The notes below the pieces were generated by a model, which searched no databases, was not told the origin of the DNA, and saw nothing but the letters and a program-made list of their open reading frames with translations. From positions 1-64,000 of the forward strand of contig NZ_LRMM01000016.1 of the NCBI RefSeq assembly GCF_001647275.1: a stretch of 64,000 nucleotides of DNA, written 5' to 3'. Source of the stretch: Rufibacter ruber. Lineage in GTDB: Bacteria > Bacteroidota > Bacteroidia > Cytophagales > Hymenobacteraceae. The position numbers and the translations under genes are program-made. Of this stretch, positions 1 through 64,000 are shown piece by piece. How positions within the stretch are numbered: position 1 is the first letter of the stretch; each line of letters opens with the position of its first letter.

Positions 1-34
1 CGGCTGTTTTTGGAAAAACAGGCCGAAAACAGAA
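1..34. repeat. CTGTTTT-palindrome family, copy 1 (cut by window edge)
   Basis: The right arm AAAACAGGCCGAAAACAGAA is complete and the left arm is cut by the window start. This is the first member of an intergenic palindrome family seen throughout the window. Confidence 0.8.
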
Positions 35-399
35 TACCTCTCCACCCTCCTGTGCCTTGAAACCGGTAATCTTTAAAAGCAGGCAGTGTCTCTACCCCTC
101 TTTCTTATGTTGCCAATAGTGATTGCCCAATGCAGCTCTGAAACTGCAAATTGTTCCTGCACTCTGTAGAAGCTATTCCAGATGGGTGAACGTTGCGTAA
201 AACGAGGAGCGAACCACTCCACAAAATTACCTAGACAACAAAGCAGAAACCCTTTGTGGCCACCCATTTCTTAAAGCTGGGTTCTGTCATCAACCTGCTC
301 CCTAAGCCACCGTCACCATTCCTGACAGAAACGAACATAGTCTTTGGGTTCCCGTAAGCACCTAGCACATAACTTGTTTAGGCCAAACATGTACCTGCT
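1..399. other. Intergenic region without a recognised gene
   Basis: It holds palindrome copy 1 at its left end. The rest shows no ORF with plausible protein character, no terminator hairpin and no RNA gene that I recognise. A 64-codon minus-strand frame at 73-267 has no signal peptide, motif or start context to support it. Confidence 0.5.
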
Positions 400-954
400 A
401 TGAAAAAGAGTATTACACTGTTTCTGTCACTTGTCGCCTCCTTCACAGCCCTCTGCCAGGATTTTCCGGTGGAAGGGAAAAAGAATCACATTGTCTATAG
501 GGGGAATAAAAGAGATACGGTCAAAATAGACTATGACCTGAAGCCGAAAGTCAAAGAATGGCTCAAAGAAAATAAAGAAAAAGCCCATGGCTTTACCTTT
601 CACCCAGAATCCAACACCTATACCGGCACCTTTCATACTGTGCTTAAATATGTTGATGCACAGGGGGTGGAGCAGCGGTATCCGTTGTATTTCACCATGA
701 ACCTTGCAGTGGTAGAAAGCAGCGTCCTGAAAGAGAGCACCTACAGATATGAGCTCAAAGATTTTCAAGTACTGGGTAAAAAAAGGAAGGCGTTTCCCGC
801 CGAACAGCTTTTGATCAACGGGGAGAATGATAAAAAAGACCAGATACCCGCTGAAAAATTACATGAGATACAGCTACAGGCCACCACTTTTATAGACAAC
901 CTGTTGGAGAGCCTCCACAAGAAGATGCTGGCCAGGGCAATTGCCCAAAATTAG
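400..954 (+). CDS. Secreted hypothetical protein, possibly DUF4468-like
   Basis: This 184-residue protein starts with a clear signal peptide (MKKSITLFLSLVASFTALCQ, cleavage probably after ALC or CQ), so it is exported to the periplasm or beyond. The mature part is charged, with a beta-rich middle (TGTFHTVLKY, YPLYFTMNLAVV, YRYELKDFQV) and a helical C-terminus (ATTFIDNLLESLHKKMLARA). The middle recalls the small secreted TBP-like-fold proteins of Bacteroidota (DUF4468), but this is a resemblance by eye only. No catalytic motif is visible. The gene stands alone on the plus strand; two hairpin terminators lie 260-400 bp downstream. Confidence 0.75.
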   Translation: MKKSITLFLSLVASFTALCQDFPVEGKKNHIVYRGNKRDTVKIDYDLKPKVKEWLKENKEKAHGFTFHPESNTYTGTFHTVLKYVDAQGVEQRYPLYFTMNLAVVESSVLKESTYRYELKDFQVLGKKRKAFPAEQLLINGENDKKDQIPAEKLHEIQLQATTFIDNLLESLHKKMLARAIAQN

Positions 955-1133
955 CAGCCCCACCTCATTGTTTCTTTGCAGTAAATTTATGAAAGGGGAA
1001 CGCTTCTTTTGCATTGGTTATAAATCCCGCCCCCTTGTAGTTCATTTTCTAACCACTGGCAATCAAATTAAACTAGAAGTCATTTCTTAACCACTTCGGT
1101 AGGACTTGCAGCTTTCTACAACACAAATAATGT

Positions 1134-1180
1134 CTTTTGTTTTTGGCCTGTTTTTAGAAAAGCAGGCTAAAAACAGAAAA
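1134..1180. repeat. CTGTTTT-palindrome family, copy 2
   Basis: Left arm TTTTGTTTTTGGCCTGTTTT, right arm AAAGCAGGCTAAAAACAGAA; the stem is slightly imperfect. It lies between two convergent genes, next to two conventional terminators. Confidence 0.85.
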
Positions 1181-1216
1181 AGGCATTGGGTATAAACCAT
1201 TGATGAGACAGCTTCT

Positions 1217-1261
1217 TAACAAGAAGGCCCGGCAGACTACATCTGCCGGGCCTTCTTGTTA
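1217..1261. terminator. Bidirectional hairpin terminator
   Basis: A perfect 20-bp stem (TAACAAGAAGGCCCGGCAGA and its complement) closes a 5-nt loop, with A-rich and T-rich flanks. It sits between convergent genes and can serve the plus-strand secreted protein gene. Confidence 0.8.
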
Positions 1262-1297
1262 GGATAAGTTTTACCTTGGAGCAATTCTAACCCATAG

Positions 1298-1354
1298 ATG
1301 CGTGAACAAAAAAAGGGGTAGGCTATGATATGCCTACCCCTTTTTTGTTCGCAT
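1298..1354. terminator. Bidirectional hairpin terminator
   Basis: A long stem (GGGGTAGGC with CAAAAAAA, paired to GCCTACCCC with TTTTTTG) lies 15 bp past the stop codon of the minus-strand lipoprotein gene. The A-tract/T-tract flanks allow termination in both directions. Confidence 0.85.
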
Positions 1355-1368
1355 AGATTTCAATATCA

Positions 1369-1992
1369 CTAGATGGTATCAGTCACCACTAACAGGGCGT
1401 AGATCATACCTGGTATGTAGAATAGCAGGGTAAGCAAAAGGCTGATCCAGAAGCGGGAAGTGATGCCTTCATACAGACCAACGGCCAACGGCGGTATCAG
1501 AATAGCCAGTATAATCATAAGAATATTGCTGGAGGCATTGGCATCACGAAGGGTATTTTTTACCTCTTTCCTGAATTCGCGTTTCTCTGCTTTGGTCATG
1601 GAAGCCAGTTTTTCTTTGGCCATCACCAGCACCTCTTCTTCCTTGATAGTTTTCTTCTCAGCCGGGGCAACAGCCGGTTTCACCAGTGGGGCTTTGCTTT
1701 CAGAAAGGTTTCTTTTTTCAAAGAGCACAGGCTTGGGGGCTTCGGCACTGGCTTCCAGATGGGCTTCTGCCTCTAGCAGTGATTGACTCTCTGTGACAGA
1801 GGCCAGCTGCTCAGCAGCCGGGGCTGGGGCGGCTTGCTCCATCTCTGGGGTGGCTGCCGGCTTGGCTTTTGTTTTCTGGTAATAGTCTGGCTTGGTAGCT
1901 GAGAAGCGGTAGTACTCTGCAGTACTGCAAGAGAATAAAAATTGCCCTACGGTGAGTACTGCAATCAACTGTAGTAGAACTTTTGACTTCAT
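1369..1992 (-). CDS. Lipoprotein with C-terminal YqaE/Pmp3-family membrane domain
   Basis: This 207-residue protein begins with a lipoprotein signal peptide (lipobox-like LFSC, Cys about residue 22). A low-complexity Ala/Pro/Glu-rich linker follows (about 35-125), then a short charged helix (LASMTKAEKREFRKEV). The last 55 residues are a YqaE/Pmp3 (UPF0057) domain with two membrane segments: ILAILIPPLAVGLYEG and LLLTLLFYIPGMIYALLVV, including the family's IPP and YIPG motifs. Small Pmp3 proteins affect membrane potential and salt tolerance in other organisms; the function here is unknown. The combination suggests anchoring in the inner membrane at both ends. It is a single gene followed by a strong terminator. 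Confidence 0.85.
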   Translation of the reverse strand: MKSKVLLQLIAVLTVGQFLFSCSTAEYYRFSATKPDYYQKTKAKPAATPEMEQAAPAPAAEQLASVTESQSLLEAEAHLEASAEAPKPVLFEKRNLSESKAPLVKPAVAPAEKKTIKEEEVLVMAKEKLASMTKAEKREFRKEVKNTLRDANASSNILMIILAILIPPLAVGLYEGITSRFWISLLLTLLFYIPGMIYALLVVTDTI

Positions 1993-2379
1993 AAAAAAAG
2001 AAATAAGGGTTAAACAAAAAGTATAGCCTTCCCCCTCTTCCTTTCTGCCGCGTTCATGAAGGCTACTTCTTTTACTCCCCTTTTGCCAGATAGTTCTACT
2101 GCCCTTTAAACTTTCTTCAATTTTTTATTAACATTCAAAAGTTTTGGAGCTTACTAGTTCATCCTCTGTCATGTTGAACGGAACCAGATCCCAAACCTGT
2201 CCTTCTACCTTTACCACCTTGGCACCAACTCTTTATAAAACCCAGAAAACTGGCTGTCAGGCCTTTATGACTCACTTGTCAGGCCTCCGCAACTTCTACA
2301 AAACTTAGCACCTTCATCATCATGGAAGAGGGCAGCCCTTGCGGGGCTGCCCTCTTCCATGTTTTGCAAAGGGTGAAAA
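1993..2379. other. Intergenic region with terminator, no gene seen
   Basis: It lies between two minus-strand genes. The only structure I recognise is the terminator at 2322-2360; the promoter of the YqaE lipoprotein gene must lie to its left, but no TAnnTTTG match could be placed with confidence. Confidence 0.5.
2322..2360. terminator. Hairpin terminator behind ABC-F gene
   Basis: A 17-bp perfect stem (ATGGAAGAGGGCAGCCC) with a 5-nt loop lies 20 bp beyond the stop codon of the minus-strand ABC-F gene. No long T-run follows it. Confidence 0.7.
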
Positions 2380-4023
2380 CTACGCAGTCACTTTTCTTTC
2401 AATGTCCCTCAGGTTTTCCATTTTTTTGTTTCTCAGGAAGCCGTTAATGTCCTCAAAGTGCTCTTTTATGCGTTTGTTGCCAAACTCAAACACTTTTTCA
2501 GCTAAACCGTCCAGAAAATCACGGTCATGGGAAACCAGGATTAACGTACCGTCAAAGGCTTTGAGGGCATCTTTCAGGATATCTTTGGTTTTAATGTCCA
2601 AATGGTTGGTGGGCTCATCCAGAATCAGCAGGTTTACCGGCTGCAACAGAAGCTTTATCATGGCCAATCTGGTCTTCTCGCCCCCAGAGAGCATTTTCAC
2701 CTTCTTGTCAATGGCATCACCACTGAACATGAACGCGCCCAGGATGTCTTTGATTTTGGTCCTGATTTCCCCCACGGCAATTTGGTCTATGGTCTGGAAG
2801 ATGGTAAGGTCTTCATCCAGCAAGGCCGCCTGGTTCTGCGCAAAATACCCGATCATGGAGTTGTGCCCTAACTGAAGCTGCCCCTCATAGTCAATCTCGC
2901 CCATGATGGCTTTAATCAGCGTAGACTTCCCTTCCCCGTTCTTCCCTACAAAGGCCACCTTCTGGCCCCGCTCAATGGTAAGGGAAGCGTCCTGAAACAC
3001 CGTATGCTCCCCGTACTTCTTAGTAAGGCCGTCTACAATAACGGGGTAATTCCCGGAACGGGGCGCTGGCGGAAACTTCAGGTTCAGGGCAGAAGTATCT
3101 ACCTCGTCTACCTGAATGATTTCAATCTTCTCCAGCATTTTCACCCGTGACTGCACCTGCAGGGTTTTAGAGTAAGTTCCTTTGAAACGCTCAATGAACG
3201 CGGTGATTTCTGCTATCTCTTTTTGTTGATCATCATACTGGCGCTGCTGCTGCTCCCGCCGCTCTTTGCGCAGCTGCAGGTACTGGGTGTATGGCACCTT
3301 GTAATCATAGATCCGGCCCATGGTCACTTCAATGGTACGGTTGGTGATATTGTCTACAAAGGCTTTGTCATGGGAGATGACTATCACCGCTTTGGCGTTG
3401 TTTACCAGAAAATCTTCCAGCCACTGCACAGATTCAATGTCAAGGTGGTTGGTAGGCTCATCTAGCAGAATCAAATCTGGCTTCTGCAACAGGATCTTGG
3501 CCAGCTCAATGCGCATGCGCCAGCCCCCGCTGAATTCCCGGGTGGAACGGGCAAAGTCTGGTCGCAGGAAACCAAGCCCCAAAAGGGTCTTTTCTACTTC
3601 GGCGTCAAAGTTGATCTCCTCAATGGAATAGTATTTTTCACTCAGCTCTGAGACCTCTTCAATGAGTTTCATGTACCCGTCAGACTCATAGTCTGTACGC
3701 GTCTCCAGTTGGGTGTTCAGGTCCTCCATCTTCGCCTTCATCTCCAGGATATTGGCGAAGGCTTTAGACGCCTCTTCAAACACGGTGCAGTTGTCTTCTG
3801 TGAGCAGGTGCTGGGGCAGGTAGGCAATGACCGCATCTTTGGGCGCAGACACTTTGCCTTTGGTGGGCTTGTTCACCCCGGCAATAATTTTCAGGAGGGT
3901 TGATTTTCCGGCCCCGTTCTTCCCCATGAGGGCAATGCGGTCGGTTTCATTGATATTGAACGTTACGTTACTGAAAAGCGCTGAGCCGTTGAACTCAACA
4001 GATACTGCGTCAACTGAAATCAT
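2380..4023 (-). CDS. ABC-F family ATPase
   Basis: This soluble protein of about 547 residues has two ABC domains and no membrane segments, typical of ABC-F translation factors that act on the ribosome E site (EttA, Uup, YheS types). In order: Walker A GKNGAGKST, a linker-like region, signature FSGGWRMR, Walker B LILLDEPTNHLD, the ABC-F interdomain linker with a charged YTQYLQLRKERREQQQRQ helix, second Walker A GKNGEGKST, signature LSGGEKTRLA and Walker B LLILDEPTNHLD. I chose the ATG at 4023 (MISVDAVSVEF) because the longer frame starts with TTG inside a likely -7 promoter box. It is monocistronic, with a terminator downstream. The subfamily cannot be fixed by eye. Confidence 0.93.
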   Translation of the reverse strand: MISVDAVSVEFNGSALFSNVTFNINETDRIALMGKNGAGKSTLLKIIAGVNKPTKGKVSAPKDAVIAYLPQHLLTEDNCTVFEEASKAFANILEMKAKMEDLNTQLETRTDYESDGYMKLIEEVSELSEKYYSIEEINFDAEVEKTLLGLGFLRPDFARSTREFSGGWRMRIELAKILLQKPDLILLDEPTNHLDIESVQWLEDFLVNNAKAVIVISHDKAFVDNITNRTIEVTMGRIYDYKVPYTQYLQLRKERREQQQRQYDDQQKEIAEITAFIERFKGTYSKTLQVQSRVKMLEKIEIIQVDEVDTSALNLKFPPAPRSGNYPVIVDGLTKKYGEHTVFQDASLTIERGQKVAFVGKNGEGKSTLIKAIMGEIDYEGQLQLGHNSMIGYFAQNQAALLDEDLTIFQTIDQIAVGEIRTKIKDILGAFMFSGDAIDKKVKMLSGGEKTRLAMIKLLLQPVNLLILDEPTNHLDIKTKDILKDALKAFDGTLILVSHDRDFLDGLAEKVFEFGNKRIKEHFEDINGFLRNKKMENLRDIERKVTA

Positions 4024-4044
4024 CTTTTTGGGAAAATAAGGACG

Positions 4045-4052
4045 CAAAGATA
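4045..4052 (-). promoter_or_regulatory. Putative -7 box for ABC-F gene
   Basis: On the minus strand the octamer reads TATCTTTG, an exact match to the Bacteroidota -7 element TAnnTTTG, 22 bp before the chosen ATG. No clear TTG -33 element is seen. Confidence 0.5.
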
Positions 4053-4137
4053 CTATTTAGTTCCCCTTGTTGTATATTCTTCACTTGCAGATAGAAACAC
4101 AGGGGAAGGAACTCAGCACCCATACCTTCTCAATATC

Positions 4138-4175
4138 CGTTTTGGGGCTGTTTTCTGAAAAACAGCCCCAAAACG
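4138..4175. repeat. CTGTTTT-palindrome family, copy 3
   Basis: A perfect 17-bp stem, CGTTTTGGGGCTGTTTT, with loop CTGA. The GGGG/CCCC pair replaces the GGCC of other copies on both arms. The repeat ends directly against the stop codon of the receiver gene. Confidence 0.9.
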
Positions 4176-4589
4176 TCAAGCCTGCAGCTCGGCCTGTAAC
4201 TGGCTGGATTGCATTTCCTCTAAGATAAGGGCAATGTCTTCCTGCTTGAGCGGCTTGTGCAGGAGCCGTTGCACCAGCGGGAACTCATTGCATTTTTCCA
4301 GATCAGACTTGGCCAACGATGATGTTAGAATATAGAACCTGCTGGTCTGCGCTAAGACAGGGGTGTACGGCTCTAACGCTTTTAAAAACTCCCACCCGTT
4401 CAAGACCGGCATCTCTAAATCTAAAAATACCAGCATGGGGGCTTTATGCGGAAGGGCCTGCACCACGGCCAGGAACGCCTCTTCTGCAGATCCAAAGGGA
4501 ACCACCTGAGCACCCAGCCCTTCCAGGGATAGTAGTTGTTCTGTCAGAAAAAGACTGATGGGATCATCATCAATTAAAAATGTTTTCAT
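4176..4589 (-). CDS. Single-domain response regulator (receiver only)
   Basis: The 137-residue protein is one receiver domain: acidic pocket IDDDP (about residues 6-10), phospho-acceptor Asp in VFLDLEMP (about 57), the conserved Ser/Thr in ILTSS and Lys in HKPL. There is no DNA-binding or enzymatic output domain. It lies 8 bp behind the kinase gene on the same strand, so the two form an operon, and it probably takes its phosphate from that kinase. Output could be by protein interaction or through a phosphorelay. Confidence 0.9.
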   Translation of the reverse strand: MKTFLIDDDPISLFLTEQLLSLEGLGAQVVPFGSAEEAFLAVVQALPHKAPMLVFLDLEMPVLNGWEFLKALEPYTPVLAQTSRFYILTSSLAKSDLEKCNEFPLVQRLLHKPLKQEDIALILEEMQSSQLQAELQA

Positions 4590-4597
4590 GGGTATGC

Positions 4598-7132
4598 TTA
4601 ACTCAGGGTGATTATAAAACGGGTTCCTTCATTCAATTTACTTTCAACGGCAATCTTCCCACCCATGGCCTCTACCTGGGTTTTCACAAGGTAGAGGCCT
4701 ATGCCCCTGCCCTGTTTGTTTGTATGAAACCTCTTATAAAGTTTAAAGACATTGTTCCCGGCTTTTGCCTGGTCAAAACCAGTGCCGTTATCAGAGAAAA
4801 TGATAGTCTTCCCCTCAGGAATGTGGTAAGCTTTGACTTCAATTTGCAACGGCCTGTGGTCTGACCGGTATTTGATGGCATTGGAGATGAGGTTATAGAA
4901 GATGCTGAACAGGTAGGCGCGGTCTGCCTTCACTGACAGACCAGTCTCTATGTCAAACCGCATGGAACCGCCGCAGCCGCTCAATGACTCCTGAAAATTC
5001 TGCCAGGCCTGCTCACAGATATCAGCCAGACTCACCGGTTCTTTTTCAAGCACCTCCTGTTTGTCTCTGATGGAAAGCACCAGACTCAGGTCCCTGAGAA
5101 TGGTGTCTAATTTAAATACGCTTTTTTTGAGGTTGGCCAGCGCCTGTTCAAAGACGTTAGAGGTTTTGTCTACTTTGGTGAGCAAATCTGCCAGGCCCAA
5201 CGCATTGGCCACTGGCGCCCGCAGGTTATGTGACACAATGTAGGTAAACTGTTGCAGGTCTCTGTTTTGGTGGAACAGGTCCTGGGTCATTTTAATCTGG
5301 CTGGCCTCAATCTCTTTTCTGAAGGTCACATCTGTTTGTATGGTGATGAACTTTGCAATCTGCCCATTTTCATCTAAAACCGGGGTGATATCCAGGTTCA
5401 GCCAAATCTTCTCCCCGTTTTTGCAGTAATTGAGGACTTCTTCAGAAACGGGCTGCGCAAGCTTCAGTTTTTCTAACATCTGATCTAGCACATGCCCGTC
5501 TGTCTCCGGCCCCTTTAACAGCTCTAAGGGAAATTCACCCACTACCTCCTCCAGCTCATAGCCCGTGATATTGGTAAAGGCCTGGTTAATCCATTCGGCC
5601 CGGCCTTCTGCATCTGCAATCATAACGCCGTTGCTAGTCTTGCTGGCTACCAGAGAGAGCTTTTCCAACTCCTGGCGTGACTTTATCTGCTCTGTGATAT
5701 CTGAGAAGTAAACTGACAGCCCCTCTTCAGAAGGATATGCTTTTACTTCTAACCAAGCTCCCAGCTTCTCCAGGAAAGCCTCAAAATGCACCGTGGTTCC
5801 CGTGGCCATGGCATACTGGTACTGCCTGTAAAACTGCCCGCCCAGGTCCTCAGGAAACACATCCCATAAGTTTTTACCTAATTGGTCTCCTCCTGGGGAA
5901 AGGTTGAGGAGTTGTCTGAACTGATCGTTGATAAAGATAAAATTCCAGTGCTTGTCAACGGCGAAAAAAGCATCTGTTATGCTTTCAAAAACATTTTTCA
6001 ACTCAGACGCCTGTTTCTGAATGGTTCTTTGGGCCAACGCCACCTCTGAGACATCCCGTAAAACAGCATACACCGCCATTACTTCTTCCCCCACCACAAT
6101 AGGGATTTTGCTCAGGTGTAAGATAACTTTTTGCCCGCTCCCCCCCGGCAATTCTATCTCACAGGAGACTTTATTCCCCTCAAAGGCTTCCCGCAGTTTC
6201 TGCTCACAAACGGGGGCCACCTCGGGGGGCAAAAATTCAGACTGGTGCCTGTTCACCACTTCCTCCTTTGACAAGTGCAGCGTGTCCAGAAAAGTGGGAT
6301 TGGCTTCTAGAATGTTCCCGTTCCGGTCTTCTACCAGAATCATATCTGGGTTATTCTCAAACAGAGCCCTGAATTGCTGCTCACGTTGCTGCAGCTGCTC
6401 CCTATGGTAGATTCTCTCCGTTATTTCCCGTGAGCTTAGCACCAGCGCATTGATATAGGGGTTCTGCAACTGATTTCTCCCAATGGTTTCTACCCACACC
6501 CAGTTGCCGCTTGCAGTCTTACATCTGAATTCAATGACAGAGGTATTCTCTTCTTCTGAAAGCTGTCGGAAAATATCTAAGATCCTGGGCTGGTCTTCTG
6601 GGTGCACAAAACTTAAGACATTTCTGCCAAGCAACTCTTCTAACCCATAACCCAGCGTGCGAAAAACAGCTCCCCCGCAGTGAAGGATCCCTCCCTGTGG
6701 GTCTACCAGGGCAAACATATCTGCTCCGCTTTCCATCAACGCCTTGTGAAGCTCCTCCTGCTTGCGAAGCTGTTGATGGGTTTGGCTCTGCTCTGCTGTC
6801 TTACGCCCTATACCAAAGTGCGCCTGATCTTCTTCCAGCCAGGAGAAAGACCATATCAGGTTAACTGGCGCACCATTTCTCTGTAGTAAACAATTCTCTA
6901 AAAAGTCTTTGGGTGTCTTTCCATTCTCTATCTGCTCCAGGTATTGCCCGGTCTTCTTCTGATCACGCGGGTGCACATGGGTTATGAAAGAGGTGCCTTC
7001 CAATTCTTTTGAATCATACCCTAGAATGGGAACAGCAGCTTCACTGACTTGTAGAATGTTACCGTCTATACCAATGGCACAAATTAAGTCAAACCTATTG
7101 CACATGATTTGATCCCTTACATTGAAAGCCAT
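4598..7132 (-). CDS. Multi-PAS sensor histidine kinase
   Basis: This 844-residue protein has no transmembrane segment and is probably cytoplasmic. About five PAS domains fill residues 1-610; the fifth resembles LOV domains in layout but has FPLELLKG where LOV proteins have the flavin-binding NCRFLQG, so it should not form a flavin adduct. The dimerisation/phosphotransfer helix carries the H-box IVSHNLRAPVANALGL (His about residue 640). The ATPase domain shows the N-box NAIKYRSD, G1 FSDNGTGFD and G2 GRGIGLYLVKTQVEAMGG. The signal is unknown; PAS domains may sense redox or small ligands. It is paired with the receiver gene downstream. The same arrangement recurs at 14.8-17.1 kb. Confidence 0.93.
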   Translation of the reverse strand: MAFNVRDQIMCNRFDLICAIGIDGNILQVSEAAVPILGYDSKELEGTSFITHVHPRDQKKTGQYLEQIENGKTPKDFLENCLLQRNGAPVNLIWSFSWLEEDQAHFGIGRKTAEQSQTHQQLRKQEELHKALMESGADMFALVDPQGGILHCGGAVFRTLGYGLEELLGRNVLSFVHPEDQPRILDIFRQLSEEENTSVIEFRCKTASGNWVWVETIGRNQLQNPYINALVLSSREITERIYHREQLQQREQQFRALFENNPDMILVEDRNGNILEANPTFLDTLHLSKEEVVNRHQSEFLPPEVAPVCEQKLREAFEGNKVSCEIELPGGSGQKVILHLSKIPIVVGEEVMAVYAVLRDVSEVALAQRTIQKQASELKNVFESITDAFFAVDKHWNFIFINDQFRQLLNLSPGGDQLGKNLWDVFPEDLGGQFYRQYQYAMATGTTVHFEAFLEKLGAWLEVKAYPSEEGLSVYFSDITEQIKSRQELEKLSLVASKTSNGVMIADAEGRAEWINQAFTNITGYELEEVVGEFPLELLKGPETDGHVLDQMLEKLKLAQPVSEEVLNYCKNGEKIWLNLDITPVLDENGQIAKFITIQTDVTFRKEIEASQIKMTQDLFHQNRDLQQFTYIVSHNLRAPVANALGLADLLTKVDKTSNVFEQALANLKKSVFKLDTILRDLSLVLSIRDKQEVLEKEPVSLADICEQAWQNFQESLSGCGGSMRFDIETGLSVKADRAYLFSIFYNLISNAIKYRSDHRPLQIEVKAYHIPEGKTIIFSDNGTGFDQAKAGNNVFKLYKRFHTNKQGRGIGLYLVKTQVEAMGGKIAVESKLNEGTRFIITLS

Positions 7133-7623
7133 AGTACTCCTATTGGTATATTTACAGTTTTCCTGTTTGATTTTTTATAAAATAAATAGTTTTATAAAGA
7201 TAGCTCTGTTATTTATTTAAGTCAATAAACTATTCTATAAATTGAATTTTAACTATACATAATCATATTTTATCCATTTCAAGCACCTCCTATAAACGTT
7301 ATTTTTATTATGTTTAGTAATTGCACTTTAATAATCCTTCTCCATTATCAACCATAATACTGGCTTTAAAAACTACGGCATCAGGAGCCATTTAGGTAAC
7401 TATGTTTATCATAAAAAAAATGAAGTATTACTGTCTTTTAAGGCAGGTAGAAGTAAGAGAAAGATTAGTGGACACTTTATTTGATGAGTTTCCGGTTCTG
7501 TTTTAGGCCTGTTTTCTAAAAAACAGGCCTAAAACAGAATACCCTTAACAGAGACATAAGCGGTTGGCCCACAAGTGACGGGTCTAATTGACAGCGGCTG
7601 TCCCCAAGAACTACAAAGCGTTT
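7133..7623. other. AT-rich intergenic region with a repeat
   Basis: The region holds the start side of the kinase gene and the end side of nhaA. From about 7140 to 7440 it is markedly AT-rich and probably contains the kinase promoter, although no exact TAnnTTTG box was found on the minus strand. Palindrome copy 4 lies at 7496-7539. No coding region is seen. Confidence 0.5.
7496..7539. repeat. CTGTTTT-palindrome family, copy 4 (perfect)
   Basis: A perfect 20-bp stem: left arm TTCTGTTTTAGGCCTGTTTT, loop CTAA, right arm its exact complement. It lies 84 bp beyond the end of nhaA. Confidence 0.95.
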
Positions 7624-8802
7624 TTATGCCTTCAGATTGCCAATGGCTTTCTTTAAGACTAAAAAGCCTGCCAATCCGCTGATAAGGGAGGCCACCAGAA
7701 TAGCAAACTTGGCATTGGTCTGCCATTCCTGGTTACTGAAGGAAAGCAGCGCAATAAAGATAGACATGGTGAAACCCACGCCAGCCAATAGCCCCACCCC
7801 CAGCATCTGCCCCCACTGCACCCCCTCAGGAAGACTGCTGATCTTAAGTTTCACCGCCAGCCATGACATTACCAAAATGCCCAAAGGCTTGCCCAGGCAC
7901 AGCCCCAACAGAATACCCAAGCCTAGTTTGTTTGTTAACCCCTGCAGCATTCCGGCCTCAAACTGTATGTTGGTATTCACAAATGCAAAGATGGGCATGA
8001 TCAAGAAATTGACCGGCTTTACAATGGCATGCTCCAGCTTCTCCAGCGGACTTTCGTCGGCGGTGGGGTTGGTAGGTACCGTAAGGGCCGTCAGTACGCC
8101 AGCAATAGTGGCATGAACCCCTGAGTGGTGCACAAAATACCACATGACGGCTCCGGGGATCAGGTAAAAGACCAGGCTTTTGATACCCAGTTTATTGAAG
8201 ACAATGAGTAAGGCAAAGATTCCCCCAGCATAAAGCAGCGCATCTACATGCAGCTCTTCTGAATAGAATACGGCAATCACTACAATCGCCACCAGATCAT
8301 CTACAATGGCCAGTGCGGTTAAGAATATGCGGAGGCCCAAGGGCACCCGCCGGCCTAAAATAGAGAGAATGCCTATGGCAAAGGCAATATCAGTAGCCAT
8401 TGGAATTCCCCAGCCGGCTGCGGTTTCAGAGTTGTTGTTAATGGCATGGTATATCAAAGCGGGCACAACCACCCCGCCTATGGCCGCTAAAACGGGCAAA
8501 GACGCCTGCCTGACAGAAGCAAGCTCCCCTTCTATCAGCTCCCGCTTAATCTCCAGGCCTACCAGTAAAAAGAAAATTGCCATTAAACCGTCATTCACCC
8601 ACAAAAGCAGGGAGTACTGAAGGTCTATCCCGGCCGGCCTCCCCCCTATTTCAGTGGCAAGAAGCGTTTCCAGTTGGCTGCTTAAAGGAGAATTGGCAAC
8701 AAGAAGAGAAACCGCTACAAAAAACAGGAGAATGAACCCTCCTGCGGAGGCTGACCTGAAGAAATTCTTAAAAACTGTTAAATTGATGAATTGACGGATC
8801 AT
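7624..8802 (-). CDS. nhaA: Na+/H+ antiporter NhaA
   Basis: A 392-residue inner-membrane antiporter that exports sodium in exchange for protons. It has about 12 hydrophobic segments and the family's hallmark stretches: MATDIAFAIGIL in the crossing helix and TALAIVDDLVAIVVIA, whose Asp pair corresponds to the ion-binding Asp163/Asp164 of E. coli NhaA. The C-terminal MLGVGLLAGVGFTMSIFIALL matches the end of the family. The length is normal. It is a single gene; the trehalase gene starts about 155 bp upstream on the same strand but is not closely coupled. Expression control is not visible. Confidence 0.96.
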   Translation of the reverse strand: MIRQFINLTVFKNFFRSASAGGFILLFFVAVSLLVANSPLSSQLETLLATEIGGRPAGIDLQYSLLLWVNDGLMAIFFLLVGLEIKRELIEGELASVRQASLPVLAAIGGVVVPALIYHAINNNSETAAGWGIPMATDIAFAIGILSILGRRVPLGLRIFLTALAIVDDLVAIVVIAVFYSEELHVDALLYAGGIFALLIVFNKLGIKSLVFYLIPGAVMWYFVHHSGVHATIAGVLTALTVPTNPTADESPLEKLEHAIVKPVNFLIMPIFAFVNTNIQFEAGMLQGLTNKLGLGILLGLCLGKPLGILVMSWLAVKLKISSLPEGVQWGQMLGVGLLAGVGFTMSIFIALLSFSNQEWQTNAKFAILVASLISGLAGFLVLKKAIGNLKA

Positions 8803-8957
8803 AAAGAATGGATTGAATTGTACTGAGGCACTTGCTTCTCCACTTCCCTTTCCCTCCTGACCTATCTTCTAAGGTACTCTGTCCTAGCCAAAACGTTACG
8901 CTTTCGCCTTGATTCAAAAGATAATCCTAGTTTTTGAGAAGCTTTTGCAAAACACTG

Positions 8958-10562
8958 TTATTTAATTGTTGCCTGCTTTTGCAGAAGCCGTAGCAGTACG
9001 CCGTTAGTCCAGCCAAACCCATCTTGGTTAGGGTACTCTCCCCCACCGCCCTCTTCACCAGCAACCTCCACGTTATATTTCTCGGTTAGTTTACCGGTAC
9101 GCTGGTACACCTGCACATTCTGCTCAACCCAACGCTGGGCAATGGTATTGGCGAGTGGGTGATGCTTGTATGCCCTTAACCCTTGAATGCTCATCCATTG
9201 CAGCGGGGCCCATCCGTTTGGGGCATCCCATTGCTGGCCCGTATGGTTCAAGGTGGTGGCAAGCCCCCCCTGCTGCAGAAATTCATCCTTTAAACGTTGG
9301 GCCACCGCCTCGGCCTGGGCTTTTGTGGCGATGCAGAAAAACAGAGGCGCCACCCCGGCCAGGGTAGCCACGTTTGACGTAGTTTGCTTTTTCAAATCAT
9401 AGTCAAAGAAAAACGCCCCGGCCTCACTCCAGCAGTATTTTAAAATTGCGTTTCTGCGGGCTTCTGCCATACGCCGGTAGTGACGCTCCTCAGACTTGTT
9501 ATCTTGCAAATGGGCCATATCTGCCAGCGTGAGCTCCATGTGGTAGAGTAGGCAGTTTAAATCAACCGGTACCAACTCCGTTGTCCTGATGGTAGCAAGG
9601 CTTTTACCATCTCCAAACCACCTGCTGCTAAAATCCCAGCCAGATTCTGCGGCGGCTCTCAGGTCCCGGTACACCTCCTGCTCGTTTCGGCCGGAGGCGT
9701 GGGCCACCTCTACATCTTCCTTGTAGGCTTCTGGCCTGGGGGAAGGGTCATCATCCCAGTACCGGTTTAGGATGCTCCCGTCTGGCAGCCTGACCACCCT
9801 TCTATGGGCTGGGTTCTCACTGCTCAAACTTTTGGCCCCCTCCATCCAGAAGGCATACTCTTTCAAGAGCACGGGAGCGTAAGACGTTAAAACCTCCCGC
9901 CCTTTTTCCTTCGCCAGAATTCGCAACATCAAAGCAAAGAAGGGCGGTTGAGACCTGCTTACATAGTAACTGCGGTTGCCGTTGGGAATATGCCCAACAG
10001 TATTGATCAGGTAGGCGAAATTATCTACCATGTGCTGGATAAGCGCTACCTCCCCGCTCTCCTGGAGCCCCAGCATGGTAAAGTAGGAGTCCCAATAGTA
10101 GATTTCCCTAAACCTTCCGCCAGGAACCACATAGGGCTTGGGCAACGGAATCAGGGAACTCTGCTCAGGGCTGGGCTGCCGGGTGAGCACGGGCCAAAGG
10201 CTTTTTATATGGTCTGCCACGGGTCTACTGGGGTCTGATTGGAAGTTGGTGGCAAAGGCGGGCGGCATCTCAAAATAGGTCAGCACAAAGCCTTTCAGGT
10301 CAAACCCTGCTTTACTTTTTTCCTGTTCATACGCCTGCAGGATTTTCTCAGGAGGTGCCTTGGGAATACAGTCAGTGAACGTTTTAGAATCTGGAAAGAC
10401 CGGCTGCAGCTGAACTGCCTTAAACAACGGGCCCAACTGCTCATGTGGCCTGTATTGAGCCAAAACCCCTGCTTGCAGGCTGGCCCAAAGCAATACGGGA
10501 AGTATAATTCTAAACAGGAAAAACAGACGGGTAAAAGACGCGGCAGAGACAATGTGCTTCAT
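8958..10562 (-). CDS. treA: Periplasmic alpha,alpha-trehalase (GH37)
   Basis: Hydrolyses trehalose to two glucose molecules. The protein (about 534 residues) has the two trehalase signatures, PGGRFREIYYWDSY (about residues 150-165) and QWDAPNGWAPLQ, and the glycine-rich GEEGGGGEYPNQDGFGWTNG near the C-terminus. A hydrophobic signal segment (LFFLFRIILPVLLWASLQAG) ends before AQYRPHEQLG, so it is exported. The frame is open up to 10694, but I start at the ATG at 10562 (MKHIVSAASF): the 44 codons before it run through palindrome copy 5 and encode no sensible extension. It is followed by nhaA with a gap of about 155 bp. Confidence 0.93.
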   Translation of the reverse strand: MKHIVSAASFTRLFFLFRIILPVLLWASLQAGVLAQYRPHEQLGPLFKAVQLQPVFPDSKTFTDCIPKAPPEKILQAYEQEKSKAGFDLKGFVLTYFEMPPAFATNFQSDPSRPVADHIKSLWPVLTRQPSPEQSSLIPLPKPYVVPGGRFREIYYWDSYFTMLGLQESGEVALIQHMVDNFAYLINTVGHIPNGNRSYYVSRSQPPFFALMLRILAKEKGREVLTSYAPVLLKEYAFWMEGAKSLSSENPAHRRVVRLPDGSILNRYWDDDPSPRPEAYKEDVEVAHASGRNEQEVYRDLRAAAESGWDFSSRWFGDGKSLATIRTTELVPVDLNCLLYHMELTLADMAHLQDNKSEERHYRRMAEARRNAILKYCWSEAGAFFFDYDLKKQTTSNVATLAGVAPLFFCIATKAQAEAVAQRLKDEFLQQGGLATTLNHTGQQWDAPNGWAPLQWMSIQGLRAYKHHPLANTIAQRWVEQNVQVYQRTGKLTEKYNVEVAGEEGGGGEYPNQDGFGWTNGVLLRLLQKQATIK

Positions 10563-10642
10563 GTACTTGAGGTAGTTTGCTCCACTATTGTACGCACAAA
10601 GCCTTCTTTCCGGATATAATCTGGGTATCACGCCAGGCAAAC

Positions 10643-10687
10643 GGGTTCTGTTTTCGGGCTGTTTTGCAAAACAGCAAAACAGAACCC
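10643..10687. repeat. CTGTTTT-palindrome family, copy 5
   Basis: Left arm GGGTTCTGTTTTCGGGCTGT with a right arm ending CAAAACAGAACCC; the outer GGG/CCC pairs extend the stem. It lies between the ktrA end and the trehalase start and creates a false N-terminal extension of the trehalase frame. Confidence 0.88.
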
Positions 10688-10735
10688 GCTCCAAACTTCA
10701 TTATGGCGTAAGATCAGCCTAGCTGAAAAGTGGAA

Positions 10736-11422
10736 CTACCTTTCATGCAGCAACCGGTCAATGTCTTGAATTTTGCCAAAAACCACCAGAATGTCTCCTG
10801 CCTCAAAGACGGTGTCACCACTCACCACCCCCAAAACGGTTGGCTTAGGCTGGGACCGGCCAAAGATGTTCCGGCTCTCCTTGTTGCGCAGAATGGTCAG
10901 CACGTTGACCTGGTAGCGCGCCCTGAAGTCTGACTGAGCTATGGTTAAGCCCACATACCGCTCAGGCACGGTGGCTTCAATGATGTTGTAGTCTTCTGCC
11001 AGGTCAAACGAATCAATCACCCCGCGCATCTCCAGCTTCTTGGCCAGCCGCTCTGCACTTTCCTGCTCCGGCCTGATAATCTGATCTACCCCTATGGCCT
11101 CTAACACGGTCTGGTGCAGCGGAGAAATGGCACGGCAGATCAGGCGTTTCACCTGCAACTGCTTAAAAATAGCGGTAGCCATGACAGAAGCGCCTAAATC
11201 CTCGCCTATGCCCACCAGCACCACGTCTGTCTCAGCGGTAGGCAAGGTAGAAAGCGACTGGAAATCACTGGCATCCAGACAAACCGTGTGCGTCACCTGG
11301 TCTTTGTAGAACTCCACCTTCTGCATATCCCGGTCCACGGCAATGACCTCATGCCCCATTTCGGTGAGCCGGATGGAGAGGGAGGACCCAAAGTATCCTA
11401 ATCCTATGACAATGTATCGCAT
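10736..11422 (-). CDS. ktrA: Potassium uptake regulatory subunit KtrA (TrkA/RCK family)
   Basis: A 228-residue cytoplasmic gating subunit for K+ uptake. Residues 1-120 form an RCK/TrkA-N Rossmann domain with the nucleotide motif VIGLGYFGSSL and a strand-end acidic residue in EVIAVDRD; residues 140-225 form a TrkA-C domain. The length fits KtrA (about 220) rather than the double-length TrkA. It lies 11 bp after the membrane subunit on the same strand, forming a ktrB-ktrA operon. Nucleotide (ATP/ADP or NAD) binding is known for the family. Confidence 0.93.
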   Translation of the reverse strand: MRYIVIGLGYFGSSLSIRLTEMGHEVIAVDRDMQKVEFYKDQVTHTVCLDASDFQSLSTLPTAETDVVLVGIGEDLGASVMATAIFKQLQVKRLICRAISPLHQTVLEAIGVDQIIRPEQESAERLAKKLEMRGVIDSFDLAEDYNIIEATVPERYVGLTIAQSDFRARYQVNVLTILRNKESRNIFGRSQPKPTVLGVVSGDTVFEAGDILVVFGKIQDIDRLLHER

Positions 11423-11433
11423 AGCGCAAATTT

Positions 11434-13257
11434 TTACGTGATAATGATGGTTTCTGTGGGATAGCGGTACCGCAGCGTTGAAACCTTTCTCAACAAACCA
11501 ATGATGAGGGTCAGGGTGCCCACTCTCCCTAAAAACATGGTTACAATCAAAACAACTTTGCTGGGGGTGCTCAACAGGGAGGTGATCCCCACTGAAAGCC
11601 CCACCGTGCTAAAGCCTGAAAAACACTCAAAAGCCACGGCCGCCAACCCCAGCTGCGGGTCAAAGAGCGTCACCAGGAAGACAGAAAGGCCAATCACCAG
11701 CAAGGACAGCAGAATGATGGCGAAAGCTTTGTAGACAGACTCCTGCTCAATTTCACGCCTGAACACCTCTACCCGGTCTTTGCCCCGGGCCAGGCTGATA
11801 ATATTGAGAATGGCAACTGCAAACGTGGTGGTTTTAATACCGCCCCCCACAGAGGCAGGGGAAGCCCCTATCCACATTAAAAGGAGATACAGCAGAACCG
11901 TGGGAGCGGTCAAGGCCGCCATATCAACGGTATTGAAACCAGCGGTACGGGGAGTAACCGACCCAAAAAATGCCCCCACTATCTTACCGGCCAATGTGTG
12001 CTCTGCCAGGGTGTTGTTGTATTCCAGCAGAAAATACAGCACCATGCCCACCACCAGCAGCACCAGCGTGGTGATTGTGACCAGAAGGGTGTTTACATTC
12101 AGCACCCGCGGAGTATGCTTTACCGTTCTTTGATTACGGAATCTGTTGTACAGGCGAAGGAACAACTGCCGCACAAACCGGTACAGGTTAAAAACAATTG
12201 GAAACCCTAACCCCCCCATGATCACCAGAAAGGCAATAACCAACTGCAGCGGGTAGTTAAACCGGATCATGGGGTCATAAAGCCCCATGCTGAGGGTAGA
12301 AAAGCCGGCATTACAGAAGGCAGAGACCGCATGAAACAGTGAAAAGCTGATCCTGTCTGGCATCAGCTCACTGGACAGGGGTTCCAGGCAGAGATAAATC
12401 AAGCCCGCGCCCAGCAGTTCAATGCCCAGGGTAATGGTGACTATTTTGAAAAGGGTTCTGGTAATCTGGCTCAGGTTGTCTTCATTGAGCCAGTCCCGCA
12501 TGAACAGTGAACTCTGCAGGGAGGAACCTTTGAAAAAGATCCCAAAGAAACTGGCAAAGGTCATAATGCCCAGCCCGCCCACTTGAATCAGAATAAGGAT
12601 CATCACCTTGCCCGTAGGCGTAAACACCGTGGCCGTGTCAAGGGTGATCAAACCGGTCACGCAAACGGCGCTGGTGGCGGTGAACACCGCATCAATAAAC
12701 GAAATACCTTCATACGTGGCCTGCGGCAGGAGCAGCAGACCGGTTCCCACCGCCACCAGAAAGACAAAACTCAGGATAAACAACTGCGCCGGATGAAAAG
12801 AGGGACGGTAGAAAAGCAATGTCTTCTTAGAGATCTCTACCAGAAAGACATAGAAAATAACAAAGTAGATGACTTGCTCACTGTCAAAGAACCGCAAGAG
12901 GGTACTGGCACTGGTGATCTGATTCTTCAGTATAAAACGGGCAATGACCGCCACTGCCATAAAAGACAGCAACAAACCTTCAAAAATAAGGGAAGGGCGT
13001 CTGGACAGCTCCTTCCGCATGAGGTAGGTTCTCACCCCCAAACTTCCCAGAACTGTCAGGAAGAAGGCATGGTAAAAGTAATGAAGCAGCGTTGAGGAGG
13101 ACTCTTCCTTTTCAAAGCCAATGTCATACAGAAAAAGCAACAGCCCGAAACTGCTAAAGTAAAGAAGGAACGAATCAAGAAAAGACACTATGCGGGGCGA
13201 CTGGCCCAAAATGGCCAGTGTGGGGGAGTGTTTTATCCTGTCCTGCTTATTCTTCAT
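11434..13257 (-). CDS. ktrB: Potassium uptake membrane subunit KtrB (TrkH family)
   Basis: A 607-residue integral membrane protein of the TrkH/KtrB superfamily, the K+-conducting subunit. It shows the repeated pore-loop glycines, e.g. ATSAVCVTGLITLDT, SAFCNAGFSTLSMG, VTPRTAGFNTVD and SGFSTVGLSVGIT. It is about 150 residues longer than typical KtrB because about 140 N-terminal residues add three or four extra membrane segments (SFLLYFSSFGLLLFLYDIGF onward), as in other Bacteroidota members. The start at 13257 (MKNKQDRIK) precedes the first hydrophobic stretch. ktrA follows at 11 bp. Confidence 0.92.
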   Translation of the reverse strand: MKNKQDRIKHSPTLAILGQSPRIVSFLDSFLLYFSSFGLLLFLYDIGFEKEESSSTLLHYFYHAFFLTVLGSLGVRTYLMRKELSRRPSLIFEGLLLSFMAVAVIARFILKNQITSASTLLRFFDSEQVIYFVIFYVFLVEISKKTLLFYRPSFHPAQLFILSFVFLVAVGTGLLLLPQATYEGISFIDAVFTATSAVCVTGLITLDTATVFTPTGKVMILILIQVGGLGIMTFASFFGIFFKGSSLQSSLFMRDWLNEDNLSQITRTLFKIVTITLGIELLGAGLIYLCLEPLSSELMPDRISFSLFHAVSAFCNAGFSTLSMGLYDPMIRFNYPLQLVIAFLVIMGGLGFPIVFNLYRFVRQLFLRLYNRFRNQRTVKHTPRVLNVNTLLVTITTLVLLVVGMVLYFLLEYNNTLAEHTLAGKIVGAFFGSVTPRTAGFNTVDMAALTAPTVLLYLLLMWIGASPASVGGGIKTTTFAVAILNIISLARGKDRVEVFRREIEQESVYKAFAIILLSLLVIGLSVFLVTLFDPQLGLAAVAFECFSGFSTVGLSVGITSLLSTPSKVVLIVTMFLGRVGTLTLIIGLLRKVSTLRYRYPTETIIIT

Positions 13258-13695
13258 GCTTTAATATATAACGAAAATAATGGCGCGGGTGGCCAGGGGC
13301 CCGTATTTGTTTTAACTGTACCCTTAACTAAATAGTAATGCACTTTCTGTGCCTCTTTTGAGCCCCATACCTGCATTCTGAAGGTGATCAAAAGTTCTGG
13401 AAGCCCTCTCGTAACGACTTGGGCATTGCTTTACGAGTTTTACTGGACAAGGAATGTCTTTCGTTTTTGGCCTGTTTTTTAAAAAGTAGGCCAAAACAGA
13501 AAAGAAAGCTGGCCTACTCCAGGCTGGTGACAACTTCCAGGCAGCCTTACGGATTTCTATTGCCGCGCAACGCCCAACATGCCCTACTTCTTAGACGTTA
13601 CCCAAAAGGCATTTAGGCAAATGTAGGCAAAGCAGAACATTTTTACCGATTGCCAGTAATTTAAATGCAACCACAGAACCTTAAACCGAAAAACT
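13258..13695. other. Divergent intergenic region with a repeat
   Basis: It separates the minus-strand ktr operon from a plus-strand small gene and so must hold both promoters, though no exact TAnnTTTG box was found. Palindrome copy 6 lies at 13459-13505. No RNA gene or ORF is supported. Confidence 0.5.
13459..13505. repeat. CTGTTTT-palindrome family, copy 6
   Basis: Left arm TTTCGTTTTTGGCCTGTTTT, right arm AAAAGTAGGCCAAAACAGAA. It lies between divergent genes, where a terminator role is unlikely. Confidence 0.85.
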
Positions 13696-13992
13696 ATGGA
13701 TACTTATAACCTTCGCCCGGAGAACATGCGGGCCCCAGAACACTTAAACGAGAAGGAGGCCAGACAAAGTTTAGAGGAACTGGACGCCAAGATAAAAGTG
13801 CTGAAAGGCCGGGCCAACGCCACCACCGCCGACTCTAACCACACCTACCATGAGCACATTTCGGCCTTAGAGGCCAAACGCACTCTGATTGCGCAAAAGC
13901 TAGAAAGCTCCTCTACGGCCACTGAGAGCACCTGGCAGGAAATCAAGAAAAGCCTGGAGGAGCTAGGCGAAGGAATCAGGAAACTCTTTTAA
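13696..13992 (+). CDS. Small helical hypothetical protein
   Basis: A 98-residue soluble, highly charged protein predicted mostly helical: KEARQSLEELDAKIKVLKGR, then HISALEAKRTLIAQKLE and EIKKSLEELGEGIRKLF have heptad-like spacing of Leu/Ile, suggesting a coiled coil or helical bundle. It has no signal peptide and no catalytic motif. I do not recognise a named family; small coiled-coil proteins of this type are often stress-related in Bacteroidota, but that is only an analogy. Codon use matches its neighbours. It is a stand-alone gene followed by palindrome copy 7. Confidence 0.75.
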   Translation: MDTYNLRPENMRAPEHLNEKEARQSLEELDAKIKVLKGRANATTADSNHTYHEHISALEAKRTLIAQKLESSSTATESTWQEIKKSLEELGEGIRKLF

Positions 13993-14037
13993 AATCCTGG
14001 GAACAGGCAACTCTTTTTATACGGTTAAAACTCTCAG

Positions 14038-14083
14038 TTTCTGTTTTAGGGCTATTTTCCTAAAAACAGGCCAAAAACAGAAA
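14038..14083. repeat. CTGTTTT-palindrome family, copy 7
   Basis: Left arm TTTCTGTTTTAGGGCTATTT, right arm AAAACAGGCCAAAAACAGAA; the stem has a few mismatches. It lies between two plus-strand genes. Confidence 0.85.
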
Positions 14084-14178
14084 CCTGTAGGCTAGCTCAG
14101 AGAGCCAGGCTGGCCATTACAGTAACAGGCGTTCTACCTGGGACTACACTGTAGTTAGCCGTAAACTTAAAAAATGAA

Positions 14179-14628
14179 ATGATACAGGATTCTTTGATTA
14201 TCCCTCAAAGACACGAGCGATTCATTAAAAAGATTTGCGAAACAGATATTGTCATTGGACTTGAAAGTGAAGAAGGGTTCGCTACGTCAAGCTCAAACGA
14301 TTACGAGGACGAGGATGAAAATCCTATACAGATGATTTGCTTCTGGTCAGAAAAGGCATTGGCAAAGGCATGCGCTAAGGACGGATGGGCAAACTATACA
14401 CCAACTGAAATACCTCTCTCAGAATTTTTGGAAAACTGGTGTGTAGGCATGAACAATGACGGACTTCTGATAGGGACTAATTTTGACCAGAACATGTTCG
14501 GCCATGAAGTTGAGCCATTTGACCTTATACTTGAAATAATAGCGGAATTGAAAAGCTCTGGCAAGAACCTTGACTTGCAAAAATTTGAAAAAATAGAAGA
14601 CTTGGAGACGCAAGTCAAAGAATTGTAA
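14179..14628 (+). CDS. DUF2750-like protein in a cassette-like setting
   Basis: A 149-residue soluble acidic protein. Its layout matches DUF2750 proteins: an N-terminal RHERFIKKICETDIVIGLES, then MICFWSEKALAKACAKDGWANYTPTEIPLSEFLENW and NDGLLIGTNFDQNMFGHEVEPFDL (written here in parts: FWSEKALAKAC, IPLSEFLENW, EVEPFDL). Function unknown; the family is common near immunity-type genes. Codons are distinctly more AT-rich than in neighbouring genes, a sign of transfer. The gene is bracketed by TTAGCCGTAA (14155-14164) and TTAGCCGTTA (14695-14704), and an attC-like hairpin follows the stop codon within 12 bp, as in integron gene cassettes. Confidence 0.85.
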   Translation: MIQDSLIIPQRHERFIKKICETDIVIGLESEEGFATSSSNDYEDEDENPIQMICFWSEKALAKACAKDGWANYTPTEIPLSEFLENWCVGMNNDGLLIGTNFDQNMFGHEVEPFDLILEIIAELKSSGKNLDLQKFEKIEDLETQVKEL

Positions 14629-14639
14629 AAAAAGCCTAC

Positions 14640-14707
14640 CGCTAACAAGGTATAAACGTCACCCTTCGGCCAACGGCCTCGCGCGTTGTTCAAATTAGCC
14701 GTTAGAG
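14640..14707 (+). other. attC-like recombination site candidate
   Basis: The segment begins CGCTAACAAGG and ends GCCGTTAGAG, outer boxes that pair as CTAAC/GTTAG like the R boxes of integron attC sites. Inner AACG/CGTT and GGCC/GGCC segments can extend the fold to about 68 nt. No integrase gene is in the window. The assignment rests on structure and position only. Confidence 0.5.
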
Positions 14708-14718
14708 CAGAAGACCCT

Positions 14719-14765
14719 AAAAAGAAGCAGGCGGAGATTTGATGAATCTCCGCCTGCTTCTTTTT
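14719..14765. terminator. Bidirectional hairpin terminator
   Basis: A 19-bp stem (AAAGAAGCAGGCGGAGATT) with a 5-nt loop and A/T tails on both sides lies between the DUF2750 gene and the converging receiver gene. Confidence 0.88.
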
Positions 14766-14781
14766 GGTCAGCTAACTTTCC

Positions 14782-15192
14782 TTATTGCACGGAGTGCTGT
14801 TCCGTAATGATATTGAGAATATCTGAGGTCAGTGGTTTTGAGAAGAAATCCCTCACCTCTAGAAGGTTCTTGGCATGGGTAATGTCATTCTTATCTACGG
14901 CTGAGGACAAGACAAACAAAAGGCAGTCCTGGGTCAGGTGCTCAGGGAGCTTGCGGTATTCCTCAATAAACTCCCAGCCGTCCATACCGGGCATGTTGAT
15001 ATCCAGAAAGATAATCTCCGGAAAATCCTCCGGGTTTTCAGCCACAATCTTTGACAGGGTGTCTAGCGCCTCTTCTGCCCATAAAAAGCTGGATACCGAT
15101 TCAGCAAACTGCTGATTTTTGATCACGCTTTCACACAGGAAGTTATGGATCTCATCATCATCAATCAAAAAGACTTTTTGATAGTTACTCAT
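14782..15192 (-). CDS. Single-domain response regulator (receiver only)
   Basis: The 136-residue protein is a lone receiver domain with acidic residues IDDDE (about 8-12), phospho-acceptor Asp in IIFLDINMPGMDGWEF (about 61), a Ser in FVLSSA and the Lys in FFSKPL. It has no output domain. It overlaps the upstream kinase gene by 8 nt, so the two are co-translated and almost certainly partners. It resembles the receiver at 4.2-4.6 kb in size and design but differs clearly in sequence. Confidence 0.92.
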   Translation of the reverse strand: MSNYQKVFLIDDDEIHNFLCESVIKNQQFAESVSSFLWAEEALDTLSKIVAENPEDFPEIIFLDINMPGMDGWEFIEEYRKLPEHLTQDCLLFVLSSAVDKNDITHAKNLLEVRDFFSKPLTSDILNIITEQHSVQ

Positions 15193-17089
15193 CTTTTGGT
15201 GGCGCTTGTAAAAATATCTTAAATGTTGAACCCTCTCCTACGGCACTATCCAGGTCTACCCAGCCGCCCAGCGTCTCTACCTGGGTCTTTACCATGTGCA
15301 GCCCCAGGCCTTTGCCTTCAATATACGGGTGAAACCGCCGGTACAGCCCAAAGACTTTATGCCGCTGTTTTGTTAAATCTATTCCCAACCCGTTGTCTTT
15401 CAGCAGCAGACACAAATAGGAATCTGAAAATACAGTTTTAATATGAATTTCCAAACGGCGATTAGGGTCTCTATACTTTATAGCGTTGGAGATCAGATTC
15501 AAAAAAATACTGTTCACATACCCTTTCACCCCCAAAACCTCTCTCCCCTCATAAAAATCTGAGGTAACAAGGGCATTACAGCCGCTAATTTGCAGGGCCA
15601 GGCTTTCCAGCACATCTTTGAGGCTCTCCTTGAGGTCTACCACCTCCATCTTCTGATCTGCCTGGCTTCTGATAGTGAGAATCTCATTTAAGTCTTTGAT
15701 GGTTGCGTCTAACCGAAGGCTGGTTTTCTCCAGTTTACTGATCAGCACGCTATTGATAGGGTCAAGCGGATTTACCCTGTTGTAGAGGCTGGTAAGGCCT
15801 ACTATGTTGGCTACCGGGGCCCTAAGGTTATGAGACACAATATAGGCGAACTGCTGCAGGTGTTTGTTTTGCCGTGCTGTTTCTTCTGTGAGGGTGGCTT
15901 TTTCCTGCTCTGCCTTCTTGCGCTCCCCTATCTCCCTGATGGAGGTAAAGCTGTAACTCTGCCGGTTGTAGACAAAGTGGTTCCAATGCATTTCTACCGG
16001 GTGCAGCTCCCCGTTGCTGGAGATGAGAAAAGTCTCTAATGTCAGGCTTTTTTGGTTCTCCAGCAGCTGCCAGTGCCCCTGCCACTCATTGGCCTCAAAC
16101 ATGGGGGCAATGTCAAACATGGTTAACTGCTCCAGTTCCTCGGCCGCGTACCCTAATAATTTGCAGCAGGCGCGGTTCACCCGTAGAATGCCTGAATCAG
16201 GTTTGACCCAGATAAATGCCTCAGATGCCCTTTCAATGGAAAAGTCAGAGAATTTAAGGCCTTCCTCTGCCTTTTTGCGGGCGGTTATATCACTCAGGCT
16301 CCCGTTGAGCCGTACCATCACGCCCTTTTCATCTAAGATAGCCGAGCAATGGGTGATAGCCCACTTCTCCTCCCCGTTGATTGTCCTGATCCGGTACTCC
16401 AACTGGAACTGTTCACTTGATTTTTTAATGTTGGGCAGGGCAGCCTCAAACAGATGACGGTCTGCCGGGTGAACCAGATTGAACCACAAGTACTTGTCCT
16501 GGTAGAAATCTTCTGGAGAATACCCTAGAATAGAATTGCATTGCGGGCTCACATAGATCATCTCCATGTTCCCGTTGAAAGAGAAAACTATTTCTACAAT
16601 GTTGTTGAGAATGGTCTGTGCCTTTGTTTCTGATTCCCGCAACTGCAGTTCGGCCTGCTTACGGGCAGTAATGTCATTGGCCACCACTAACCGGCGGGCA
16701 ATTCCTTTATCAGGGGGGAGCACGTGCGAGCAAACCTCCACAAACAACAAGGAACCGTCCCGTTTAAGGTGCACCCATTCGCCGGCATGGTTCAGGTCAT
16801 TTCTCTGGCTGGAGACTTCTTTGATCAGGGCAGTAAGTTGTTCCTGGGGTCTGATGTCCTTAATGGTCATCTTCAGGAATTCTTCTTTAGAATACCCATA
16901 CAGACTGACAGCTGAGTTATTGACCATTAAAAACCGCAGGCTGTCTGTATCAAACACCCACATTGGGAGCGGATTGTTTTCAAAGAGCAACTTGTAATAG
17001 TTTTCCCCCCCAAACCCAGCATCTCCTACAGTCCCGTCTATAAGGTCATGAGAAGTGGCCGCCCTCCTATTTTGCTTTGTGTTCCCCAT
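15185..17089 (-). CDS. Multi-PAS sensor histidine kinase
   Basis: A 634-residue cytoplasmic-looking kinase without membrane segments. Three PAS domains occupy about residues 25-390 (YKLLFENNPLPMWVFDTDSL, then NIVEIVFSFNGNMEMIYVSP, then RASEAFIWVKPDSGILRVN), with PAC segments such as EWVHLKRDGSLLFVEV. The H-box is IVSHNLRAPVANIVGL (His about 415). The ATPase domain has NAIKYRDPN, LKDNGLGID and GKGLGLHMVKTQVETLGG. It shares the unusual SHNLRAPVAN motif and the kinase-receiver gene order with the 4.6-7.1 kb kinase, suggesting an old duplication of the pair. The signal is not known. Confidence 0.93.
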   Translation of the reverse strand: MGNTKQNRRAATSHDLIDGTVGDAGFGGENYYKLLFENNPLPMWVFDTDSLRFLMVNNSAVSLYGYSKEEFLKMTIKDIRPQEQLTALIKEVSSQRNDLNHAGEWVHLKRDGSLLFVEVCSHVLPPDKGIARRLVVANDITARKQAELQLRESETKAQTILNNIVEIVFSFNGNMEMIYVSPQCNSILGYSPEDFYQDKYLWFNLVHPADRHLFEAALPNIKKSSEQFQLEYRIRTINGEEKWAITHCSAILDEKGVMVRLNGSLSDITARKKAEEGLKFSDFSIERASEAFIWVKPDSGILRVNRACCKLLGYAAEELEQLTMFDIAPMFEANEWQGHWQLLENQKSLTLETFLISSNGELHPVEMHWNHFVYNRQSYSFTSIREIGERKKAEQEKATLTEETARQNKHLQQFAYIVSHNLRAPVANIVGLTSLYNRVNPLDPINSVLISKLEKTSLRLDATIKDLNEILTIRSQADQKMEVVDLKESLKDVLESLALQISGCNALVTSDFYEGREVLGVKGYVNSIFLNLISNAIKYRDPNRRLEIHIKTVFSDSYLCLLLKDNGLGIDLTKQRHKVFGLYRRFHPYIEGKGLGLHMVKTQVETLGGWVDLDSAVGEGSTFKIFLQAPPKDE

Positions 17090-17113
17090 CTGCTGGTGAC
17101 CTTAAAAACTATA

Positions 17114-17121
17114 CAAAGTTA
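17114..17121 (-). promoter_or_regulatory. Putative -7 box for second kinase operon
   Basis: On the minus strand it reads TAACTTTG, an exact TAnnTTTG match 25 bp before the kinase ATG. A matching TTG -33 element is not evident. Confidence 0.45.
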
Positions 17122-17470
17122 TATAGACAATTTTCTATTCTATGATAAAATACAGGGGGAATGTATTGTAGGCCGGTGAATTTACAGCCTTCTTTCAAGG
17201 CTAACAGAAGAGTAAAATTACTTCCCTTCCCCTGCTCCCTATTGAGGCTAAAAATCAACCGTGGTGTAAGTTATAATTTAACAGGTGTATTTAAAATAAT
17301 ATTAGTCTCTTTTCACTTTTTCTCCTGCTAACACCCAATTTTAACAAGGATATTTTAAAATGAGGCTCAGGAAGGAAAGGGGCTGCCCATTTTGCCTTCA
17401 TGTTTTCTCCTATTTTAGGGCGGCCCATGTCAGGCTATGGCAATCACCCAAATAGAAGGCTGGAATGCTT

Positions 17471-17513
17471 TCCTGTTTTTGGCCTGTTTTCCCAAAAACA
17501 GGCCAGAAACAGA
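17471..17513. repeat. CTGTTTT-palindrome family, copy 8
   Basis: Left arm TCCTGTTTTTGGCCTGTTTT, loop CCC, right arm AAAAACAGGCCAGAAACAGA. It lies beyond the 3' end of the aldehyde dehydrogenase gene. Confidence 0.9.
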
Positions 17514-17837
17514 GCTCCCCCTACCCGTGCAGAACCATAACTCTTCATCTTGCATAAATGGGACAGGTTTTAGTAGTAAGCCTCCTCCCTTATAGCGTAA
17601 GCGGTAAGGAGCAGTAGCATTTGTGCAATCTGGCAAGGGGAGCAGCGCCCTCAGGGGTAGCTCAACTATTTCTTTTATAGGTTCTCCAGCTTTTGGAGGA
17701 GGTAAAACCTGTGTAGACAAACTCATCTTGAGCAGGAATATTCTTAAGAATAATGAAAAGAATCTTCTTTATTGCGCTTTAAATTCAAACAGAAAACAGG
17801 AACAGAGTTCAAGAGAGGTTGTAAAGGGAATGGCCGG

Positions 17838-19553
17838 TTATTGCTGAACAGGCTCTCTAAACCCTACCCAGGTGAACCGCTTGATCACAAATTCTGGGTT
17901 TGTGAAAGAAGCATTCCCAGCGGGGTTCCCCCCCGTCACGTGAAAGTCAGAGAAACTGGCGTTCTGGTTCAGGAAGATACCGCCGGTCAGGTTAAAAGAC
18001 ACCGGTGTACCCGCCAGCCCCATCTGGTCCATGATCAGCTCCTTCATCTCCTGATCAGTAGTGTACGCGCCGCATGAAATAGCACCGTGCTCTAACGCCA
18101 TTTCCTTGGCCAACGCCACAGATTCTTGGGTGTTCTTTGTTTTAATGACCAGCGCAATTGGCCCAAACAACTCTTGGCTGTACACCTCTCTGTCCTCACT
18201 GTTCACTTCATAGAGAACCGGGGTGCAGATACGTGCCTTCTCAAAACTGGGGTTGCTGATCTCGCAGGTATCAAGCAGGCTGCGCCCTTTCAGGGAGCTT
18301 AACTCTTTCACCCGCTGTTGGGTCACCTGGTTCTGGATAGCCCCCAGCACATGCGGACCCGCCTTGGGGTTGTTAACCACCTGCGTAACGGCTTCACCTA
18401 ATTTGGCAACCACCTCCTCATAAGGCACCTGCACACCGGCAACCGTTATACCACCCTCCGGAATGAAGAAGTTCTGTGGGGCCGTACACATCTGCCCGGA
18501 ATATAAGGTTAAAGAGAAGGCCAGGTTCTGCATTACCTTGTCCAGGTCTTCAACAGAATCAAGAATCACTGAATTCACCCCGGCCTTTTCTGTAAACACT
18601 GTTTTTTTGGCAAGGCTTTCCAGGTAGTTGCCGAAAGCGGAGCCACCGGTGTAGTCAATTATTTTTACCAGAGGGTGCTCCGCCAGCTCTTTGGTGATGA
18701 GTTTTTCTGCAGGGTCAACGGCAAGTTGGCAAATGGCCGGATCCAGACCGCATTCTGCCAGCACCTTTTGCACCTCTGCCACCACAATGGCAATAGGCAA
18801 GACCGCTTTGGGGTGCGGCTTTACAAGAACGGGGTTTCCGGTGACCAAACTGGCATACATGCCAGGCACCGTGTTCCAGGTGGGGAAGGTGGAGCAACCA
18901 ATAACCAGTGCCAGGCCTTTGGGTACCGGTTTCCAGGATTTCTGCAGCTTCAGGCTGTATTTTCCCATAGGCTTTTCCCATACCTGCTGTTCCGGGAAAC
19001 GGGTCTGCTCCTCATACCCTGCCGCAACGGCCTCCAAGGCGCGGTCAGCGGCGTGCGGACCAGAGGCCTGAAAAGACATCATGAAGGCCTGCCCTGTAGT
19101 ATGCATAGTGGCATGGGCAATTTCAAAGTATCTGCTTTTGACGCGCTCCAGGGTTTCAATGAGCAAGGCGGCTCTCTGTGCGGGAGTTACCTTGCGCCAC
19201 GTGTCAAACGTGTTCTGCCCGTTCTTCACCAACGTCTCTACCGGGTAGTAAGGGTAAGAAACCCCAATGGGCGCCTGTTCATACGGAGACTCCTCCTGCC
19301 CAACCCAACCGGCCGGCTCTCCTTGCTGCAACTCATTGAAGTGTTTTCCTGTTAGTTGTTTGTAAGCTTCCAATCCGGCCTGGTCTGCTCCTTCGCCGTA
19401 TATGGCGGGCGAGGGGTTCTCAGGGTATTGGGAAAAGAAAGTACGTTCATGAATGGCTTGAACAGCCCGGTCAAGAACAGTTTTATGTTTTGTCACCAGT
19501 TCAGGCAAGACAGCATTCTCATGTACGGTGGTAGTGGTCATAGATTTGAACAA
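17838..19553 (-). CDS. paaN: Aldehyde dehydrogenase, PaaN type
   Basis: A 571-residue NAD(P)-dependent aldehyde dehydrogenase of the PaaN family. The catalytic Cys is in YSGQMCTAPQNFF and the general-base Glu in FTEKAGVNS; the nucleotide-binding part includes KGLALVIGCSTFPTWNT and IDYTGGSAFGNYL. PaaN-type proteins are linked to phenylacetate ring-cleavage or related aldehyde oxidation, but no other paa gene is in the window, so the substrate is uncertain. The N-terminal 120 residues are an extension with helices (KTVLDRAVQAIHERTFFSQY). The ATG at 19541 is an equally possible start. The gene is divergent from the subtilase gene. Confidence 0.85.
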   Translation of the reverse strand: MFKSMTTTTVHENAVLPELVTKHKTVLDRAVQAIHERTFFSQYPENPSPAIYGEGADQAGLEAYKQLTGKHFNELQQGEPAGWVGQEESPYEQAPIGVSYPYYPVETLVKNGQNTFDTWRKVTPAQRAALLIETLERVKSRYFEIAHATMHTTGQAFMMSFQASGPHAADRALEAVAAGYEEQTRFPEQQVWEKPMGKYSLKLQKSWKPVPKGLALVIGCSTFPTWNTVPGMYASLVTGNPVLVKPHPKAVLPIAIVVAEVQKVLAECGLDPAICQLAVDPAEKLITKELAEHPLVKIIDYTGGSAFGNYLESLAKKTVFTEKAGVNSVILDSVEDLDKVMQNLAFSLTLYSGQMCTAPQNFFIPEGGITVAGVQVPYEEVVAKLGEAVTQVVNNPKAGPHVLGAIQNQVTQQRVKELSSLKGRSLLDTCEISNPSFEKARICTPVLYEVNSEDREVYSQELFGPIALVIKTKNTQESVALAKEMALEHGAISCGAYTTDQEMKELIMDQMGLAGTPVSFNLTGGIFLNQNASFSDFHVTGGNPAGNASFTNPEFVIKRFTWVGFREPVQQ

Positions 19554-19712
19554 TTTATTGGTGATTACACGTACTCTTCAAAACTTAAATCTAAAACGAA
19601 AGTTATTAACTAACTACTAAACGTTAGCTTAATTTAAACCGCCTATTTCCATCATTTAACCTGTTAGCGACATAATCAAACTAAATATTTCCGCTCTACC
19701 TGATAAAAAATT

Positions 19713-19720
19713 TACCTTTC
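19713..19720 (+). promoter_or_regulatory. Possible -7 box close to subtilase start
   Basis: TACCTTTC is a 7/8 match to TAnnTTTG and lies only 5 nt before the ATG at 19726, which would make the transcript leaderless or nearly so. The -33 element is weak. Confidence 0.3.
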
Positions 19721-19725
19721 TGGTG

Positions 19726-22554
19726 ATGAAGTCTCTATTCATTTTTTTTGCTGCCTTGTTATGGGCTGTTTTTGGGTTCTTCAGTCTGCCAGCCAAGGGG
19801 CAGTCACTGCAGAAGCCCCTGCCTTATACGCTGGTTTTCAAATTGAAACCTACGGCCTCTACGGCGCTTGCCAGAGCCTCAGAATCTAACTCTGTGCAGA
19901 AGGTACTGAAAAAAGTAAGTGCGCAGCCAGCCTTCCAAAAGTTTCCTGCCAATCAGGCTAATGCGAGAAGCAGTGCGCCAAAAAAAACAAGCATAGACCT
20001 TTCGCTCATTTATGAGCTGCACCACTCCCCTACCCACAGTTTTGAAGAGATTAGAAAGCAGCTGCTTGCCACAGGCCAGGTAGAATATGTAGAACGGCTA
20101 AACCACTATGAGCCACTCTATCAACCCAATGACCCCCACGCTGACTCAGTGTCTGGGGGGCAACGCCTCTATTTGAAGAAAATCATGGCCTATGCTGCCT
20201 GGGACATCACCAAGGGAGATCCGGAGGTGGTGATTGGCATTATAGACACTGGTGCCCGGCTAACCCAGGAAGACTTGGTTAACAAAGTAAAAGTAAACGA
20301 AGCGGACCCCATTGACGGAATTGACAATGACGGCGACGGATACATTGATAATTATAGAGGTTGGGACGTTGCTGACAATGACAATGACCCTACGGCAGAT
20401 GCCAGCGGCCATGGTACTTCTGTAGCGGCAGTGGCGGTGGCTGAGGCAGATAATGGAAAAGGAATTGCCGGGGTAGGGTTCAATTGTAAGTTTTTACCCA
20501 TCAAAGCGTACCCCTCAGTTGCAGGCATAGGAACATTTAAAGGGTATGAGGGAATTGTCTATGCCGCTGACCATGGCTGCAAAGTCATCAACCTCTCCTG
20601 GGGCGGGGCGGGGTATCCCTCTGCCTTTGAGCAGGACATCATCAACTATGCCGCCTTAGAAAAAGATGTGGTGCTTGTGGCCGCCGCCGGCAACACCAAC
20701 GCCGAGCTTGATTTTTACCCGGCGTCTTACCAGAATGTTGTTTCTGTAGGTGGTGTCACCAAAAATGATGTTAAACACTCCAACCATACGTACAGCTACG
20801 CCATTGATATTGCAGCGCAGTCTTCAGAAGTTTTTTCTGCCTACAGTAGTGATGACAGCTCTTACGGGAATAACTCTGGCACCTCTATGGCCAGCCCAAT
20901 TGTAGCAGGTGCCGCCGCTTTGGTTAGAAGCCATTTTAAGAATCTGACAGCATTGCAGGTGGGGGAGCTACTACGTGTCACCGCAGATGACATCTATACG
21001 ATTGCTGCCAATGAGCCCTTTAAAGAAAAGCTGGGCACAGGGCGCTTAAATGTAAAAAGAGCTTTAACAGAGGTGAATGCAAAATCGGTTAGAATCCAGA
21101 AATGGAATTTGGCAGATCAACTGGCCCTCAAACCAGGTGACCAACTGCAGCTTTTTGCCACTTTCCAGAATTTCTTAGCCCCTCTTTCTGCCCTGTCTGT
21201 CAATCTAACCACCAGCAGCCCTTATTTACAAGTTGAAAGAGGCACTCAAACCGTAGGGGCCATGGCCACCCTGGCAACCGCCAGTAACACCTCAAGCCCT
21301 TTCCTTCTGAGGGTGGCACCCAATACGCCCCCCAACACAAAAGTGTCTATCAGATTTGGCTTTACAGACGGCACCTATACAGATTACCAGTATATCACCC
21401 TTTACCTGAATTCAGACTATATCACCACAGATGTTAACCATGTTCTGGCCACTGTTACCAGCCGTGGCAACGTGGCCTATGACGGGGTTAATTTTTTAGT
21501 AGGAAACGGTGTGAAATATAAAAACAGCTCCCTTCTTTTAGCGGAGGCAGGTCTGTTGATAGGATATTCGCCAACGCAGGTGTCTGATAATGTCAGAAAT
21601 GAAAAGGGCGTCATTGACCAGGACTTTTATGCCACCTCAGTCTTCCAGAGAAAGTTTCCATCAGTACATGCAGACTTTGAGGCCTATAGTATACTAGAAG
21701 ACTCCCTGAATGAGCGCAAGCCCTTGAGTGTGCAGATACGGCAGAATGTATTTGCCTGGGCAGAGGCCCCTCACCAGGATTTTGTGGTGCTGGAGTATAT
21801 TCTTACCAACCGAACCGCTCAAAGGATTGAACAGGCTTTTGCCGGCATTTTCGCCGACTGGGATCTGGTGGCTTCCGGAAAGAATGTCACCGAGTGGAAC
21901 AATGAGTTACAACTGGGTATTACCCGGCATGTGACAGATGCCAGTATTTGGGCTGGCGTTCAGCTGCTTTCCAGGAAAGCTCCGGGCTTCTATGCAATAG
22001 ACAACACAACCTCTCCGGCCAACACCATTAATATCTCTGACGGCTTTAGCACCGCAGAAAAATACCAGGCTCTGTCTGGCGGGGTACAAAGGGAGATAGC
22101 CGGAAATGCAGACACCGGTAAGGATGTCTCTTTTATTATTTCCGCCCCAATTAAGGCCTTGGCCCCTGAGGCCCGGGATACCGTCACTTTTGCCCTGGTT
22201 TTTGGCAACTCCCGCAGTGAAATCTTAGCCCATGCCCAGGCCGCAACAGATAAGTACCGGCAAATGGTGGAAAGAAGAATCACAGGCTTGCCCACAGAGA
22301 CCGCAACGCCGTCAGTCTCTGTGTTTCCCAACCCCACCACTGGTGAACTATTTATCTCACTGCCCGCCCCCCTACAAAACTCAGTTCAGTCTTTACAGCT
22401 CATTGATGCCCAAGGCAGAGTCGTTTTTCAGCTGCCAGCCCCAATCACCTTAAACACGCCCCTCAATTTATCTCATCTAAGCGCAGGGGTTTACTTTTTA
22501 AAAATAACCACACCTTCAAAACTCTTCACTAACCGCATTGTGCTCACTAAATAA
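19726..22554 (+). CDS. Secreted subtilisin-like (S8) protease with T9SS sorting domain
   Basis: A 942-residue exported serine protease. In order: signal peptide (FIFFAALLWAVFGFFSLPAKGQ), a propeptide-like region (about 25-150), and the S8 domain with catalytic Asp in VVIGIIDTGA, His in ASGHGTSVAAVA and Ser in NSGTSMASPIVAGAA. About 400 beta-rich residues follow, and the C-terminus is a type IX secretion type A sorting domain (VFPNPTTGELFISL, SAGVYFLKI, RIVLTK). The protein should pass to the cell surface or medium through T9SS. A GTG three nucleotides upstream is the alternative start. It is monocistronic, ending at a strong terminator. Confidence 0.95.
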   Translation: MKSLFIFFAALLWAVFGFFSLPAKGQSLQKPLPYTLVFKLKPTASTALARASESNSVQKVLKKVSAQPAFQKFPANQANARSSAPKKTSIDLSLIYELHHSPTHSFEEIRKQLLATGQVEYVERLNHYEPLYQPNDPHADSVSGGQRLYLKKIMAYAAWDITKGDPEVVIGIIDTGARLTQEDLVNKVKVNEADPIDGIDNDGDGYIDNYRGWDVADNDNDPTADASGHGTSVAAVAVAEADNGKGIAGVGFNCKFLPIKAYPSVAGIGTFKGYEGIVYAADHGCKVINLSWGGAGYPSAFEQDIINYAALEKDVVLVAAAGNTNAELDFYPASYQNVVSVGGVTKNDVKHSNHTYSYAIDIAAQSSEVFSAYSSDDSSYGNNSGTSMASPIVAGAAALVRSHFKNLTALQVGELLRVTADDIYTIAANEPFKEKLGTGRLNVKRALTEVNAKSVRIQKWNLADQLALKPGDQLQLFATFQNFLAPLSALSVNLTTSSPYLQVERGTQTVGAMATLATASNTSSPFLLRVAPNTPPNTKVSIRFGFTDGTYTDYQYITLYLNSDYITTDVNHVLATVTSRGNVAYDGVNFLVGNGVKYKNSSLLLAEAGLLIGYSPTQVSDNVRNEKGVIDQDFYATSVFQRKFPSVHADFEAYSILEDSLNERKPLSVQIRQNVFAWAEAPHQDFVVLEYILTNRTAQRIEQAFAGIFADWDLVASGKNVTEWNNELQLGITRHVTDASIWAGVQLLSRKAPGFYAIDNTTSPANTINISDGFSTAEKYQALSGGVQREIAGNADTGKDVSFIISAPIKALAPEARDTVTFALVFGNSRSEILAHAQAATDKYRQMVERRITGLPTETATPSVSVFPNPTTGELFISLPAPLQNSVQSLQLIDAQGRVVFQLPAPITLNTPLNLSHLSAGVYFLKITTPSKLFTNRIVLTK

Positions 22555-22559
22555 ACAGG

Positions 22560-22604
22560 TTCCTGTTTTAGGGCTGTTTTCTGAAAAGTAGCCTAAAAAC
22601 AGAA
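22560..22604. repeat. CTGTTTT-palindrome family, copy 9
   Basis: Left arm TTCCTGTTTTAGGGCTGTTT, right arm AAAGTAGCCTAAAAACAGAA. It starts 5 bp after the subtilase stop codon and runs straight into the terminator palindrome. Confidence 0.85.
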
Positions 22605-22631
22605 AAGGCGGCCAATTGGCCGCCTTTTCTG
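22600..22631. terminator. Bidirectional terminator between subtilase and aconitase
   Basis: A perfect palindrome with arms AGAAAAGGCGGCC around a central AATT, followed by GTTTTT on the plus strand. It serves two converging genes. Confidence 0.88.
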
Positions 22632-22651
22632 TTTTTATACAAGTGCGCTAC

Positions 22652-24925
22652 TTACGCGTTCTGCTGCAGACGGATCAAGTTCAGGGCAGAGCCGGCTTTG
22701 AACCATTCAATCTGGCCTTGGTTGTAAGTGTGGTTGGCCTCAAAGGTGTAGGTAGTACCATCAGCGTGGTGCAATACCACTTGCAACGGAACACCCGGCG
22801 TGAAGCTGGTCAACCCTACTACGTCAATGATATCATCTTCCAGCACGCGGTCATAATCTTCTTTGTTCGCGAAGGTCAGGGCCAGCATACCTTGTTTCTT
22901 CAGGTTGGTCTCATGAATACGGGCAAAAGATTTCACCAGCACCACGCGAACGCCCAAGTGACGGGGCTCCATAGCGGCGTGCTCACGCGAAGAACCTTCA
23001 CCGTAGTTCTCATCACCCACTACAATAGAACCTATACCGGCGGCTTTGTAGGTACGGGCTACTCTTGGCACTTCGTCATGGCCTTCTCCCTGTACAAGGA
23101 AGTTTCTCACACTGTTCGTCTCGCCGTTGAACGCGTTCACGGCACCAATCAACATGTTGTTAGAGATATTGTCCAGGTGACCGCGGTATTTCAACCAAGG
23201 ACCCGCCATGGAGATGTGGTCAGTGGTACACTTGCCTTGCGCCTTGATCAACAGTCTTAACCCGGTCAGGTCAGTACCTTCCCAAGGTTTGAAGCCTTCC
23301 AGCAGTTGCAAACGGTCAGACGCTGGGTCTACCACTACCTGCACCGCGCTTGGGTCTGCCGCCGGAGCTACGTAACCCGCATCTTCCACATCAAAACCGT
23401 TCACTGGGAACTGGATACCAGTTGGCTCATCCAGCTTCACTTGCTCGCCGTTTTTATTAGTCAGCGTGTCTGTTAACGGGTTGAAGGTCAAGTCACCGGC
23501 AATGGCAAACGCAGTTACAATCTCTGGGGAGGCCACAAACGCGTGGGTGTTCGGGTTACCGTCATTCCGCTTGGCGAAGTTACGGTTGAATGAGGTGATG
23601 ATGGAGTTCTTGCGTTTTGGGTCATCTGTATGGCGCGCCCACTGCCCAATGCACGGACCGCACGCATTCGCCAACACCACGCCGCCAATCTCAGAGAAAG
23701 TCTCCAAAATACCATCGCGCTCAGCGGTGTACCGCACCACTTCAGAACCTGGGGTAATGGTGTACTCTGCGTTTACCACCAAGCCTTTCTCAACGGCCTG
23801 GCGGGCTAGAGAAGCGGCACGGGTCAAGTCTTCATAAGACGAGTTGGTGCACGAGCCAATCAATCCTACTTCCAGTTTGGCTGGCCAGTTGTGCTCCCGC
23901 ACGGCCGCGGCAAACTGAGAGATGGGCCAGGCCGCGTCTGGGGTGAATGGTCCGTTCACGTGTGGCTCCAGCTCACTCAGGTTGATTTCAATTAGTTGGT
24001 CATAGAAGGCCTCTGGGTTGGCCAGAACCTCATCATCGCCGCGCAGGTGCTCAGCTACCTGGTCAGCCAGCTCGGCAATGTCGCCGCGCTCAGTCTGTCT
24101 CAGGTACTCGGCCATGGACTGGTCATACGCGAAAACCGAAGTGGTCGCGCCAATTTCGGCCCCCATGTTACAGATGGTTGACTTACCAGAGCAGGAGATT
24201 GACTCGGCGCCCTCGCCGAAATATTCTACAATGGCCCCGGTACCGCCTTTCACGGTCAGGATACCGGCCACTTTCAAGATAATGTCTTTGGGTGCTGTCC
24301 AGCCGCTCATTTTGCCGGTCAGTTTCACGCCAATCACTTTCGGGAATTTCAGTTCCCAGGCCATACCGGCCATTACGTCTACGGCATCGGCACCGCCCAC
24401 ACCAATGGCGATCATGCCCAGACCACCCGCGTTCGGCGTGTGCGAGTCCGTGCCAATCATCATTCCGCCCGGGAAGGCGTAGTTCTCAAACACCACGGTG
24501 TGGATGATACCCGCACCCGGCTTCCAGAACCCTATCCCGTATTTATTAGACACAGAGGCCAGGAAATCATACACCTCTTTGTTCTCAGCATACGCCTCAG
24601 CCAAATCCTGATCTGCCCCTACCCGCGCCTGGATCAAGTGGTCACAGTGTACCGATGATGGTACGGCGGCCTGTGGTTTACCTGCCTGCATGAACTGCAA
24701 CAACGCCATCTGGGCGGTGGCATCTTGCATGGCTACGCGGTCTGGCGCGAAATCAACATAAGATTTGCCCCGCTCATAGGCCTCAGTAGCAGAGCCGTTG
24801 TACAGGTGAGCATAGAGGATTTTTTCGGTCAAAGTCAAAGGACGGCCTACTGCCTGGCGGGCCGCAGCTATGCGGTCTCCCAGTCTGGCGTACACTCCTT
24901 TGATCATGTCTAAGTCAAATGCCAT
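22652..24925 (-). CDS. acn: Aconitate hydratase (mitochondrial-like type)
   Basis: TCA-cycle enzyme converting citrate to isocitrate through cis-aconitate with a [4Fe-4S] cluster. The protein of about 757 residues shows the cluster ligands in [11 protein letters not shown] and [10 protein letters not shown], substrate-binding [14 protein letters not shown], and the C-terminal swivel domain with [15 protein letters not shown]. Size and motifs fit the mitochondrial-type aconitase usual in Bacteroidota. I start at the ATG at 24925 ([10 protein letters not shown]); the 25 codons upstream in the same frame lie in the promoter region shared with the divergent lipoprotein gene. Together with sdhCAB it represents the TCA cycle in this window. 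Confidence 0.95.
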
Positions 24926-25067
24926 AGAAATTTGCTTTGTATTTAAGTTCAGCGCTAATCGTTCGCGCACAAAAGTCGCAAACAAAACACTTTTAAACAA
25001 ACGTTTAAAACACCACCTTTTCGGTAGGAATTATAGGTGTGATACCCAGAGTTTCGCGTTGGCGTTT

Positions 25068-25075
25068 TACCTTTG
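25068..25075 (+). promoter_or_regulatory. Putative -7 box, leaderless arrangement
   Basis: TACCTTTG matches TAnnTTTG exactly and ends 4 nt before the ATG at 25080, so transcription would start at or next to the start codon. The -33 element is weak. Confidence 0.45.
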
Positions 25076-25079
25076 CCCC

Positions 25080-26333
25080 ATGAACAAAACACTACGTGCG
25101 AAACAGCTATTCTCCACCCTTCTAATACCCTTCGGCCTTGGCCTCACGGCTTGTTCTTCCAACTCTGGCTCCGGCACCCTCACCCCGGGTGACTACCGTG
25201 GTATCATTGAGTTAAGCGGGCAGCAGATGCCGTTCAACTTCACTGTGTCTGAACAAGATGGCCAGCCGGTGGCTCATCTTATTAACGGAGATGAGAAAAT
25301 TTTGATTAACGAAATTTCTTACGCCCAGGACAGTGTGCGCCTGCAGATGCACATTTTTGATGCCGCCCTCATTGCCAAAGTAGACGGTAACCAGCTCAAA
25401 GGCCGCTGGGAGCGGAAAGACCAGACCCAACCGTACAGCCTCCCGTTCACTGCCGAACGCGGGAATACCAGCCGTTTTTCCCAAAACCCGGCCAAACCAG
25501 CGCTGGACGTGACCGGCAAGTGGGAAGTGCATTTCTCTGACGAGGCCGGTAAATCTTACCCCGCCATTGGCGAATTTACCCAGAAAGGCAATGTTTTAAA
25601 CGGAACCTTCCTCACCACCACCGGCGACTACCGTTATCTACAGGGCGAAGTGAGCGGCCAAGATCTGAATCTCTCTGCCTTTGACGGCGCCCACGCGTTT
25701 CTGTTCACGGCCCAGGGTCAGCCAGACGGTAGCCTGAAAGGTGATTTCTACGCCGGCCAATCTGGCCACGAAACCTGGGTTGCCCAACGAAATGACGCCT
25801 TTCAACTGGCTGCCGCCGATTCTCTGACGTACCTGAAACCCGGCCATGATCGCCTCAGCTTCTCTTTTCCCGATTTAACCGGCAAGAATGTTTCTCTGGA
25901 AGACCCACAGTTTAAAGGCAAAGTAGTGGTGGTCCAGATATTGGGGTCTTGGTGCCCCAATTGCATGGACGAGACAAAGTTCCTGGCACCCTGGTATGCC
26001 AGGAACAAAGACCGCGGCGTGGAGGTGATTGGCTTAGGCTACGAGGTGAGCCCGGAGTTTGACAAAGCCAAAGCCCGCATTGAAAAGATGCGCGACCGCC
26101 TCAACGTGACCTACCCGCTGCTGGTGGCCGGGACCAAAGATAAGGAACTGGTGGCAAAATCGCTTCCGGCGCTAAACCATGTGCTCTCCTTCCCTACCAC
26201 CCTCTTCATTGACAAGCAGGGCAAAGTCAGAAAGATTCACACCGGCTTCTCCGGCCCCGGCACCGGGAAATATTATGAGGAGTTTGTGCAGGAGTTCAAC
26301 CAGACCATTGACGGGTTGTTGGCAGAGAAATAA
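25080..26333 (+). CDS. Lipoprotein with TlpA-like thioredoxin domain
   Basis: A 417-residue lipoprotein: signal peptide and lipobox (LLIPFGLGLTAC, Cys about 25), a beta-rich N-terminal half (about 30-245) probably built from two related barrels (GDYRGIIELSGQQMPFNFTV and ITGKWEVHFSDEAGKSYPA-like segments), then a thioredoxin/TlpA domain from about 265. Its active site is WCPNC in GSWCPNCMDET, and the cis-Pro loop is FPTTLFIDKQGKV. Such proteins act as membrane-anchored disulfide reductases in the cell envelope. The frame is open upstream to 24870, but those codons overlap the acn promoter side and lack a signal peptide start; the ATG at 25080 is clear. It is divergent from acn. Confidence 0.92.
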   Translation: MNKTLRAKQLFSTLLIPFGLGLTACSSNSGSGTLTPGDYRGIIELSGQQMPFNFTVSEQDGQPVAHLINGDEKILINEISYAQDSVRLQMHIFDAALIAKVDGNQLKGRWERKDQTQPYSLPFTAERGNTSRFSQNPAKPALDVTGKWEVHFSDEAGKSYPAIGEFTQKGNVLNGTFLTTTGDYRYLQGEVSGQDLNLSAFDGAHAFLFTAQGQPDGSLKGDFYAGQSGHETWVAQRNDAFQLAAADSLTYLKPGHDRLSFSFPDLTGKNVSLEDPQFKGKVVVVQILGSWCPNCMDETKFLAPWYARNKDRGVEVIGLGYEVSPEFDKAKARIEKMRDRLNVTYPLLVAGTKDKELVAKSLPALNHVLSFPTTLFIDKQGKVRKIHTGFSGPGTGKYYEEFVQEFNQTIDGLLAEK

Positions 26334-26351
26334 TGAATCTGTACATCTGGT

Positions 26352-26396
26352 AAACAGAAACGGCGCAGCTTTTGGTAGCTGCGCGTTTCTGTTTTT
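26352..26396. terminator. Hairpin terminator behind lipoprotein gene
   Basis: Stem AAACAGAAACGGCGCAGCT against AGCTGCGCGTTTCTGTTT, one bulge, then a T-run. The T-run and the start of palindrome copy 10 coincide. Confidence 0.85.
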
Positions 26397-26430
26397 GGGC
26401 TGTTTTGGCTAAAATAGGCTGGAAACGGAA
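26387..26430. repeat. CTGTTTT-palindrome family, copy 10
   Basis: Left arm TTCTGTTTTTGGGCTGTTTT, right arm AAATAGGCTGGAAACGGAA. The left arm overlaps the terminator tail of the preceding gene. Confidence 0.82.
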
Positions 26431-26940
26431 GATCCTAAATGACTTCTTCCATAGAAATCATGAATTATATCACCTAAGATTGCTTTCCACTTATCAGATT
26501 CAGCCACTTCCTTAATCACGGCATTCCTTCTTTCCAGCAAGGCCATTGTATTTCTTTAAAAATAATTTATCGGTTATTTTACCCAGAATCCCTAACGGAG
26601 AATCATAATCAAAATGGTCTTTCAGACGTGTTCCGCGCTGCGTTTCTTCAAAAGAATGCAAATGCCTAAACCGTTTGAAAGCGCCTTGTACCATCTCATC
26701 AACAAAGAAATTGGGTAAATCAAAGGCAGTAATCTTGGATGATAAGTTTTGATAGATACCCAAATGCTTCGCCCGCCAGGTTACAGATTCGTTCAATTCA
26801 ATTAAGCCGCTTGTTCTCCCGGCTATGGCTACCTCATTTGTATGTTCAGTAGAGGCCATGTGCAGATTAATGCTTCTGGCCAGATTAAACACAAGGAGTC
26901 TATCTGCGTTGATTTCTGTGACTAATTCAATGACTGGCAT
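26409..26940 (-). pseudogene. SRPBCC-family protein gene with a one-base frameshift
   Basis: The uninterrupted frame (26512-26940) gives 142 residues of an SRPBCC/polyketide-cyclase-like protein, a cavity fold for lipid or hydrophobic ligands (INADRLLVFNLARSINLHM, ELNESVTWRAKHLGI, FVDEMVQGAFKRFRHLHSFE, FDYDSPLGILGKITDKLFLK). It ends abruptly in NGLAGKKECRD. Skipping one base at 26546-26547 restores the C-terminal family helix MALLERRNAVIKEVAESDKW after KKY and gives about 176 residues. So one extra A (minus strand) separates the two frames. This is either a genuine mutation or a sequencing error; the protein family call does not depend on it. Confidence 0.8.
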
Positions 26941-27051
26941 AACTTCCCAAGAAATTTACTGGAGGTACATTGTACTCAAACTTGAGCGTATAGTTCTGGA
27001 ATAACTTAAGCATTAACGCGCAGAAGATTTTCTAAGAAGTGACTCGCTTCC

Positions 27052-27093
27052 CGTTTCCCGCCTCTTTTCCCCAAAACAGCCCGAAAACAGAAA
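27052..27093. repeat. CTGTTTT-palindrome family, copy 11 (degenerate left arm)
   Basis: The right arm AAAACAGCCCGAAAACAGAA is intact; the left arm is decayed (CGTTTCCCGCCTCTTTTCC). It ends 4 bp before the stop codon of the prenyl synthase gene. Confidence 0.7.
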
Positions 27094-27097
27094 CCGG

Positions 27098-28075
27098 CTA
27101 CTTCTCCCGCTCTATGGTATAGCGTATGAGTTGCTCCAGAGAGTCACGCGAGGGCGACGGCGCGAAGGTGTGCAGGATTTGCAGCGCCTCCTGGTGGTAG
27201 GCATTCATCACCTGAATAGAATAGTCCAGCCCCCCAGACTGTTTCACGAAGTCAATGACCGCATTGATGCGTTCGGCTTTGCCGTTGTTGTTCTTGACAT
27301 TGTAGATAATACGGCGTTTGGTGAGCCAATCGGCTTGCTGTAGGGCGTAGATGAGCGGGAGCGTCATCTTTTTCTCTTTGATGTCAATGCCCACGGGTTT
27401 GCCAATTTCGGCGGTGCCGTAGTCAAACAAATCATCTTTAATCTGGAAGGCAATGCCCACCTTTTCGCCAAACAGGCGCGCACGCTCCACGGTGTCAGCA
27501 TCTGCGCCTACTGAGGAGACGCCCACGGCGCAGCAGGAGGCAATGAGTGAAGCGGTTTTCTGCCGGATGATGTCAAAATAGACTTCTTCGGTGATGTCCA
27601 GGCGGCGGGCTTTCTCCATTTGCAGCAGTTCGCCCTCGCTCATCTCGCGCACGGCGTTGCTTACAATCTTGAGCAGCCCGAAATCGTCGTTGTTCAAAGA
27701 CAGCAGCAGGCCTTTGGAGAGAAGGTAATCGCCCACCAGCACGGCAATCTTGTTTTTCCAGAGGGCATTTACTGAGAAGAAACCGCGGCGGTAGTTGGCG
27801 TCATCAACCACGTCATCATGCACCAGCGTAGCGGTGTGCAAGAGTTCAATGAGGGCGGCGCCGCGGTAGGTGGCGTCTGGCACCTGCTCCTGAATGAGTT
27901 TGGCGGTGAAGAACACAAACATGGGCCGCATCTGCTTGCCCTTGCGCTTCACAATGTAGCCCATGATTTTGTCCAGCAACAGCACGTTTGACCGCATAGA
28001 CTGCCGGAACTTCTTCTCGAACTCCTGCATCTCCACCGCAATCGGGGCCTGAATCTGGTTTAAAGCGCTGCTCAT
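27098..28075 (-). CDS. Long-chain polyprenyl diphosphate synthase
   Basis: A 325-residue trans-prenyltransferase that condenses farnesyl or geranyl diphosphate with isopentenyl diphosphate units to give the side chain of a quinone. The two Asp-rich motifs are present: LVHDDVVDDANYRRG (first, DDxxD) and FQIKDDLFDYG (second). KRKGKQMRPMFV matches the substrate-binding KxxRP region. Residues before the first motif are small, consistent with a long-chain product (octaprenyl or heptaprenyl), probably for menaquinone used by the Sdh complex encoded nearby. The gene stands alone. A 9-bp hairpin lies 35 bp before its start. Confidence 0.93.
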   Translation of the reverse strand: MSSALNQIQAPIAVEMQEFEKKFRQSMRSNVLLLDKIMGYIVKRKGKQMRPMFVFFTAKLIQEQVPDATYRGAALIELLHTATLVHDDVVDDANYRRGFFSVNALWKNKIAVLVGDYLLSKGLLLSLNNDDFGLLKIVSNAVREMSEGELLQMEKARRLDITEEVYFDIIRQKTASLIASCCAVGVSSVGADADTVERARLFGEKVGIAFQIKDDLFDYGTAEIGKPVGIDIKEKKMTLPLIYALQQADWLTKRRIIYNVKNNNGKAERINAVIDFVKQSGGLDYSIQVMNAYHQEALQILHTFAPSPSRDSLEQLIRYTIEREK

Positions 28076-28222
28076 CTCTCGGGCGCAATATTACGAGCCT
28101 GCCGCCTTGAAAGCAAACTCCGGGTTTGCTTTTCCCGTTATTCCCGCGTTACTTCGTCGGCTTTTTAAAAAGTAACCGGGCTGCCGCCGGGGATGATTAG
28201 AAATACAGTTCAAACTATACAT

Positions 28223-28254
28223 TTTGTCATCCTGAAAGGATCTTGTGGGCGAAC
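28223..28254 (+). repeat. 32-bp dispersed repeat, copy A
   Basis: Begins TTTGTCATCCTGAAAGGA and ends GTGGGCGAAC; it is identical over 32 bp to 29964-29995. It contains the mini-hairpin ATCCT-GAA-AGGAT. It is non-coding in both places. Confidence 0.9.
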
Positions 28255-28397
28255 TAGATTAGCTCTACGTTATGGCTACTGCCGTTCGCCACCCAGATTC
28301 TTCCAGAATAACAGATAAGAGAAGATTGTATCGCCATTTATCTCCAAGGGCTTACTTGATATGCCCGTTTACACCTGGCAGACGGTCGGGAATTGGC

Positions 28398-28440
28398 TTC
28401 TGTTTTTGGCCTGTTTTCAGGAAAACAGGCAAAAACAGAA
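28398..28440. repeat. CTGTTTT-palindrome family, copy 12
   Basis: Left arm TTCTGTTTTTGGCCTGTTTT, loop CAGG, right arm with one base missing. It lies between divergent genes. Confidence 0.9.
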
Positions 28441-28513
28441 AAGTAACCCCTACGGCTCGCGCCGATGCAGCTGCAAAAAAGTACCTCTGCTCATTCGCTT
28501 CAAATGATTGCTT

Positions 28514-29374
28514 ATGCTCACTCGCGCTGATTTTCTCCTCTCATCGGCCCACGGCCGATATTTTTCTGTAGACGCCCGCTGGCTCCAAGACGGTCAGCCC
28601 AAACCGGTGGCGGTGTTTGTGCACGGCTTCAAAGGCTTCAAGGACTGGGGCCACTTCAACCTGCTGGCCGATTATTTTGCGCGCCACGGCTTTGTGTTCG
28701 TGAAACTCAACCTCTCGCACAACGGCGTGGAGCCGGGCGGCGATGACCTCACCAATTTGGAGGCCTTTGGCAACAACAACTTCTGCATTGAGCTGGACGA
28801 CGTGAAAACCGTGCTAGATGCTTTGCAAACCGGCTCCGCCGAAATCCCGGCCCAGGAAATGGCCCCGGAATACACCTTCCTGATTGGCCACAGCCGCGGC
28901 GGCGGGTTAGTGCTACTCAAAGCCGCCGAAGACGCCCGCGTGACCGGCGTGGCCACCTGGGCCGCGATCAGCGACATTGACCGCCGCTGGTTCCCAGAGA
29001 TGATGGAGCAATGGCAGCGCGACGGCGTGCAGTACATCACCAACGCCCGTACCGGCCAGCAAATGCCGCTTTACTACCAACTGGTGGAGAATTTCCAGGC
29101 CAACCGCCAGCGGCTGGACATACCAAAAGCCGTGGAGAAACTGCAAATCCCGCTCCTCCTTATTCACGGCGAGGCCGATGAAACCCTTCCTGTACAGATG
29201 GCCCACGACCTGCACGCACAGAATCCGTTTGCAGAGCTGTACCTCATTCCGGCGGGTGACCACTCCTTCGGCGGCAGGCACCCATATGACAGTGCAGAAC
29301 TTCCCGCCCTGGCCAAAGCCGCCGCTGACAAAACCATTCAGTTCTTCCAAGAAGCCATTGAGCGCCTGCCATGA
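28514..29374 (+). CDS. Alpha/beta hydrolase
   Basis: A 286-residue alpha/beta-hydrolase-fold protein. The nucleophile elbow is FLIGHSRGGGLVLL (Ser about residue 121); the oxyanion strand is VFVHGFKGFKDWGHF; the C-terminal acid and His lie in LIHGEADETLPVQMA and AGDHSFGGRHPYD. It has no signal peptide, so it is cytoplasmic. The substrate is unknown; esterase or dipeptidyl-peptidase-like activities both occur in this group. I use the ATG at 28514; a TTG two codons earlier is possible. The stop codon overlaps the folK start (ATGA), so the two are translationally coupled. Confidence 0.9.
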   Translation: MLTRADFLLSSAHGRYFSVDARWLQDGQPKPVAVFVHGFKGFKDWGHFNLLADYFARHGFVFVKLNLSHNGVEPGGDDLTNLEAFGNNNFCIELDDVKTVLDALQTGSAEIPAQEMAPEYTFLIGHSRGGGLVLLKAAEDARVTGVATWAAISDIDRRWFPEMMEQWQRDGVQYITNARTGQQMPLYYQLVENFQANRQRLDIPKAVEKLQIPLLLIHGEADETLPVQMAHDLHAQNPFAELYLIPAGDHSFGGRHPYDSAELPALAKAAADKTIQFFQEAIERLP

Positions 29375-29854
29375 TCCAACTTTTCCTGTTATTGGGCGGC
29401 AACCTGGGCAACCGCGAAGCCATGCTCTCGGAGGCCGAGGTGCGTTTATCAGGTGTTTTTTGGCAAAACAAGCCAAAAATCGAAACTGTATGAAACGGCC
29501 GCCTGGGGCCTGGAAGACCAACCTGACTTCCTGAACCAAGCCCTAATTTTTGAAACCGATTTGTCTCCGGAGGAAGTCCTGTACGCCACCCAAAAAGTAG
29601 AGCAAGACCTGGGCCGTGAGCGGAAAATCAAATGGGGTGCCCGCGTCATTGACATTGACATCCTCTTCTATGGCCAGGAAATCCTGAACTTACCGCAACT
29701 GCAAATCCCGCATCCGCAGCTGCACTTGAGACGATTTGTCTTAGCGCCGCTGGCAGAGATTGCCCCAACTTGGGAGCACCCGGTTTTGAAAAAGACGGTA
29801 GTTGAGTTACTGAAAGACTGCCCAGATACGCTAGAGGTTAGGTTATTGGAGTAA
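29371..29854 (+). pseudogene. folK: folK with a one-base frameshift in a T-run
   Basis: 6-hydroxymethyl-7,8-dihydropterin pyrophosphokinase (folate synthesis). The first frame reads LFLLLGGNLGNREAMLSEAE and stops at 29491-29493 after 40 codons. The second frame carries the rest of the family: KLYETAAWGLEDQPDFLNQA, GRERKIKWGARVIDIDILFY and IPHPQLHLRRFVLAPLAEI. Removing one T from the T6 run at 29456-29461 joins them as SGVFGKTSQKSKLYET and gives about 160 residues, the usual FolK length. The run is short for efficient slippage, so a mutation or a homopolymer sequencing error is more likely than programmed frameshifting. The gene is essential unless it is duplicated or folate is imported. Confidence 0.88.
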
Positions 29855-29875
29855 ATTAAGTGTGCTGTGCTTTAA

Positions 29876-29911
29876 TATGCTGATGGGGTAATGTGCTGAT
29901 GGGGTAATATG
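29876..29911 (+). repeat. Short tandem repeat with inverted counterpart
   Basis: The unit GTGCTGATGGGGTAAT occurs about twice in tandem here. A related inverted form (CATTAGCACATTAGC) lies at 30181-30195, just before the end of the dehydratase gene. Confidence 0.75.
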
Positions 29912-29963
29912 AGAGAAGTGCATTCTATTATTTTGCTGTTTTCGTTACAGCTTTCTTCCCCCC

Positions 29964-29995
29964 TTTGTCATCCTGAAAGGATCTTGTGGGCGAAC
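29964..29995 (+). repeat. 32-bp dispersed repeat, copy B
   Basis: Identical over 32 bp to 28223-28254, in the same orientation, 1.7 kb apart; the two copies flank the hydrolase-folK pair. Confidence 0.9.
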
Positions 29996-30061
29996 GGTAA
30001 TGGCTTCTGAAAAATAGAATTTCCTTAAAAGCTACAGCCGTTTCTCCTTTCTGCTATCAGA

Positions 30062-30116
30062 GGAAGTTTGTAAACTTCCGGCATGCCAACCACAAGTTAC
30101 GCTAACGCTAAACTTG
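30062..30116. repeat. Pair of REP-like hairpins
   Basis: Hairpin 1 is GGAAGTTT-GT-AAACTTCC (30062-30079); hairpin 2 pairs CAAGTT with AACTTG (30093-30116) around ACGCTAACGCTA. Two adjacent palindromes with related AAGTTT/AAACTT cores resemble the paired REP layout (BIME) mobilised by RAYT transposases; no such gene is in the window. Confidence 0.6.
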
Positions 30117-30124
30117 CGGCAGAA

Positions 30125-30168
30125 TTTCTGTTTTCGGCTTGTTTTGGCCAAAACAGGCCGAAAACAGA
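30125..30168. repeat. CTGTTTT-palindrome family, copy 13
   Basis: Left arm TTTCTGTTTTCGGCTTGTTT, right arm AAAACAGGCCGAAAACAGA; the outer CGG/CCG pair is conserved by matching changes in both arms. Confidence 0.9.
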
Positions 30169-30207
30169 CGCAGCAAAAAATCATTAGCACATTAGCTATT
30201 TAGCTTT

Positions 30208-32118
30208 TTACCTAGGCACATCAAACTTCTGGTACACTGAGTTCTGGCTCACATACTCCGGCACCAGCTGTTTCATCTTCTTGATAACCGCCACGTTGTT
30301 CTGGGTAACAAACAGGTCAATCAGCTCCTGAATGGCCTGCAGCACCTGGGTACTCTGGGGTGAGGGCATGTTAGCCAGGCGAATTTTGGGGTGGGCCGTT
30401 GGCTGCACTGACTCCTGCTCCAGGAACAGTTCTTCCTCCAGTTTTTCGCCGGGGCGGAGACCGGTATAGACCAGCTGAATATCTTTCCCCAAGGCAAGCC
30501 CAGAGAGTTTGATCATCTTCTTGGCCAGCTCTACAATCTTGATGGAGTCACCCATGTCAAAGATGTAGATTTCACCGCCCTGCCCCATGGCACTGGCCTC
30601 CAGCACCAGCTGGCACGCCTCCTGAATGGTCATAAAGTAGCGGGAAATGTCTGGATGGGTCACTGTGATAGGCCCGCCTTCCTGAATCTGTTTCCGGAAA
30701 CGGGGAATCACAGAGCCGGTACTGCCCAGCACATTGCCAAAGCGGGTGGTAATGAAACGGGTCTGTTGCTTATTTGAGTCCTTCAGGTAATGGTCCATGG
30801 CCTGCACGTACATTTCGCAGAGGCGTTTAGAGGCTCCCATCACGCTGGTAGGGTTTACGGCCTTGTCAGTTGACAGCAGGACAAATTTCTGGGCCTGGTA
30901 CTTGATAGCCAGGTCTGCCAGGATTTTAGTACCGAGAATATTGGTGTTAAGCGACTCGGTAGGGTTTTCCTCCATCACCGGCACGTGCTTGTAAGCGGCG
31001 CAATGGAAAACCAGCTCCGGACGGTATGTTCTGAAAACGGCCTCCAGGCGGGCAGTGTTACAGATATCTCCCAGCACCACCTCAAAGTTGAGCTTGACGT
31101 AGAGCTCCGTCAGCTCCAGTTCCAGGTCATACAACGCTGATTCAGCCTGATCCAGCAGAATGAGCTGTTTGGGCTTGAACTGGATCAGCTGCCGCACCAA
31201 CTCACTCCCTATGGAGCCCGCTGCGCCTGTGACTAAGATGGTCCTGTTCTGCAGTTCCTTGTGCAGCAACGGCGAGTCAATTTCGGCTACCGGCCTTCCC
31301 ACCACGTCTTCAATCCGTACCTCCCTGATTTGCTTAAAGCTCAGCTCCCCGTTAATCCATTTATACACCGGCGGCACCACCAGCACCTGCACCCCCGCCT
31401 GAAGGCACGCCTCTACCAGCGCCCGCCTACGCGCAGTAGTCAGGCGTTGCACGGCCAGAATCAGCAGGTCCAGGTTCAACTCCCGCAGTTGCGAGGGTAA
31501 GTCTGTTCTAGGCGGCTGTATGGGAACCCCGTGGGTGGCCAACCCTGCTTTATCAGGGTCGTCATCTAGAAAGGATACAATCTGGTAATACGTACCCATA
31601 TCGTGCTGCAGGGTATGCAGCGTAATATCCCCTATTTCCCCGGCCCCAAAAATGGCCACGTTCACCTTCAGGGAGTTGGTGTGCTGCCAGTCATAGTGCA
31701 CCAGCTTGGCCCACACCCGCAGCAACGACAGCGCCACCATACTCAGCACATAATCAATGAGCAGAACTGATATTGGAATAAAATTCTGGAAGCCGAAGCC
31801 TTTGTTGTATACCAGCTGCGCCGCCACCAAAAGGCCAGAACTGGCCGATAGCGAGAAAAAGATCTTACGTAAGTCATCAAGGCTGGTGTAGCGCAGAATG
31901 CCCGCGTATGTCCTGAAAAAAAAGAAAGCCCCCATACGAATCCCTAATACAATAGGGAGCATCTGGAAAACCGACAGCTCAGTGTACTTGCTTAAATCAA
32001 AGTTAAACCGGAGGAGGTAAGCCGCCAGAAAAGAAAGGGCACACAGGCAGATATCTAAGAAAAAGACCAGCTGCTTTGGCATTTTCTTATGGAATAACTG
32101 CTCTATGTGCCCCATCAT
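30208..32118 (-). CDS. CapD/WbpM-like nucleotide-sugar 4,6-dehydratase
   Basis: A 636-residue inner-membrane enzyme that modifies UDP-sugars for polysaccharide or O-antigen synthesis. The N-terminus has about four membrane helices (FFLDICLCALSFLAAYLLRF to YVLSMVALSLLRVWAKL). Two Rossmann domains follow: VAIFGAGEIGDITL (about 155) and the catalytic ILVTGAAGSIGSELVRQL (about 295). The active-site segment STDKAVNPTSVMGASKR has the SDK plus MxxxK arrangement typical of large WbpM/PglF dehydratases, in which Met replaces the usual Tyr. It follows fabD by 34 bp on the same strand and may be co-transcribed with it. Confidence 0.93.
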   Translation of the reverse strand: MMGHIEQLFHKKMPKQLVFFLDICLCALSFLAAYLLRFNFDLSKYTELSVFQMLPIVLGIRMGAFFFFRTYAGILRYTSLDDLRKIFFSLSASSGLLVAAQLVYNKGFGFQNFIPISVLLIDYVLSMVALSLLRVWAKLVHYDWQHTNSLKVNVAIFGAGEIGDITLHTLQHDMGTYYQIVSFLDDDPDKAGLATHGVPIQPPRTDLPSQLRELNLDLLILAVQRLTTARRRALVEACLQAGVQVLVVPPVYKWINGELSFKQIREVRIEDVVGRPVAEIDSPLLHKELQNRTILVTGAAGSIGSELVRQLIQFKPKQLILLDQAESALYDLELELTELYVKLNFEVVLGDICNTARLEAVFRTYRPELVFHCAAYKHVPVMEENPTESLNTNILGTKILADLAIKYQAQKFVLLSTDKAVNPTSVMGASKRLCEMYVQAMDHYLKDSNKQQTRFITTRFGNVLGSTGSVIPRFRKQIQEGGPITVTHPDISRYFMTIQEACQLVLEASAMGQGGEIYIFDMGDSIKIVELAKKMIKLSGLALGKDIQLVYTGLRPGEKLEEELFLEQESVQPTAHPKIRLANMPSPQSTQVLQAIQELIDLFVTQNNVAVIKKMKQLVPEYVSQNSVYQKFDVPR

Positions 32119-32152
32119 GTTGACTATTTAAGGAAGCGAAGCCTTAGCTAAC

Positions 32153-33019
32153 CTAGCTCACCTCTGCGTTTCTGTCAATTTTCTTCACCAGGCCCTGCAA
32201 CACTTTGCCTGGTCCGCACTCTACAAAGAGTGTGGCCCCATCGGCTATCATTTGCTGCACAGACTGTGTCCAACGTACGGGAGCCGTGAGCTGACGGATG
32301 AGATTTTGCTGAATTTCTTTGGGGTCTGTGTGCGGTTTGGCATCCACGTTCTGGTACACGGGGCAGATTCCCTGCTTAAACTCCGTCTGCCTGATGGCTT
32401 CCTCCAGTTCAGCCTCAGCTGATTTCATGAGTGGCGAGTGGAACGCGCCACCCACCGGCAACACCAGGGCCCGCTTGGCGCCGGCGGCTTTCATACGCTC
32501 ACAGGCTTCTTCCACGCCTTTGATGGAGCCGGAAATCACCAGCTGGCCGGGGCAGTTGTAATTGGCAGCCACTACCACATCAGCTACCTCAGCACAGATC
32601 TGCTCAACTTTCTCATCTTCCAGCCCCAGGATAGCGGCCATGGTAGAAGGTTCTTCCTCACAGGCCTTCTGCATGGCCAGGGCCCGTTTAGAGACAAGGC
32701 GCAAGGCATCTTCAAAGGCCAGAACCTTATTGGCCACCAGGGCAGAGAACTCCCCCAGTGAGTGACCGGCCACCATTTCTGGTTCAAACTCCTGTGCCAC
32801 CGCCGCTTGTATGACTGAGTGCAGGAAAATGGCGGGCTGGGTAACCTTGGTCTGTTTCAGCTCTTCCTCTGTTCCGCTAAACATAATATCTGTGATTCGG
32901 AAACCAAGAATCTCATTGGCGCGCTCAAACATGTCTCTGGCAGTCTGGTGCTGCTCATAAAGTTCTTTCCCCATGCCCACAAACTGTGAGCCCTGGCCCG
33001 GGAAAACGTAAGCTTTCAT
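32153..33019 (-). CDS. fabD: Malonyl-CoA:ACP transacylase FabD
   Basis: Transfers malonyl from CoA to acyl carrier protein, starting fatty-acid elongation. The 288-residue protein has FPGQGSQFVGMG at the N-terminus, the nucleophile Ser in AGHSLGEFSAL (about 89), the malonate-binding Arg in SKRALAMQKAC and the catalytic His in GGAFHSPLM (about 198). The length is usual. It starts just downstream of palindrome copy 14 and precedes the dehydratase gene by 34 bp. No other fab genes are in the window. Confidence 0.96.
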   Translation of the reverse strand: MKAYVFPGQGSQFVGMGKELYEQHQTARDMFERANEILGFRITDIMFSGTEEELKQTKVTQPAIFLHSVIQAAVAQEFEPEMVAGHSLGEFSALVANKVLAFEDALRLVSKRALAMQKACEEEPSTMAAILGLEDEKVEQICAEVADVVVAANYNCPGQLVISGSIKGVEEACERMKAAGAKRALVLPVGGAFHSPLMKSAEAELEEAIRQTEFKQGICPVYQNVDAKPHTDPKEIQQNLIRQLTAPVRWTQSVQQMIADGATLFVECGPGKVLQGLVKKIDRNAEVS

Positions 33020-33034
33020 GTACTAGTGGTTTAG

Positions 33035-33080
33035 TTTTCGTTTTTGACCTATTTTCTGGAAAACAGCCTTAAAACAGGAA
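33035..33080. repeat. CTGTTTT-palindrome family, copy 14
   Basis: Left arm TTTTCGTTTTTGACCTATTT, right arm AAAACAGCCTTAAAACAGGA, partly decayed. It lies between the terminator of the upstream gene and the fabD start. Confidence 0.78.
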
Positions 33081-33107
33081 TTTCTCAGACATAGAAAGGC
33101 AAAGGTA

Positions 33108-33140
33108 TAAAAATGGCGCCCATTCTGAGAACGGGCGCCA
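33108..33140 (-). terminator. Terminator behind large T9SS cargo gene
   Basis: Stem TGGCGCCC/GGGCGCCA with loop; on the minus strand it is followed by TTTTTA, 26 bp after the stop codon. Confidence 0.85.
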
Positions 33141-33165
33141 GGCTTCTTATCAGGTACAGGCTGGG

Positions 33166-35910
33166 TTAATGCACAATTTCTACCCAGCCTTTCACTATTC
33201 GCCGGTCAGGGGTACTGCTCCGGCCATAGAATTCCACCTCTACCTGATAGAAATATGTTCCGTCAGGTAAGGCTTTACCGCCATTGTCAACACCAGCCCA
33301 TTTCAGACCTGGCTCCTGATTGCCTTCAAATACTTTGTTGCCCCAGCGGTTGTACACCACCAATTTGGCGGTTCTGATAAACGCAGCCCCCTGTTTAGGC
33401 GTGAAGACATCATTATACCCGTCATTGTTGGGCGTGAAGATATTAGGCAGAATGAAGTTAATACAGTTCTCTTTGCAGATCACAGAGGGGTCAGTGGGGT
33501 CTGCAGGATCATAAACACTGGTGTTGCCACTCACGTCTGTGGCGGTAATAGCATAGCAACCGGCGTAGGAAGGCAGATTTTGATGCGTATAGGTAAAGGT
33601 ATTGCCCGGTATTTGCTGGGCTATGACCTCAAAAGGTGCCTCGTCAGTAGCCTTATAGTACAAGGTGAAGTAGGCTATTTTGCTGGCGTCACAGGTGGGC
33701 GGAATCTCCCAGGTGAGCACATTAGAAAACGGCGGATCTGTAGGCGCCAAAGGTTCATTACATGGGTCAATGGTCAGCACTGGTTTACACACGTTTACCA
33801 CACAGGCTATCTGGCTGTTGTTCTCTAGCGGCTCTGGCAAACGGGAGACGTTATAGGTGCCGCGGGTCATGACATAGGCACAGTATTCCTGCCCCACCTC
33901 CAGTGGAATCACTTTTCTGAAAGCCCCACTTTGGGCAGTTACCAATACACTGTCATACCGGACAAACTCTTCATTGGGCCGCTTCAGGAAGATGACATGG
34001 TACAGGGGTTTGGCAGACGTACTCACATTGCTCCACGGCACATTGTACGTCCAGTTCAGCACCAACTCTGTGCGCTGAGCAAGGGCGTTTAACCGTACGC
34101 TGGAGGCAGAGGTTGAATCTACCAGTATGGTTGGGGAACCTACCGTACCTGAATGGTACAACTCCAGCTTATACGTATAGGCATTGTCAAGCGTGTTTAA
34201 ATTATTGTCTTCAAAGGAGGTTTCATCTAAGGAGGAGAACTTGGCCACCTCTGTGAACGTGGTAGAGGCCGCCCTACTCTGACCAGGAGCCCGGTACAAG
34301 CGGTACTGGAACGGGGCAACCAGAGTCGTCAGACTCTCATTGCGGGGCTTGCTCCACTCCACCCTCATTTTACCGGCAGTAGCACTGGTATTGGTGACAC
34401 TTACTTTGGTCAGGGCAATAGATTCCAATGTGGCACAAACTTCATTTGAGGCGATGCTTTTCCCGCCCCCCGGGTGAGGGAACTGGGCGTAGATGCGGTA
34501 ACAGTATTCCTTGTTACGGGCAAGCCCCTGCCCCTTGTTATTATCAATGAAGAAGTTGGTACCGGCAGTCACCTCCCCCACCAGCGTATAGCCGGCGGAG
34601 GCCGGAATGCCTACTTCACAGGTGGTGGGAACAAACGTGGAGGGGCCTTCTTTGCGGTAAATAAAAAACTTTTCTGCGTTGGTACAGACATAGGGCTCCC
34701 AGTCCAGCCTGATGCTACTGCTGGTTTGCGCCAAGGCACTTTTCAACACTGGTGGCGGCCCCACCACCGTAATCTGCCAGGGCTGAAGATCTACGAGCGG
34801 TATCAAACCAGCCGGTGGTCTGTCTTCTGCCCTGAACAATACGCTGTAGGGTGAACTTTGCACATTTTGGCAGGTGGTATTCCATTCAAAGACAAAGGTG
34901 GTGTCATTTAAAACCTTCCGGAAAGTGGCGGGGGGCAGTATTCGGCTAATGGCTGTTACCACTACCGGGTTACGGTCTGGGTCTGTGACCCTTATGGTGT
35001 CTCGGAGCAAGGTTCCTGCCACTACGCAGGTATCCCGGGGAATGATGAGCCTGGGAGGCCTATTTTTAGACTCCAGCACCTGAATCTGCATATCCCGCAC
35101 CACAGTCCCTATTAAACGGCCGTTCCGCCACTCCTCCACAATGAAGGCTATATTGAATTCACCTACTATGCTGGGGGTATTCCAGGTAAGCTGGCCATTT
35201 CTGGGATTTAATGAAAAACCAGCCAGGGGACCATTGGCCGGTCCCAGATAATTCTCCAACCCACTGTACCCAGGTACTGTTCTGGGCAGTGGATTGCCAC
35301 AGGCATCACGGCCAGCGTCTACCTTTGGCTCATACATTTTAAAGGAAAGGCTGTCGCCATCTGGGTCATAGGCCCCGGGGTTATGCACAAAAACCTGGCC
35401 CCGGGCAGCCAAATCTACTGGTGGGTAAGACAGGATAGGTGATCTATTGATGCCCAGTACTGGGTCAATTGTAACTGTTGTCTGCAAAAGGAAGGTCTGT
35501 TGTACCGAATTCTGCATATTTACAATGCCCCCGTTTCTATTCTCGCCAACAAAGGTCACCGTAAATGTACGTGCACCGGCATAGGTGTGCTCAAAGTAAT
35601 AGGTGTTCACAGATGTGTTCCCCAAACCATTCTGGAGTACTACCTCAGAGGCTCTGGGTACGGTCTGGCTGGTACAGTCCCCAAAATAAAGTGTGGCATT
35701 ATCATCTTCAATCCCACCGTTTACACTATAGGTGATCAGGGTAAAGAAAAACCTTAGGGGATTGCGGTTGGCAGTTGTGTCACTTTTGGCGTATATGTTT
35801 CCGGCCCGGAGATGGGTAGCCTGCGCCCCCTGCCCCATAAACAAGAAAATAAACAACAGTCCGGTCAGCCAACGGCCCCAGAATATTGTTCTCCATACTT
35901 TTATAGACAT
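33166..35910 (-). CDS. Large surface protein with type B T9SS (gliding-motility) C-terminal domain
   Basis: About 914 residues. A signal peptide (WLTGLLFIFLFMGQGAQA) ends before THLRAGNIYAKSD. The body has repeated beta-sandwich modules, including a cadherin/Ig-like stretch around ENRPPRLIIPRDTC-like segments and at least three fibronectin-III-like modules (SALAQTSSSIRLDWEPYVC, TAGKMRVEWSKPRN, NALAQRTELVLNWTY). The C-terminal 85 residues are the gliding-motility/CHU_C type B domain (PNIFTPNNDGYNDVF, VYNRWGNKVFEG, LPDGTYFYQVEV). It is a cell-surface adhesin-like T9SS cargo. I start at the ATG at 35910 because the longer frame (35937) overlaps the -7 box at 35935-35942. Confidence 0.92.
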   Translation of the reverse strand: MSIKVWRTIFWGRWLTGLLFIFLFMGQGAQATHLRAGNIYAKSDTTANRNPLRFFFTLITYSVNGGIEDDNATLYFGDCTSQTVPRASEVVLQNGLGNTSVNTYYFEHTYAGARTFTVTFVGENRNGGIVNMQNSVQQTFLLQTTVTIDPVLGINRSPILSYPPVDLAARGQVFVHNPGAYDPDGDSLSFKMYEPKVDAGRDACGNPLPRTVPGYSGLENYLGPANGPLAGFSLNPRNGQLTWNTPSIVGEFNIAFIVEEWRNGRLIGTVVRDMQIQVLESKNRPPRLIIPRDTCVVAGTLLRDTIRVTDPDRNPVVVTAISRILPPATFRKVLNDTTFVFEWNTTCQNVQSSPYSVLFRAEDRPPAGLIPLVDLQPWQITVVGPPPVLKSALAQTSSSIRLDWEPYVCTNAEKFFIYRKEGPSTFVPTTCEVGIPASAGYTLVGEVTAGTNFFIDNNKGQGLARNKEYCYRIYAQFPHPGGGKSIASNEVCATLESIALTKVSVTNTSATAGKMRVEWSKPRNESLTTLVAPFQYRLYRAPGQSRAASTTFTEVAKFSSLDETSFEDNNLNTLDNAYTYKLELYHSGTVGSPTILVDSTSASSVRLNALAQRTELVLNWTYNVPWSNVSTSAKPLYHVIFLKRPNEEFVRYDSVLVTAQSGAFRKVIPLEVGQEYCAYVMTRGTYNVSRLPEPLENNSQIACVVNVCKPVLTIDPCNEPLAPTDPPFSNVLTWEIPPTCDASKIAYFTLYYKATDEAPFEVIAQQIPGNTFTYTHQNLPSYAGCYAITATDVSGNTSVYDPADPTDPSVICKENCINFILPNIFTPNNDGYNDVFTPKQGAAFIRTAKLVVYNRWGNKVFEGNQEPGLKWAGVDNGGKALPDGTYFYQVEVEFYGRSSTPDRRIVKGWVEIVH

Positions 35911-35934
35911 AAAGTAGAGTTTTGCATGCAATAA

Positions 35935-35942
35935 CAAAGATA
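35935..35942 (-). promoter_or_regulatory. Putative -7 box for T9SS cargo gene
   Basis: On the minus strand it reads TATCTTTG, an exact TAnnTTTG match; transcription would start near 35929, about 20 nt before the ATG at 35910. Confidence 0.5.
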
Positions 35943-36063
35943 GAAGAATTCGCTAATTGACCATTTTCCACTAGAACAAATCGGGCAGGTAATGGTTACA
36001 AGAAGGTAGGTTTATGGCTATAACGAAATCCCCGTTGCTCTGTTGTAATCTTTATACCCAAAT

Positions 36064-36107
36064 ATTGTTTTCGGCCTATTTTCCTGAAAACACGTCAAAA
36101 ACAGAAA
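36064..36107. repeat. CTGTTTT-palindrome family, copy 15
   Basis: Left arm ATTGTTTTCGGCCTATTTTC, right arm GAAAACACGTCAAAAACAGA; several mismatches. It lies between divergent promoters. Confidence 0.75.
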
Positions 36108-36168
36108 GAGAAAGTGTTTTGTAATTGTGGTTTAAGCAATTTAGACAAATTCAAAATAAATGAATCAA

Positions 36169-36199
36169 TTGCGCGGCAAAGCATGGGCATGTACCTTTG
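36169..36199 (+). promoter_or_regulatory. Promoter of sdhCAB operon
   Basis: TTG (36169-36171), a 20-nt spacer and TACCTTTG (36192-36199) match the Bacteroidota housekeeping consensus TTG / TAnnTTTG. Predicted start near 36205, leaving a leader of about 50 nt before sdhC. Confidence 0.75.
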
Positions 36200-36255
36200 G
36201 CAAGATTTTACCAATCCTTTTACACCTTACCTAATTTCTAACTTAACACAACAAA

Positions 36256-36942
36256 ATGAGTTGGTTTACTAAAACGTTTACCAGTACCATCGGCCGAAAG
36301 GTGTTGGTGGCCGTGACTGGTCTGTTTCTCTGCTCTTTTTTGGTAGTGCACCTGGTGGGCAACCTGCAGTTGTTCCAAGAATCAGGTGACGCTTTCAACA
36401 TCTACTCCCATTTCATGGCTACCAACCCCATCATCAGGACAATGGAGATTGTGCTGGTGTTAGGCTTTGGGTTCCACATTTATGAGGCTTTGGTGTTGAC
36501 CCGCCGCAACCAGAGTGTGCGCAAAGTGGCGTATGCCTACAACCGCCCTCAGGACAATAGCAACTGGTCAAGCCGCAACATGGGCTTGCTTGGTACGGTG
36601 ATTCTGGTGTTCCTCATTGTTCACCTCTACAACTTCTTCTGGAGAGCCCGTTTTGGCGAGCCCAACATGATTCCCATTGAAGGGACCGAGTATGATGACC
36701 TGTATTCTGTTGTGGTGCAGTCTTTTCACCTGTGGTGGTATGTGTTGATCTATGTTTTGGGTCAGATTGCCTTGGGGTATCACCTGTATCACGGGTTTCA
36801 GAGCGCCTTCCAAACCCTGGGGCTGAACCACAAGAAGTACACTCCCGCCATTCAGAAGTTTGGCGCCCTCTTCTCAATTGTAGTGCCTGCCGGCTTTGCC
36901 GCCATGCCTCTTTACTTTTTCATCAAAGACGTTGTTTTGTAA
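36256..36942 (+). CDS. sdhC: Succinate dehydrogenase cytochrome b subunit
   Basis: A 228-residue membrane anchor of complex II, binding haem and (mena)quinone. It belongs to the fused single-polypeptide cytochrome b558 type with five transmembrane helices, used by Bacteroidota in place of separate SdhC and SdhD. Visible: KVLVAVTGLFLCSFLVVHLVG with a haem-ligand-type His, IIRTMEIVLVLGFGFHIYEAL, GTVILVFLIVHLYNFFW, HLWWYVLIYVLGQIALGYHLYHGF. It is first in the sdhCAB operon, 12 bp before sdhA, with its own promoter upstream. Confidence 0.95.
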   Translation: MSWFTKTFTSTIGRKVLVAVTGLFLCSFLVVHLVGNLQLFQESGDAFNIYSHFMATNPIIRTMEIVLVLGFGFHIYEALVLTRRNQSVRKVAYAYNRPQDNSNWSSRNMGLLGTVILVFLIVHLYNFFWRARFGEPNMIPIEGTEYDDLYSVVVQSFHLWWYVLIYVLGQIALGYHLYHGFQSAFQTLGLNHKKYTPAIQKFGALFSIVVPAGFAAMPLYFFIKDVVL

Positions 36943-36954
36943 TAAGCGAACGCT

Positions 36955-38868
36955 ATGATTTTAGATTCTAAGATTCCTGAAGGGCCATTGGCTGAAAAAT
37001 GGGAAAAGCATAAATTCAACGTGAAGCTGGTGAACCCGGCCAACAAACGTAAATATGACATCATTGTGGTGGGAACCGGTCTGGCCGGGGCTTCTGCCGC
37101 TGCCACTCTGGCTGAACTGGGGTACAATGTGAAAGCGTTCTGCTTCCAGGACAGCCCAAGACGGGCGCACTCCATTGCGGCCCAGGGGGGTATCAACGCA
37201 GCTAAAAACTACCAGAATGACGGGGACAGTGTGTACCGTCTGTTCTATGACACCGTGAAGGGCGGTGACTACCGTGCCCGGGAAGCCAACGTGTACCGGC
37301 TAGCGCAGGTGAGTGTGAACATCATTGACCAGTGTGTGGCGCAAGGGGTTCCTTTCGCGCGGGAGTACGGTGGACTTCTTGCCAACCGTTCTTTTGGGGG
37401 TGCGCAGGTAAGCAGGACCTTCTACGCCCGGGGACAAACCGGCCAGCAATTGCTGTTAGGGGCTTATTCTGCCTTGAACCGCCAGATTGCCTATGGCAAG
37501 GTGAAGATGTACCCGCGTACGGAGATGCTGGATCTGGTAATGGTAGACGGCAAGGCCCGCGGTATTGTGACCCGCCACCTGGTGACCGGTAAAATTGAGT
37601 CTCACAGCGCCCATGCGGTAATTCTGGCTACGGGTGGCTACGGCAACGTATTCTATCTCTCTACCAATGCCATGGGTTCTAATACCACGGCCATCTGGAG
37701 AGCCCACAAAAAAGGGGCGTTGTTTGCCAACCCGTGCTTCACCCAGATCCACCCTACCTGTATTCCGGTGTCTGGTGATTACCAGTCTAAGCTGACCCTG
37801 ATGTCTGAATCCCTCCGGAATGACGGGCGCGTTTGGGTACCTAAGGCTGTAGGTGATAACCGTGCCCCTGGGCAGATCCCTGAAGACGAGCGTGATTATT
37901 TCTTAGAGCGTAAATACCCCTCTTTTGGTAACCTGGTTCCGCGTGATGTGGCTTCCCGTAACGCCAAACTAGCGTGTGATGAAGGCCGTGGCGTAGGAAC
38001 CACCAAACTGGCGGTATATCTTGACTTTGCTGATGCAATCAAACGTGAAGGCCTTGACAAGATCAGCCAGAAGTACGGGAACCTCTTTGAGATGTACGAG
38101 AAAATCACCGGCGAGAATCCGTATGAGCAGCCAATGCGCATTTACCCGGCGGTGCACTACACCATGGGCGGCCTTTGGGTAGACTATAACCTGATGACCA
38201 CCATCCCGGGTCTGTATGCCACCGGGGAGTGCAACTTCTCTGACCACGGAGCCAACCGCCTGGGTGCCTCCGCTCTGATGCAGGGCTTGGCAGATGGTTA
38301 CTTTGTGATTCCTTACACCATTGGTGACTATCTGGCGCAGAACCCTACTTCCCGCATTGAGACCAGCCACCCCGCCTTTAAAGAAGCAGAGGCTGCTGTT
38401 CAGGCAGATGTTAACCGCCTGTTGAGCATTAACGGTAACCGCACCGTAGATGATTTCCATAAGGCACTGGGCCATATCATGTGGGAGTACTGCGGCATGG
38501 CCCGTAACGCAGAAGGTTTGACACATGCCAAACAGGAAATCAGAAAGCTGCGTGACGAGTTCTGGAGAGATGTGAAAGTGGTGGGAACCAATGAAGAATT
38601 GAATATCACCCTGGAGAAAGCCGGCCGCGTAGCAGACTTCCTGGAACTTGGCGAACTCATGGTAGATGATGCTCTAAACCGCAATGAGTCTTGTGGAGGT
38701 CACTTCCGGGAAGAGTACCAGACCCCTGAGAACGAAGCCCTGCGTGATGATGAAAACTATGCCTACGTAGCGGCGTGGGAGTACACAGGCCCTAACCAAC
38801 AACCTGTACTCCATAAAGAGGAGCTGAAGTTTGAGAACGTGAAACTGACTCAACGCAGCTACAAGTAA
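36955..38868 (+). CDS. sdhA: Succinate dehydrogenase/fumarate reductase flavoprotein subunit
   Basis: A 637-residue catalytic subunit oxidising succinate with covalently bound FAD. The nucleotide fold is [21 protein letters not shown]; the flavinylated His lies in [20 protein letters not shown]; the active-site region [17 protein letters not shown] and the [12 protein letters not shown] motif are intact, as is [20 protein letters not shown]. The length and the N-terminal extension ([20 protein letters not shown]) fit the Bacteroidota/epsilon-type subunit. It lies 12 bp after sdhC; an inverted-repeat spacer of 113 bp separates it from sdhB. Confidence 0.96.
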
Positions 38869-38873
38869 TGAAT

Positions 38874-38973
38874 AATTAAGAATTAGGAATTAAGCATTGT
38901 GGGGCACGCTTTACCTTATACGTAGGTTACCTCCTTCTTCAATTCCTAATTCAACATTCTTAATTCTTAATTG
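38874..38973. repeat. Inverted-repeat insert between sdhA and sdhB
   Basis: Left arm AATTAAGAATTAGGAATTAA and a right region containing CAATTCCTAATT and TTCTTAATTCTTAATTG pair imperfectly, the right side carrying about 14 extra bases. The centre (about 40 nt, GTGGGGCACG...) is non-coding. It breaks an otherwise compact operon and resembles the ends of the 50.1-kb element in design, though not in sequence. Confidence 0.7.
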
Positions 38974-38981
38974 AAAAAGAA

Positions 38982-39764
38982 ATGGCTGGTAATAACCCAA
39001 ACAGCAAACCAATGAACCTAACGCTCAAGGTGTGGAGACAGAAGAACACCCAGGCGGCTGGTAGGCTGGAAACATATCAAGTAAAAGATATCTCCCCGGA
39101 AATGTCCTTCCTGGAGATGCTGGACGTGCTCAATGAAGACCTGCTCCGCAGCGGGCAGGACCCTATTGCGTTTGACCATGACTGCCGCGAAGGTATATGC
39201 GGTATGTGCAGCTTGTACATCAACGGTAGAGCGCACGGTCCAGAGCGCGGCACTACTACGTGTCAGTTGCACATGCGCAAGTTCTCTGACGGTGACACCA
39301 TCACCATTGAACCTTGGCGGGCCGCGCCCTTCCCTATCCTGAAGGACTTAACCGTTGACCGTTCTGCCCTGGATAGAATTCAACAGGCAGGTGGTTACAT
39401 CTCAGTGAACACTGGTGGCGTACCAGATGCTAACGAGATTCCCATCCCTAAAACCATTGCTGACAAGGCCTTTGATGCGGCTACCTGTATTCAGTGTGGG
39501 GCATGCGTAGCGGCCTGTAAAAACGGTTCAGCCATGTTGTTCACCTCTGCCAAAGTATCTCAGCTGGCCATGCTTCCGCAAGGGCAGGTGGAGCGGAAAA
39601 CCCGCGTAGAGAATATGGTTGCCCAGATGGATAAAGAAGGATTTGGCGCGTGTACTAATATTGGCTCTTGCGCCGCTGAGTGCCCGGTTGGGATTTCTCT
39701 GGAGAACATTGCCATGCTGAACCGTGAGTTCATAAGCGCAAAATTCACATCTGAGAACGTTTAA
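38982..39764 (+). CDS. sdhB: Succinate dehydrogenase iron-sulfur subunit
   Basis: A 260-residue subunit that passes electrons from FAD to the quinone. The [2Fe-2S] ligands are in [16 protein letters not shown] with the partner Cys in TTTCQLHM. The C-terminal ferredoxin domain has [17 protein letters not shown] and [16 protein letters not shown] for the 4Fe and 3Fe clusters. The N-terminus starts [20 protein letters not shown]. It is the last gene of the operon and ends at a strong terminator. Confidence 0.96.
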
Positions 39765-39785
39765 AAGTACCTCATAATAGTATAC

Positions 39786-39814
39786 AGGCGGCACCCGTAA
39801 GTGCCGCCTTTTTT
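39786..39814 (+). terminator. Terminator of sdhCAB
   Basis: Stem AGGCGGCAC/GTGCCGCCT with a 6-nt loop and TTTTT after it, 22 bp past the sdhB stop codon. Confidence 0.92.
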
Positions 39815-39916
39815 ATGCTCCTGTCACCACTACATAATTTCAGAATCTGCAACTGCTTAGGTGTTTGCGTTCCTCAATGGCGAATGCACGTATTGTTGTG
39901 CTTTTAAAGAGGCCCA

Positions 39917-39962
39917 TTTCTGTTTTTGGGCTACTTTTCTAAAATCAGCTCAGAAACAGAAA
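39917..39962. repeat. CTGTTTT-palindrome family, copy 16
   Basis: Left arm TTTCTGTTTTTGGGCTACTT, right arm AAATCAGCTCAGAAACAGAA; moderately decayed stem. Confidence 0.8.
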
Positions 39963-40147
39963 CGGTTACCTGGGATTACTTGCGCCAGAAGATCCTCCCA
40001 CTATATTTCTAAAAACAGGTTCTCTGTATTTGGTTATTAACACGAAAAATATCCCCAACGAGCACCATCAAAGGCGTTTGCAGATTTATGGCTTTCTCAC
40101 TACCTACACTTAACACCATCGTAATAGCCTCTAACGTGGAGTATCAT

Positions 40148-40193
40148 TCCTATTTTGGGTCTGATTTCCAAAAAGTAACTACATAACAGAAGC
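40148..40193. repeat. CTGTTTT-palindrome family, copy 17 (strongly decayed)
   Basis: TATTTTGGGTCTGATTTCC followed by AAAAAGTAACTACATAACAG keeps the layout but few paired positions. It is best read as an old copy. Confidence 0.45.
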
Positions 40194-40312
40194 AAATAGC
40201 TGCATAGAGCGAGGTGCCCTGCAGCATACTCTGTAGCTTGTGGGGCTGCTCTCCGGTAAAAGCTGTAACTTTAAGCCACAACACCTTGTTATCAGTGTAA
40301 ACTCAGCACCAG

Positions 40313-40837
40313 ATGATCTTATTGATATCAGGCACCAACCGCCCCAATTCGCTTACTCTCCAGATCACCAAACTGTACCAGCAACTGCTAGAGGCAAGAA
40401 ATGAGGCGTCAGAGATATTAGACCTTCAGGATTTGCCGCTTGACTTTGCCTCACCGGCTTTGTATAAAAAAGAAATGTATTCTCAGGCGTTTCTGGATCT
40501 GAGGGCTAGGGTGGCCGCTGTGCAGAAGATTGTGTTTGTGGTACCAGAATACAACTGTTCCTTCCCCGGTGTCTTAAAAGCGTTCATAGACGGCCTGGAA
40601 TACCCTGCCGCCTTGCGGAATAAGAAAGGAGCCCTTGTTGGGCTCTCTACCGGAAGCCAGGGCGGCAATATTGCCCTAAGCCACCTCACCGACGTGCTGC
40701 ACTACTGCGGTCTGCACGTGCTGGCCCAAAAACCCCGCCTCCCGTTTATTCACAAACACCTGGCAGAAGGGAACCTCACGTATCCGTTGTACCAGCAGTT
40801 ACTGGAGGAACAGATAGAGGCGCTGCTCACCTTCTAA
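40313..40837 (+). CDS. NAD(P)H-dependent FMN reductase
   Basis: A 174-residue flavodoxin-fold oxidoreductase of the FMN_red family. The phosphate-binding loop is ISGTNRPNSLTLQI (residues 5-18); VFVVPEYNCSFPGVLKAFID (about 78-97) is the family's PEYN motif contacting the flavin; LVGLSTGSQGGNIAL follows. It reduces FMN or small quinone-like or azo/chromate acceptors; the natural substrate is unknown. It is cytoplasmic and monocistronic. Confidence 0.92.
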   Translation: MILLISGTNRPNSLTLQITKLYQQLLEARNEASEILDLQDLPLDFASPALYKKEMYSQAFLDLRARVAAVQKIVFVVPEYNCSFPGVLKAFIDGLEYPAALRNKKGALVGLSTGSQGGNIALSHLTDVLHYCGLHVLAQKPRLPFIHKHLAEGNLTYPLYQQLLEEQIEALLTF

Positions 40838-41047
40838 GGTTCGCAAAACTAAGTTATCCTATTATCCTCCCTTCTGTGAAACCCCGCTCTTCTTCTCAGG
40901 CGGAACTTACCCCTGCCACTTATGCAGAATTTCCCCTTCCTGGGAAAGATAGGGGTCAACTCCTTGCAAACTGCTCAGGTAAACCGCACCTGAAGCCGCT
41001 TGATCAATAACTGAAAAAGATTTCAGGTTCTGCACAGGTAAGAGTTC

Positions 41048-41092
41048 GTTCTGTTTTGGCCTGTTTTCCTAAAAATAGGTCAAAAACAGAAC
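41048..41092. repeat. CTGTTTT-palindrome family, copy 18
   Basis: Left arm GTTCTGTTTTGGCCTGTTTT, right arm AAATAGGTCAAAAACAGAAC, with GTTC/GAAC outer pairing. Confidence 0.88.
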
Positions 41093-41389
41093 TGATTCCC
41101 ATTCTATTTATAAAATCGCTGCTGGTAGATAATGCTTTATGAGCAACTCATCTTTTAGAAAAGCCTGTCTGCTGGTTAATGTGTTTCTCTTTCTTACCTG
41201 AACTTTGGTTTGGAAGAGGTAGCCTTTCCCTCTTTCAGAAGTAGTTAGAAATTAGACAAAATAAGGTTAAGTAGGCAGGAGCGTAACATTCCTTTCGGCA
41301 GAGCAAGAAGAGAGCAAAATGGGTACCGGTAGTCATCGTCCCAGCCTTGTACTAGTAGATTTACAAGGGCTCACACCTATCCTAAAATA

Positions 41390-41430
41390 AAACAGCCCGG
41401 AAACAGAAGTCTGTTTCCGGGCTGTTTTTT
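41390..41430. terminator. Terminator of the dcw cluster behind ftsZ
   Basis: An 18-bp perfect stem, AAACAGCCCGGAAACAGA, with T-runs on both outer sides. It lies 20 bp beyond the ftsZ stop codon on the minus strand. Confidence 0.88.
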
Positions 41431-41450
41431 GAAAATCAGGGCAAAAACGG
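41412..41450. repeat. CTGTTTT-palindrome family, copy 19 (overlaps terminator)
   Basis: TGTTTCCGGGCTGTTTTTTG followed by AAAATCAGGGCAAAAACGG fits the family; its left arm is also the right arm of the ftsZ terminator. It abuts the ftsZ stop codon. Confidence 0.65.
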
Positions 41451-42971
41451 CTAGTCTACGTTGTCGTGCAGAAAGCGGTTGTCACCAAGTAGTTCATTGT
41501 CATCGTTCAGGTTGAAGCGGGAAATCTGCTGTTCAGCAGACGGGGCCACATTTTCCAGCTGCACGTTTCTACGCAGATATGCAGGTACTTCCAGCTTCTC
41601 TTTGATAGCGGCATCTGTGTTCAGATCTGAGCTAAGGCTGCGTAAACGGGCACGGCGGTCCTGCATCTTGCTCTGCATAGACTCCCGCGGATCTTGCGCC
41701 TGCGGAGCGGCCACCAATTCCTCTTCGGCGTAGGTGGGGGTGAAAATCTCACTACTGGAGTCCAGATCAAAGATGATCTTGCTGGTTTCAGCGGGGGCGG
41801 CAGGCTTTCTTACCGGCTCATTGGCTACCAATTGCGTAGCTGACGCCGGCGGGGTTACAGAATGCGTGGGTACTACCGGCGCAACAGGAGCCACTGCAGG
41901 GGCAGCAGCTATCTCAATTTCAGCCTGTGGCTGAGTTGCGCCAACTCCTGGCTCAACCGAGGCTGCTTTTTTTTCTGGTTGGGGCAGGCTTATCACCTCA
42001 CGGGCAAAGCCTGTGGCTATAACGGTTACTCTTATGCTGGCCCCTAACGTAGTGTCAATACCATGGCCAAAAATCACCTCAGAATCATCACCGGCTTTAT
42101 CCTGGATGTAATCAGTGATTTCGGTTAACTCGTCCATCTCCAGTTCAGCCTGGTCGCCAGACATGATGGAAAGAAGGATTTTCTGCGCACCGTGAATATC
42201 TGTGTTGTTCAAGAGCGGTGAAGACAAAGATTCCTCGGCGGCACGCAGGGCTCTGTTCTCACCTTCTGTGATGGCAGAACCCATCACGGCAGCGCCAGAG
42301 TCTTTCATCACCGTCTTCACGTCTTCAAAGTCAACGTTCACCTCAGAGGTTACCGTAATGATCTCGGCAATACTTTTGGCAGCAGTGGTCAACACGTTGT
42401 CTGCTTTGGCAAACGCCGCCCTAATGGGCAGGTTTCCAAACATTTCACGTAACTTATCATTCAGGATAACAAGGACAGTATCACAGTTCTCGCTGAGTTC
42501 TTTGATACCGTTGTCAGCGGCGGTACGTTTCTTTCTTCCTTCAAAGGCAAAAGGAGCCGTCACAATGCCCACGGTAAGAATGTCCATCTCCTTGGCCACT
42601 TTGGCAATCACCGGGGCGGCACCGGTACCGGTCCCCCCCCCCATTCCGGCGGTGATGAACACCATCTTGGTATGGGCACCCAGCAACTCCCTGATCTCCT
42701 CTTTGCTTTCCAGGGCGGCTTGTTTCCCGCGCTCAGGATTGGCACCGGCCCCCAGCCCTTCGGTCAAGGTAGTTCCTATCTGAAGTTTATTGGGCACGCT
42801 GCTGCTTTTCAACGCCTGTTCATCAGTATTGCAGACCACAAACTCCACGTCCTTAATGCCTTGGTTGAACATGTGGTTCACGGCATTACTTCCCCCTCCG
42901 CCAACACCGATTACTTTGATAATCGATTTGGTGTGCGATGGCACATCAAATTTGTACGATGAAAAACTCAT
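41451..42971 (-). CDS. ftsZ: Cell division protein FtsZ
   Basis: Tubulin-like GTPase that forms the division ring. The 506-residue protein has KVIGVGGGGSNAVNHM at the N-terminus, the GTP-binding signature GMGGGTGTGAAPVIA (about 105-120) and the T7-loop-type NVDFEDVKTVMKDSG. After the globular domain (about 320) comes a long Ala/Pro/Val-rich linker, then a charged tail ending FLHDNVD, which should carry the FtsA-binding peptide. It is the last gene of the dcw cluster, 22 bp after ftsA, and ends at a terminator. Confidence 0.97.
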   Translation of the reverse strand: MSFSSYKFDVPSHTKSIIKVIGVGGGGSNAVNHMFNQGIKDVEFVVCNTDEQALKSSSVPNKLQIGTTLTEGLGAGANPERGKQAALESKEEIRELLGAHTKMVFITAGMGGGTGTGAAPVIAKVAKEMDILTVGIVTAPFAFEGRKKRTAADNGIKELSENCDTVLVILNDKLREMFGNLPIRAAFAKADNVLTTAAKSIAEIITVTSEVNVDFEDVKTVMKDSGAAVMGSAITEGENRALRAAEESLSSPLLNNTDIHGAQKILLSIMSGDQAELEMDELTEITDYIQDKAGDDSEVIFGHGIDTTLGASIRVTVIATGFAREVISLPQPEKKAASVEPGVGATQPQAEIEIAAAPAVAPVAPVVPTHSVTPPASATQLVANEPVRKPAAPAETSKIIFDLDSSSEIFTPTYAEEELVAAPQAQDPRESMQSKMQDRRARLRSLSSDLNTDAAIKEKLEVPAYLRRNVQLENVAPSAEQQISRFNLNDDNELLGDNRFLHDNVD

Positions 42972-42993
42972 ATGTTAATTCCTGATTTACGCG

Positions 42994-44319
42994 TTAGTAA
43001 TTCTGTTGCTTGTCGTCAAAATCATCAATAAGCATACCTTTGGTGCGCTCAAAGATTTTCTTGAAGAAGTCGCTGCCAGAAGAAGACTTCTGCTGCACGG
43101 GCTTGGCCTCGTTCACCGGTCTGCTCTCTGTGTTCGCAATCTCTGAGTAGCGGTTTGCCCGCTCATCAAGCGCCTGGTAGCCCGCCAAAACCAACCCAAC
43201 CGTGGTCGCATACATGGGGCTCTTCACAGAATCAATCTTGCTCTTGCCCAAATGCTCGTTCGGGTAACCGATACGGGCATCAAGGCCAGTCAAATATTCT
43301 ACCAGTTGCACCAGGTTCTGGAGCTGCGCCCCGCCGCCCGTGATCACAATGCCCGCCGCCAGTTGGTTGGCGTATCCGCTTCTAACAATTTCTGAATAGA
43401 CAAGTTCAACAATTTCCTCCATTCTTGCTTCTATAATATATGCAAGGTTTTTGAGGGAAATTTCTTTGGGGGTACGGTCACGAAGGCCCGGGATGGAAAC
43501 GATCTCATTCTCTGAGGCCTCGTCAGCAATGGCTTTCCCGAAGCGGACCTTCAGCTGCTCAGCCTGGTTCTGCATCACCATGCAGCCCTGCTTGATGTCT
43601 GAGGTAATGATATTGCCGCCAAACGGCAACACCGCCGTGTGCCGAATGATGTTGTCTTTGAAGATGGCCAGGTCAGTGGTACCGCCGCCAATGTCAATCA
43701 ATGCCACACCCGCCTCACGCTCCTCATCACTCAATACGCTCATGCACGAAGCCAACGGCTCCAGTATGAGCTGGTCTATCTCCAGACCGGCACGGTTCAC
43801 GCACTTGTTTATATTGTTGATGGCATTAGATTGCGCGGTGATGATGTGGAAGTTGCCTTCCAGGCGCACGCCTGTCATGCCCACCGGATCCATGATCCCA
43901 TCTTCGTAGTCCACTTTGTAATCCTGTGGCATTACGTGAATGATCTCGCTCCCCGGAGGCGTCACCAACCGGTACATATCATTGGTGAGACGGTTCACAT
44001 CCTCCACGGTAATCTCGCTGTCCAGCGAGGTACGGGTGATGCTGCCATTATGCTGCAAACTTTTGATGTGCTGACCGGCAATACCTACGTTCACCACCTT
44101 GATATCAATCCCGCTCTGCTCTTCAGCTTGCCTGATTGCTTTCTTGATGGCCTCAACGGTTTTGTCAATATTGCTCACCATGCCCCGCACAACGCCCTCA
44201 GACACGGCTTTGCCCAAGCCCAGGATTTCCAGTTTGCCGTACTCGTTCTTCCTCCCTACCAACGCGCAAATCTTGGTTGTCCCTATATCCAAGCCTACCA
44301 CAATTTTGTCGTTCTGCAT
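42994..44319 (-). CDS. ftsA: Cell division protein FtsA
   Basis: Actin-like ATPase that tethers FtsZ to the membrane. The 441-residue protein shows VVGLDIGTTKICALVG (phosphate 1), ALIDIGGGTTDLAIF (phosphate 2) and GIVITGGGAQLQNL (adenosine motif). The C-terminus (SGSDFFKKIFERTKGMLIDD) can form the amphipathic membrane-targeting helix, though it is followed by a short acidic tail. It lies 9 bp after ftsQ and 22 bp before ftsZ. Confidence 0.96.
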   Translation of the reverse strand: MQNDKIVVGLDIGTTKICALVGRKNEYGKLEILGLGKAVSEGVVRGMVSNIDKTVEAIKKAIRQAEEQSGIDIKVVNVGIAGQHIKSLQHNGSITRTSLDSEITVEDVNRLTNDMYRLVTPPGSEIIHVMPQDYKVDYEDGIMDPVGMTGVRLEGNFHIITAQSNAINNINKCVNRAGLEIDQLILEPLASCMSVLSDEEREAGVALIDIGGGTTDLAIFKDNIIRHTAVLPFGGNIITSDIKQGCMVMQNQAEQLKVRFGKAIADEASENEIVSIPGLRDRTPKEISLKNLAYIIEARMEEIVELVYSEIVRSGYANQLAAGIVITGGGAQLQNLVQLVEYLTGLDARIGYPNEHLGKSKIDSVKSPMYATTVGLVLAGYQALDERANRYSEIANTESRPVNEAKPVQQKSSSGSDFFKKIFERTKGMLIDDFDDKQQNY

Positions 44320-44328
44320 ATTGTTTAT

Positions 44329-45090
44329 CTATTCACAAATAATCTGATCCTTGTACTCTACATTCAGCCGGCTGTATTTCTCCCAACCGGTCACTGGCAA
44401 CACCTCCCTGTAAAAGATAAAAAGCTTCCTGAGCTTCTCTTCAAACCGGGCAGGTTTGCCTATCTCAATCTGCTGGTCTCCCACCTGGGTCAGGAAGCTA
44501 ACTTTTCCTTTGCCATCAATATGCATGTGGGCCAACTGCGCTCCCCAAAAAGGGTCTTTCTCAATAAACTTAAGAAGATGCAGATAGGGCACCCCTACTG
44601 AATCCTGGAAGAACGTTTTGGTTCCGGAGGTCAATGCCGCATCTATGGTCACCGGAATGACATGGGCCGTATACAACTGAGACAAAGGGAGTTGATTCCC
44701 CTCTTCGTCCAGATACACGTCTTTGGTAGCACTTAAAACCCGAGCAATGGGCCGGTTCTGCTGTATAAAAACGTTGATATTCCCCTCTAAATCCCTGGAA
44801 ACTTGCGCCTCCCTCACAAATTTATGCGATTTAATTCGCATTTCCAGCCGCTTGAGGTCAATCTCCCCTTTTTTAGTTCCAATGAGTGGCTGTACACCGT
44901 TGCGGGTGAGCAAGGCCTTTACTTCAGACTCACTAAGAAAGTAATTGTTATACTCATTATCAATTTTAACATTGACTTTTTTGCAGATTTTTTCGGACTG
45001 TCTATCCCTAGAAAAAGCAGCCAGAAAAACAAACCCTGCGGCACAAAAAACCGCAAAAAGAAGCGCTTTGACCTTTCTATTCCATAACAT
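44329..45090 (-). CDS. ftsQ: Cell division protein FtsQ/DivIB
   Basis: A 253-residue bitopic inner-membrane protein of the divisome. A short cytoplasmic tail (MLWNRKVK) precedes one transmembrane helix (ALLFAVFCAAGFVFLAAF). The periplasmic part contains a POTRA-like domain (YFLSESEVKALLTRNG, LKRLEMRIKSHKFVREAQVS) and a beta domain. Sequence conservation is low, as is usual for FtsQ, and the call relies partly on position between murC and ftsA. It overlaps the murC end by 14 nt. Confidence 0.9.
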   Translation of the reverse strand: MLWNRKVKALLFAVFCAAGFVFLAAFSRDRQSEKICKKVNVKIDNEYNNYFLSESEVKALLTRNGVQPLIGTKKGEIDLKRLEMRIKSHKFVREAQVSRDLEGNINVFIQQNRPIARVLSATKDVYLDEEGNQLPLSQLYTAHVIPVTIDAALTSGTKTFFQDSVGVPYLHLLKFIEKDPFWGAQLAHMHIDGKGKVSFLTQVGDQQIEIGKPARFEEKLRKLFIFYREVLPVTGWEKYSRLNVEYKDQIICE

Positions 45091-46486
45091 GGGCCTTCTC
45101 CTCCAGTAGTCGTTTAATATCAGGAACTAAGGTGTCAATGTCACCGGCCCCCACGGTGGCCAGCACGTTAAAGTCCAAATCTTTTGCTAACTCGGCTAGC
45201 ACTGCCTCCTTTTTTAGCAACCGCTTTTTCTCCAGGTTCAACTGATCAAAAAGCAGCTCAGACGTTACGCCGGGCAAAGGTAATTCACGGGCCGGATAAA
45301 TATCAAGTAACCATACTTCATCTGCCAGTTCCAGGCTTCTGGCAAACCCTTCTAAAAAGTCTCTGGTGCGGGTAAAGAGGTGAGGCTGAAAAATGACCCG
45401 AAGCTTCTGTCCCGGATACAAGGCCCTCACTGAACGCAGAAAAGCCTCAATCTCACGGGGGTGGTGTGCATAATCATCTAAATATACACTTTTTCCTATA
45501 GATATCACTTTTTCAAACCGTCTTTTTACGCCCGTATAAGCCGCAACTCCAGACTGAATCTTTTGCTCTGGCACCCCCACCAGCGATACCGCCTGCGCCG
45601 CCGCCAGCGCATTCTCTACATTATGGAAACCGGGTACCTGCAAAGCGGTCTCAGGCAACTGGAAGTTCCGCCCTTCGGCTGAAAATTTCATGGCTCCCTC
45701 CGCTAGCTGCACCTCCCCCGCACGCAGTTCCTCCTTCTCAAGCCCGTAGCGGATCACGGTCACTGACGAAGGCACGGCCTCGGCTATGCTTTGGTCAGCG
45801 GTGTGGTTCAGAATAAGGAAACCGTTTGGTTTGATCTGGCTTACAAACTGCCGGAACGACTCTACCAGCGCCTCTTTCTCCCCATAAATATCCAGGTGGT
45901 CTGGATCTGTGGAAGTAACCACGGCAATGTCAGGGTGCAGGGTCAGGAACGAACGGTCATACTCATCGGCCTCCACCACGCACAGCGCCCGTTCTTCCTC
46001 CGCATGCGGAAGAAGCAAATTAGAACCTACATCTGTAGAAATGCCGCCCAGGAAAGCCGAAGTAGACACGCCTGCATGGTGCAGCAGATGGGCCAGCATG
46101 CTGGAAGTGGTGGTCTTGCCATGCGTTCCGGCCACGGCAATCAGGTATTGGTCAGCGGTTAATAAACCTAAAACTTGGCTACGCTTCTGTATAGTAAATC
46201 CCTCCCGCTCCAGGTATTGCCGCTCCTGATGAGTCACCGGCACGGCCGGGGTCAAGACCACCAGCGTTTCTGACCTGTTTTTCAGAAAAGAGGCCGGAAT
46301 CAGGTTTACGTCATCTTCAAAATGAATCTGCGCGCCTTCTTCGGTTAGCTTCTGGGTGAGTGGCGTGGGCGTTTTGTCATAACCAGCCACGGCAAACCCT
46401 TTGGCCAGGAACCAACGGGCAATCGCGCTCATGCCAATCCCCCCAATGCCCAGGAAGTAGATATGTTTGAACTGGTGCAGGTTCAT
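45077..46486 (-). CDS. murC: UDP-N-acetylmuramate--L-alanine ligase
   Basis: Adds L-Ala to UDP-MurNAc, the first peptide step of peptidoglycan synthesis. The 469-residue Mur ligase has the N-terminal IYFLGIGGIGMSAIARWF, the ATP loop VAGTHGKTTTSSML (about 113), the Mg/substrate part VVEADEYDRSFL, TSTDPDHLDIYG and the third-domain DDYAHHPREIEAFL. It overlaps murG by 4 nt (ATGA) and ftsQ by 14 nt. Confidence 0.97.
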   Translation of the reverse strand: MNLHQFKHIYFLGIGGIGMSAIARWFLAKGFAVAGYDKTPTPLTQKLTEEGAQIHFEDDVNLIPASFLKNRSETLVVLTPAVPVTHQERQYLEREGFTIQKRSQVLGLLTADQYLIAVAGTHGKTTTSSMLAHLLHHAGVSTSAFLGGISTDVGSNLLLPHAEEERALCVVEADEYDRSFLTLHPDIAVVTSTDPDHLDIYGEKEALVESFRQFVSQIKPNGFLILNHTADQSIAEAVPSSVTVIRYGLEKEELRAGEVQLAEGAMKFSAEGRNFQLPETALQVPGFHNVENALAAAQAVSLVGVPEQKIQSGVAAYTGVKRRFEKVISIGKSVYLDDYAHHPREIEAFLRSVRALYPGQKLRVIFQPHLFTRTRDFLEGFARSLELADEVWLLDIYPARELPLPGVTSELLFDQLNLEKKRLLKKEAVLAELAKDLDFNVLATVGAGDIDTLVPDIKRLLEEKAHVME

Positions 46487-47589
46487 CTGATGAGCTTTAA
46501 AAGTTCCTGAACAATGGTTTGGGCGGCATGCGGCTTGGCTAAAAGACCAATGTTGTGGCTCAATTGCTGCTGCTTATCTTCATCATTTGCAAGGGCGATG
46601 GCGGTGTCCCACAAGGTCTCCCCTGCCTCCACGTCTTTCACCAATACAGCCGCCTCTTTCTGCACCAACGCCATAGCATTTTTGGTCTGGTGGTCTTCGG
46701 CCACGTTGGGCGACGGCACCAGCACCGACGGTTTCTGCGCCAGGCACAGCTCAGAGATGGATAATGCACCGGCCCTTGAAATGACCACATCAGCGGCAGC
46801 GTACGCCAAATCCATGCGCTTGATAAAGTCTGAAGCGAAGAACTGGTCTTTGGCGTATTCTTTCACCGCGGCTTCTGCGGTAGGAATAAACAGTTTCCCC
46901 GTCTGCCAAATCAAGTTGTAACCCGAGGCCTGTATCTTCTGTAAATCCTTCTCAGTTGCCTGGTTCAACGTTCTGGCGCCCAAACTTCCGCCAATGACCA
47001 AGAAGGTCTTGCGCGCCGGGTTCAGCCCAAAGAAAGTAATGGCCTCTTCCCGTTTGCCTGCCAACTCAATGATATCTTGCCGCACCGGGTTACCGGTCAT
47101 GACAATCTTGGCGTTGGGGAAGAACTTATACATGCTGTCATAGGCCACGCAGATTTTATCCACCTTGTCGGCTAACAGCTTATTGGTAATACCCGCGTGC
47201 GAGTTCTGCTCCTGAATAAGCGTTGGGATATTCAGCTTGGTGGCCGCGTACAACAACGGACCGCTCGCGTAGCCGCCCACGCCCACTACCGCATCTGGCT
47301 TAAAGTCTTTGATAATCTTATAGGAACTCCTGATGCTGGAAATCACCTTGAGCGGAAACGACAGGTTATCTAGCGTCAACCGGCGCTGCAGCCCGCTAAT
47401 CCAGAGACCTATGATTTTGTAACCGGCTTCCGGCACCCGCGTCATCTCCATTCGGCCTTTAGCGCCCACAAACAGGATATCTGCATTGGGGTGCAGGCGC
47501 TTGATTTCATTGGCAATGGCAATGGCCGGGTAAATATGCCCACCCGTTCCGCCACCGCTGATAATGAACTTGAGGGGTCTGTTAGGCAT
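46483..47589 (-). CDS. murG: UDP-N-acetylglucosamine transferase MurG
   Basis: Peripheral membrane GT28 glycosyltransferase that converts lipid I to lipid II. The 368-residue protein has the donor/acceptor loop FIISGGGTGGHIYPAIAIA, the second G-loop FLVIGGSLGARTLNQA, and the UDP-binding region ADVVISRAGALSISELCLAQKPSVLVP. Membrane-association residues LIQEQNSHAGITNKLLA are also typical. It overlaps ftsW by 8 nt and murC by 4 nt. Confidence 0.97.
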   Translation of the reverse strand: MPNRPLKFIISGGGTGGHIYPAIAIANEIKRLHPNADILFVGAKGRMEMTRVPEAGYKIIGLWISGLQRRLTLDNLSFPLKVISSIRSSYKIIKDFKPDAVVGVGGYASGPLLYAATKLNIPTLIQEQNSHAGITNKLLADKVDKICVAYDSMYKFFPNAKIVMTGNPVRQDIIELAGKREEAITFFGLNPARKTFLVIGGSLGARTLNQATEKDLQKIQASGYNLIWQTGKLFIPTAEAAVKEYAKDQFFASDFIKRMDLAYAAADVVISRAGALSISELCLAQKPSVLVPSPNVAEDHQTKNAMALVQKEAAVLVKDVEAGETLWDTAIALANDEDKQQQLSHNIGLLAKPHAAQTIVQELLKLIR

Positions 47590-48751
47590 TGGCTAAAACA
47601 TTTGCAGGTTTATTCATGGCCGGAATGGCTTGTTGTCTGGCTTCATACTCGCTGCGGCTCACGCTCAGGATAATACCAATAGACATTCCGGTGAAAATCA
47701 AGGAAGTACCACCCATACTCAGGAGCGGCAGCGGCAGACCCGTAATAGGCCCCAGCCCTACGGCCACGCCCATGTTCACCATGGCCTGTATGACTAAACT
47801 GAAACTGAGACCCGCCGAGAGCAATCCGCCGAAGGCGCCCAAGCTGTTGGTCACGGCCACCATGCCCCTGTAGAGAAACGCCAGGTACAGGAAGAGGACC
47901 ACCGCACCTCCAATCATGCCGTATTCCTCAATGATGATGGCGTAAATAAAGTCAGAGTACGGGTGGGGCAGCACGTTGCGCTGGTCAGAGTTACCCGGTC
48001 CTTTGCCCACCACCCCGCCCGTGGCGATGGCGATGTACGACTGTTCCAGCTGGAACACGCTCGCGTTAGGGTCCATAAAGTTCTCAATCCGGCTGATGGC
48101 CGTCTGCATACGCTGCCCCACCGCCAAGGCAATAGTCCCGAAGATGGCGCCCACCACAATCATAATCATGATTTGCTTCATGGGCACGCGGCCAATGAAC
48201 ATAAGCAAAAGGCACGTCAAAAACAGCAACAAACCAGTAGAGATGTTACTCATGGCAATCAAGCCGCAAATCAAACCGCTCCAGAGCACCAACGGAATCA
48301 ACGTCTCTTTGTAGTTGCCAATGTTCATCTGGCGCTTGCTCAACATGCTGGCCAGGTAAGAAATCAGGGCCAGTTTGGCTAAATCTGACGGCTGGAACGT
48401 CTGGTTAATCACCGGAATGGTCAACCAGCGCGAGGCCTCATTGATGTTAGAGCCTTTCAGGTAGGTGTAAATCAGCAAGGGCACCGAGAAGATGAGGGCC
48501 AGCAAACTGAGCTTCGCGTAATATTTGTAGTTCACCTTGTGGGCCAGCCACACAAAGGCCAAGCCAATGAAAATGAGCGCCGAGTGCTTGAACAGGAAAA
48601 ACTCAGTGTTCTTAGACATTTTGTACGCAAGCGTGCCGGTGGCTGAATACACCACGGCAATACTGATGAGCGAGAACGAAATCACGATTCCCCACAAGAT
48701 GGGGTCCCCTTTCAGGTTCTCCCTGAGCCAATTTTTTACCGGTGTTGTCAT
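47582..48751 (-). CDS. ftsW: Septal SEDS glycosyltransferase FtsW
   Basis: Polytopic inner-membrane enzyme that polymerises lipid II with its partner PBP (encoded upstream as ftsI). The 389-residue protein has about ten membrane helices and SEDS motifs: NQTFQPSDLAKLALISYLA, the loop YSDFIYAIIIEEYGMIGG with the conserved acidic residues, and GLPLPLLSMGGTSLI. It lies between murD and murG with overlaps of 4 and 8 nt. Confidence 0.96.
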   Translation of the reverse strand: MTTPVKNWLRENLKGDPILWGIVISFSLISIAVVYSATGTLAYKMSKNTEFFLFKHSALIFIGLAFVWLAHKVNYKYYAKLSLLALIFSVPLLIYTYLKGSNINEASRWLTIPVINQTFQPSDLAKLALISYLASMLSKRQMNIGNYKETLIPLVLWSGLICGLIAMSNISTGLLLFLTCLLLMFIGRVPMKQIMIMIVVGAIFGTIALAVGQRMQTAISRIENFMDPNASVFQLEQSYIAIATGGVVGKGPGNSDQRNVLPHPYSDFIYAIIIEEYGMIGGAVVLFLYLAFLYRGMVAVTNSLGAFGGLLSAGLSFSLVIQAMVNMGVAVGLGPITGLPLPLLSMGGTSLIFTGMSIGIILSVSRSEYEARQQAIPAMNKPANVLANA

Positions 48752-50091
48752 GCGTCACTTCCTTTCAATGCGGCAACCGCCTCGGCAAAAGAGCGGCCCC
48801 TGTGTTCATAATTCTTAAATAAATCAAAGCTGGCGCAGGCGGGCGAGAGCAATACCACGTCTCCTGCCTCCGCAAAATCTTTAGCTAACTTAACTGCCTC
48901 GTTCACATCTTGCGTCTCTACCAGTTTGGGGCAGATTTGCGAAAAAGAGGCGATAATCTTGCTGTTGTCTACACCCAGGGCCACAATGGCTTTCACCTTT
49001 TCCCGCACCAGCGGAAGCAAGGGCGTATAATCATTCCCCTTGTCGGTGCCGCCCACTACCCACACAATGGGTTTGCGCATGCCGTCCAGCGCGTACCAAA
49101 CCGCCTCCACATTGGTAGCTTTGGAATCATTGATGAATTTCACACCCTCTATCTCACCCACCGGCTGCAATCTATGGTCGGCATTCTGGAATGTTCCCAA
49201 GGCGACCTCAATTTGGGCGGGCTTAATACCTAACAAAAGTGCGGCGCCCACGGCGGCCATAGTGTTGTATTGGTTGTGCTGCCCAATGAGCGGCGAATTC
49301 GCGGTGTCTACTTTTGCCTTGATTTGGGAAAAAGAGGCCAGAATCGCATTCCCATCATATTGAATAGCCAAGCCTTCAGAAGCTTTCAACCCAAAAGGCA
49401 CCTGTGTCCCCGGCACTTCGTGCGAGGTCATGTATTTTTGAATCTCGGCGTCGTTCTGGTTGAACAGGAAATAGTCAGCGGCCGTCATGTTCTGCGCCAG
49501 GCGGAATTTTGCGGCCGCGTAGTTTTCCATTTTGTAGCCGTAGCGGTCTAAATGGTCTGGCGTGATATTGAGCAAAATGCCAATGTCGGCCTTGAACTGG
49601 TACATATTGTCCAGCTGAAAGCTGCTCAGCTCCACCACATAGTAATCATAGGCATCTTCCAAGACTTTCCCGGCCAGACTTTCACCCACGTTTCCGGCTA
49701 AGGCCACTTTCAGCCCTGCGCTTTTCAGCAGGTGGTAAGTTAGCAGCGTAGTAGTGGTTTTTCCGTTGGTGCCCGTGATGCAGATAAACTTAGCATTGGT
49801 ATAGCGGCCCGCGAACTCAATCTCAGAAATCACCGGAATGTTCCGCTCCAGCGCCCCTTGAATCACAGGCGCTTTGTCCGGAATGCCGGGGCTCTTGATG
49901 ATTTCTCCGGCCCCGTAAATCCGCTCCAGTGAATGGGTGCCTTCTTCAAAAGGAATGCCCACCTGGGTCAGCTGTGCCCGGTATTTTTCAGCAATTCCGC
50001 CGAAGTCAGACACAAACACGTCATAGCCTTTGGCTTGTGCCAACAAGGCTGCGCCCACGCCGCTCTCCCCCGCTCCTAGTATGGCTATCAT
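48748..50091 (-). CDS. murD: UDP-N-acetylmuramoylalanine--D-glutamate ligase
   Basis: Adds D-Glu in peptidoglycan precursor synthesis. The 447-residue Mur ligase opens with IAILGAGESGVGAALLA, has the ATP loop ITGTNGKTTTTLLTYHLL (about 108), LNITPDHLDRYGY, INDSKATNVEAVWYAL and WVVGGTDKGNDYTPL. It overlaps ftsW by 4 nt. The space upstream of its start holds the inserted four-helix-bundle element rather than the short junction seen elsewhere in the cluster. Confidence 0.97.
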   Translation of the reverse strand: MIAILGAGESGVGAALLAQAKGYDVFVSDFGGIAEKYRAQLTQVGIPFEEGTHSLERIYGAGEIIKSPGIPDKAPVIQGALERNIPVISEIEFAGRYTNAKFICITGTNGKTTTTLLTYHLLKSAGLKVALAGNVGESLAGKVLEDAYDYYVVELSSFQLDNMYQFKADIGILLNITPDHLDRYGYKMENYAAAKFRLAQNMTAADYFLFNQNDAEIQKYMTSHEVPGTQVPFGLKASEGLAIQYDGNAILASFSQIKAKVDTANSPLIGQHNQYNTMAAVGAALLLGIKPAQIEVALGTFQNADHRLQPVGEIEGVKFINDSKATNVEAVWYALDGMRKPIVWVVGGTDKGNDYTPLLPLVREKVKAIVALGVDNSKIIASFSQICPKLVETQDVNEAVKLAKDFAEAGDVVLLSPACASFDLFKNYEHRGRSFAEAVAALKGSDA

Positions 50092-50094
50092 TTT

Positions 50095-50550
50095 GTTATT
50101 CGTTGTTAGTTATTCGTTGTTAGACTCCCATTCTTACAAGTTACTCAGCTTGCTGTGACTTTGGAGGCAATCCTCTGTAATAATTAATGAGCCCATGAAG
50201 CAGTTTCTTGCAATTCATTACCTCCTCTAGAGCTACCTTCAGTTGCTCTTCTGAAATATAATTTTCATCAAAGGCTACATAGAGCTGGGTTTCTACCTCG
50301 AAGAGTGAACCTCTTGAGAAATAGAAGAAATTGACCGCATCTTTCGTTGTTTGTCTTCCGCAGCCTTCTGCAATATTTGAAACTATAGAAACAGCCGCTC
50401 TTCTTATTTGAAGTGTCAAACCAAATAATTCTTCCTTCGGAAAGCTTCTTGATAACCTATACACAGAGCTAGCAAGAACTCTTGCCTTTTTCCAAACATC
50501 CAAATCTGTGTATGCCCTCATTCCAAAACGAACAACTAACAACGAATAAC
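50095..50550. mobile_element. TIR-bounded insert carrying a four-helix-bundle gene
   Basis: The 456-bp segment between mraY and murD is bounded by 24-bp inverted repeats: GTTATTCGTTGTTAG... at 50095-50118 and its complement at 50527-50550, matching at 23 of 24 positions. The left end carries the word GTTATTCGTTGTTA twice in tandem. Its only gene, a four-helix-bundle (S23/IVP-like) ORF, fills the interior. The segment leaves only 3 bp to the murD start codon and 11 bp to the mraY stop, so its removal would restore a compact operon. No transposase is encoded. Confidence 0.75.
50141..50521 (-). CDS. Four-helix-bundle protein (S23/IVP family)
   Basis: A 126-residue basic helical protein of the family first described from intervening sequences in 23S rRNA genes. 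It shows the family pattern: YTDLDVWKKARVLASSVYRL, SFPKEELFGLTLQIRRAAVS, SIVSNIAEGCGRQT, FFYFSRGSLFEVETQLYVA and a C-terminal helix ending LLHGLINYYRGL. The known fold forms a pentamer that may bind nucleic acid; the cellular role is unknown. I use the ATG at 50521; a TTG at 50542 lies inside the terminal inverted repeat. The gene has no relation to cell-wall synthesis. Confidence 0.92.
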   Translation of the reverse strand: MRAYTDLDVWKKARVLASSVYRLSRSFPKEELFGLTLQIRRAAVSIVSNIAEGCGRQTTKDAVNFFYFSRGSLFEVETQLYVAFDENYISEEQLKVALEEVMNCKKLLHGLINYYRGLPPKSQQAE

Positions 50551-50561
50551 TATCAACTAAC

Positions 50562-51779
50562 TTACCTCAATTTCAAAGTCACCAGCGTCAAAATGGCCAG
50601 CATGATACCCACCGTCCAGAAACGGGACACGATTTTCGCTTCATGATACCCCAGCTTCTGGTAATGGTGGTGCAGCGGCGACATTTTGAAGATCCTTCGG
50701 CCTTCACCGTATTTTCTCTTGGTGTACTTGAAGTAGCTCACCTGCAGCATCACTGAGAGATTCTCCACCAGGAAAATGCCGCAGAGAATAGGTATCAGGA
50801 GTTCTTTGCGCAGAATCAAGGCCAGAACGGCAATGATACCACCAATGGAAAGGCTGCCCGTATCCCCCATGAACACCTGCGCGGGGTATGAGTTGTACCA
50901 CAGAAACCCCACACAGGCCCCCACAAAGGCGGTACAGAAAATCACCAGCTCGCCTGTGTTAGGAATGTACATGATGTCAAAGTAGTCAGCGAAGACGGCG
51001 TTACCAGACACCCACGCGAAGGCGGCCAGGGTGGTTCCAATAATGGCCGAGGTTCCCGCTGCCAGCCCGTCAATCCCGTCGGTGATGTTGGCGCCGTTAG
51101 AAACCGCCGTAATGATGATAATCACCAGCGGGATGTATAGAAACCGGGCGTAAGACCCCAACAACGGGCTTGCGAAGCTGAAGAAATGGTGGTAGTCCAG
51201 CTCGTTGTTCTTGGTGAAGGGCACTGTGGTAATCATCTTGCGCACATCTGTGTAGGTGCTGCCCACATCAATGGCAGAGATGCCTTTCGCGGTCAGGTAT
51301 TGGCGTACCACCACGTCTTCAGAGAAGAACAGTGTGAGCCCCACAATCAGCCCCAGCCCCACCTGACCAATAATTTTGAATTTACCAGCCAGCCCTTCTT
51401 TGTTCTTTTTAAAGACTTTGATATAGTCGTCCAGAAACCCGATGGCCCCCAGCCACAAGGTTGACACCAACATAAGGATGATGTAGATATTGCTCAACCG
51501 GGCCAGCAGAAGCGTTGGCAGCAAAATGGCCAGCAAAATAATGAGACCGCCCATGGTAGGCGTGCCTTTCTTTTCCAGCTGTCCTTCCAGCCCCAGGTCT
51601 CTGATGCTCTCGCCCACCTGCTTGCGCTGCAGCATTCTAATGAGGCGGCCACCAAACACCATGGCAATCAGCAAGCTCAGCAATGCCGCCAACGCCGCCC
51701 TGAAGGAGAGGTATTGGAAAACGCCCGCCCCCAGGAGGTCAAATTGTTGGTCTAAGTATCTGAAAAGGTAATAAAGCAT
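50562..51779 (-). CDS. mraY: Phospho-N-acetylmuramoyl-pentapeptide-transferase
   Basis: Integral membrane enzyme making lipid I from UDP-MurNAc-pentapeptide and undecaprenyl phosphate. The 405-residue protein has about ten helices and conserved acidic loops: [58 protein letters not shown], and [13 protein letters not shown] with the catalytic Asp, then [13 protein letters not shown]. It follows murE by 60 bp. Confidence 0.97.
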
Positions 51780-51839
51780 CTGTTTCGGGTTTAGGATACA
51801 GGAGTTATTTTGTCGTTTCTCCCCTCCAAATCAGTCTAG

Positions 51840-53306
51840 TTACTTCTGCAGCAGCGCAAAGGCCTCCTGCAATACTTGTTTATCATCAAACGGCGATCTT
51901 TCGCCTTTTACTTCCTGGTACGTCTCGTGCCCTTTGCCAGCCACCAGAATAATATCATCGGGTTGGGCTAGCAGGACCGCGGTTTTAATGGCTTCTTTTC
52001 TATCTACCACAGAAAGCGCCTTTTTCAAATCTGCCGCTTTTACGCCTACCTGCATCTGGTTCAGGATTTCCTGCGGGTCTTCGTGGCGGGGGTTGTCTGA
52101 GGTCAGAATCACGCGGTCACTCAGGCGGGCGGCAATGTCGGCCATCACGGGGCGTTTAGCGGCATCGCGGTTTCCGCCGCAGCCCACCACCGTAATCACC
52201 TTCTGCTCCGGCTTTCTGATTTGGGCAATGGTTTGTAGCACATTCTCCAGCGCGTCAGGAGTATGCGCGTAATCCACAATGCCGGTAATCTGGTCAGCGG
52301 CAGACACCACGTAATCAAATCGGCCGGCGGCCGAAGTCAAATTAGAAAGGCTGGCCAGCACTTCCTGCGGGTCTTCGCCCAACAGCACCGCTGAACCGTA
52401 CACCGCCAGAATATTATAAGCGTTGAACGTGCCAATGAGCCTAAACCAAACTTCCTGCCCTTCCAGCTCTAGCTGCAGGCCCTGAATGGAGTTGTCCAGC
52501 AGGCGCGCCTTGAAATCAGCCTCTTTGCGGAGGGCGTACGTTTTTTTATCGGCTTTGGTGTTCTGCAACATGACCATGCTGCGCTTGTCATCTGCGTTCA
52601 CCAGCGCGAAGGCTTTTTTGGTGAGCCCGTCAAAGAACAGCTTCTTGGCCCTGATGTACTCGTCAAAGGTGCCGTGGTAGTCCAGGTGGTCATGGGTGAT
52701 GTTGGTGAACACGGCCCCGGTGAACTGCACGCCCGTGACGCGGTGCTGCACCAGCGCGTGCGAGCTCACTTCCATGAACGCGTGCGTGCAGCCGGCTTTC
52801 ACCATCTGGGCCAGTAGTGCCTGCAACGTAATGGCGTCTGGCGTGGTGTGAGTAGCCGGAATCACCGTTTCGTTTATCTGGTTCTGAACCGTTGACAGCA
52901 AACCGGCATTGTAGCCCAAATCCCGGAACAGCTTGTGCAGCAGCGTGACGCAGGTAGTTTTCCCGTTGGTTCCGGTCACCCCTACCAGTTTCAGTTTTTG
53001 AGACGGATTACCGTAGAACTCAGCGGCTACGTACCCCATGGCCTCGGCGGCGTTGGGCACCACCACAAAGGTCACGTGCTCTGGTGCGTTTTCGGGCTGT
53101 TTTTCGCAAAACACGGCAGAAACGCCCTGGGCCACGGCCGCATCAATATAGTCGTGCCCGTCCCGTACAGTTCCCCTGATCGCAAAAAATGCCACGCCCG
53201 GCCCTGCCTGACGCGAATCCATGGTTAACGCAGAAAGCTCGGGGTTAGTAGGCCCGAGCAATTGCGTTGGCTGGTAAGACTTCAGCAGGTCTTGTAGGTT
53301 TGCCAT
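51840..53306 (-). CDS. murE: UDP-MurNAc-L-Ala-D-Glu:meso-diaminopimelate ligase
   Basis: Adds the third peptide residue in peptidoglycan synthesis. The 488-residue Mur ligase has the N-terminal LTMDSRQAGPGVAFFAIRG, ATP loop GVTGTNGKTTCVTLLHKL (about 110), NITHDHLDYHG with the carbamylated-Lys region, and the motif SDNPRHEDP; DNPR is the signature of meso-diaminopimelate specificity. The start overlaps the end of ftsI by 62 nt in another frame. A segment at 53086-53125 resembles the intergenic palindrome family but encodes CEKQPENAPE, which aligns with the family without a gap. Confidence 0.96.
   Translation of the reverse strand: MANLQDLLKSYQPTQLLGPTNPELSALTMDSRQAGPGVAFFAIRGTVRDGHDYIDAAVAQGVSAVFCEKQPENAPEHVTFVVVPNAAEAMGYVAAEFYGNPSQKLKLVGVTGTNGKTTCVTLLHKLFRDLGYNAGLLSTVQNQINETVIPATHTTPDAITLQALLAQMVKAGCTHAFMEVSSHALVQHRVTGVQFTGAVFTNITHDHLDYHGTFDEYIRAKKLFFDGLTKKAFALVNADDKRSMVMLQNTKADKKTYALRKEADFKARLLDNSIQGLQLELEGQEVWFRLIGTFNAYNILAVYGSAVLLGEDPQEVLASLSNLTSAAGRFDYVVSAADQITGIVDYAHTPDALENVLQTIAQIRKPEQKVITVVGCGGNRDAAKRPVMADIAARLSDRVILTSDNPRHEDPQEILNQMQVGVKAADLKKALSVVDRKEAIKTAVLLAQPDDIILVAGKGHETYQEVKGERSPFDDKQVLQEAFALLQK
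53086..53125. repeat. Palindrome-family look-alike inside murE
   Basis: GCGTTTTCGGGCTGTTTTTC and GCAAAACACGGCAGAAACGC reproduce both arms of the intergenic palindrome inside a coding sequence. The left arm shares 16 consecutive bases with copy 5. Confidence 0.5.
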
Positions 53307-55398
53307 TTCGTTTTAGTGTGATGGTAATAACTGCGCCTTTCTGAAGGGGCGCCCCCGGTGGAATACTTTGGCTTTCAACCCTACCCAGCCCCGCTACCCG
53401 CACCTTCAGGCCGTTGTTCTCTAACAAGTAGATGGCGTCCCGGAGGGTCATGTCTGTGACATCTGGCACCTGCCCCATTTTCACGGGGACCGGCTTCAAA
53501 GCCACCGAGTGCTTTTGGGTATCAACCCGAATCCAATCCTCCTCGGGGTTCAGCGGATGGGCGCTAATGCCCAGTTTGTTGCATAAGAGCGTGATTTCTT
53601 CCTGGCTGCCGGCGTGCAGGCTCGGCAACTTCGGCATCACGCCTGGTTTTCTCCTGGCCATGGGTGTATGAATAGCCAAGTCTTGCGCATAGGCTTTGTC
53701 AGCCAGCTCCCTGAAAACCGGCGCAGCCACATCACCGCCGTACTGCGCGTATTTCTGCGGGTTGTCAATGATCACAATACAGCTGTACTTAGGTCTATCT
53801 GCCGGGAAGTAACCCACAAATGAGGTAGAGTACTTTCTGGTGTACTGGCCGTTCATGAACTTACGGGCGGTTCCGGTTTTACCGGCCACTTTGTAGTCTT
53901 TGCTGCGCACATTCTTGCCCGTTCCGTTCTCCACCACGCCTTCCATCATGGCGCGCAGTTCAGCCAGGGTTTCATCAGAACAGATTTTAGGGTTTAGCAC
54001 TTTGGCTTCAAATTTCTCCAGTTCCTGGTCAGCGCGTTTAATGCTCTTTACAATGATAGGCTGCACTTTCACCCCGTTATTGGCCACGGCATTGTAAAAC
54101 GCCAGCGTCTGCAGGGGCGAAATCTTCAATTCATACCCAATGGCCATGGTAGAAAGCGACGGACGGCTCCAGCTGCGGTCTTTGGGCGATTTAATCACCG
54201 GAATGGCCTCGCCGTTCATCTGGAAACCCAGCGGCTGGTGCAGCCCAAATTTGTGCAGGTAGTCTACGTACTTCTGCGGGTTTTCCCCAAAGTGGGTCTG
54301 AATCAGGTCTGACACGCCCACGTTAGAAGACTTTTCAAACACCTGCTGCAGCGTGATTTTTCCGTAGCCGTGGGTATCTGTTTTCACCGCCCCGGCTATC
54401 CGCTTAGATCCGTTGCCGGTGTCAATGGTATCGGTGAGTTTCAGGTCAGTCTCTTCCAGCAAGGCCATCATAGACGCCAGTTTGAAGGTGGAACCCGGCT
54501 CGGTACGCCCCTGGTTACCTACGGCGTAGTTGTAGTCTTCCAGATAGAGGCCGGGGCCGTGCTTGCCTAAGTTGGCAATGGCTTTAATCTCCCCCGTGCT
54601 TACTTCCATTAGAATCACACAGCCGTGGTGGGCGTCATTCTCTGTGAGCACGCGGCGGAGCGCACTTTCTGCCACGTCTTGCAGGTTAATGTCAATGGTG
54701 GTTTGAATGTCAAACCCGGGCATGGGTTTGACCTCGGTCCCGTCATTGATGGGTTTGTTCCCCCCCGCCATGCGCTCATATAATGCCTCCCCATCTTTCC
54801 CGGCCAGATGGCGGTTAAAGCTGAACTCCAGCCCCGCGCCTTTCTTGTCTTCATTGATGAACCCAATGGTACGGCGCGCCAACGACCCGAACGGCAGGAA
54901 CCGGCGGTCAATCTTCTCAAATATCACCCCGCCCTTGTTTTTACCGGCCCTGAAAATCGGCCATTGGGCCATCATCTTCTTGTCCTGATAATTAATCATG
55001 CGGCCGTTCAGGCGCACATACTTGCGTTTCTCGCGGCGGGCATTCTTGATTTTGCGCACATAATACGCCTCAGAATGATCACCGTAGAAACGGGAAAGCA
55101 TCATACCTAAGGAGTCTATGCCTTTGTTGAACACGTCTTCCTTGGGAATAGACGGGTCAAAGGCTACTCTATAAAAAGGCAAAGACGTGGCCATAATCCG
55201 GTCATCATCTGAGTAGATGTTGCCGCGGGTGGCGTAGATGGGCTGGTAATGGAACCGCTTCTCATTGGCAATTTCGCGCCAGCGGTCGCCGTCTTTGAAC
55301 TGGATAACCCCTACCTTATAAATAATAGCAAACGCAAAGAGACAGATAGCCAAAAAGGCCAACCGCACTCGCGTGACAATGGACCTCTTAATATTCAT
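53245..55398 (-). CDS. ftsI: Division transpeptidase PBP2/3 (FtsI) with PASTA domain
   Basis: Class B penicillin-binding protein that cross-links septal peptidoglycan. The 717-residue protein has one N-terminal membrane helix (RLAFLAICLFAFAIIYKVG), a dimerisation domain, and the transpeptidase motifs SxxK in EPGSTFKLASMM, SxN in KSSNVGVS and KTG in VAGKTGTARKF. The C-terminus carries one PASTA domain (VPDVTDMTLRDAIYLLENNG), as in Bacteroidota division PBPs. The start overlaps ftsL by 11 nt; the last 62 nt overlap murE. Confidence 0.96.
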   Translation of the reverse strand: MNIKRSIVTRVRLAFLAICLFAFAIIYKVGVIQFKDGDRWREIANEKRFHYQPIYATRGNIYSDDDRIMATSLPFYRVAFDPSIPKEDVFNKGIDSLGMMLSRFYGDHSEAYYVRKIKNARREKRKYVRLNGRMINYQDKKMMAQWPIFRAGKNKGGVIFEKIDRRFLPFGSLARRTIGFINEDKKGAGLEFSFNRHLAGKDGEALYERMAGGNKPINDGTEVKPMPGFDIQTTIDINLQDVAESALRRVLTENDAHHGCVILMEVSTGEIKAIANLGKHGPGLYLEDYNYAVGNQGRTEPGSTFKLASMMALLEETDLKLTDTIDTGNGSKRIAGAVKTDTHGYGKITLQQVFEKSSNVGVSDLIQTHFGENPQKYVDYLHKFGLHQPLGFQMNGEAIPVIKSPKDRSWSRPSLSTMAIGYELKISPLQTLAFYNAVANNGVKVQPIIVKSIKRADQELEKFEAKVLNPKICSDETLAELRAMMEGVVENGTGKNVRSKDYKVAGKTGTARKFMNGQYTRKYSTSFVGYFPADRPKYSCIVIIDNPQKYAQYGGDVAAPVFRELADKAYAQDLAIHTPMARRKPGVMPKLPSLHAGSQEEITLLCNKLGISAHPLNPEEDWIRVDTQKHSVALKPVPVKMGQVPDVTDMTLRDAIYLLENNGLKVRVAGLGRVESQSIPPGAPLQKGAVITITLKRNGKPTRPAEVLPANAIARAY

Positions 55399-55828
55399 CT
55401 TTCTTAATAACTACTTGTACGGGTGGGGAAGAACTTTCAACCAGGCCGTAAGGTGCCACGTTGCGGGCCACCTCAGACTGCTTGCTCGCTTCCATGTAAT
55501 CAGATTTAAGCGTGGTGTAATCGGCGCGTAAATCCTCTGTCTCGGCTTTGGTTTTGTCAATCTGCCGCAGCGTGCGCTCCGCGAAGTGGGTGTTGCCAAT
55601 GTAGAACAGCACCACCCCCATCACAAACAGCACCTTGGGCAGGTACTTCACGGGCAGACCATCAGCAAAGAACCAGTCTACTTTGGTGTAGCGGTCCAGC
55701 AGCTCAAACAGGCTGGTGCCTTTCTGGCGCGGCGGTCTTGGCGCGCGCACGGGCTCTGCCTTAGGCACTTCGCGCATGGTGTTGGCCTTGGGCCGGTTAA
55801 CTTGCGGACGTACAGTGTTGACTGCCAT
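55388..55828 (-). CDS. ftsL: FtsL-like division protein
   Basis: A small bitopic divisome protein. The N-terminal cytoplasmic part is long and Pro/Arg-rich, then one transmembrane helix (VLFVMGVVLFYIGNTHFA) and a periplasmic coiled coil (TLRQIDKTKAETEDLRADYTT in part) follow. Similarity is weak, as for all FtsL proteins; position between rsmH and ftsI supports the call. I use the ATG at 55828 (MAVNTVRPQV); an ATG two codons upstream (55834) is also possible. It overlaps ftsI by 11 nt. Confidence 0.82.
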   Translation of the reverse strand: MAVNTVRPQVNRPKANTMREVPKAEPVRAPRPPRQKGTSLFELLDRYTKVDWFFADGLPVKYLPKVLFVMGVVLFYIGNTHFAERTLRQIDKTKAETEDLRADYTTLKSDYMEASKQSEVARNVAPYGLVESSSPPVQVVIKKDEY

Positions 55829-55848
55829 ATTCAATCTTCGTAAATGTG

Positions 55849-56796
55849 TTACCTATCTCCTTTTCCTCTCCCCTTATTTGACGAATCCTGCGTCTCCCGT
55901 TTTTCTGCCACGCGCAGCTTGGCGCTGCGGCTTCTATTGTTTTCCTGTAGTTCCTGAGCGCTGGGCACAATGGGCTTGCGCGTCACAGAATCCAGGGGTT
56001 TAATCTCATTACCGAAGAAGTCTTTCTCCACTTCCCCAAAGAATTTGCCTTTGCTGATGTAGTTCTTCACCAGCCGGTCTTCTAAGGAGTGGTACGAAAT
56101 CACTGATAGCCTTCCGCCGGGTTTCAACACCTCCACGGCCTGCTCCAACATCTCCTCCAGCGCTTTCAGTTCATCATTCACCTCAATTCTCAAGGCCTGA
56201 AAAACCTGCGCCAGGTATTTATTCTCTTTACCCTTTGGCGTACAACCTATTATAGCTTTTTTGAAATCAGCAATGGTCTCAATGGCCTGCACGTTTCTAG
56301 AAGATACAATCTCCCGCGCCAGCGTCCTGGCGTTCTTCACCTCGCCGTACAGCCCGAAGATTTTGTGCAGCTGCTCCTCTTCATAGGTATTCACCACCTC
56401 GCGTGCTGTCAAAGGACTGTCATTGTCCATGCGCATGTCCAGGGGGCCGTCAAAACGGGTAGAAAAGCCGCGCTCTGCAGTGTTGAACTGATGGGAAGAA
56501 ACACCCAAATCTGCCAAAATGCCGTCTACCTGCCGAACCCCGTACAGGCGCAGGTATTTTTTCAGGTACCGGAAGTTGGCTTTCACAAACGTAAACTGGT
56601 CTGAGATGAGTTTCTCAGACTGCTTCTCGGCATCGGTGTCCTGGTCAAAGGAATAGAGCTGGCCGCCCTGCATCTTACTTAAGATGTGCGCAGAGTGGCC
56701 GCCGCCGCCAAACGTGACGTCTACATAGATACCGCCGGGCTTAATGGCCAACGCATCTACCGATTCCTGTAACAAAACGGGCTGGTGGTAGGTCAT
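55849..56796 (-). CDS. rsmH: 16S rRNA (cytosine-1402 N4)-methyltransferase RsmH
   Basis: Methylates C1402 of 16S rRNA using S-adenosylmethionine. The 315-residue protein starts YHQPVLLQESVDAL, has the SAM-binding VDVTFGGGGHSAHIL and the conserved GILADLGVSSHQFN, GFSTRFDGPLDMRM, and the C-terminal RLSVISYHSLEDRLVK. It is the second gene of the dcw cluster, 5 bp after mraZ. Confidence 0.97.
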   Translation of the reverse strand: MTYHQPVLLQESVDALAIKPGGIYVDVTFGGGGHSAHILSKMQGGQLYSFDQDTDAEKQSEKLISDQFTFVKANFRYLKKYLRLYGVRQVDGILADLGVSSHQFNTAERGFSTRFDGPLDMRMDNDSPLTAREVVNTYEEEQLHKIFGLYGEVKNARTLAREIVSSRNVQAIETIADFKKAIIGCTPKGKENKYLAQVFQALRIEVNDELKALEEMLEQAVEVLKPGGRLSVISYHSLEDRLVKNYISKGKFFGEVEKDFFGNEIKPLDSVTRKPIVPSAQELQENNRSRSAKLRVAEKRETQDSSNKGRGKGDR

Positions 56797-56801
56797 GGCC
56801 T

Positions 56802-57269
56802 TTACTCAGTTATTGTAGTGGTTGGACCGTCGCCCAAAAACTTCTGCGCCATCTGGGAGAAGTTCTGCTGGTCCTTGATTAAGAATTCGTCGTATTTGTC
56901 CGGGTTCCAGATTTCAACCCGGTTGCCGAGCCCCACCACAATGGCTTCTTTCTCAATCTCGGCGTAGCGCACCATGGTTTTGGGCAAAATGAAGCGGCCG
57001 GCGTTGTCCAGCTCCACCTCGGTGTTGCCCCTGAAGAAATTCCGCTGAAAATGTCGGTACTCCTCGTTGAACTCATTCAGACCGGCCACCTTGTCGTAAA
57101 TCACCTTCCACTCGGTTTTGGGGTACAACACCAGGCAAGGCTCAAACCCTCTGGTCAAGACCACCTGATTCCCAGATTCTTCCGGAAGGTTGGCTTTGAT
57201 TTTAGAAGGCAGCACCAATCTTCCCTTCGGGTCTAGCTTACATTCGTATTCGCCGGAGAGGAAGTTCAT
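56802..57269 (-). CDS. mraZ: Transcriptional regulator MraZ
   Basis: A 155-residue DNA-binding protein built of two AbrB-like SpoVT repeats; it represses the dcw cluster and itself in other bacteria. Visible: FLSGEYECKLDPKGRLVLPSKI in the first half (as LDPKGRLVLPSK) and VELDNAGRFILPKTMVRYA in the second; both contain the DxxGR core that binds DNA. It is the first gene of the cluster, with a promoter and MraZ-box repeats directly upstream. Confidence 0.96.
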   Translation of the reverse strand: MNFLSGEYECKLDPKGRLVLPSKIKANLPEESGNQVVLTRGFEPCLVLYPKTEWKVIYDKVAGLNEFNEEYRHFQRNFFRGNTEVELDNAGRFILPKTMVRYAEIEKEAIVVGLGNRVEIWNPDKYDEFLIKDQQNFSQMAQKFLGDGPTTTITE

Positions 57270-57306
57270 ACTTGGTTTGGTGGTGACGACAGTCTTTGGT
57301 ACAAAA

Positions 57307-57336
57307 CAAAAGTAGTAAAGCCAAAGGCAAAGTCAA
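57307..57336 (-). promoter_or_regulatory. Promoter of mraZ / dcw cluster
   Basis: On the minus strand TTG (57334-57336), a 19-nt spacer and TACTTTTG (57307-57314) fit the Bacteroidota consensus. The predicted start, near 57301, leaves a leader of about 30 nt. Confidence 0.7.
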
Positions 57337-57363
57337 CCACGTTCTCCCACTTTTTACCACTTT
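57334..57363 (-). promoter_or_regulatory. MraZ operator: three 10-bp repeats
   Basis: On the minus strand the sequence is AAAGTGGTAA, AAAGTGGGAG, AACGTGGTTG: three direct repeats in exact 10-bp register. MraZ boxes in other bacteria are runs of GTG/TGGG-containing repeats with 10-bp spacing. The third repeat overlaps the -33 element, consistent with autorepression. Confidence 0.7.
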
Positions 57364-57409
57364 GTGGATAAATCATGGTTATCCACCCCACTTATGCACA
57401 TTATCCACA
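57363..57409. promoter_or_regulatory. Cluster of four DnaA-box-like sites
   Basis: TGTGGATAA (57363-57371), TTATCCACC (57379-57387), TTATGCACA (57392-57400) and TTATCCACA (57401-57409). Two match the canonical 9-mer TTATCCACA exactly (one inverted) and two differ by one base. An AT-rich tract follows at 57431-57475. It could be part of a replication origin or a DnaA-controlled regulatory site. Confidence 0.6.
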
Positions 57410-57490
57410 TTCCCACCACCCCACTTTGGGAAAACTTTTGGATATCATTTGATAAAAATTTCATAGCATAATGCGCAAAAACCGCTAAAA

Positions 57491-57537
57491 CGCTGTTTAT
57501 GAGCCGTTTTTCCCAAAACTCACCCAAAACAGAAACC
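57491..57537. repeat. CTGTTTT-palindrome family, copy 20 (decayed)
   Basis: CGCTGTTTATGAGCCGTTTT and AAAACTCACCCAAAACAGAA keep the outline of the family with several mismatches. Confidence 0.55.
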
Positions 57538-57556
57538 GTTTCTACCAGGTGGAACA

Positions 57557-57576
57557 GAAGTGGTGGAAAGTGGAAC
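57557..57576 (+). promoter_or_regulatory. Possible second MraZ-box pair
   Basis: GAAGTGGTGG and AAAGTGGAAC are two in-register 10-bp repeats on the plus strand, in the -33 region of the divergent HYC_CC_PP gene. Confidence 0.35.
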
Positions 57577-57585
57577 AATTTTCCG

Positions 57586-57593
57586 TAACTTTG
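57586..57593 (+). promoter_or_regulatory. Putative -7 box, leaderless arrangement
   Basis: TAACTTTG matches TAnnTTTG exactly and ends 4 nt before the ATG at 57598, the same spacing as for the lipoprotein gene at 25080. Confidence 0.45.
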
Positions 57594-57597
57594 CGAC

Positions 57598-58053
57598 ATG
57601 CGGACAAAAAACCGACATATAGTGCTGCTTTTGCTGGTGTTCAGCCTGCTCACAGGTTCTGTGGGAGTGGCGGGTACGCAGCGGTTCTGCGCTATGTTGG
57701 GTATGGCCATCCCATCCTCGGCGACCGCCGAAACAATGGAGAAGATGGGCTGCTGCGCGAAGAAGAAAAAAGCGCCCGCCTGCCCTAAACCTGAAAAAGC
57801 CCCAGTAACAACTACGGTCAGCAAGAAAGCCTGCTGCAGTGAGGCCACTACGTACCAAAAGCTGGACGTTGAGACTTCACTCAAATTCTCTAAGGTGGAG
57901 TTTCTGTCCATTGCCCCGGCGCTGACCAGCACATTCCTGTTGCCGCCGGTTACACTTGCTACGGAGGACAACTCCTGGCCGCTGTACTCAGACTCCTCCC
58001 CTCCGCTGGCGGGCAAAGACTTGCTTCACCGCCTGCATATCCTGAACATTTAG
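57598..58053 (+). CDS. Cys-rich HYC_CC_PP-like secreted protein
   Basis: A 151-residue protein with an N-terminal signal or anchor helix (HIVLLLLVFSLLTGSVGVAG). It carries Cys in TQRFCAMLG, a Cys pair in MGCCAKKKK, a Cys in APACPKPEK and another pair in SKKACCSEAT; the C-terminus has DSSPPLAGKDLLHRLHILNI. This arrangement (F/YC, two CC pairs, PP) recalls the Bacteroidota HYC_CC_PP family, which is usually found beside TonB-dependent receptors and metal-binding proteins. Metal (perhaps copper) binding by the cysteines is inference. It precedes the receptor gene by 76 bp. Confidence 0.8.
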   Translation: MRTKNRHIVLLLLVFSLLTGSVGVAGTQRFCAMLGMAIPSSATAETMEKMGCCAKKKKAPACPKPEKAPVTTTVSKKACCSEATTYQKLDVETSLKFSKVEFLSIAPALTSTFLLPPVTLATEDNSWPLYSDSSPPLAGKDLLHRLHILNI

Positions 58054-58129
58054 TAGACATTTTCCTTCGGTTTAAAACGGAAGCGGCTTTTCTGCGCACT
58101 TCTGTTTCTGGAAATTGTTTTACTAAATC

Positions 58130-60352
58130 ATGATAACTATGTCTTCTTATATACGTCAGGCCGCATGGGCTTTGACCTTGCTGGGGCTCCTGCTTCCATT
58201 TTTGGCCTCAGCACAAACCTTGACTGGCCGGGTAATGGACCAGGAAAAACACACCCCGTTGATTGGCGCGTCGGTGCTCTGGGTAGGCACCACCCAGGCC
58301 ACCAGCACAGATGCTGACGGCTTCTTTACGTTCACCAAAATTCCTTCAGGAGCTACCGCGCTTTTAATCAGTTACATTGGTTATAAACCAGACACCGTGC
58401 AGGTACAAGGCCAGCAAAATTTAGTTATTCGGCTGAAAGCCGAGACAGACTTGCAGGAGGTGACCATCACGGGCAAGCAAGACCGGTATTCGGCCATGAC
58501 GCCCACCAACTCCCAGGTAATTACGTCCAAGGACTTACTCAAATCTGCCTGCTGCAATCTGGCTGAAAGCTTTGAGACGAACGCGTCTGTAGAAGTGTCT
58601 ACCACAGACGCAGTTTCTGGCGCAAAGCAAATCCAGATGCTGGGGCTGGACGGTGCGTATACTTTATTGACCATTGAAAACGTGCCTTCGCTGCGCGGAT
58701 TGGCCACGCCCTACCGTCTTAACTACCTTTCTGGTACCTACATTGACGCCATTGATATTATAAAGGGTATGGGTTCGGTACTGAACGGTTATGAGTCCAT
58801 CTCTGGCCAGGTCAACGTGCGCTTGAAAGACCCGGAAAAAACCGACCGCCTGCATGTGAATCTGTATGGCAACAGCCTGGCCAAATGGGACGCCAACGTA
58901 AATACTTCGTTCAGCCTCAATAAGAAAATCAGCTCGGTTTTGATGCTGCACACAGATCAGCTTTCTAACAGGGTTGACGGTAACAAGGATGGTTTTCTGG
59001 ATATTCCGCTGGGCAAGCACTACAATGTGTTCAACAAATGGAAGTATAACAGCGGCGGCCCCATTATCTCTGAGCTGGGCGTGCAGGTGCTCACAGAAAA
59101 CCGGATTGGCGGGCAGAAGGATTTTAGAAGCGGCATGGCGCAGGTAGAAGGAAACCCCTATGGCACCGAGTCTGAAACTGACAGGGTAAGCGCTTATTCC
59201 AAAACCTCTTACACCTTTAAAAGCAAGCCGTACCAGAGCATCGGGTTGATTTTGTCAGGCACCAATCATCAGTTTGATTCGCACTACGGGCCTAGAACCT
59301 ACTTTGGAGAACAGAACAGCGGCTTGGCTAACCTGATTTTCCAGTCGGCGTTTGGGAACACGGCGCATACGTACAAGACAGGCTTGAGCTATCAGTACGA
59401 GGACTATGACGAGACGCTGGCGGGCAAAAACTACACCCGCCAAGAGTTGGTGCCGGGCGCGTTCTTTGAGTACGTGTACCAGAACAGCAAAAACCTGACA
59501 CTGGTGGGCGGCCTGCGGGCCGATTACCACAACCTGTACGGCTGGGTGTACACGCCCCGGTTCAACGTGAAGTATGATTTCACGCCCAACACCATTCTTC
59601 GGCTGGCCGCCGGAAAAGGATTCAGGGTAGCCAACCCCATTGCCGAAAATGTGGGTTCCCTGGTGAGTAACCGTGAATTTATGATTCCTGACAACCTACG
59701 GCCGGAAAAAGCCTGGAACGTGGGCGGAAGTTTCACCCAGTACTTCACGTTAGGCGAGCGTACCGGCGCTTTCATCACCGACTATTACTACACCACGTTC
59801 CAGAACCAGGTGGTGCCTGATATGTACAGCAGCCCTAATTTGGTTATCTTCACCAACCTGAACGGCCGCTCTTTCTCCAAAAGCTTCCAGGCAGAGGTGC
59901 AGTATGAATTGACGTCTATGCTGGATGTGAAAGCGGCTTACAAGTATTTTGACGTGCGCACCAGCTACAACGGCCAGCTGCTGCAGCGTCCGTTCATTCC
60001 CAACCACCGCGCGTTCCTGAACCTCGGCTTTGCCACGCCTTTTGACAAATGGCGGGCAGATTTGACGGCGCAATGGTTTGGCGAAAGAACCGCCCCCGTG
60101 ATGGAACATTATCATGAAAGTCCCATTAAAACACGAACTGTTAGCCCCTACGCAGTGTTCAATGCACAGGTGACCAGGGCATTCAAACTATGGGAAGTCT
60201 ACCTGGGCGGCGAAAACCTCTTGGGTTACAAGCAGAAAAACCCGATTATTGCCGCCGACCGTCCGTTCAGCCAGGACTTTGACGCCAGCATGATTTGGGC
60301 ACCCATCACCGGCCGCATAATTTACGCCGGGTTACGGTTCACCATTAAATAA
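58130..60352 (+). CDS. TonB-dependent outer-membrane receptor
   Basis: A 740-residue outer-membrane transporter energised by TonB. After a signal peptide (AAWALTLLGLLLPFLASAQ) comes a carboxypeptidase-regulatory-like domain (TGRVMDQEKHTPLIGASVLW, residues about 30-110), then the plug (LLKSACCNLAESFETNASVE and DIIKGMGSVLNGYESISGQV), and a 22-strand-type barrel with alternating aromatic strands ending in IIYAGLRFTIK. The CC in the plug is unusual and may bind metal. The substrate is not known; context with Cys-rich and HMA proteins suggests a metal such as copper. The ATG three codons in (58139) is an alternative start. The next gene starts 7 bp after its stop. Confidence 0.93.
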   Translation: MITMSSYIRQAAWALTLLGLLLPFLASAQTLTGRVMDQEKHTPLIGASVLWVGTTQATSTDADGFFTFTKIPSGATALLISYIGYKPDTVQVQGQQNLVIRLKAETDLQEVTITGKQDRYSAMTPTNSQVITSKDLLKSACCNLAESFETNASVEVSTTDAVSGAKQIQMLGLDGAYTLLTIENVPSLRGLATPYRLNYLSGTYIDAIDIIKGMGSVLNGYESISGQVNVRLKDPEKTDRLHVNLYGNSLAKWDANVNTSFSLNKKISSVLMLHTDQLSNRVDGNKDGFLDIPLGKHYNVFNKWKYNSGGPIISELGVQVLTENRIGGQKDFRSGMAQVEGNPYGTESETDRVSAYSKTSYTFKSKPYQSIGLILSGTNHQFDSHYGPRTYFGEQNSGLANLIFQSAFGNTAHTYKTGLSYQYEDYDETLAGKNYTRQELVPGAFFEYVYQNSKNLTLVGGLRADYHNLYGWVYTPRFNVKYDFTPNTILRLAAGKGFRVANPIAENVGSLVSNREFMIPDNLRPEKAWNVGGSFTQYFTLGERTGAFITDYYYTTFQNQVVPDMYSSPNLVIFTNLNGRSFSKSFQAEVQYELTSMLDVKAAYKYFDVRTSYNGQLLQRPFIPNHRAFLNLGFATPFDKWRADLTAQWFGERTAPVMEHYHESPIKTRTVSPYAVFNAQVTRAFKLWEVYLGGENLLGYKQKNPIIAADRPFSQDFDASMIWAPITGRIIYAGLRFTIK

Positions 60353-60359
60353 ACGCGCT

Positions 60360-61115
60360 ATGAAAACAGAGATGACAAGATTTTCAAAAACGCTCCTTTC
60401 TACCCGCGCGTGGGCGGGAATGTTAGTGCTCATCATCAGTTGGGGTACTTGTTCATCGGCGTACGCCCAGCAGGTGAAACTGGTGGGAGCCATGAGAAAC
60501 GTGATGATGAAAGGCCAGCTGCGCGCAACCGTTGACCTGGACACGCTTTCCTCTAAAACCCATCTGTTCGGGCTGGGCCCGATGGAGAATCTGGCCGGTG
60601 AAATTCTGGTGCTGGACGGCACCGCGTACAAAGCCACGGTGCAGCCAGACAATTCTATGAAAGTAGAGGAAACGTTCCAGCTCAAGGCGCCTTTCTTTGG
60701 GTACGCCACCGTGGAGAAGTGGGTAGAGCAGAAACTTCCGGCCAAGGTGCAGACCCTGCCGCAGCTGGAAGACTACTTGACCCAACGGGCCGCCAACGTG
60801 AAAGAACCGTTCTTTTTTAAGCTGGAAGGAATGGCAGAGCACGCGACCATCCACGTGGTGAATTTGCCCGCCGGCACGGTGGTTCGCTCGCCTAAAGATG
60901 CGCACCAAGGGCAGGTGGATTATGCGGTGGCCAACGTACCGGTTCAGGTGCTGGGCTTTTACTCTACGGCGCACAAAACCATTTTCACGCACCATGACAC
61001 CAACCTGCACCTGCACCTCATTACGGCAGACAAGCAGAAAATGGGCCATGTAGACGGGCTCAAACTGAAAAAAGGAGCCATAAAACTGTACCTGCCCCAA
61101 ACTCTGTTTAACTAA
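60360..61115 (+). CDS. Secreted acetolactate decarboxylase homologue
   Basis: A 251-residue protein with a signal peptide (WAGMLVLIISWGTCSSAYAQ). The body follows acetolactate decarboxylase (BudA/AlsD): FGLGPMENLAGEILVLDGTA, APFFGYATVEKW, PFFFKLEGMAEHATIHVVN and VLGFYSTAHKTIF, with the zinc-ligand His cluster in LHLHLITADKQKMGHVDGL. The known enzyme turns acetolactate into acetoin with a bound zinc. An exported form in an operon with a TonB receptor is odd; it may have another role, such as metal handling. It starts 7 bp after the receptor and must be co-transcribed. Confidence 0.88.
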   Translation: MKTEMTRFSKTLLSTRAWAGMLVLIISWGTCSSAYAQQVKLVGAMRNVMMKGQLRATVDLDTLSSKTHLFGLGPMENLAGEILVLDGTAYKATVQPDNSMKVEETFQLKAPFFGYATVEKWVEQKLPAKVQTLPQLEDYLTQRAANVKEPFFFKLEGMAEHATIHVVNLPAGTVVRSPKDAHQGQVDYAVANVPVQVLGFYSTAHKTIFTHHDTNLHLHLITADKQKMGHVDGLKLKKGAIKLYLPQTLFN

Positions 61116-61140
61116 ATTTTGTTCTTTACATGCAGGCCCA

Positions 61141-61183
61141 TTGCTGTTTTTGGCCTGATTTTGGCAAAACAGATCAAAAACGC
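61141..61183. repeat. CTGTTTT-palindrome family, copy 21
   Basis: Left arm TTGCTGTTTTTGGCCTGATT, right arm GCAAAACAGATCAAAAACGC. It lies between the decarboxylase homologue and the HMA gene. Confidence 0.78.
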
Positions 61184-61237
61184 ACCTAAGGAAATTTAAC
61201 TTTTAACCCATACCTTTAAACTCTTAACCATCACCAA

Positions 61238-61591
61238 ATGAAAACCTTGAAAACCCTATTGTTCTCGCTGTTGTTGACCGCTATCTCTACCGTAGGCTTC
61301 GCCCAGGGCGGAAAGAAAAACGAGGAGGTGAAATTTAAAACCTCGGCGGTGTGCGGCATGTGCAAAGCCACCATTGAGAAAGGTCTGGCCTATGAGAAAG
61401 GCGTGCAGAAAGCCACCCTTGATGAAAACACCAAAGTGGTAACCATTCAGTTCAACGGCTCCAAAACCGATGCGGCCAAACTGAAGAAAGCTGTGAACGA
61501 CCTGGGCTATGACGCCGATGATTCCCCTGCCACCGCCCGCGCCTATGAGCGCCTGGACGAGTGCTGCAAGAAAGACAAAGGTGCCCACTAA
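61238..61591 (+). CDS. Exported heavy-metal-associated (HMA) domain protein
   Basis: A 117-residue protein with a signal peptide (LLFSLLLTAISTVGFAQ) and a single ferredoxin-like HMA domain. The metal site is CGMC in SAVCGMCKATIEKGL (Cys about 39 and 42), and the fold continues with TLDENTKVVTIQFNG and LKKAVNDLGYDADDSP. The C-terminus adds DECCKKDKGAH with another Cys pair and a His. HMA domains bind Cu(I), Zn or Cd; export to the periplasm suggests metal delivery or sequestration. It follows the receptor/decarboxylase group and ends at its own terminator. Confidence 0.93.
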   Translation: MKTLKTLLFSLLLTAISTVGFAQGGKKNEEVKFKTSAVCGMCKATIEKGLAYEKGVQKATLDENTKVVTIQFNGSKTDAAKLKKAVNDLGYDADDSPATARAYERLDECCKKDKGAH

Positions 61592-61605
61592 ACCTTTTGA
61601 TATTT

Positions 61606-61648
61606 AAAACAGGAAAGCCTGCCCATTTTGGGCAGGCTTTCTTGTTTT
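61606..61648. terminator. Terminator of HMA gene
   Basis: Stem AAAACAGGAAAGCCTGCCC with its complement around ATTTT, followed by TTTT, 15 bp after the stop codon. Confidence 0.9.
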
Positions 61649-61654
61649 CTGCCT

Positions 61655-61698
61655 TTCCTGTTTTTGGGCTGTTTCCAAGAAAACAGCAAAAACAGGAA
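61655..61698. repeat. CTGTTTT-palindrome family, copy 22
   Basis: Left arm TTCCTGTTTTTGGGCTGTTT, right arm AAAACAGCAAAAACAGGAA; the outer TTCCTG/CAGGAA pair is changed in both arms together. It directly follows a conventional terminator. Confidence 0.88.
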
Positions 61699-61811
61699 TT
61701 TGCTTTCTGCCCCGCCTCTTGTTTATCTTTAAAATTTCAACCAACTTACTTTCAACAACTTACCACAACTTATATCTCTATAGCTATTCCAATAACGACA
61801 GGTAGAATATT

Positions 61812-62603
61812 TTGAAAAAGCAAGTATTGAGTCTTATGCTGTTGCTGCTGTTCCCGGCATTCTCTCTGCTGGCGCAGACTGACCAAACGGTGCACGTGGT
61901 CAAATACCTGTACACCGTGCAAGACCCAACCGGCGCGGTGCACACAGAACGAATGCTCTTATTGATTGGCAAAGAAATGAGTGCCTTCAAAAGTTATGAC
62001 AAGTTTGTGCGGGACTCTACCATCTTCGCTAAGCAGAACCTCGCCTTTGACAGCCGCGCCCTCAAACGCGGTACAGATGCCCAGCTCTACAAAATCTACT
62101 ACCAAAACAAAGGCCTTTTTACCCGCACCCTCTTGCACACGTACTTCTGGGAAGAAGACTGGCCGTTCTATGACTGGAACATTTCCCCGGAAACCACCAC
62201 CCTGCAAGGGCTCACCTGTCAGAAAGCCACCACCTACTCCCCCGCCACCAACATGGAATGGACGGTGTGGTTCACCCCAGATGTCCCTTTTTCAGTGGGG
62301 CCGGGCACGCTGCACGGGCTGCCCGGGTTAATTGTCAAAGCCGAAAACAACGAGAAAACCATCACGTATGAACTGCTGAACGTGGCCAGTCCTGCTGCTC
62401 CCTTCCAGACCATTGAGTTCCCGCAGAAAGCGGTCAAGACCACCAAAAGCGAGTATAACAAAATGCTGGAAGCAGCCCGTAAAGACCCGGTGGGGTTCGC
62501 TACCAATTCAGGGGCTTTGAACGGCAATGTCCAGGGGGTAAACATCACGCCTCCCAACCCAGTATCCAAACCGCCCAAAAAAGAAAGGAAATCGGGCAAC
62601 TGA
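61812..62603 (+). CDS. GLPGLI family protein
   Basis: A 263-residue secreted protein of the GLPGLI family, named after the motif seen here in LHGLPGLIVKAENN (about residue 170). The signal peptide (QVLSLMLLLLFPAFSLLAQ) requires the TTG start at 61812, which supplies the basic MKK residues; the next ATG would leave a shortened, uncharged signal. The middle has YTVQDPTGAVHTERMLLLIG and YSPATNMEWTVWFTPDVPFS. The function of the family is unknown; members are often near TonB-dependent receptors and metal-handling genes. The C-terminus is Pro/Lys-rich (NPVSKPPKKERKSGN). Confidence 0.9.
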   Translation: MKKQVLSLMLLLLFPAFSLLAQTDQTVHVVKYLYTVQDPTGAVHTERMLLLIGKEMSAFKSYDKFVRDSTIFAKQNLAFDSRALKRGTDAQLYKIYYQNKGLFTRTLLHTYFWEEDWPFYDWNISPETTTLQGLTCQKATTYSPATNMEWTVWFTPDVPFSVGPGTLHGLPGLIVKAENNEKTITYELLNVASPAAPFQTIEFPQKAVKTTKSEYNKMLEAARKDPVGFATNSGALNGNVQGVNITPPNPVSKPPKKERKSGN

Positions 62604-62692
62604 CACAGGTTTCCGCTTTAGCATCAGGCTGGGGACACGTTCCCGCCATAACGGTTCTGTTTCGGTTTCCTGAAAGCTTGGGGTTTTCCCCG

Positions 62693-62738
62693 TTTGCGTT
62701 TTGGGGCTGTTTTCAGGAAAAGAGGCCCAAAACGCAAA
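62693..62738. repeat. CTGTTTT-palindrome family, copy 23
   Basis: Left arm TTTGCGTTTTGGGGCTGTTT, right arm ending GGCCCAAAACGCAAA. The outer TTTGCG/CGCAAA pair replaces TTCTG/CAGAA in both arms. Confidence 0.88.
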
Positions 62739-62821
62739 TTCGCTTTTAAGCAAGCTGGGTTTCAGCAAGTCTGGGAAAGGCGCTACCTTTAAGGGAGTTT
62801 TTCTTTTTTTGACTGTCCCTG

Positions 62822-64000
62822 ATGCTCACACACAAACCCCTCCTCACGCTCCTGCTCCTACTGGTGGGCGCCCGCGCCTTTGCGCAGCAGCAGCTGCCCA
62901 TGCCCCGCAACATTGAAGCAGCCTACCAGAAAGGCACCCGCAGCCTCACCGGCCTTCCCGGCCAGAACTACTGGCAGAACACCGCTGACTATACCATCAA
63001 AATTGACTTTGACCCGAGGACCCGAAGAATTGCCGGCACCGTTGATATTGACTACACCAACAACAGCCCAGACACGCTCAAGCAGATTGTGTTCAAACTG
63101 TACCCCAACCTCTACCAGAAAGGCGCGCCGCGGGCGAGCGGCATTTCGCCCAAAGACGTGAGCGACGGCGTGCAGATTGAGAAGTTGAGCGTGAACCAGG
63201 AGGCCCAGGATGTGCAGAAGCTGCGCATTGAGGCCACCAACCTCACGCTCAGGGTGAAACCCATTGCCCCTAAGCAAAAAGCCAAATTCAGCATTACGTA
63301 CCACTATATTTTGAACGAAGGCTCGCACATGCGCACCGGTCAGGTTGACCCGCAGGGCGCGGCGTTTGTGGCGTATTTCTTTCCGCGCATAGCGGTGTAT
63401 GATGACGTGGAAGGTTGGAACCGAACTCCGTACCTGGGCCCGCAGGAGTTCTACAATGATTTTTGCCGGTTCAACACTGAGATTTCCGTGCCTAAGGACT
63501 TTGTGGTGTGGGCCACCGGTGATTTGACCAACGCCGCTGAGGTGCTCCAGAAGAAATTTGCGAAACGTTTGGCAGACGCCGAAAAGAAAGACGCCCTTGT
63601 GGCCATCATTGACAGCACAGACTTGAAGAAAGGCAATATCACCGCCCAGAACGCCCGGAACAACTGGAAGTTCACCGCCCAAAACGTAGTGGATTTTGCG
63701 TTTGCCACCTCGGCGCATTACCTCTGGAACAGCACCAGCCTGGTGGTAGACCCCAGAACCAAACGCCGCACCCGCGTAGATGTGGCGTTCAACCCCAAAC
63801 ACCATGATTTTGTAGAGGTGATTGACTTCGCGCGCAAGACGGTGCAGCACATGAGTTACACGTTCCCCAAGTGGCCGTTTCCGTACCCGCACATCACCGT
63901 GTTTGACGGGCTGGACCAGATGGAATACCCTATGATGGTGAACGACAACCCCGTTGACACCCGCGAAGACGCCATCACCCTCACCGACCACGAGATTTTC
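62822..64000 (+). CDS. M1-family metallopeptidase, 3' end outside window
   Basis: The reading frame from the ATG at 62822 stays open for 393 codons to the window end. A signal peptide (MLTHKPLLTLLLLLVGARAF, then AQQQ) is followed by the M1 N-terminal beta domain (YTIKIDFDPRTRRIAGTVDI, VFKLYPNLYQ, VAYFFPRIAVYDDVEGW). The substrate-binding G-x-M-E-N equivalent is DGLDQMEYPMMVNDN. The last residues are LTDHEIF, the start of the zinc motif HExxH (HEIF and, by expectation, H next). It is probably a periplasmic or surface aminopeptidase of the type common in Bacteroidota. A long antisense frame over it (62858-63991) is a shadow. Confidence 0.9.
   Translation, partial: MLTHKPLLTLLLLLVGARAFAQQQLPMPRNIEAAYQKGTRSLTGLPGQNYWQNTADYTIKIDFDPRTRRIAGTVDIDYTNNSPDTLKQIVFKLYPNLYQKGAPRASGISPKDVSDGVQIEKLSVNQEAQDVQKLRIEATNLTLRVKPIAPKQKAKFSITYHYILNEGSHMRTGQVDPQGAAFVAYFFPRIAVYDDVEGWNRTPYLGPQEFYNDFCRFNTEISVPKDFVVWATGDLTNAAEVLQKKFAKRLADAEKKDALVAIIDSTDLKKGNITAQNARNNWKFTAQNVVDFAFATSAHYLWNSTSLVVDPRTKRRTRVDVAFNPKHHDFVEVIDFARKTVQHMSYTFPKWPFPYPHITVFDGLDQMEYPMMVNDNPVDTREDAITLTDHEIF

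Follow-up and report, generated by a model that had tools for sequence, protein, structure and literature searches.

The ribbon-helix-helix nucleoid protein CdbA of Myxococcus xanthus is described as binding with moderate specificity at 569 ChIP peaks, its hundreds of sites being over-represented in intergenic regions; it is probably a tetramer, has a direct-repeat consensus and bends DNA (PMC7156744). The uptake sequences (DUS) of the Neisseriaceae occur in thousands of copies and in dialects (PMC3630211) and are read by the pilin ComP (PMC3868556; PMC12061091), and the cyanobacterial HIP1 is a highly iterated palindrome that some relatives have swapped for an alternate palindrome (PMC4390886). 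REPs are reported as stem-loops of 20-40 bp tagged with GTAG or CGTC, some families of which comprise thousands of units and include intragenic members (PMC3733652). The sites found in Rufibacter resemble those of CdbA in being chromosome-wide, rich in intergenic regions and built from direct repeats, and a sequence-specific architectural protein is proposed for them as well. They differ in that roughly 2,400-2,600 high-information 44-bp sites take the place of 569 peaks, and in showing species dialects and codon constraint, neither of which is described for CdbA in the parts of the source drawn on here (PMC7156744).

The window, a stretch of 64,000 nucleotides from Rufibacter ruber, contained 26 sites with a learned-profile score of at least 12 (mean of 0.04 and maximum of 1 in 100 shuffles), and a consensus scan found 27 sites with at least 26 of 40 matching bases (0 in five Markov shuffles). 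An extra partial site begins at base 1 and is unscored, being cut by the window edge. An earlier note on this DNA had reported at least 23 intergenic copies, the first at the window edge and the last at 62693-62738; both positions were confirmed and the copies are real, but not all are intergenic, since the sites at 46262, 49306, 53084 and 57491 lie inside genes. The sites at 10646 and 17471 are in ORFs of uncertain start (10646) or reality (17471). The sites are listed below with no strand assigned.

1-34: partial site (inner left half, 4-nt spacer and whole right arm), read from the sequence, unscored
1135-1178: site in a convergent intergenic region, score 55.0
4135-4178: site in a tandem intergenic region, overlapping the stop codon of ORF 4176-4589 (minus strand), score 54.0
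7496-7539: perfectly symmetric site in a tandem intergenic region, score 60.7
10646-10687: site whose right arm is shortened, within the 5' end of ORF 8958-10694 (uncertain start), score 30.8
13459-13502: site in a divergent intergenic region, score 43.3
14039-14082: site in a tandem intergenic region, score 60.2
17471-17514: site in a doubtful 98-aa ORF, otherwise intergenic, score 58.8
22561-22604: site in a convergent intergenic region, overlapping a GC-rich hairpin (22594-22637), score 52.5
26387-26430: site in a convergent intergenic region, adjoining a terminator-like hairpin, score 55.4
27049-27092: site in a tandem intergenic region, score 51.4
28398-28441: site in a divergent intergenic region, score 48.4
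29440-29484: weak site with 5-nt spacer, overlapping the ORF start at 29453, score 28.8
30126-30169: site in a convergent intergenic region, score 57.3
33036-33079: site in a tandem intergenic region, score 49.1
36063-36106: site in a divergent intergenic region, score 47.7
39918-39961: site in a tandem intergenic region, score 51.1
40148-40191: weak site sharing the intergenic region of the 39918 site, score 24.7
41048-41091: site in a convergent intergenic region, score 45.8
41409-41452: site at the ftsZ 3' end, score 49.1, with a counterpart at this position in each of the 14 congeners with the locus covered
46262-46305: site inside murC, outscoring almost every synonymous recoding in 14 of 15 species
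48919-48962: second murD site, degenerate here (score 8.0) and stronger in most congeners, outscoring almost every recoding in 14 of 15 species
49306-49349: site inside murD, outscoring almost every synonymous recoding in 15 of 15 species
53084-53127: site inside murE, outscoring almost every synonymous recoding in 16 of 16 species
57491-57534: site within a 220-aa ORF that has no Pfam match, score 33.5, in the same place in three congeners only (G007, G009 and G012)
61142-61185: site in a tandem intergenic region, score 49.0
61656-61697: site lying shortly downstream of a terminator-like hairpin (61606-61648), score 32.7 with a 2-nt spacer
62694-62737: site in a tandem intergenic region (crude ORF caller), score 54.8

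The core of the site, GTTT-N5-CT-N2-TTT-N4-AAA-N2-AG-N5-AAAC, spans 36 bp with 18 fixed bases, unlike the short 8-bp palindrome of HIP1, which is tied to methyltransferases; the full Rufibacter word is 44 bp. Each site holds four GTTT-like half-sites: every arm carries a pair as direct repeats at a distance of 11 bp, and the arms are mirrored around a 4-bp spacer; no conserved flank extends beyond one base around the sites. The R. ruber genome contained 2,124 core-pattern matches against 1 for the reversed control, in agreement with the earlier expectation of well over a thousand copies and of enrichment beyond the window, and its total is about 2,400-2,600 sites. The 15 congeners had 527-2,116 core matches each (controls 0-3), and 21 other Hymenobacteraceae had 0-5 (controls 0-2). 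At one mismatch, 190-1,721 matches were found in all 16 Rufibacter genomes compared with 0-2 in 184 other Hymenobacteraceae, and the family is thus restricted to the genus Rufibacter. One congener, G008, had far fewer clean copies (190 at one mismatch).

The wording of the site differs between species. CTGTTTT-N4-AAAACAG occurred 1,063 times in R. ruber and 3 times in G012, and CTCATTT-N4-AAATGAG occurred 504 times in G012 and 0-2 times in the other 15 genomes. The dialects are followed in place inside genes, most clearly in G012, where 7 of 10 in-gene arms had the G012 dialect compared with 3 of 130 arms among the remaining 15. The dialect switch is clear in G012, and the evidence from G004 is suggestive of another.

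The earlier note held that pairing rather than sequence is conserved, which fails in general. Arm pairing at most columns was close to that expected from independent columns (e.g., 187 vs. 189.4 and 194 vs. 193.2) and fell below expectation at columns 15 and 16. Covariation did not exceed that of shuffles (score of 0.168 vs. 0.156, reached by 46 of 500, for a random 60 of 208 eligible sites), and only 47 of 227 sites had at least 18 of 20 Watson-Crick pairs. Mismatches showed no transcript-sense bias, with G-T and A-C numbering 127 and 119 in tandem and 65 and 57 in convergent regions. Pairing was in clear excess at four columns only: column 0 (101 observed vs. 86.5 expected), column 1 (115 vs. 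91.2), column 9 (106 vs. 67.6) and column 12 (128 vs. 105.9). Because pairing barely exceeds what column composition gives and G-T mismatches are about as frequent as A-C, conservation acts on sequence and not on pairing, a few columns apart. The excess at the four columns is not accounted for by independent half-sites and counts against the explanation that we favor below.

The sites inside murC, murD and murE occupy identical codons in nearly every Rufibacter species, and none of the three genes has gained a block of about 15 residues relative to outgroup orthologues (Pontibacter, Hymenobacter and others). Codon choice in the mur genes favors the site. With species matrices trained partly on the tested loci, no more than 10 of 200 synonymous recodings scored as high as the real codons in 16 of 16 species for murE, 15 of 15 for murD and 14 of 15 for murC, and hits over the whole cluster exceeded the mean of 10 recodings in all six species run (3 vs. 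0 in R. ruber, 5 vs. 0 in G012, 3 vs. 0.1 in G004, 4 vs. 0.5 in G005, 5 vs. 0.4 in G003 and 6 vs. 0.2 in G014). Synonymous identity in the three genes was 0.73-0.74 inside the sites compared with 0.52-0.58 outside. At the mraY site it was lower inside (0.485) than outside (0.562), and for the other in-gene sites some other gene stretches were equally conserved (ranks 7/454, 5 and 30/432, and 31/473). Site positions are conserved at the loci compared, and single sites are dispensable: that of murC is absent in G004, one murD site in G013 and the mraY site in four species including R. ruber. In-gene copies deviate further from the consensus than most intergenic copies.

Within 80 bp of a site lay a stop codon in 125/205 cases and a start codon in 53/165. 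Regions of 60-120 bp held exactly one site in 22 of the 24 convergent cases, compared with 19 of the 74 tandem and 2 of the 15 divergent cases, and 32 of 60 divergent regions of at least 200 bp had sites. Spacing was more even than random, with 33 gaps above 4 kb (61.8 expected; minimum of 49 in 300 simulations) and 28 gaps below 200 bp (85.0 expected; simulation minimum of 64), in a simulation that ignores that two sites seldom share one intergenic region for any reason. Deep in-gene sites showed no preference for long site-free intervals (mean of 7,066 vs. 7,109 expected, p 0.47), and the data therefore fall short of proving a spacing requirement. The ribosomal-protein segment had no site of score at least 20 in 11 of 11 genomes, all of which had one site where rpoB meets rpoC and another immediately beyond the ribosomal-protein cluster; this desert could reflect codon and protein constraint rather than transcription. 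Two low-GC islands also were without sites.

We lean towards the explanation that the repeats are duplex DNA sites for one sequence-specific, multimeric Rufibacter protein whose main job is chromosome architecture. Of the readings in the earlier note, the one in which a nucleoid or topology protein binds the sites survives best: many dispersed sites conserved as sequence, as for a nucleoid-associated protein, were found, and the protein and its role are our proposal. The evidence argues strongly that a protein reads the sites as double-stranded DNA; the multimer state of this reader, DNA bending and the architectural role we infer. Given four GTTT-like half-sites, the reader would touch about four helix turns, either as a tetramer or as a dimer whose subunits have two domains each, and it probably bends or wraps DNA there. 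Some 2,400-2,600 complexes, usually no more than one per intergenic region and sometimes in genes, would partition the chromosome at intervals of roughly 2 kb and would be kept off start codons, the ribosomal-protein operon and recently acquired islands. The reader would then be a highly specific nucleoid-associated protein. It was not found among the candidates tested, as neither RAYT, an extra ParB/Noc nor a pilus-type uptake machine fits. The inner core of the site, TGTTTT-N4-AAAACA, resembles parS of ParB/Noc, which is TGTTTC-N4-GAAACA. A single HTH_ParB gene was present in each of the 16 Rufibacter genomes, leaving no genus-specific extra, as in 8 of 9 other Hymenobacteraceae, the ninth (G023) having a second weak hit.

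The placement of the sites near stop codons and singly in short convergent regions would also suit transcription-unit boundary elements, at which a roadblock protein sitting on the DNA insulates or stops transcription both ways. That function has a limited chance of being the right one, as sites lie within murC, murD and murE of a tightly packed cluster in nearly every species and in many long divergent regions, and promoter avoidance would yield the same 3'-end preference. A terminator scan beside the sites could not separate site-bearing regions from shuffled ones. We think it unlikely that the sites are self-DNA tags read in natural transformation or another self/non-self check, with biased uptake spreading sites and dialects. 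In-gene copies and even spacing, as seen here, are also known for DUS and USS, but these are short and asymmetric, unlike the long, symmetric 44-bp word with its four half-sites. A T2SSE/PilB-type ATPase (PF00437), as a sign of the type IV or competence pilus that would serve as reader, exceeded the family cut-off in 0 of 16 Rufibacter genomes, eight of which had a weak match below it, compared with 13 of 14 controls; the site-free ribosomal-protein segment also counts against tags. Copies in the thousands and species dialects are shared with the Neisseria DUS (PMC3630211), and the site-free islands recall the use of DUS distribution to find integrative elements (PMC7371117).

A REP/BIME-like or miniature mobile element dispersed by RAYT or another transposase, as the earlier note suggested, would share with REPs, REPINs and BIMEs a high copy number, a largely extragenic location and dyad symmetry. 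RAYT-like genes do occur, one RAYT locus having 7 sites in about 2 kb, and CGTC-type REPs of Bacteroidetes can be intragenic and lack a dedicated transposase (PMC3733652), so that the lack of a link to RAYT is not enough by itself to rule out a REP. Such an element is nevertheless very unlikely. The absence of an inserted block in mur, which refutes insertion for the in-gene sites there, together with codon preference and dialect change in place inside genes, argues against it, as do the conserved positions and the lack of a general pairing signal with compensatory changes. REP tags were not enriched at site ends (-8 to +4), with GTAG at 52 and CGTC at 22 of 409 sites compared with 58 and 28 control stretches, and RAYT had 0 matches in the site-bearing Rufibacter G006 and was present in 40 of 59 genomes, many without sites. 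An RNA element, that is, a hairpin at mRNA 3' ends acting in stability, processing or termination, would account for the proximity to stop codons and for symmetric arms able to pair, but is highly improbable given that selection for RNA pairing was not detected in the mismatches or the covariation, that the window had no Rfam match at gathering scores and that sites occur in coding sequence and divergent regions. The earlier argument against intrinsic termination accordingly holds for the element itself, which shows no transcript-sense mismatch bias and lies within the cell-wall cluster. It is equally improbable that biased mutation, repair or short-patch gene conversion writes the word, as proposed for HIP1 with methyltransferases. 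The homogenization of dialects per species, the known alternate HIPs (PMC4390886) and the excess arm-to-arm pairing at a few columns fit such a process, but a 44-bp word of four half-sites far exceeds the length of a methylase site, the ribosomal-protein segment is spared, and in-gene copies are the more deviant, as selection on point mutations under protein constraint predicts.

Returning to a protein reader, it is conceivable, although we would put it somewhat short of an even chance, that the sites form a genome-wide punctuation or identity code. A four-half-site word at about 2,500 places would be read by a genus-specific protein whose specificity shifted between species, and the word would have been rewritten in place by point mutation even in essential cell-wall genes, with protein sequences bending to the code. 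We know of no comparably long, dense and co-evolving reader-site system in bacteria.

The known architectural proteins of bacteria mostly recognize sequences that are degenerate or AT-rich, and where and why they bind is therefore hard to read from sequence. Rufibacter offers a candidate binding map that can be read straight from the DNA of 16 species, and the site word is a precise bait for finding the reader protein. Since the map shows selection within essential genes and natural switches of dialect, that of G012 being clear and that of G004 suggestive, the joint change of a chromosome-wide protein and its thousands of sites would become directly testable.

The repeated element is a symmetric DNA word of 44 bp, with two 20-bp arms mirrored around a spacer. 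With a profile learned from 459 kb of the Rufibacter ruber genome, on which the early statistics (profile, placement and pairing) rest, 227 sites scored at least 12 vs. 1 in the shuffle, and 210 of the 227 had a 4-bp spacer. Sampled loci of three congeners (G003, G014, and G015) also frequently carried a 3-bp spacer, as at 24 of 72 sites in G003; in R. ruber nearly all spacers were 4 bp. Conservation reached 0.90 or above in arm positions 4-7 (GTTT), 13-14 (C and T), and 17-19 (TTT); beyond the 44 bp, the flanks showed no conservation except for one weak base per side.

The word was abundant throughout Rufibacter. The core pattern GTTT-N5-CT-N2-TTT-N4-AAA-N2-AG-N5-AAAC, with up to two mismatches, occurred 2,124 times in R. 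ruber (reversed-pattern control, 1) and 527-2,116 times across 15 congeners (controls, 0-3), vs. 0-5 times in 21 other Hymenobacteraceae (controls, 0-2) and 0-9 times in 22 genomes from other families (controls, 0-6). When one mismatch was allowed among 200 genomes of the family, all 16 Rufibacter genomes held 190-1,721 copies and the 184 others held 0-2. The profile scan covered 857 kb of the 5.5-Mb R. ruber genome; the core pattern caught 357 of its 410 sites, and the profile-site density extrapolates to about 2,630 per genome, in line with the well over a thousand projected in the earlier note. Dyads of the strength seen in R. ruber were absent from 40-kb samples of five other genera and from homologous Pontibacter and Hymenobacter loci, and in 60 kb of one congener (G008) the motif was not at the top of the dyad list. 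The MraY protein encoded in the window shared 91% identity with that of Rufibacter glacialis, 80-81% with Pontibacter and 75-76% with Hymenobacter, and on this similarity the congener set is taken to be Rufibacter. Plasmids, phages and viral contigs gave no match to the core pattern, blastn of the sites in other organisms returned weak partial matches only (best E-values listed, 0.6 and 3), and searches of open-access papers turned up no account of the motif.

The strongest dyad in 160 kb, GTTT-N17-AAAC (116 observed vs. 5.9 expected), joins the outer half-site of one arm to the inner half-site of the other. Each arm thus contains two GTTT-like half-sites, 11 bp apart, that are mirrored in the opposite arm, a PhoB-like direct-repeat geometry that may be a lead to the reader. 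The T and A runs are spaced by roughly one turn of the helix, which makes bending of the site DNA plausible. Pairing between arms was close to the independent-column expectation at most positions; it was clearly above it at columns 0, 1, 9, and 12 and below it at 15 and 16. Covariation between arms was within the shuffle range in an alignment of 60 sites drawn at random from 208 eligible ones, and A-C and G-T mismatches were about equally frequent in the transcript sense. With no general signal of pairing, covariation or transcript sense, sequence is kept in each half and the symmetry is mostly a consequence, which reverses the earlier note's view that pairing rather than sequence was conserved. 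The site is very unlikely to be an RNA element.

No tRNA, tmRNA or Rfam family reached the gathering score in the window (1-64000). The terminator detector applied beside sites did not separate them from shuffled regions, 77 of 223 of which also gave a call. The ftsZ-side site can also form a hairpin ending in TTTT (window 41389-41428), in which its left arm pairs with an inverted copy immediately upstream; this is a possible terminator made from a site. Other features of the window were:
22594-22637, about 26360-26395, and 61606-61648: GC-rich hairpins with a T-run merging into or abutting the outer arm of a site
10646-10687: site whose right arm is shortened (scored with a 2-nt spacer); it falls in the 5' end of an ORF of the trehalase family with an uncertain start codon

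Sites were concentrated between genes. One hundred and eighty-five of 228 lay outside ORFs though 381 of the 459 kb were coding, as judged by a crude caller (longest ORFs of at least 90 amino acids), so that in-gene counts include mis-called starts. Among 372 intergenic regions of 60-400 bp, eight had two sites and the remainder had none or one; among convergent ones of 60-120 bp, 22 of 24 carried exactly one site. A stop codon lay within 80 bp of 125 of 205 sites and a start codon within 80 bp of 53 of 165. Spacing was over-dispersed at both ends of the gap distribution, and in-gene sites showed no preference for filling long site-free intervals (p 0.47). Around rpoB, R. ruber and 10 of the 15 congeners were compared. 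All 11 genomes had a site where rpoB meets rpoC (loci L235-L254, at an offset of about 3,897 from the start of rpoB) and another just beyond the ribosomal-protein cluster; in seven, a weak site also stood near the rpoC end, about 8.5 kb from the same start. None of the 11 had a site scoring 20 or more between about 12.6 and 27.9 kb from the rpoB start, where the ribosomal-protein genes, SecY, and RpoA lie.

Four in-gene sites lie between 44 and 58 kb of the window, in murC, murD, murE and a gene without a Pfam match. The surroundings of the murC and murE sites aligned gap-free with 11 orthologs each (R. glacialis and ten outgroups); one record did not extend over murC, and one metagenome-assembled genome (MAG) had one-residue shifts in murE. 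Eight orthologs (R. glacialis and seven Pontibacter) were gap-free around the murD site, where two Hymenobacter and the same MAG carried extra residues, not fewer. Since no block of residues was gained relative to the outgroups, insertion is not indicated in the three genes. The mur sites were found at the same codons in congeners (in one, G009, for part of the rows only); the fourth site was found in only three congeners among the matches listed. No more than 10 of 200 synonymous recodings scored as high as the real codons in 16 of 16 species for murE, 15 of 15 for murD, 14 of 15 for murC, 14 of 15 for a second murD site and 11 of 15 for mraY, with species matrices trained partly on the tested loci and a whole-cluster version covering 6 of 16 genomes. 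Synonymous identity was higher inside the site than elsewhere in murC (0.727 vs. 0.518), murD (0.736 vs. 0.573) and murE (0.734 vs. 0.582); mraY showed the reverse (0.485 vs. 0.562).

Species also spell the site differently. One congener, G012, has TCATTT in the inner half, with 504 symmetric copies vs. 0-2 in the other 15 genomes, and the R. ruber word, present 1,063 times at home, occurs three times in G012. Another congener, G004, favors GTTTA (0.70 of arms vs. 0.02 in R. ruber). When sites scoring below 10 were left out and the stretch from congener G006 covered only mraY and murE, in-gene arms carried the G012 spelling in 7 of 10 cases in G012 vs. 3 of 130 across the other 15 genomes. The G004 letter was present in 3 of 6 in-gene arms there and in 14 of 134 elsewhere, so that agreement of G004 in-gene arms with that genome's spelling is only suggestive. 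Such rewriting in place is unlike the spread of a new mobile copy, one of the origins proposed in the earlier note, and is expected from a shifted reader protein or a biased drive.

No reader protein was found among the candidates tested (RAYT, ParB/Noc, and PilB-type). RAYT genes were not associated with sites, and REP tags were not enriched at site ends; CGTC-type REPs need no RAYT, according to PMC3733652. No ParB/Noc paralog was found, ParB being single-copy across the genus, and no PilB-type ATPase of a pilus-type uptake machinery exceeded the cut-off in 16 Rufibacter genomes. The densest cluster seen, seven sites (one weak, score 17) in about 2 kb of R. ruber contig C100 (L037:347-2376), adjoins one of three RAYT-like genes, each of about 183 amino acids.

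We favor an architectural protein because the sites are dispersed, evenly spread, and positionally old at the compared loci, and because few lie close to start codons or within ribosomal genes. Uptake tags on DNA and transcription insulators are live rivals to this reading. The nearest functional parallel to an architectural protein that we found in print is CdbA (PMC7156744). In length, density, codon constraint and species-specific spelling, the sites go beyond the known examples that we compared. Two low-GC islands of R. ruber lack sites (C77:17536-55739 and C79:27913-49833; GC 0.388 and 0.399); one carries type I restriction genes and the other polysaccharide genes. The sites could mark native DNA in searches for acquired DNA.
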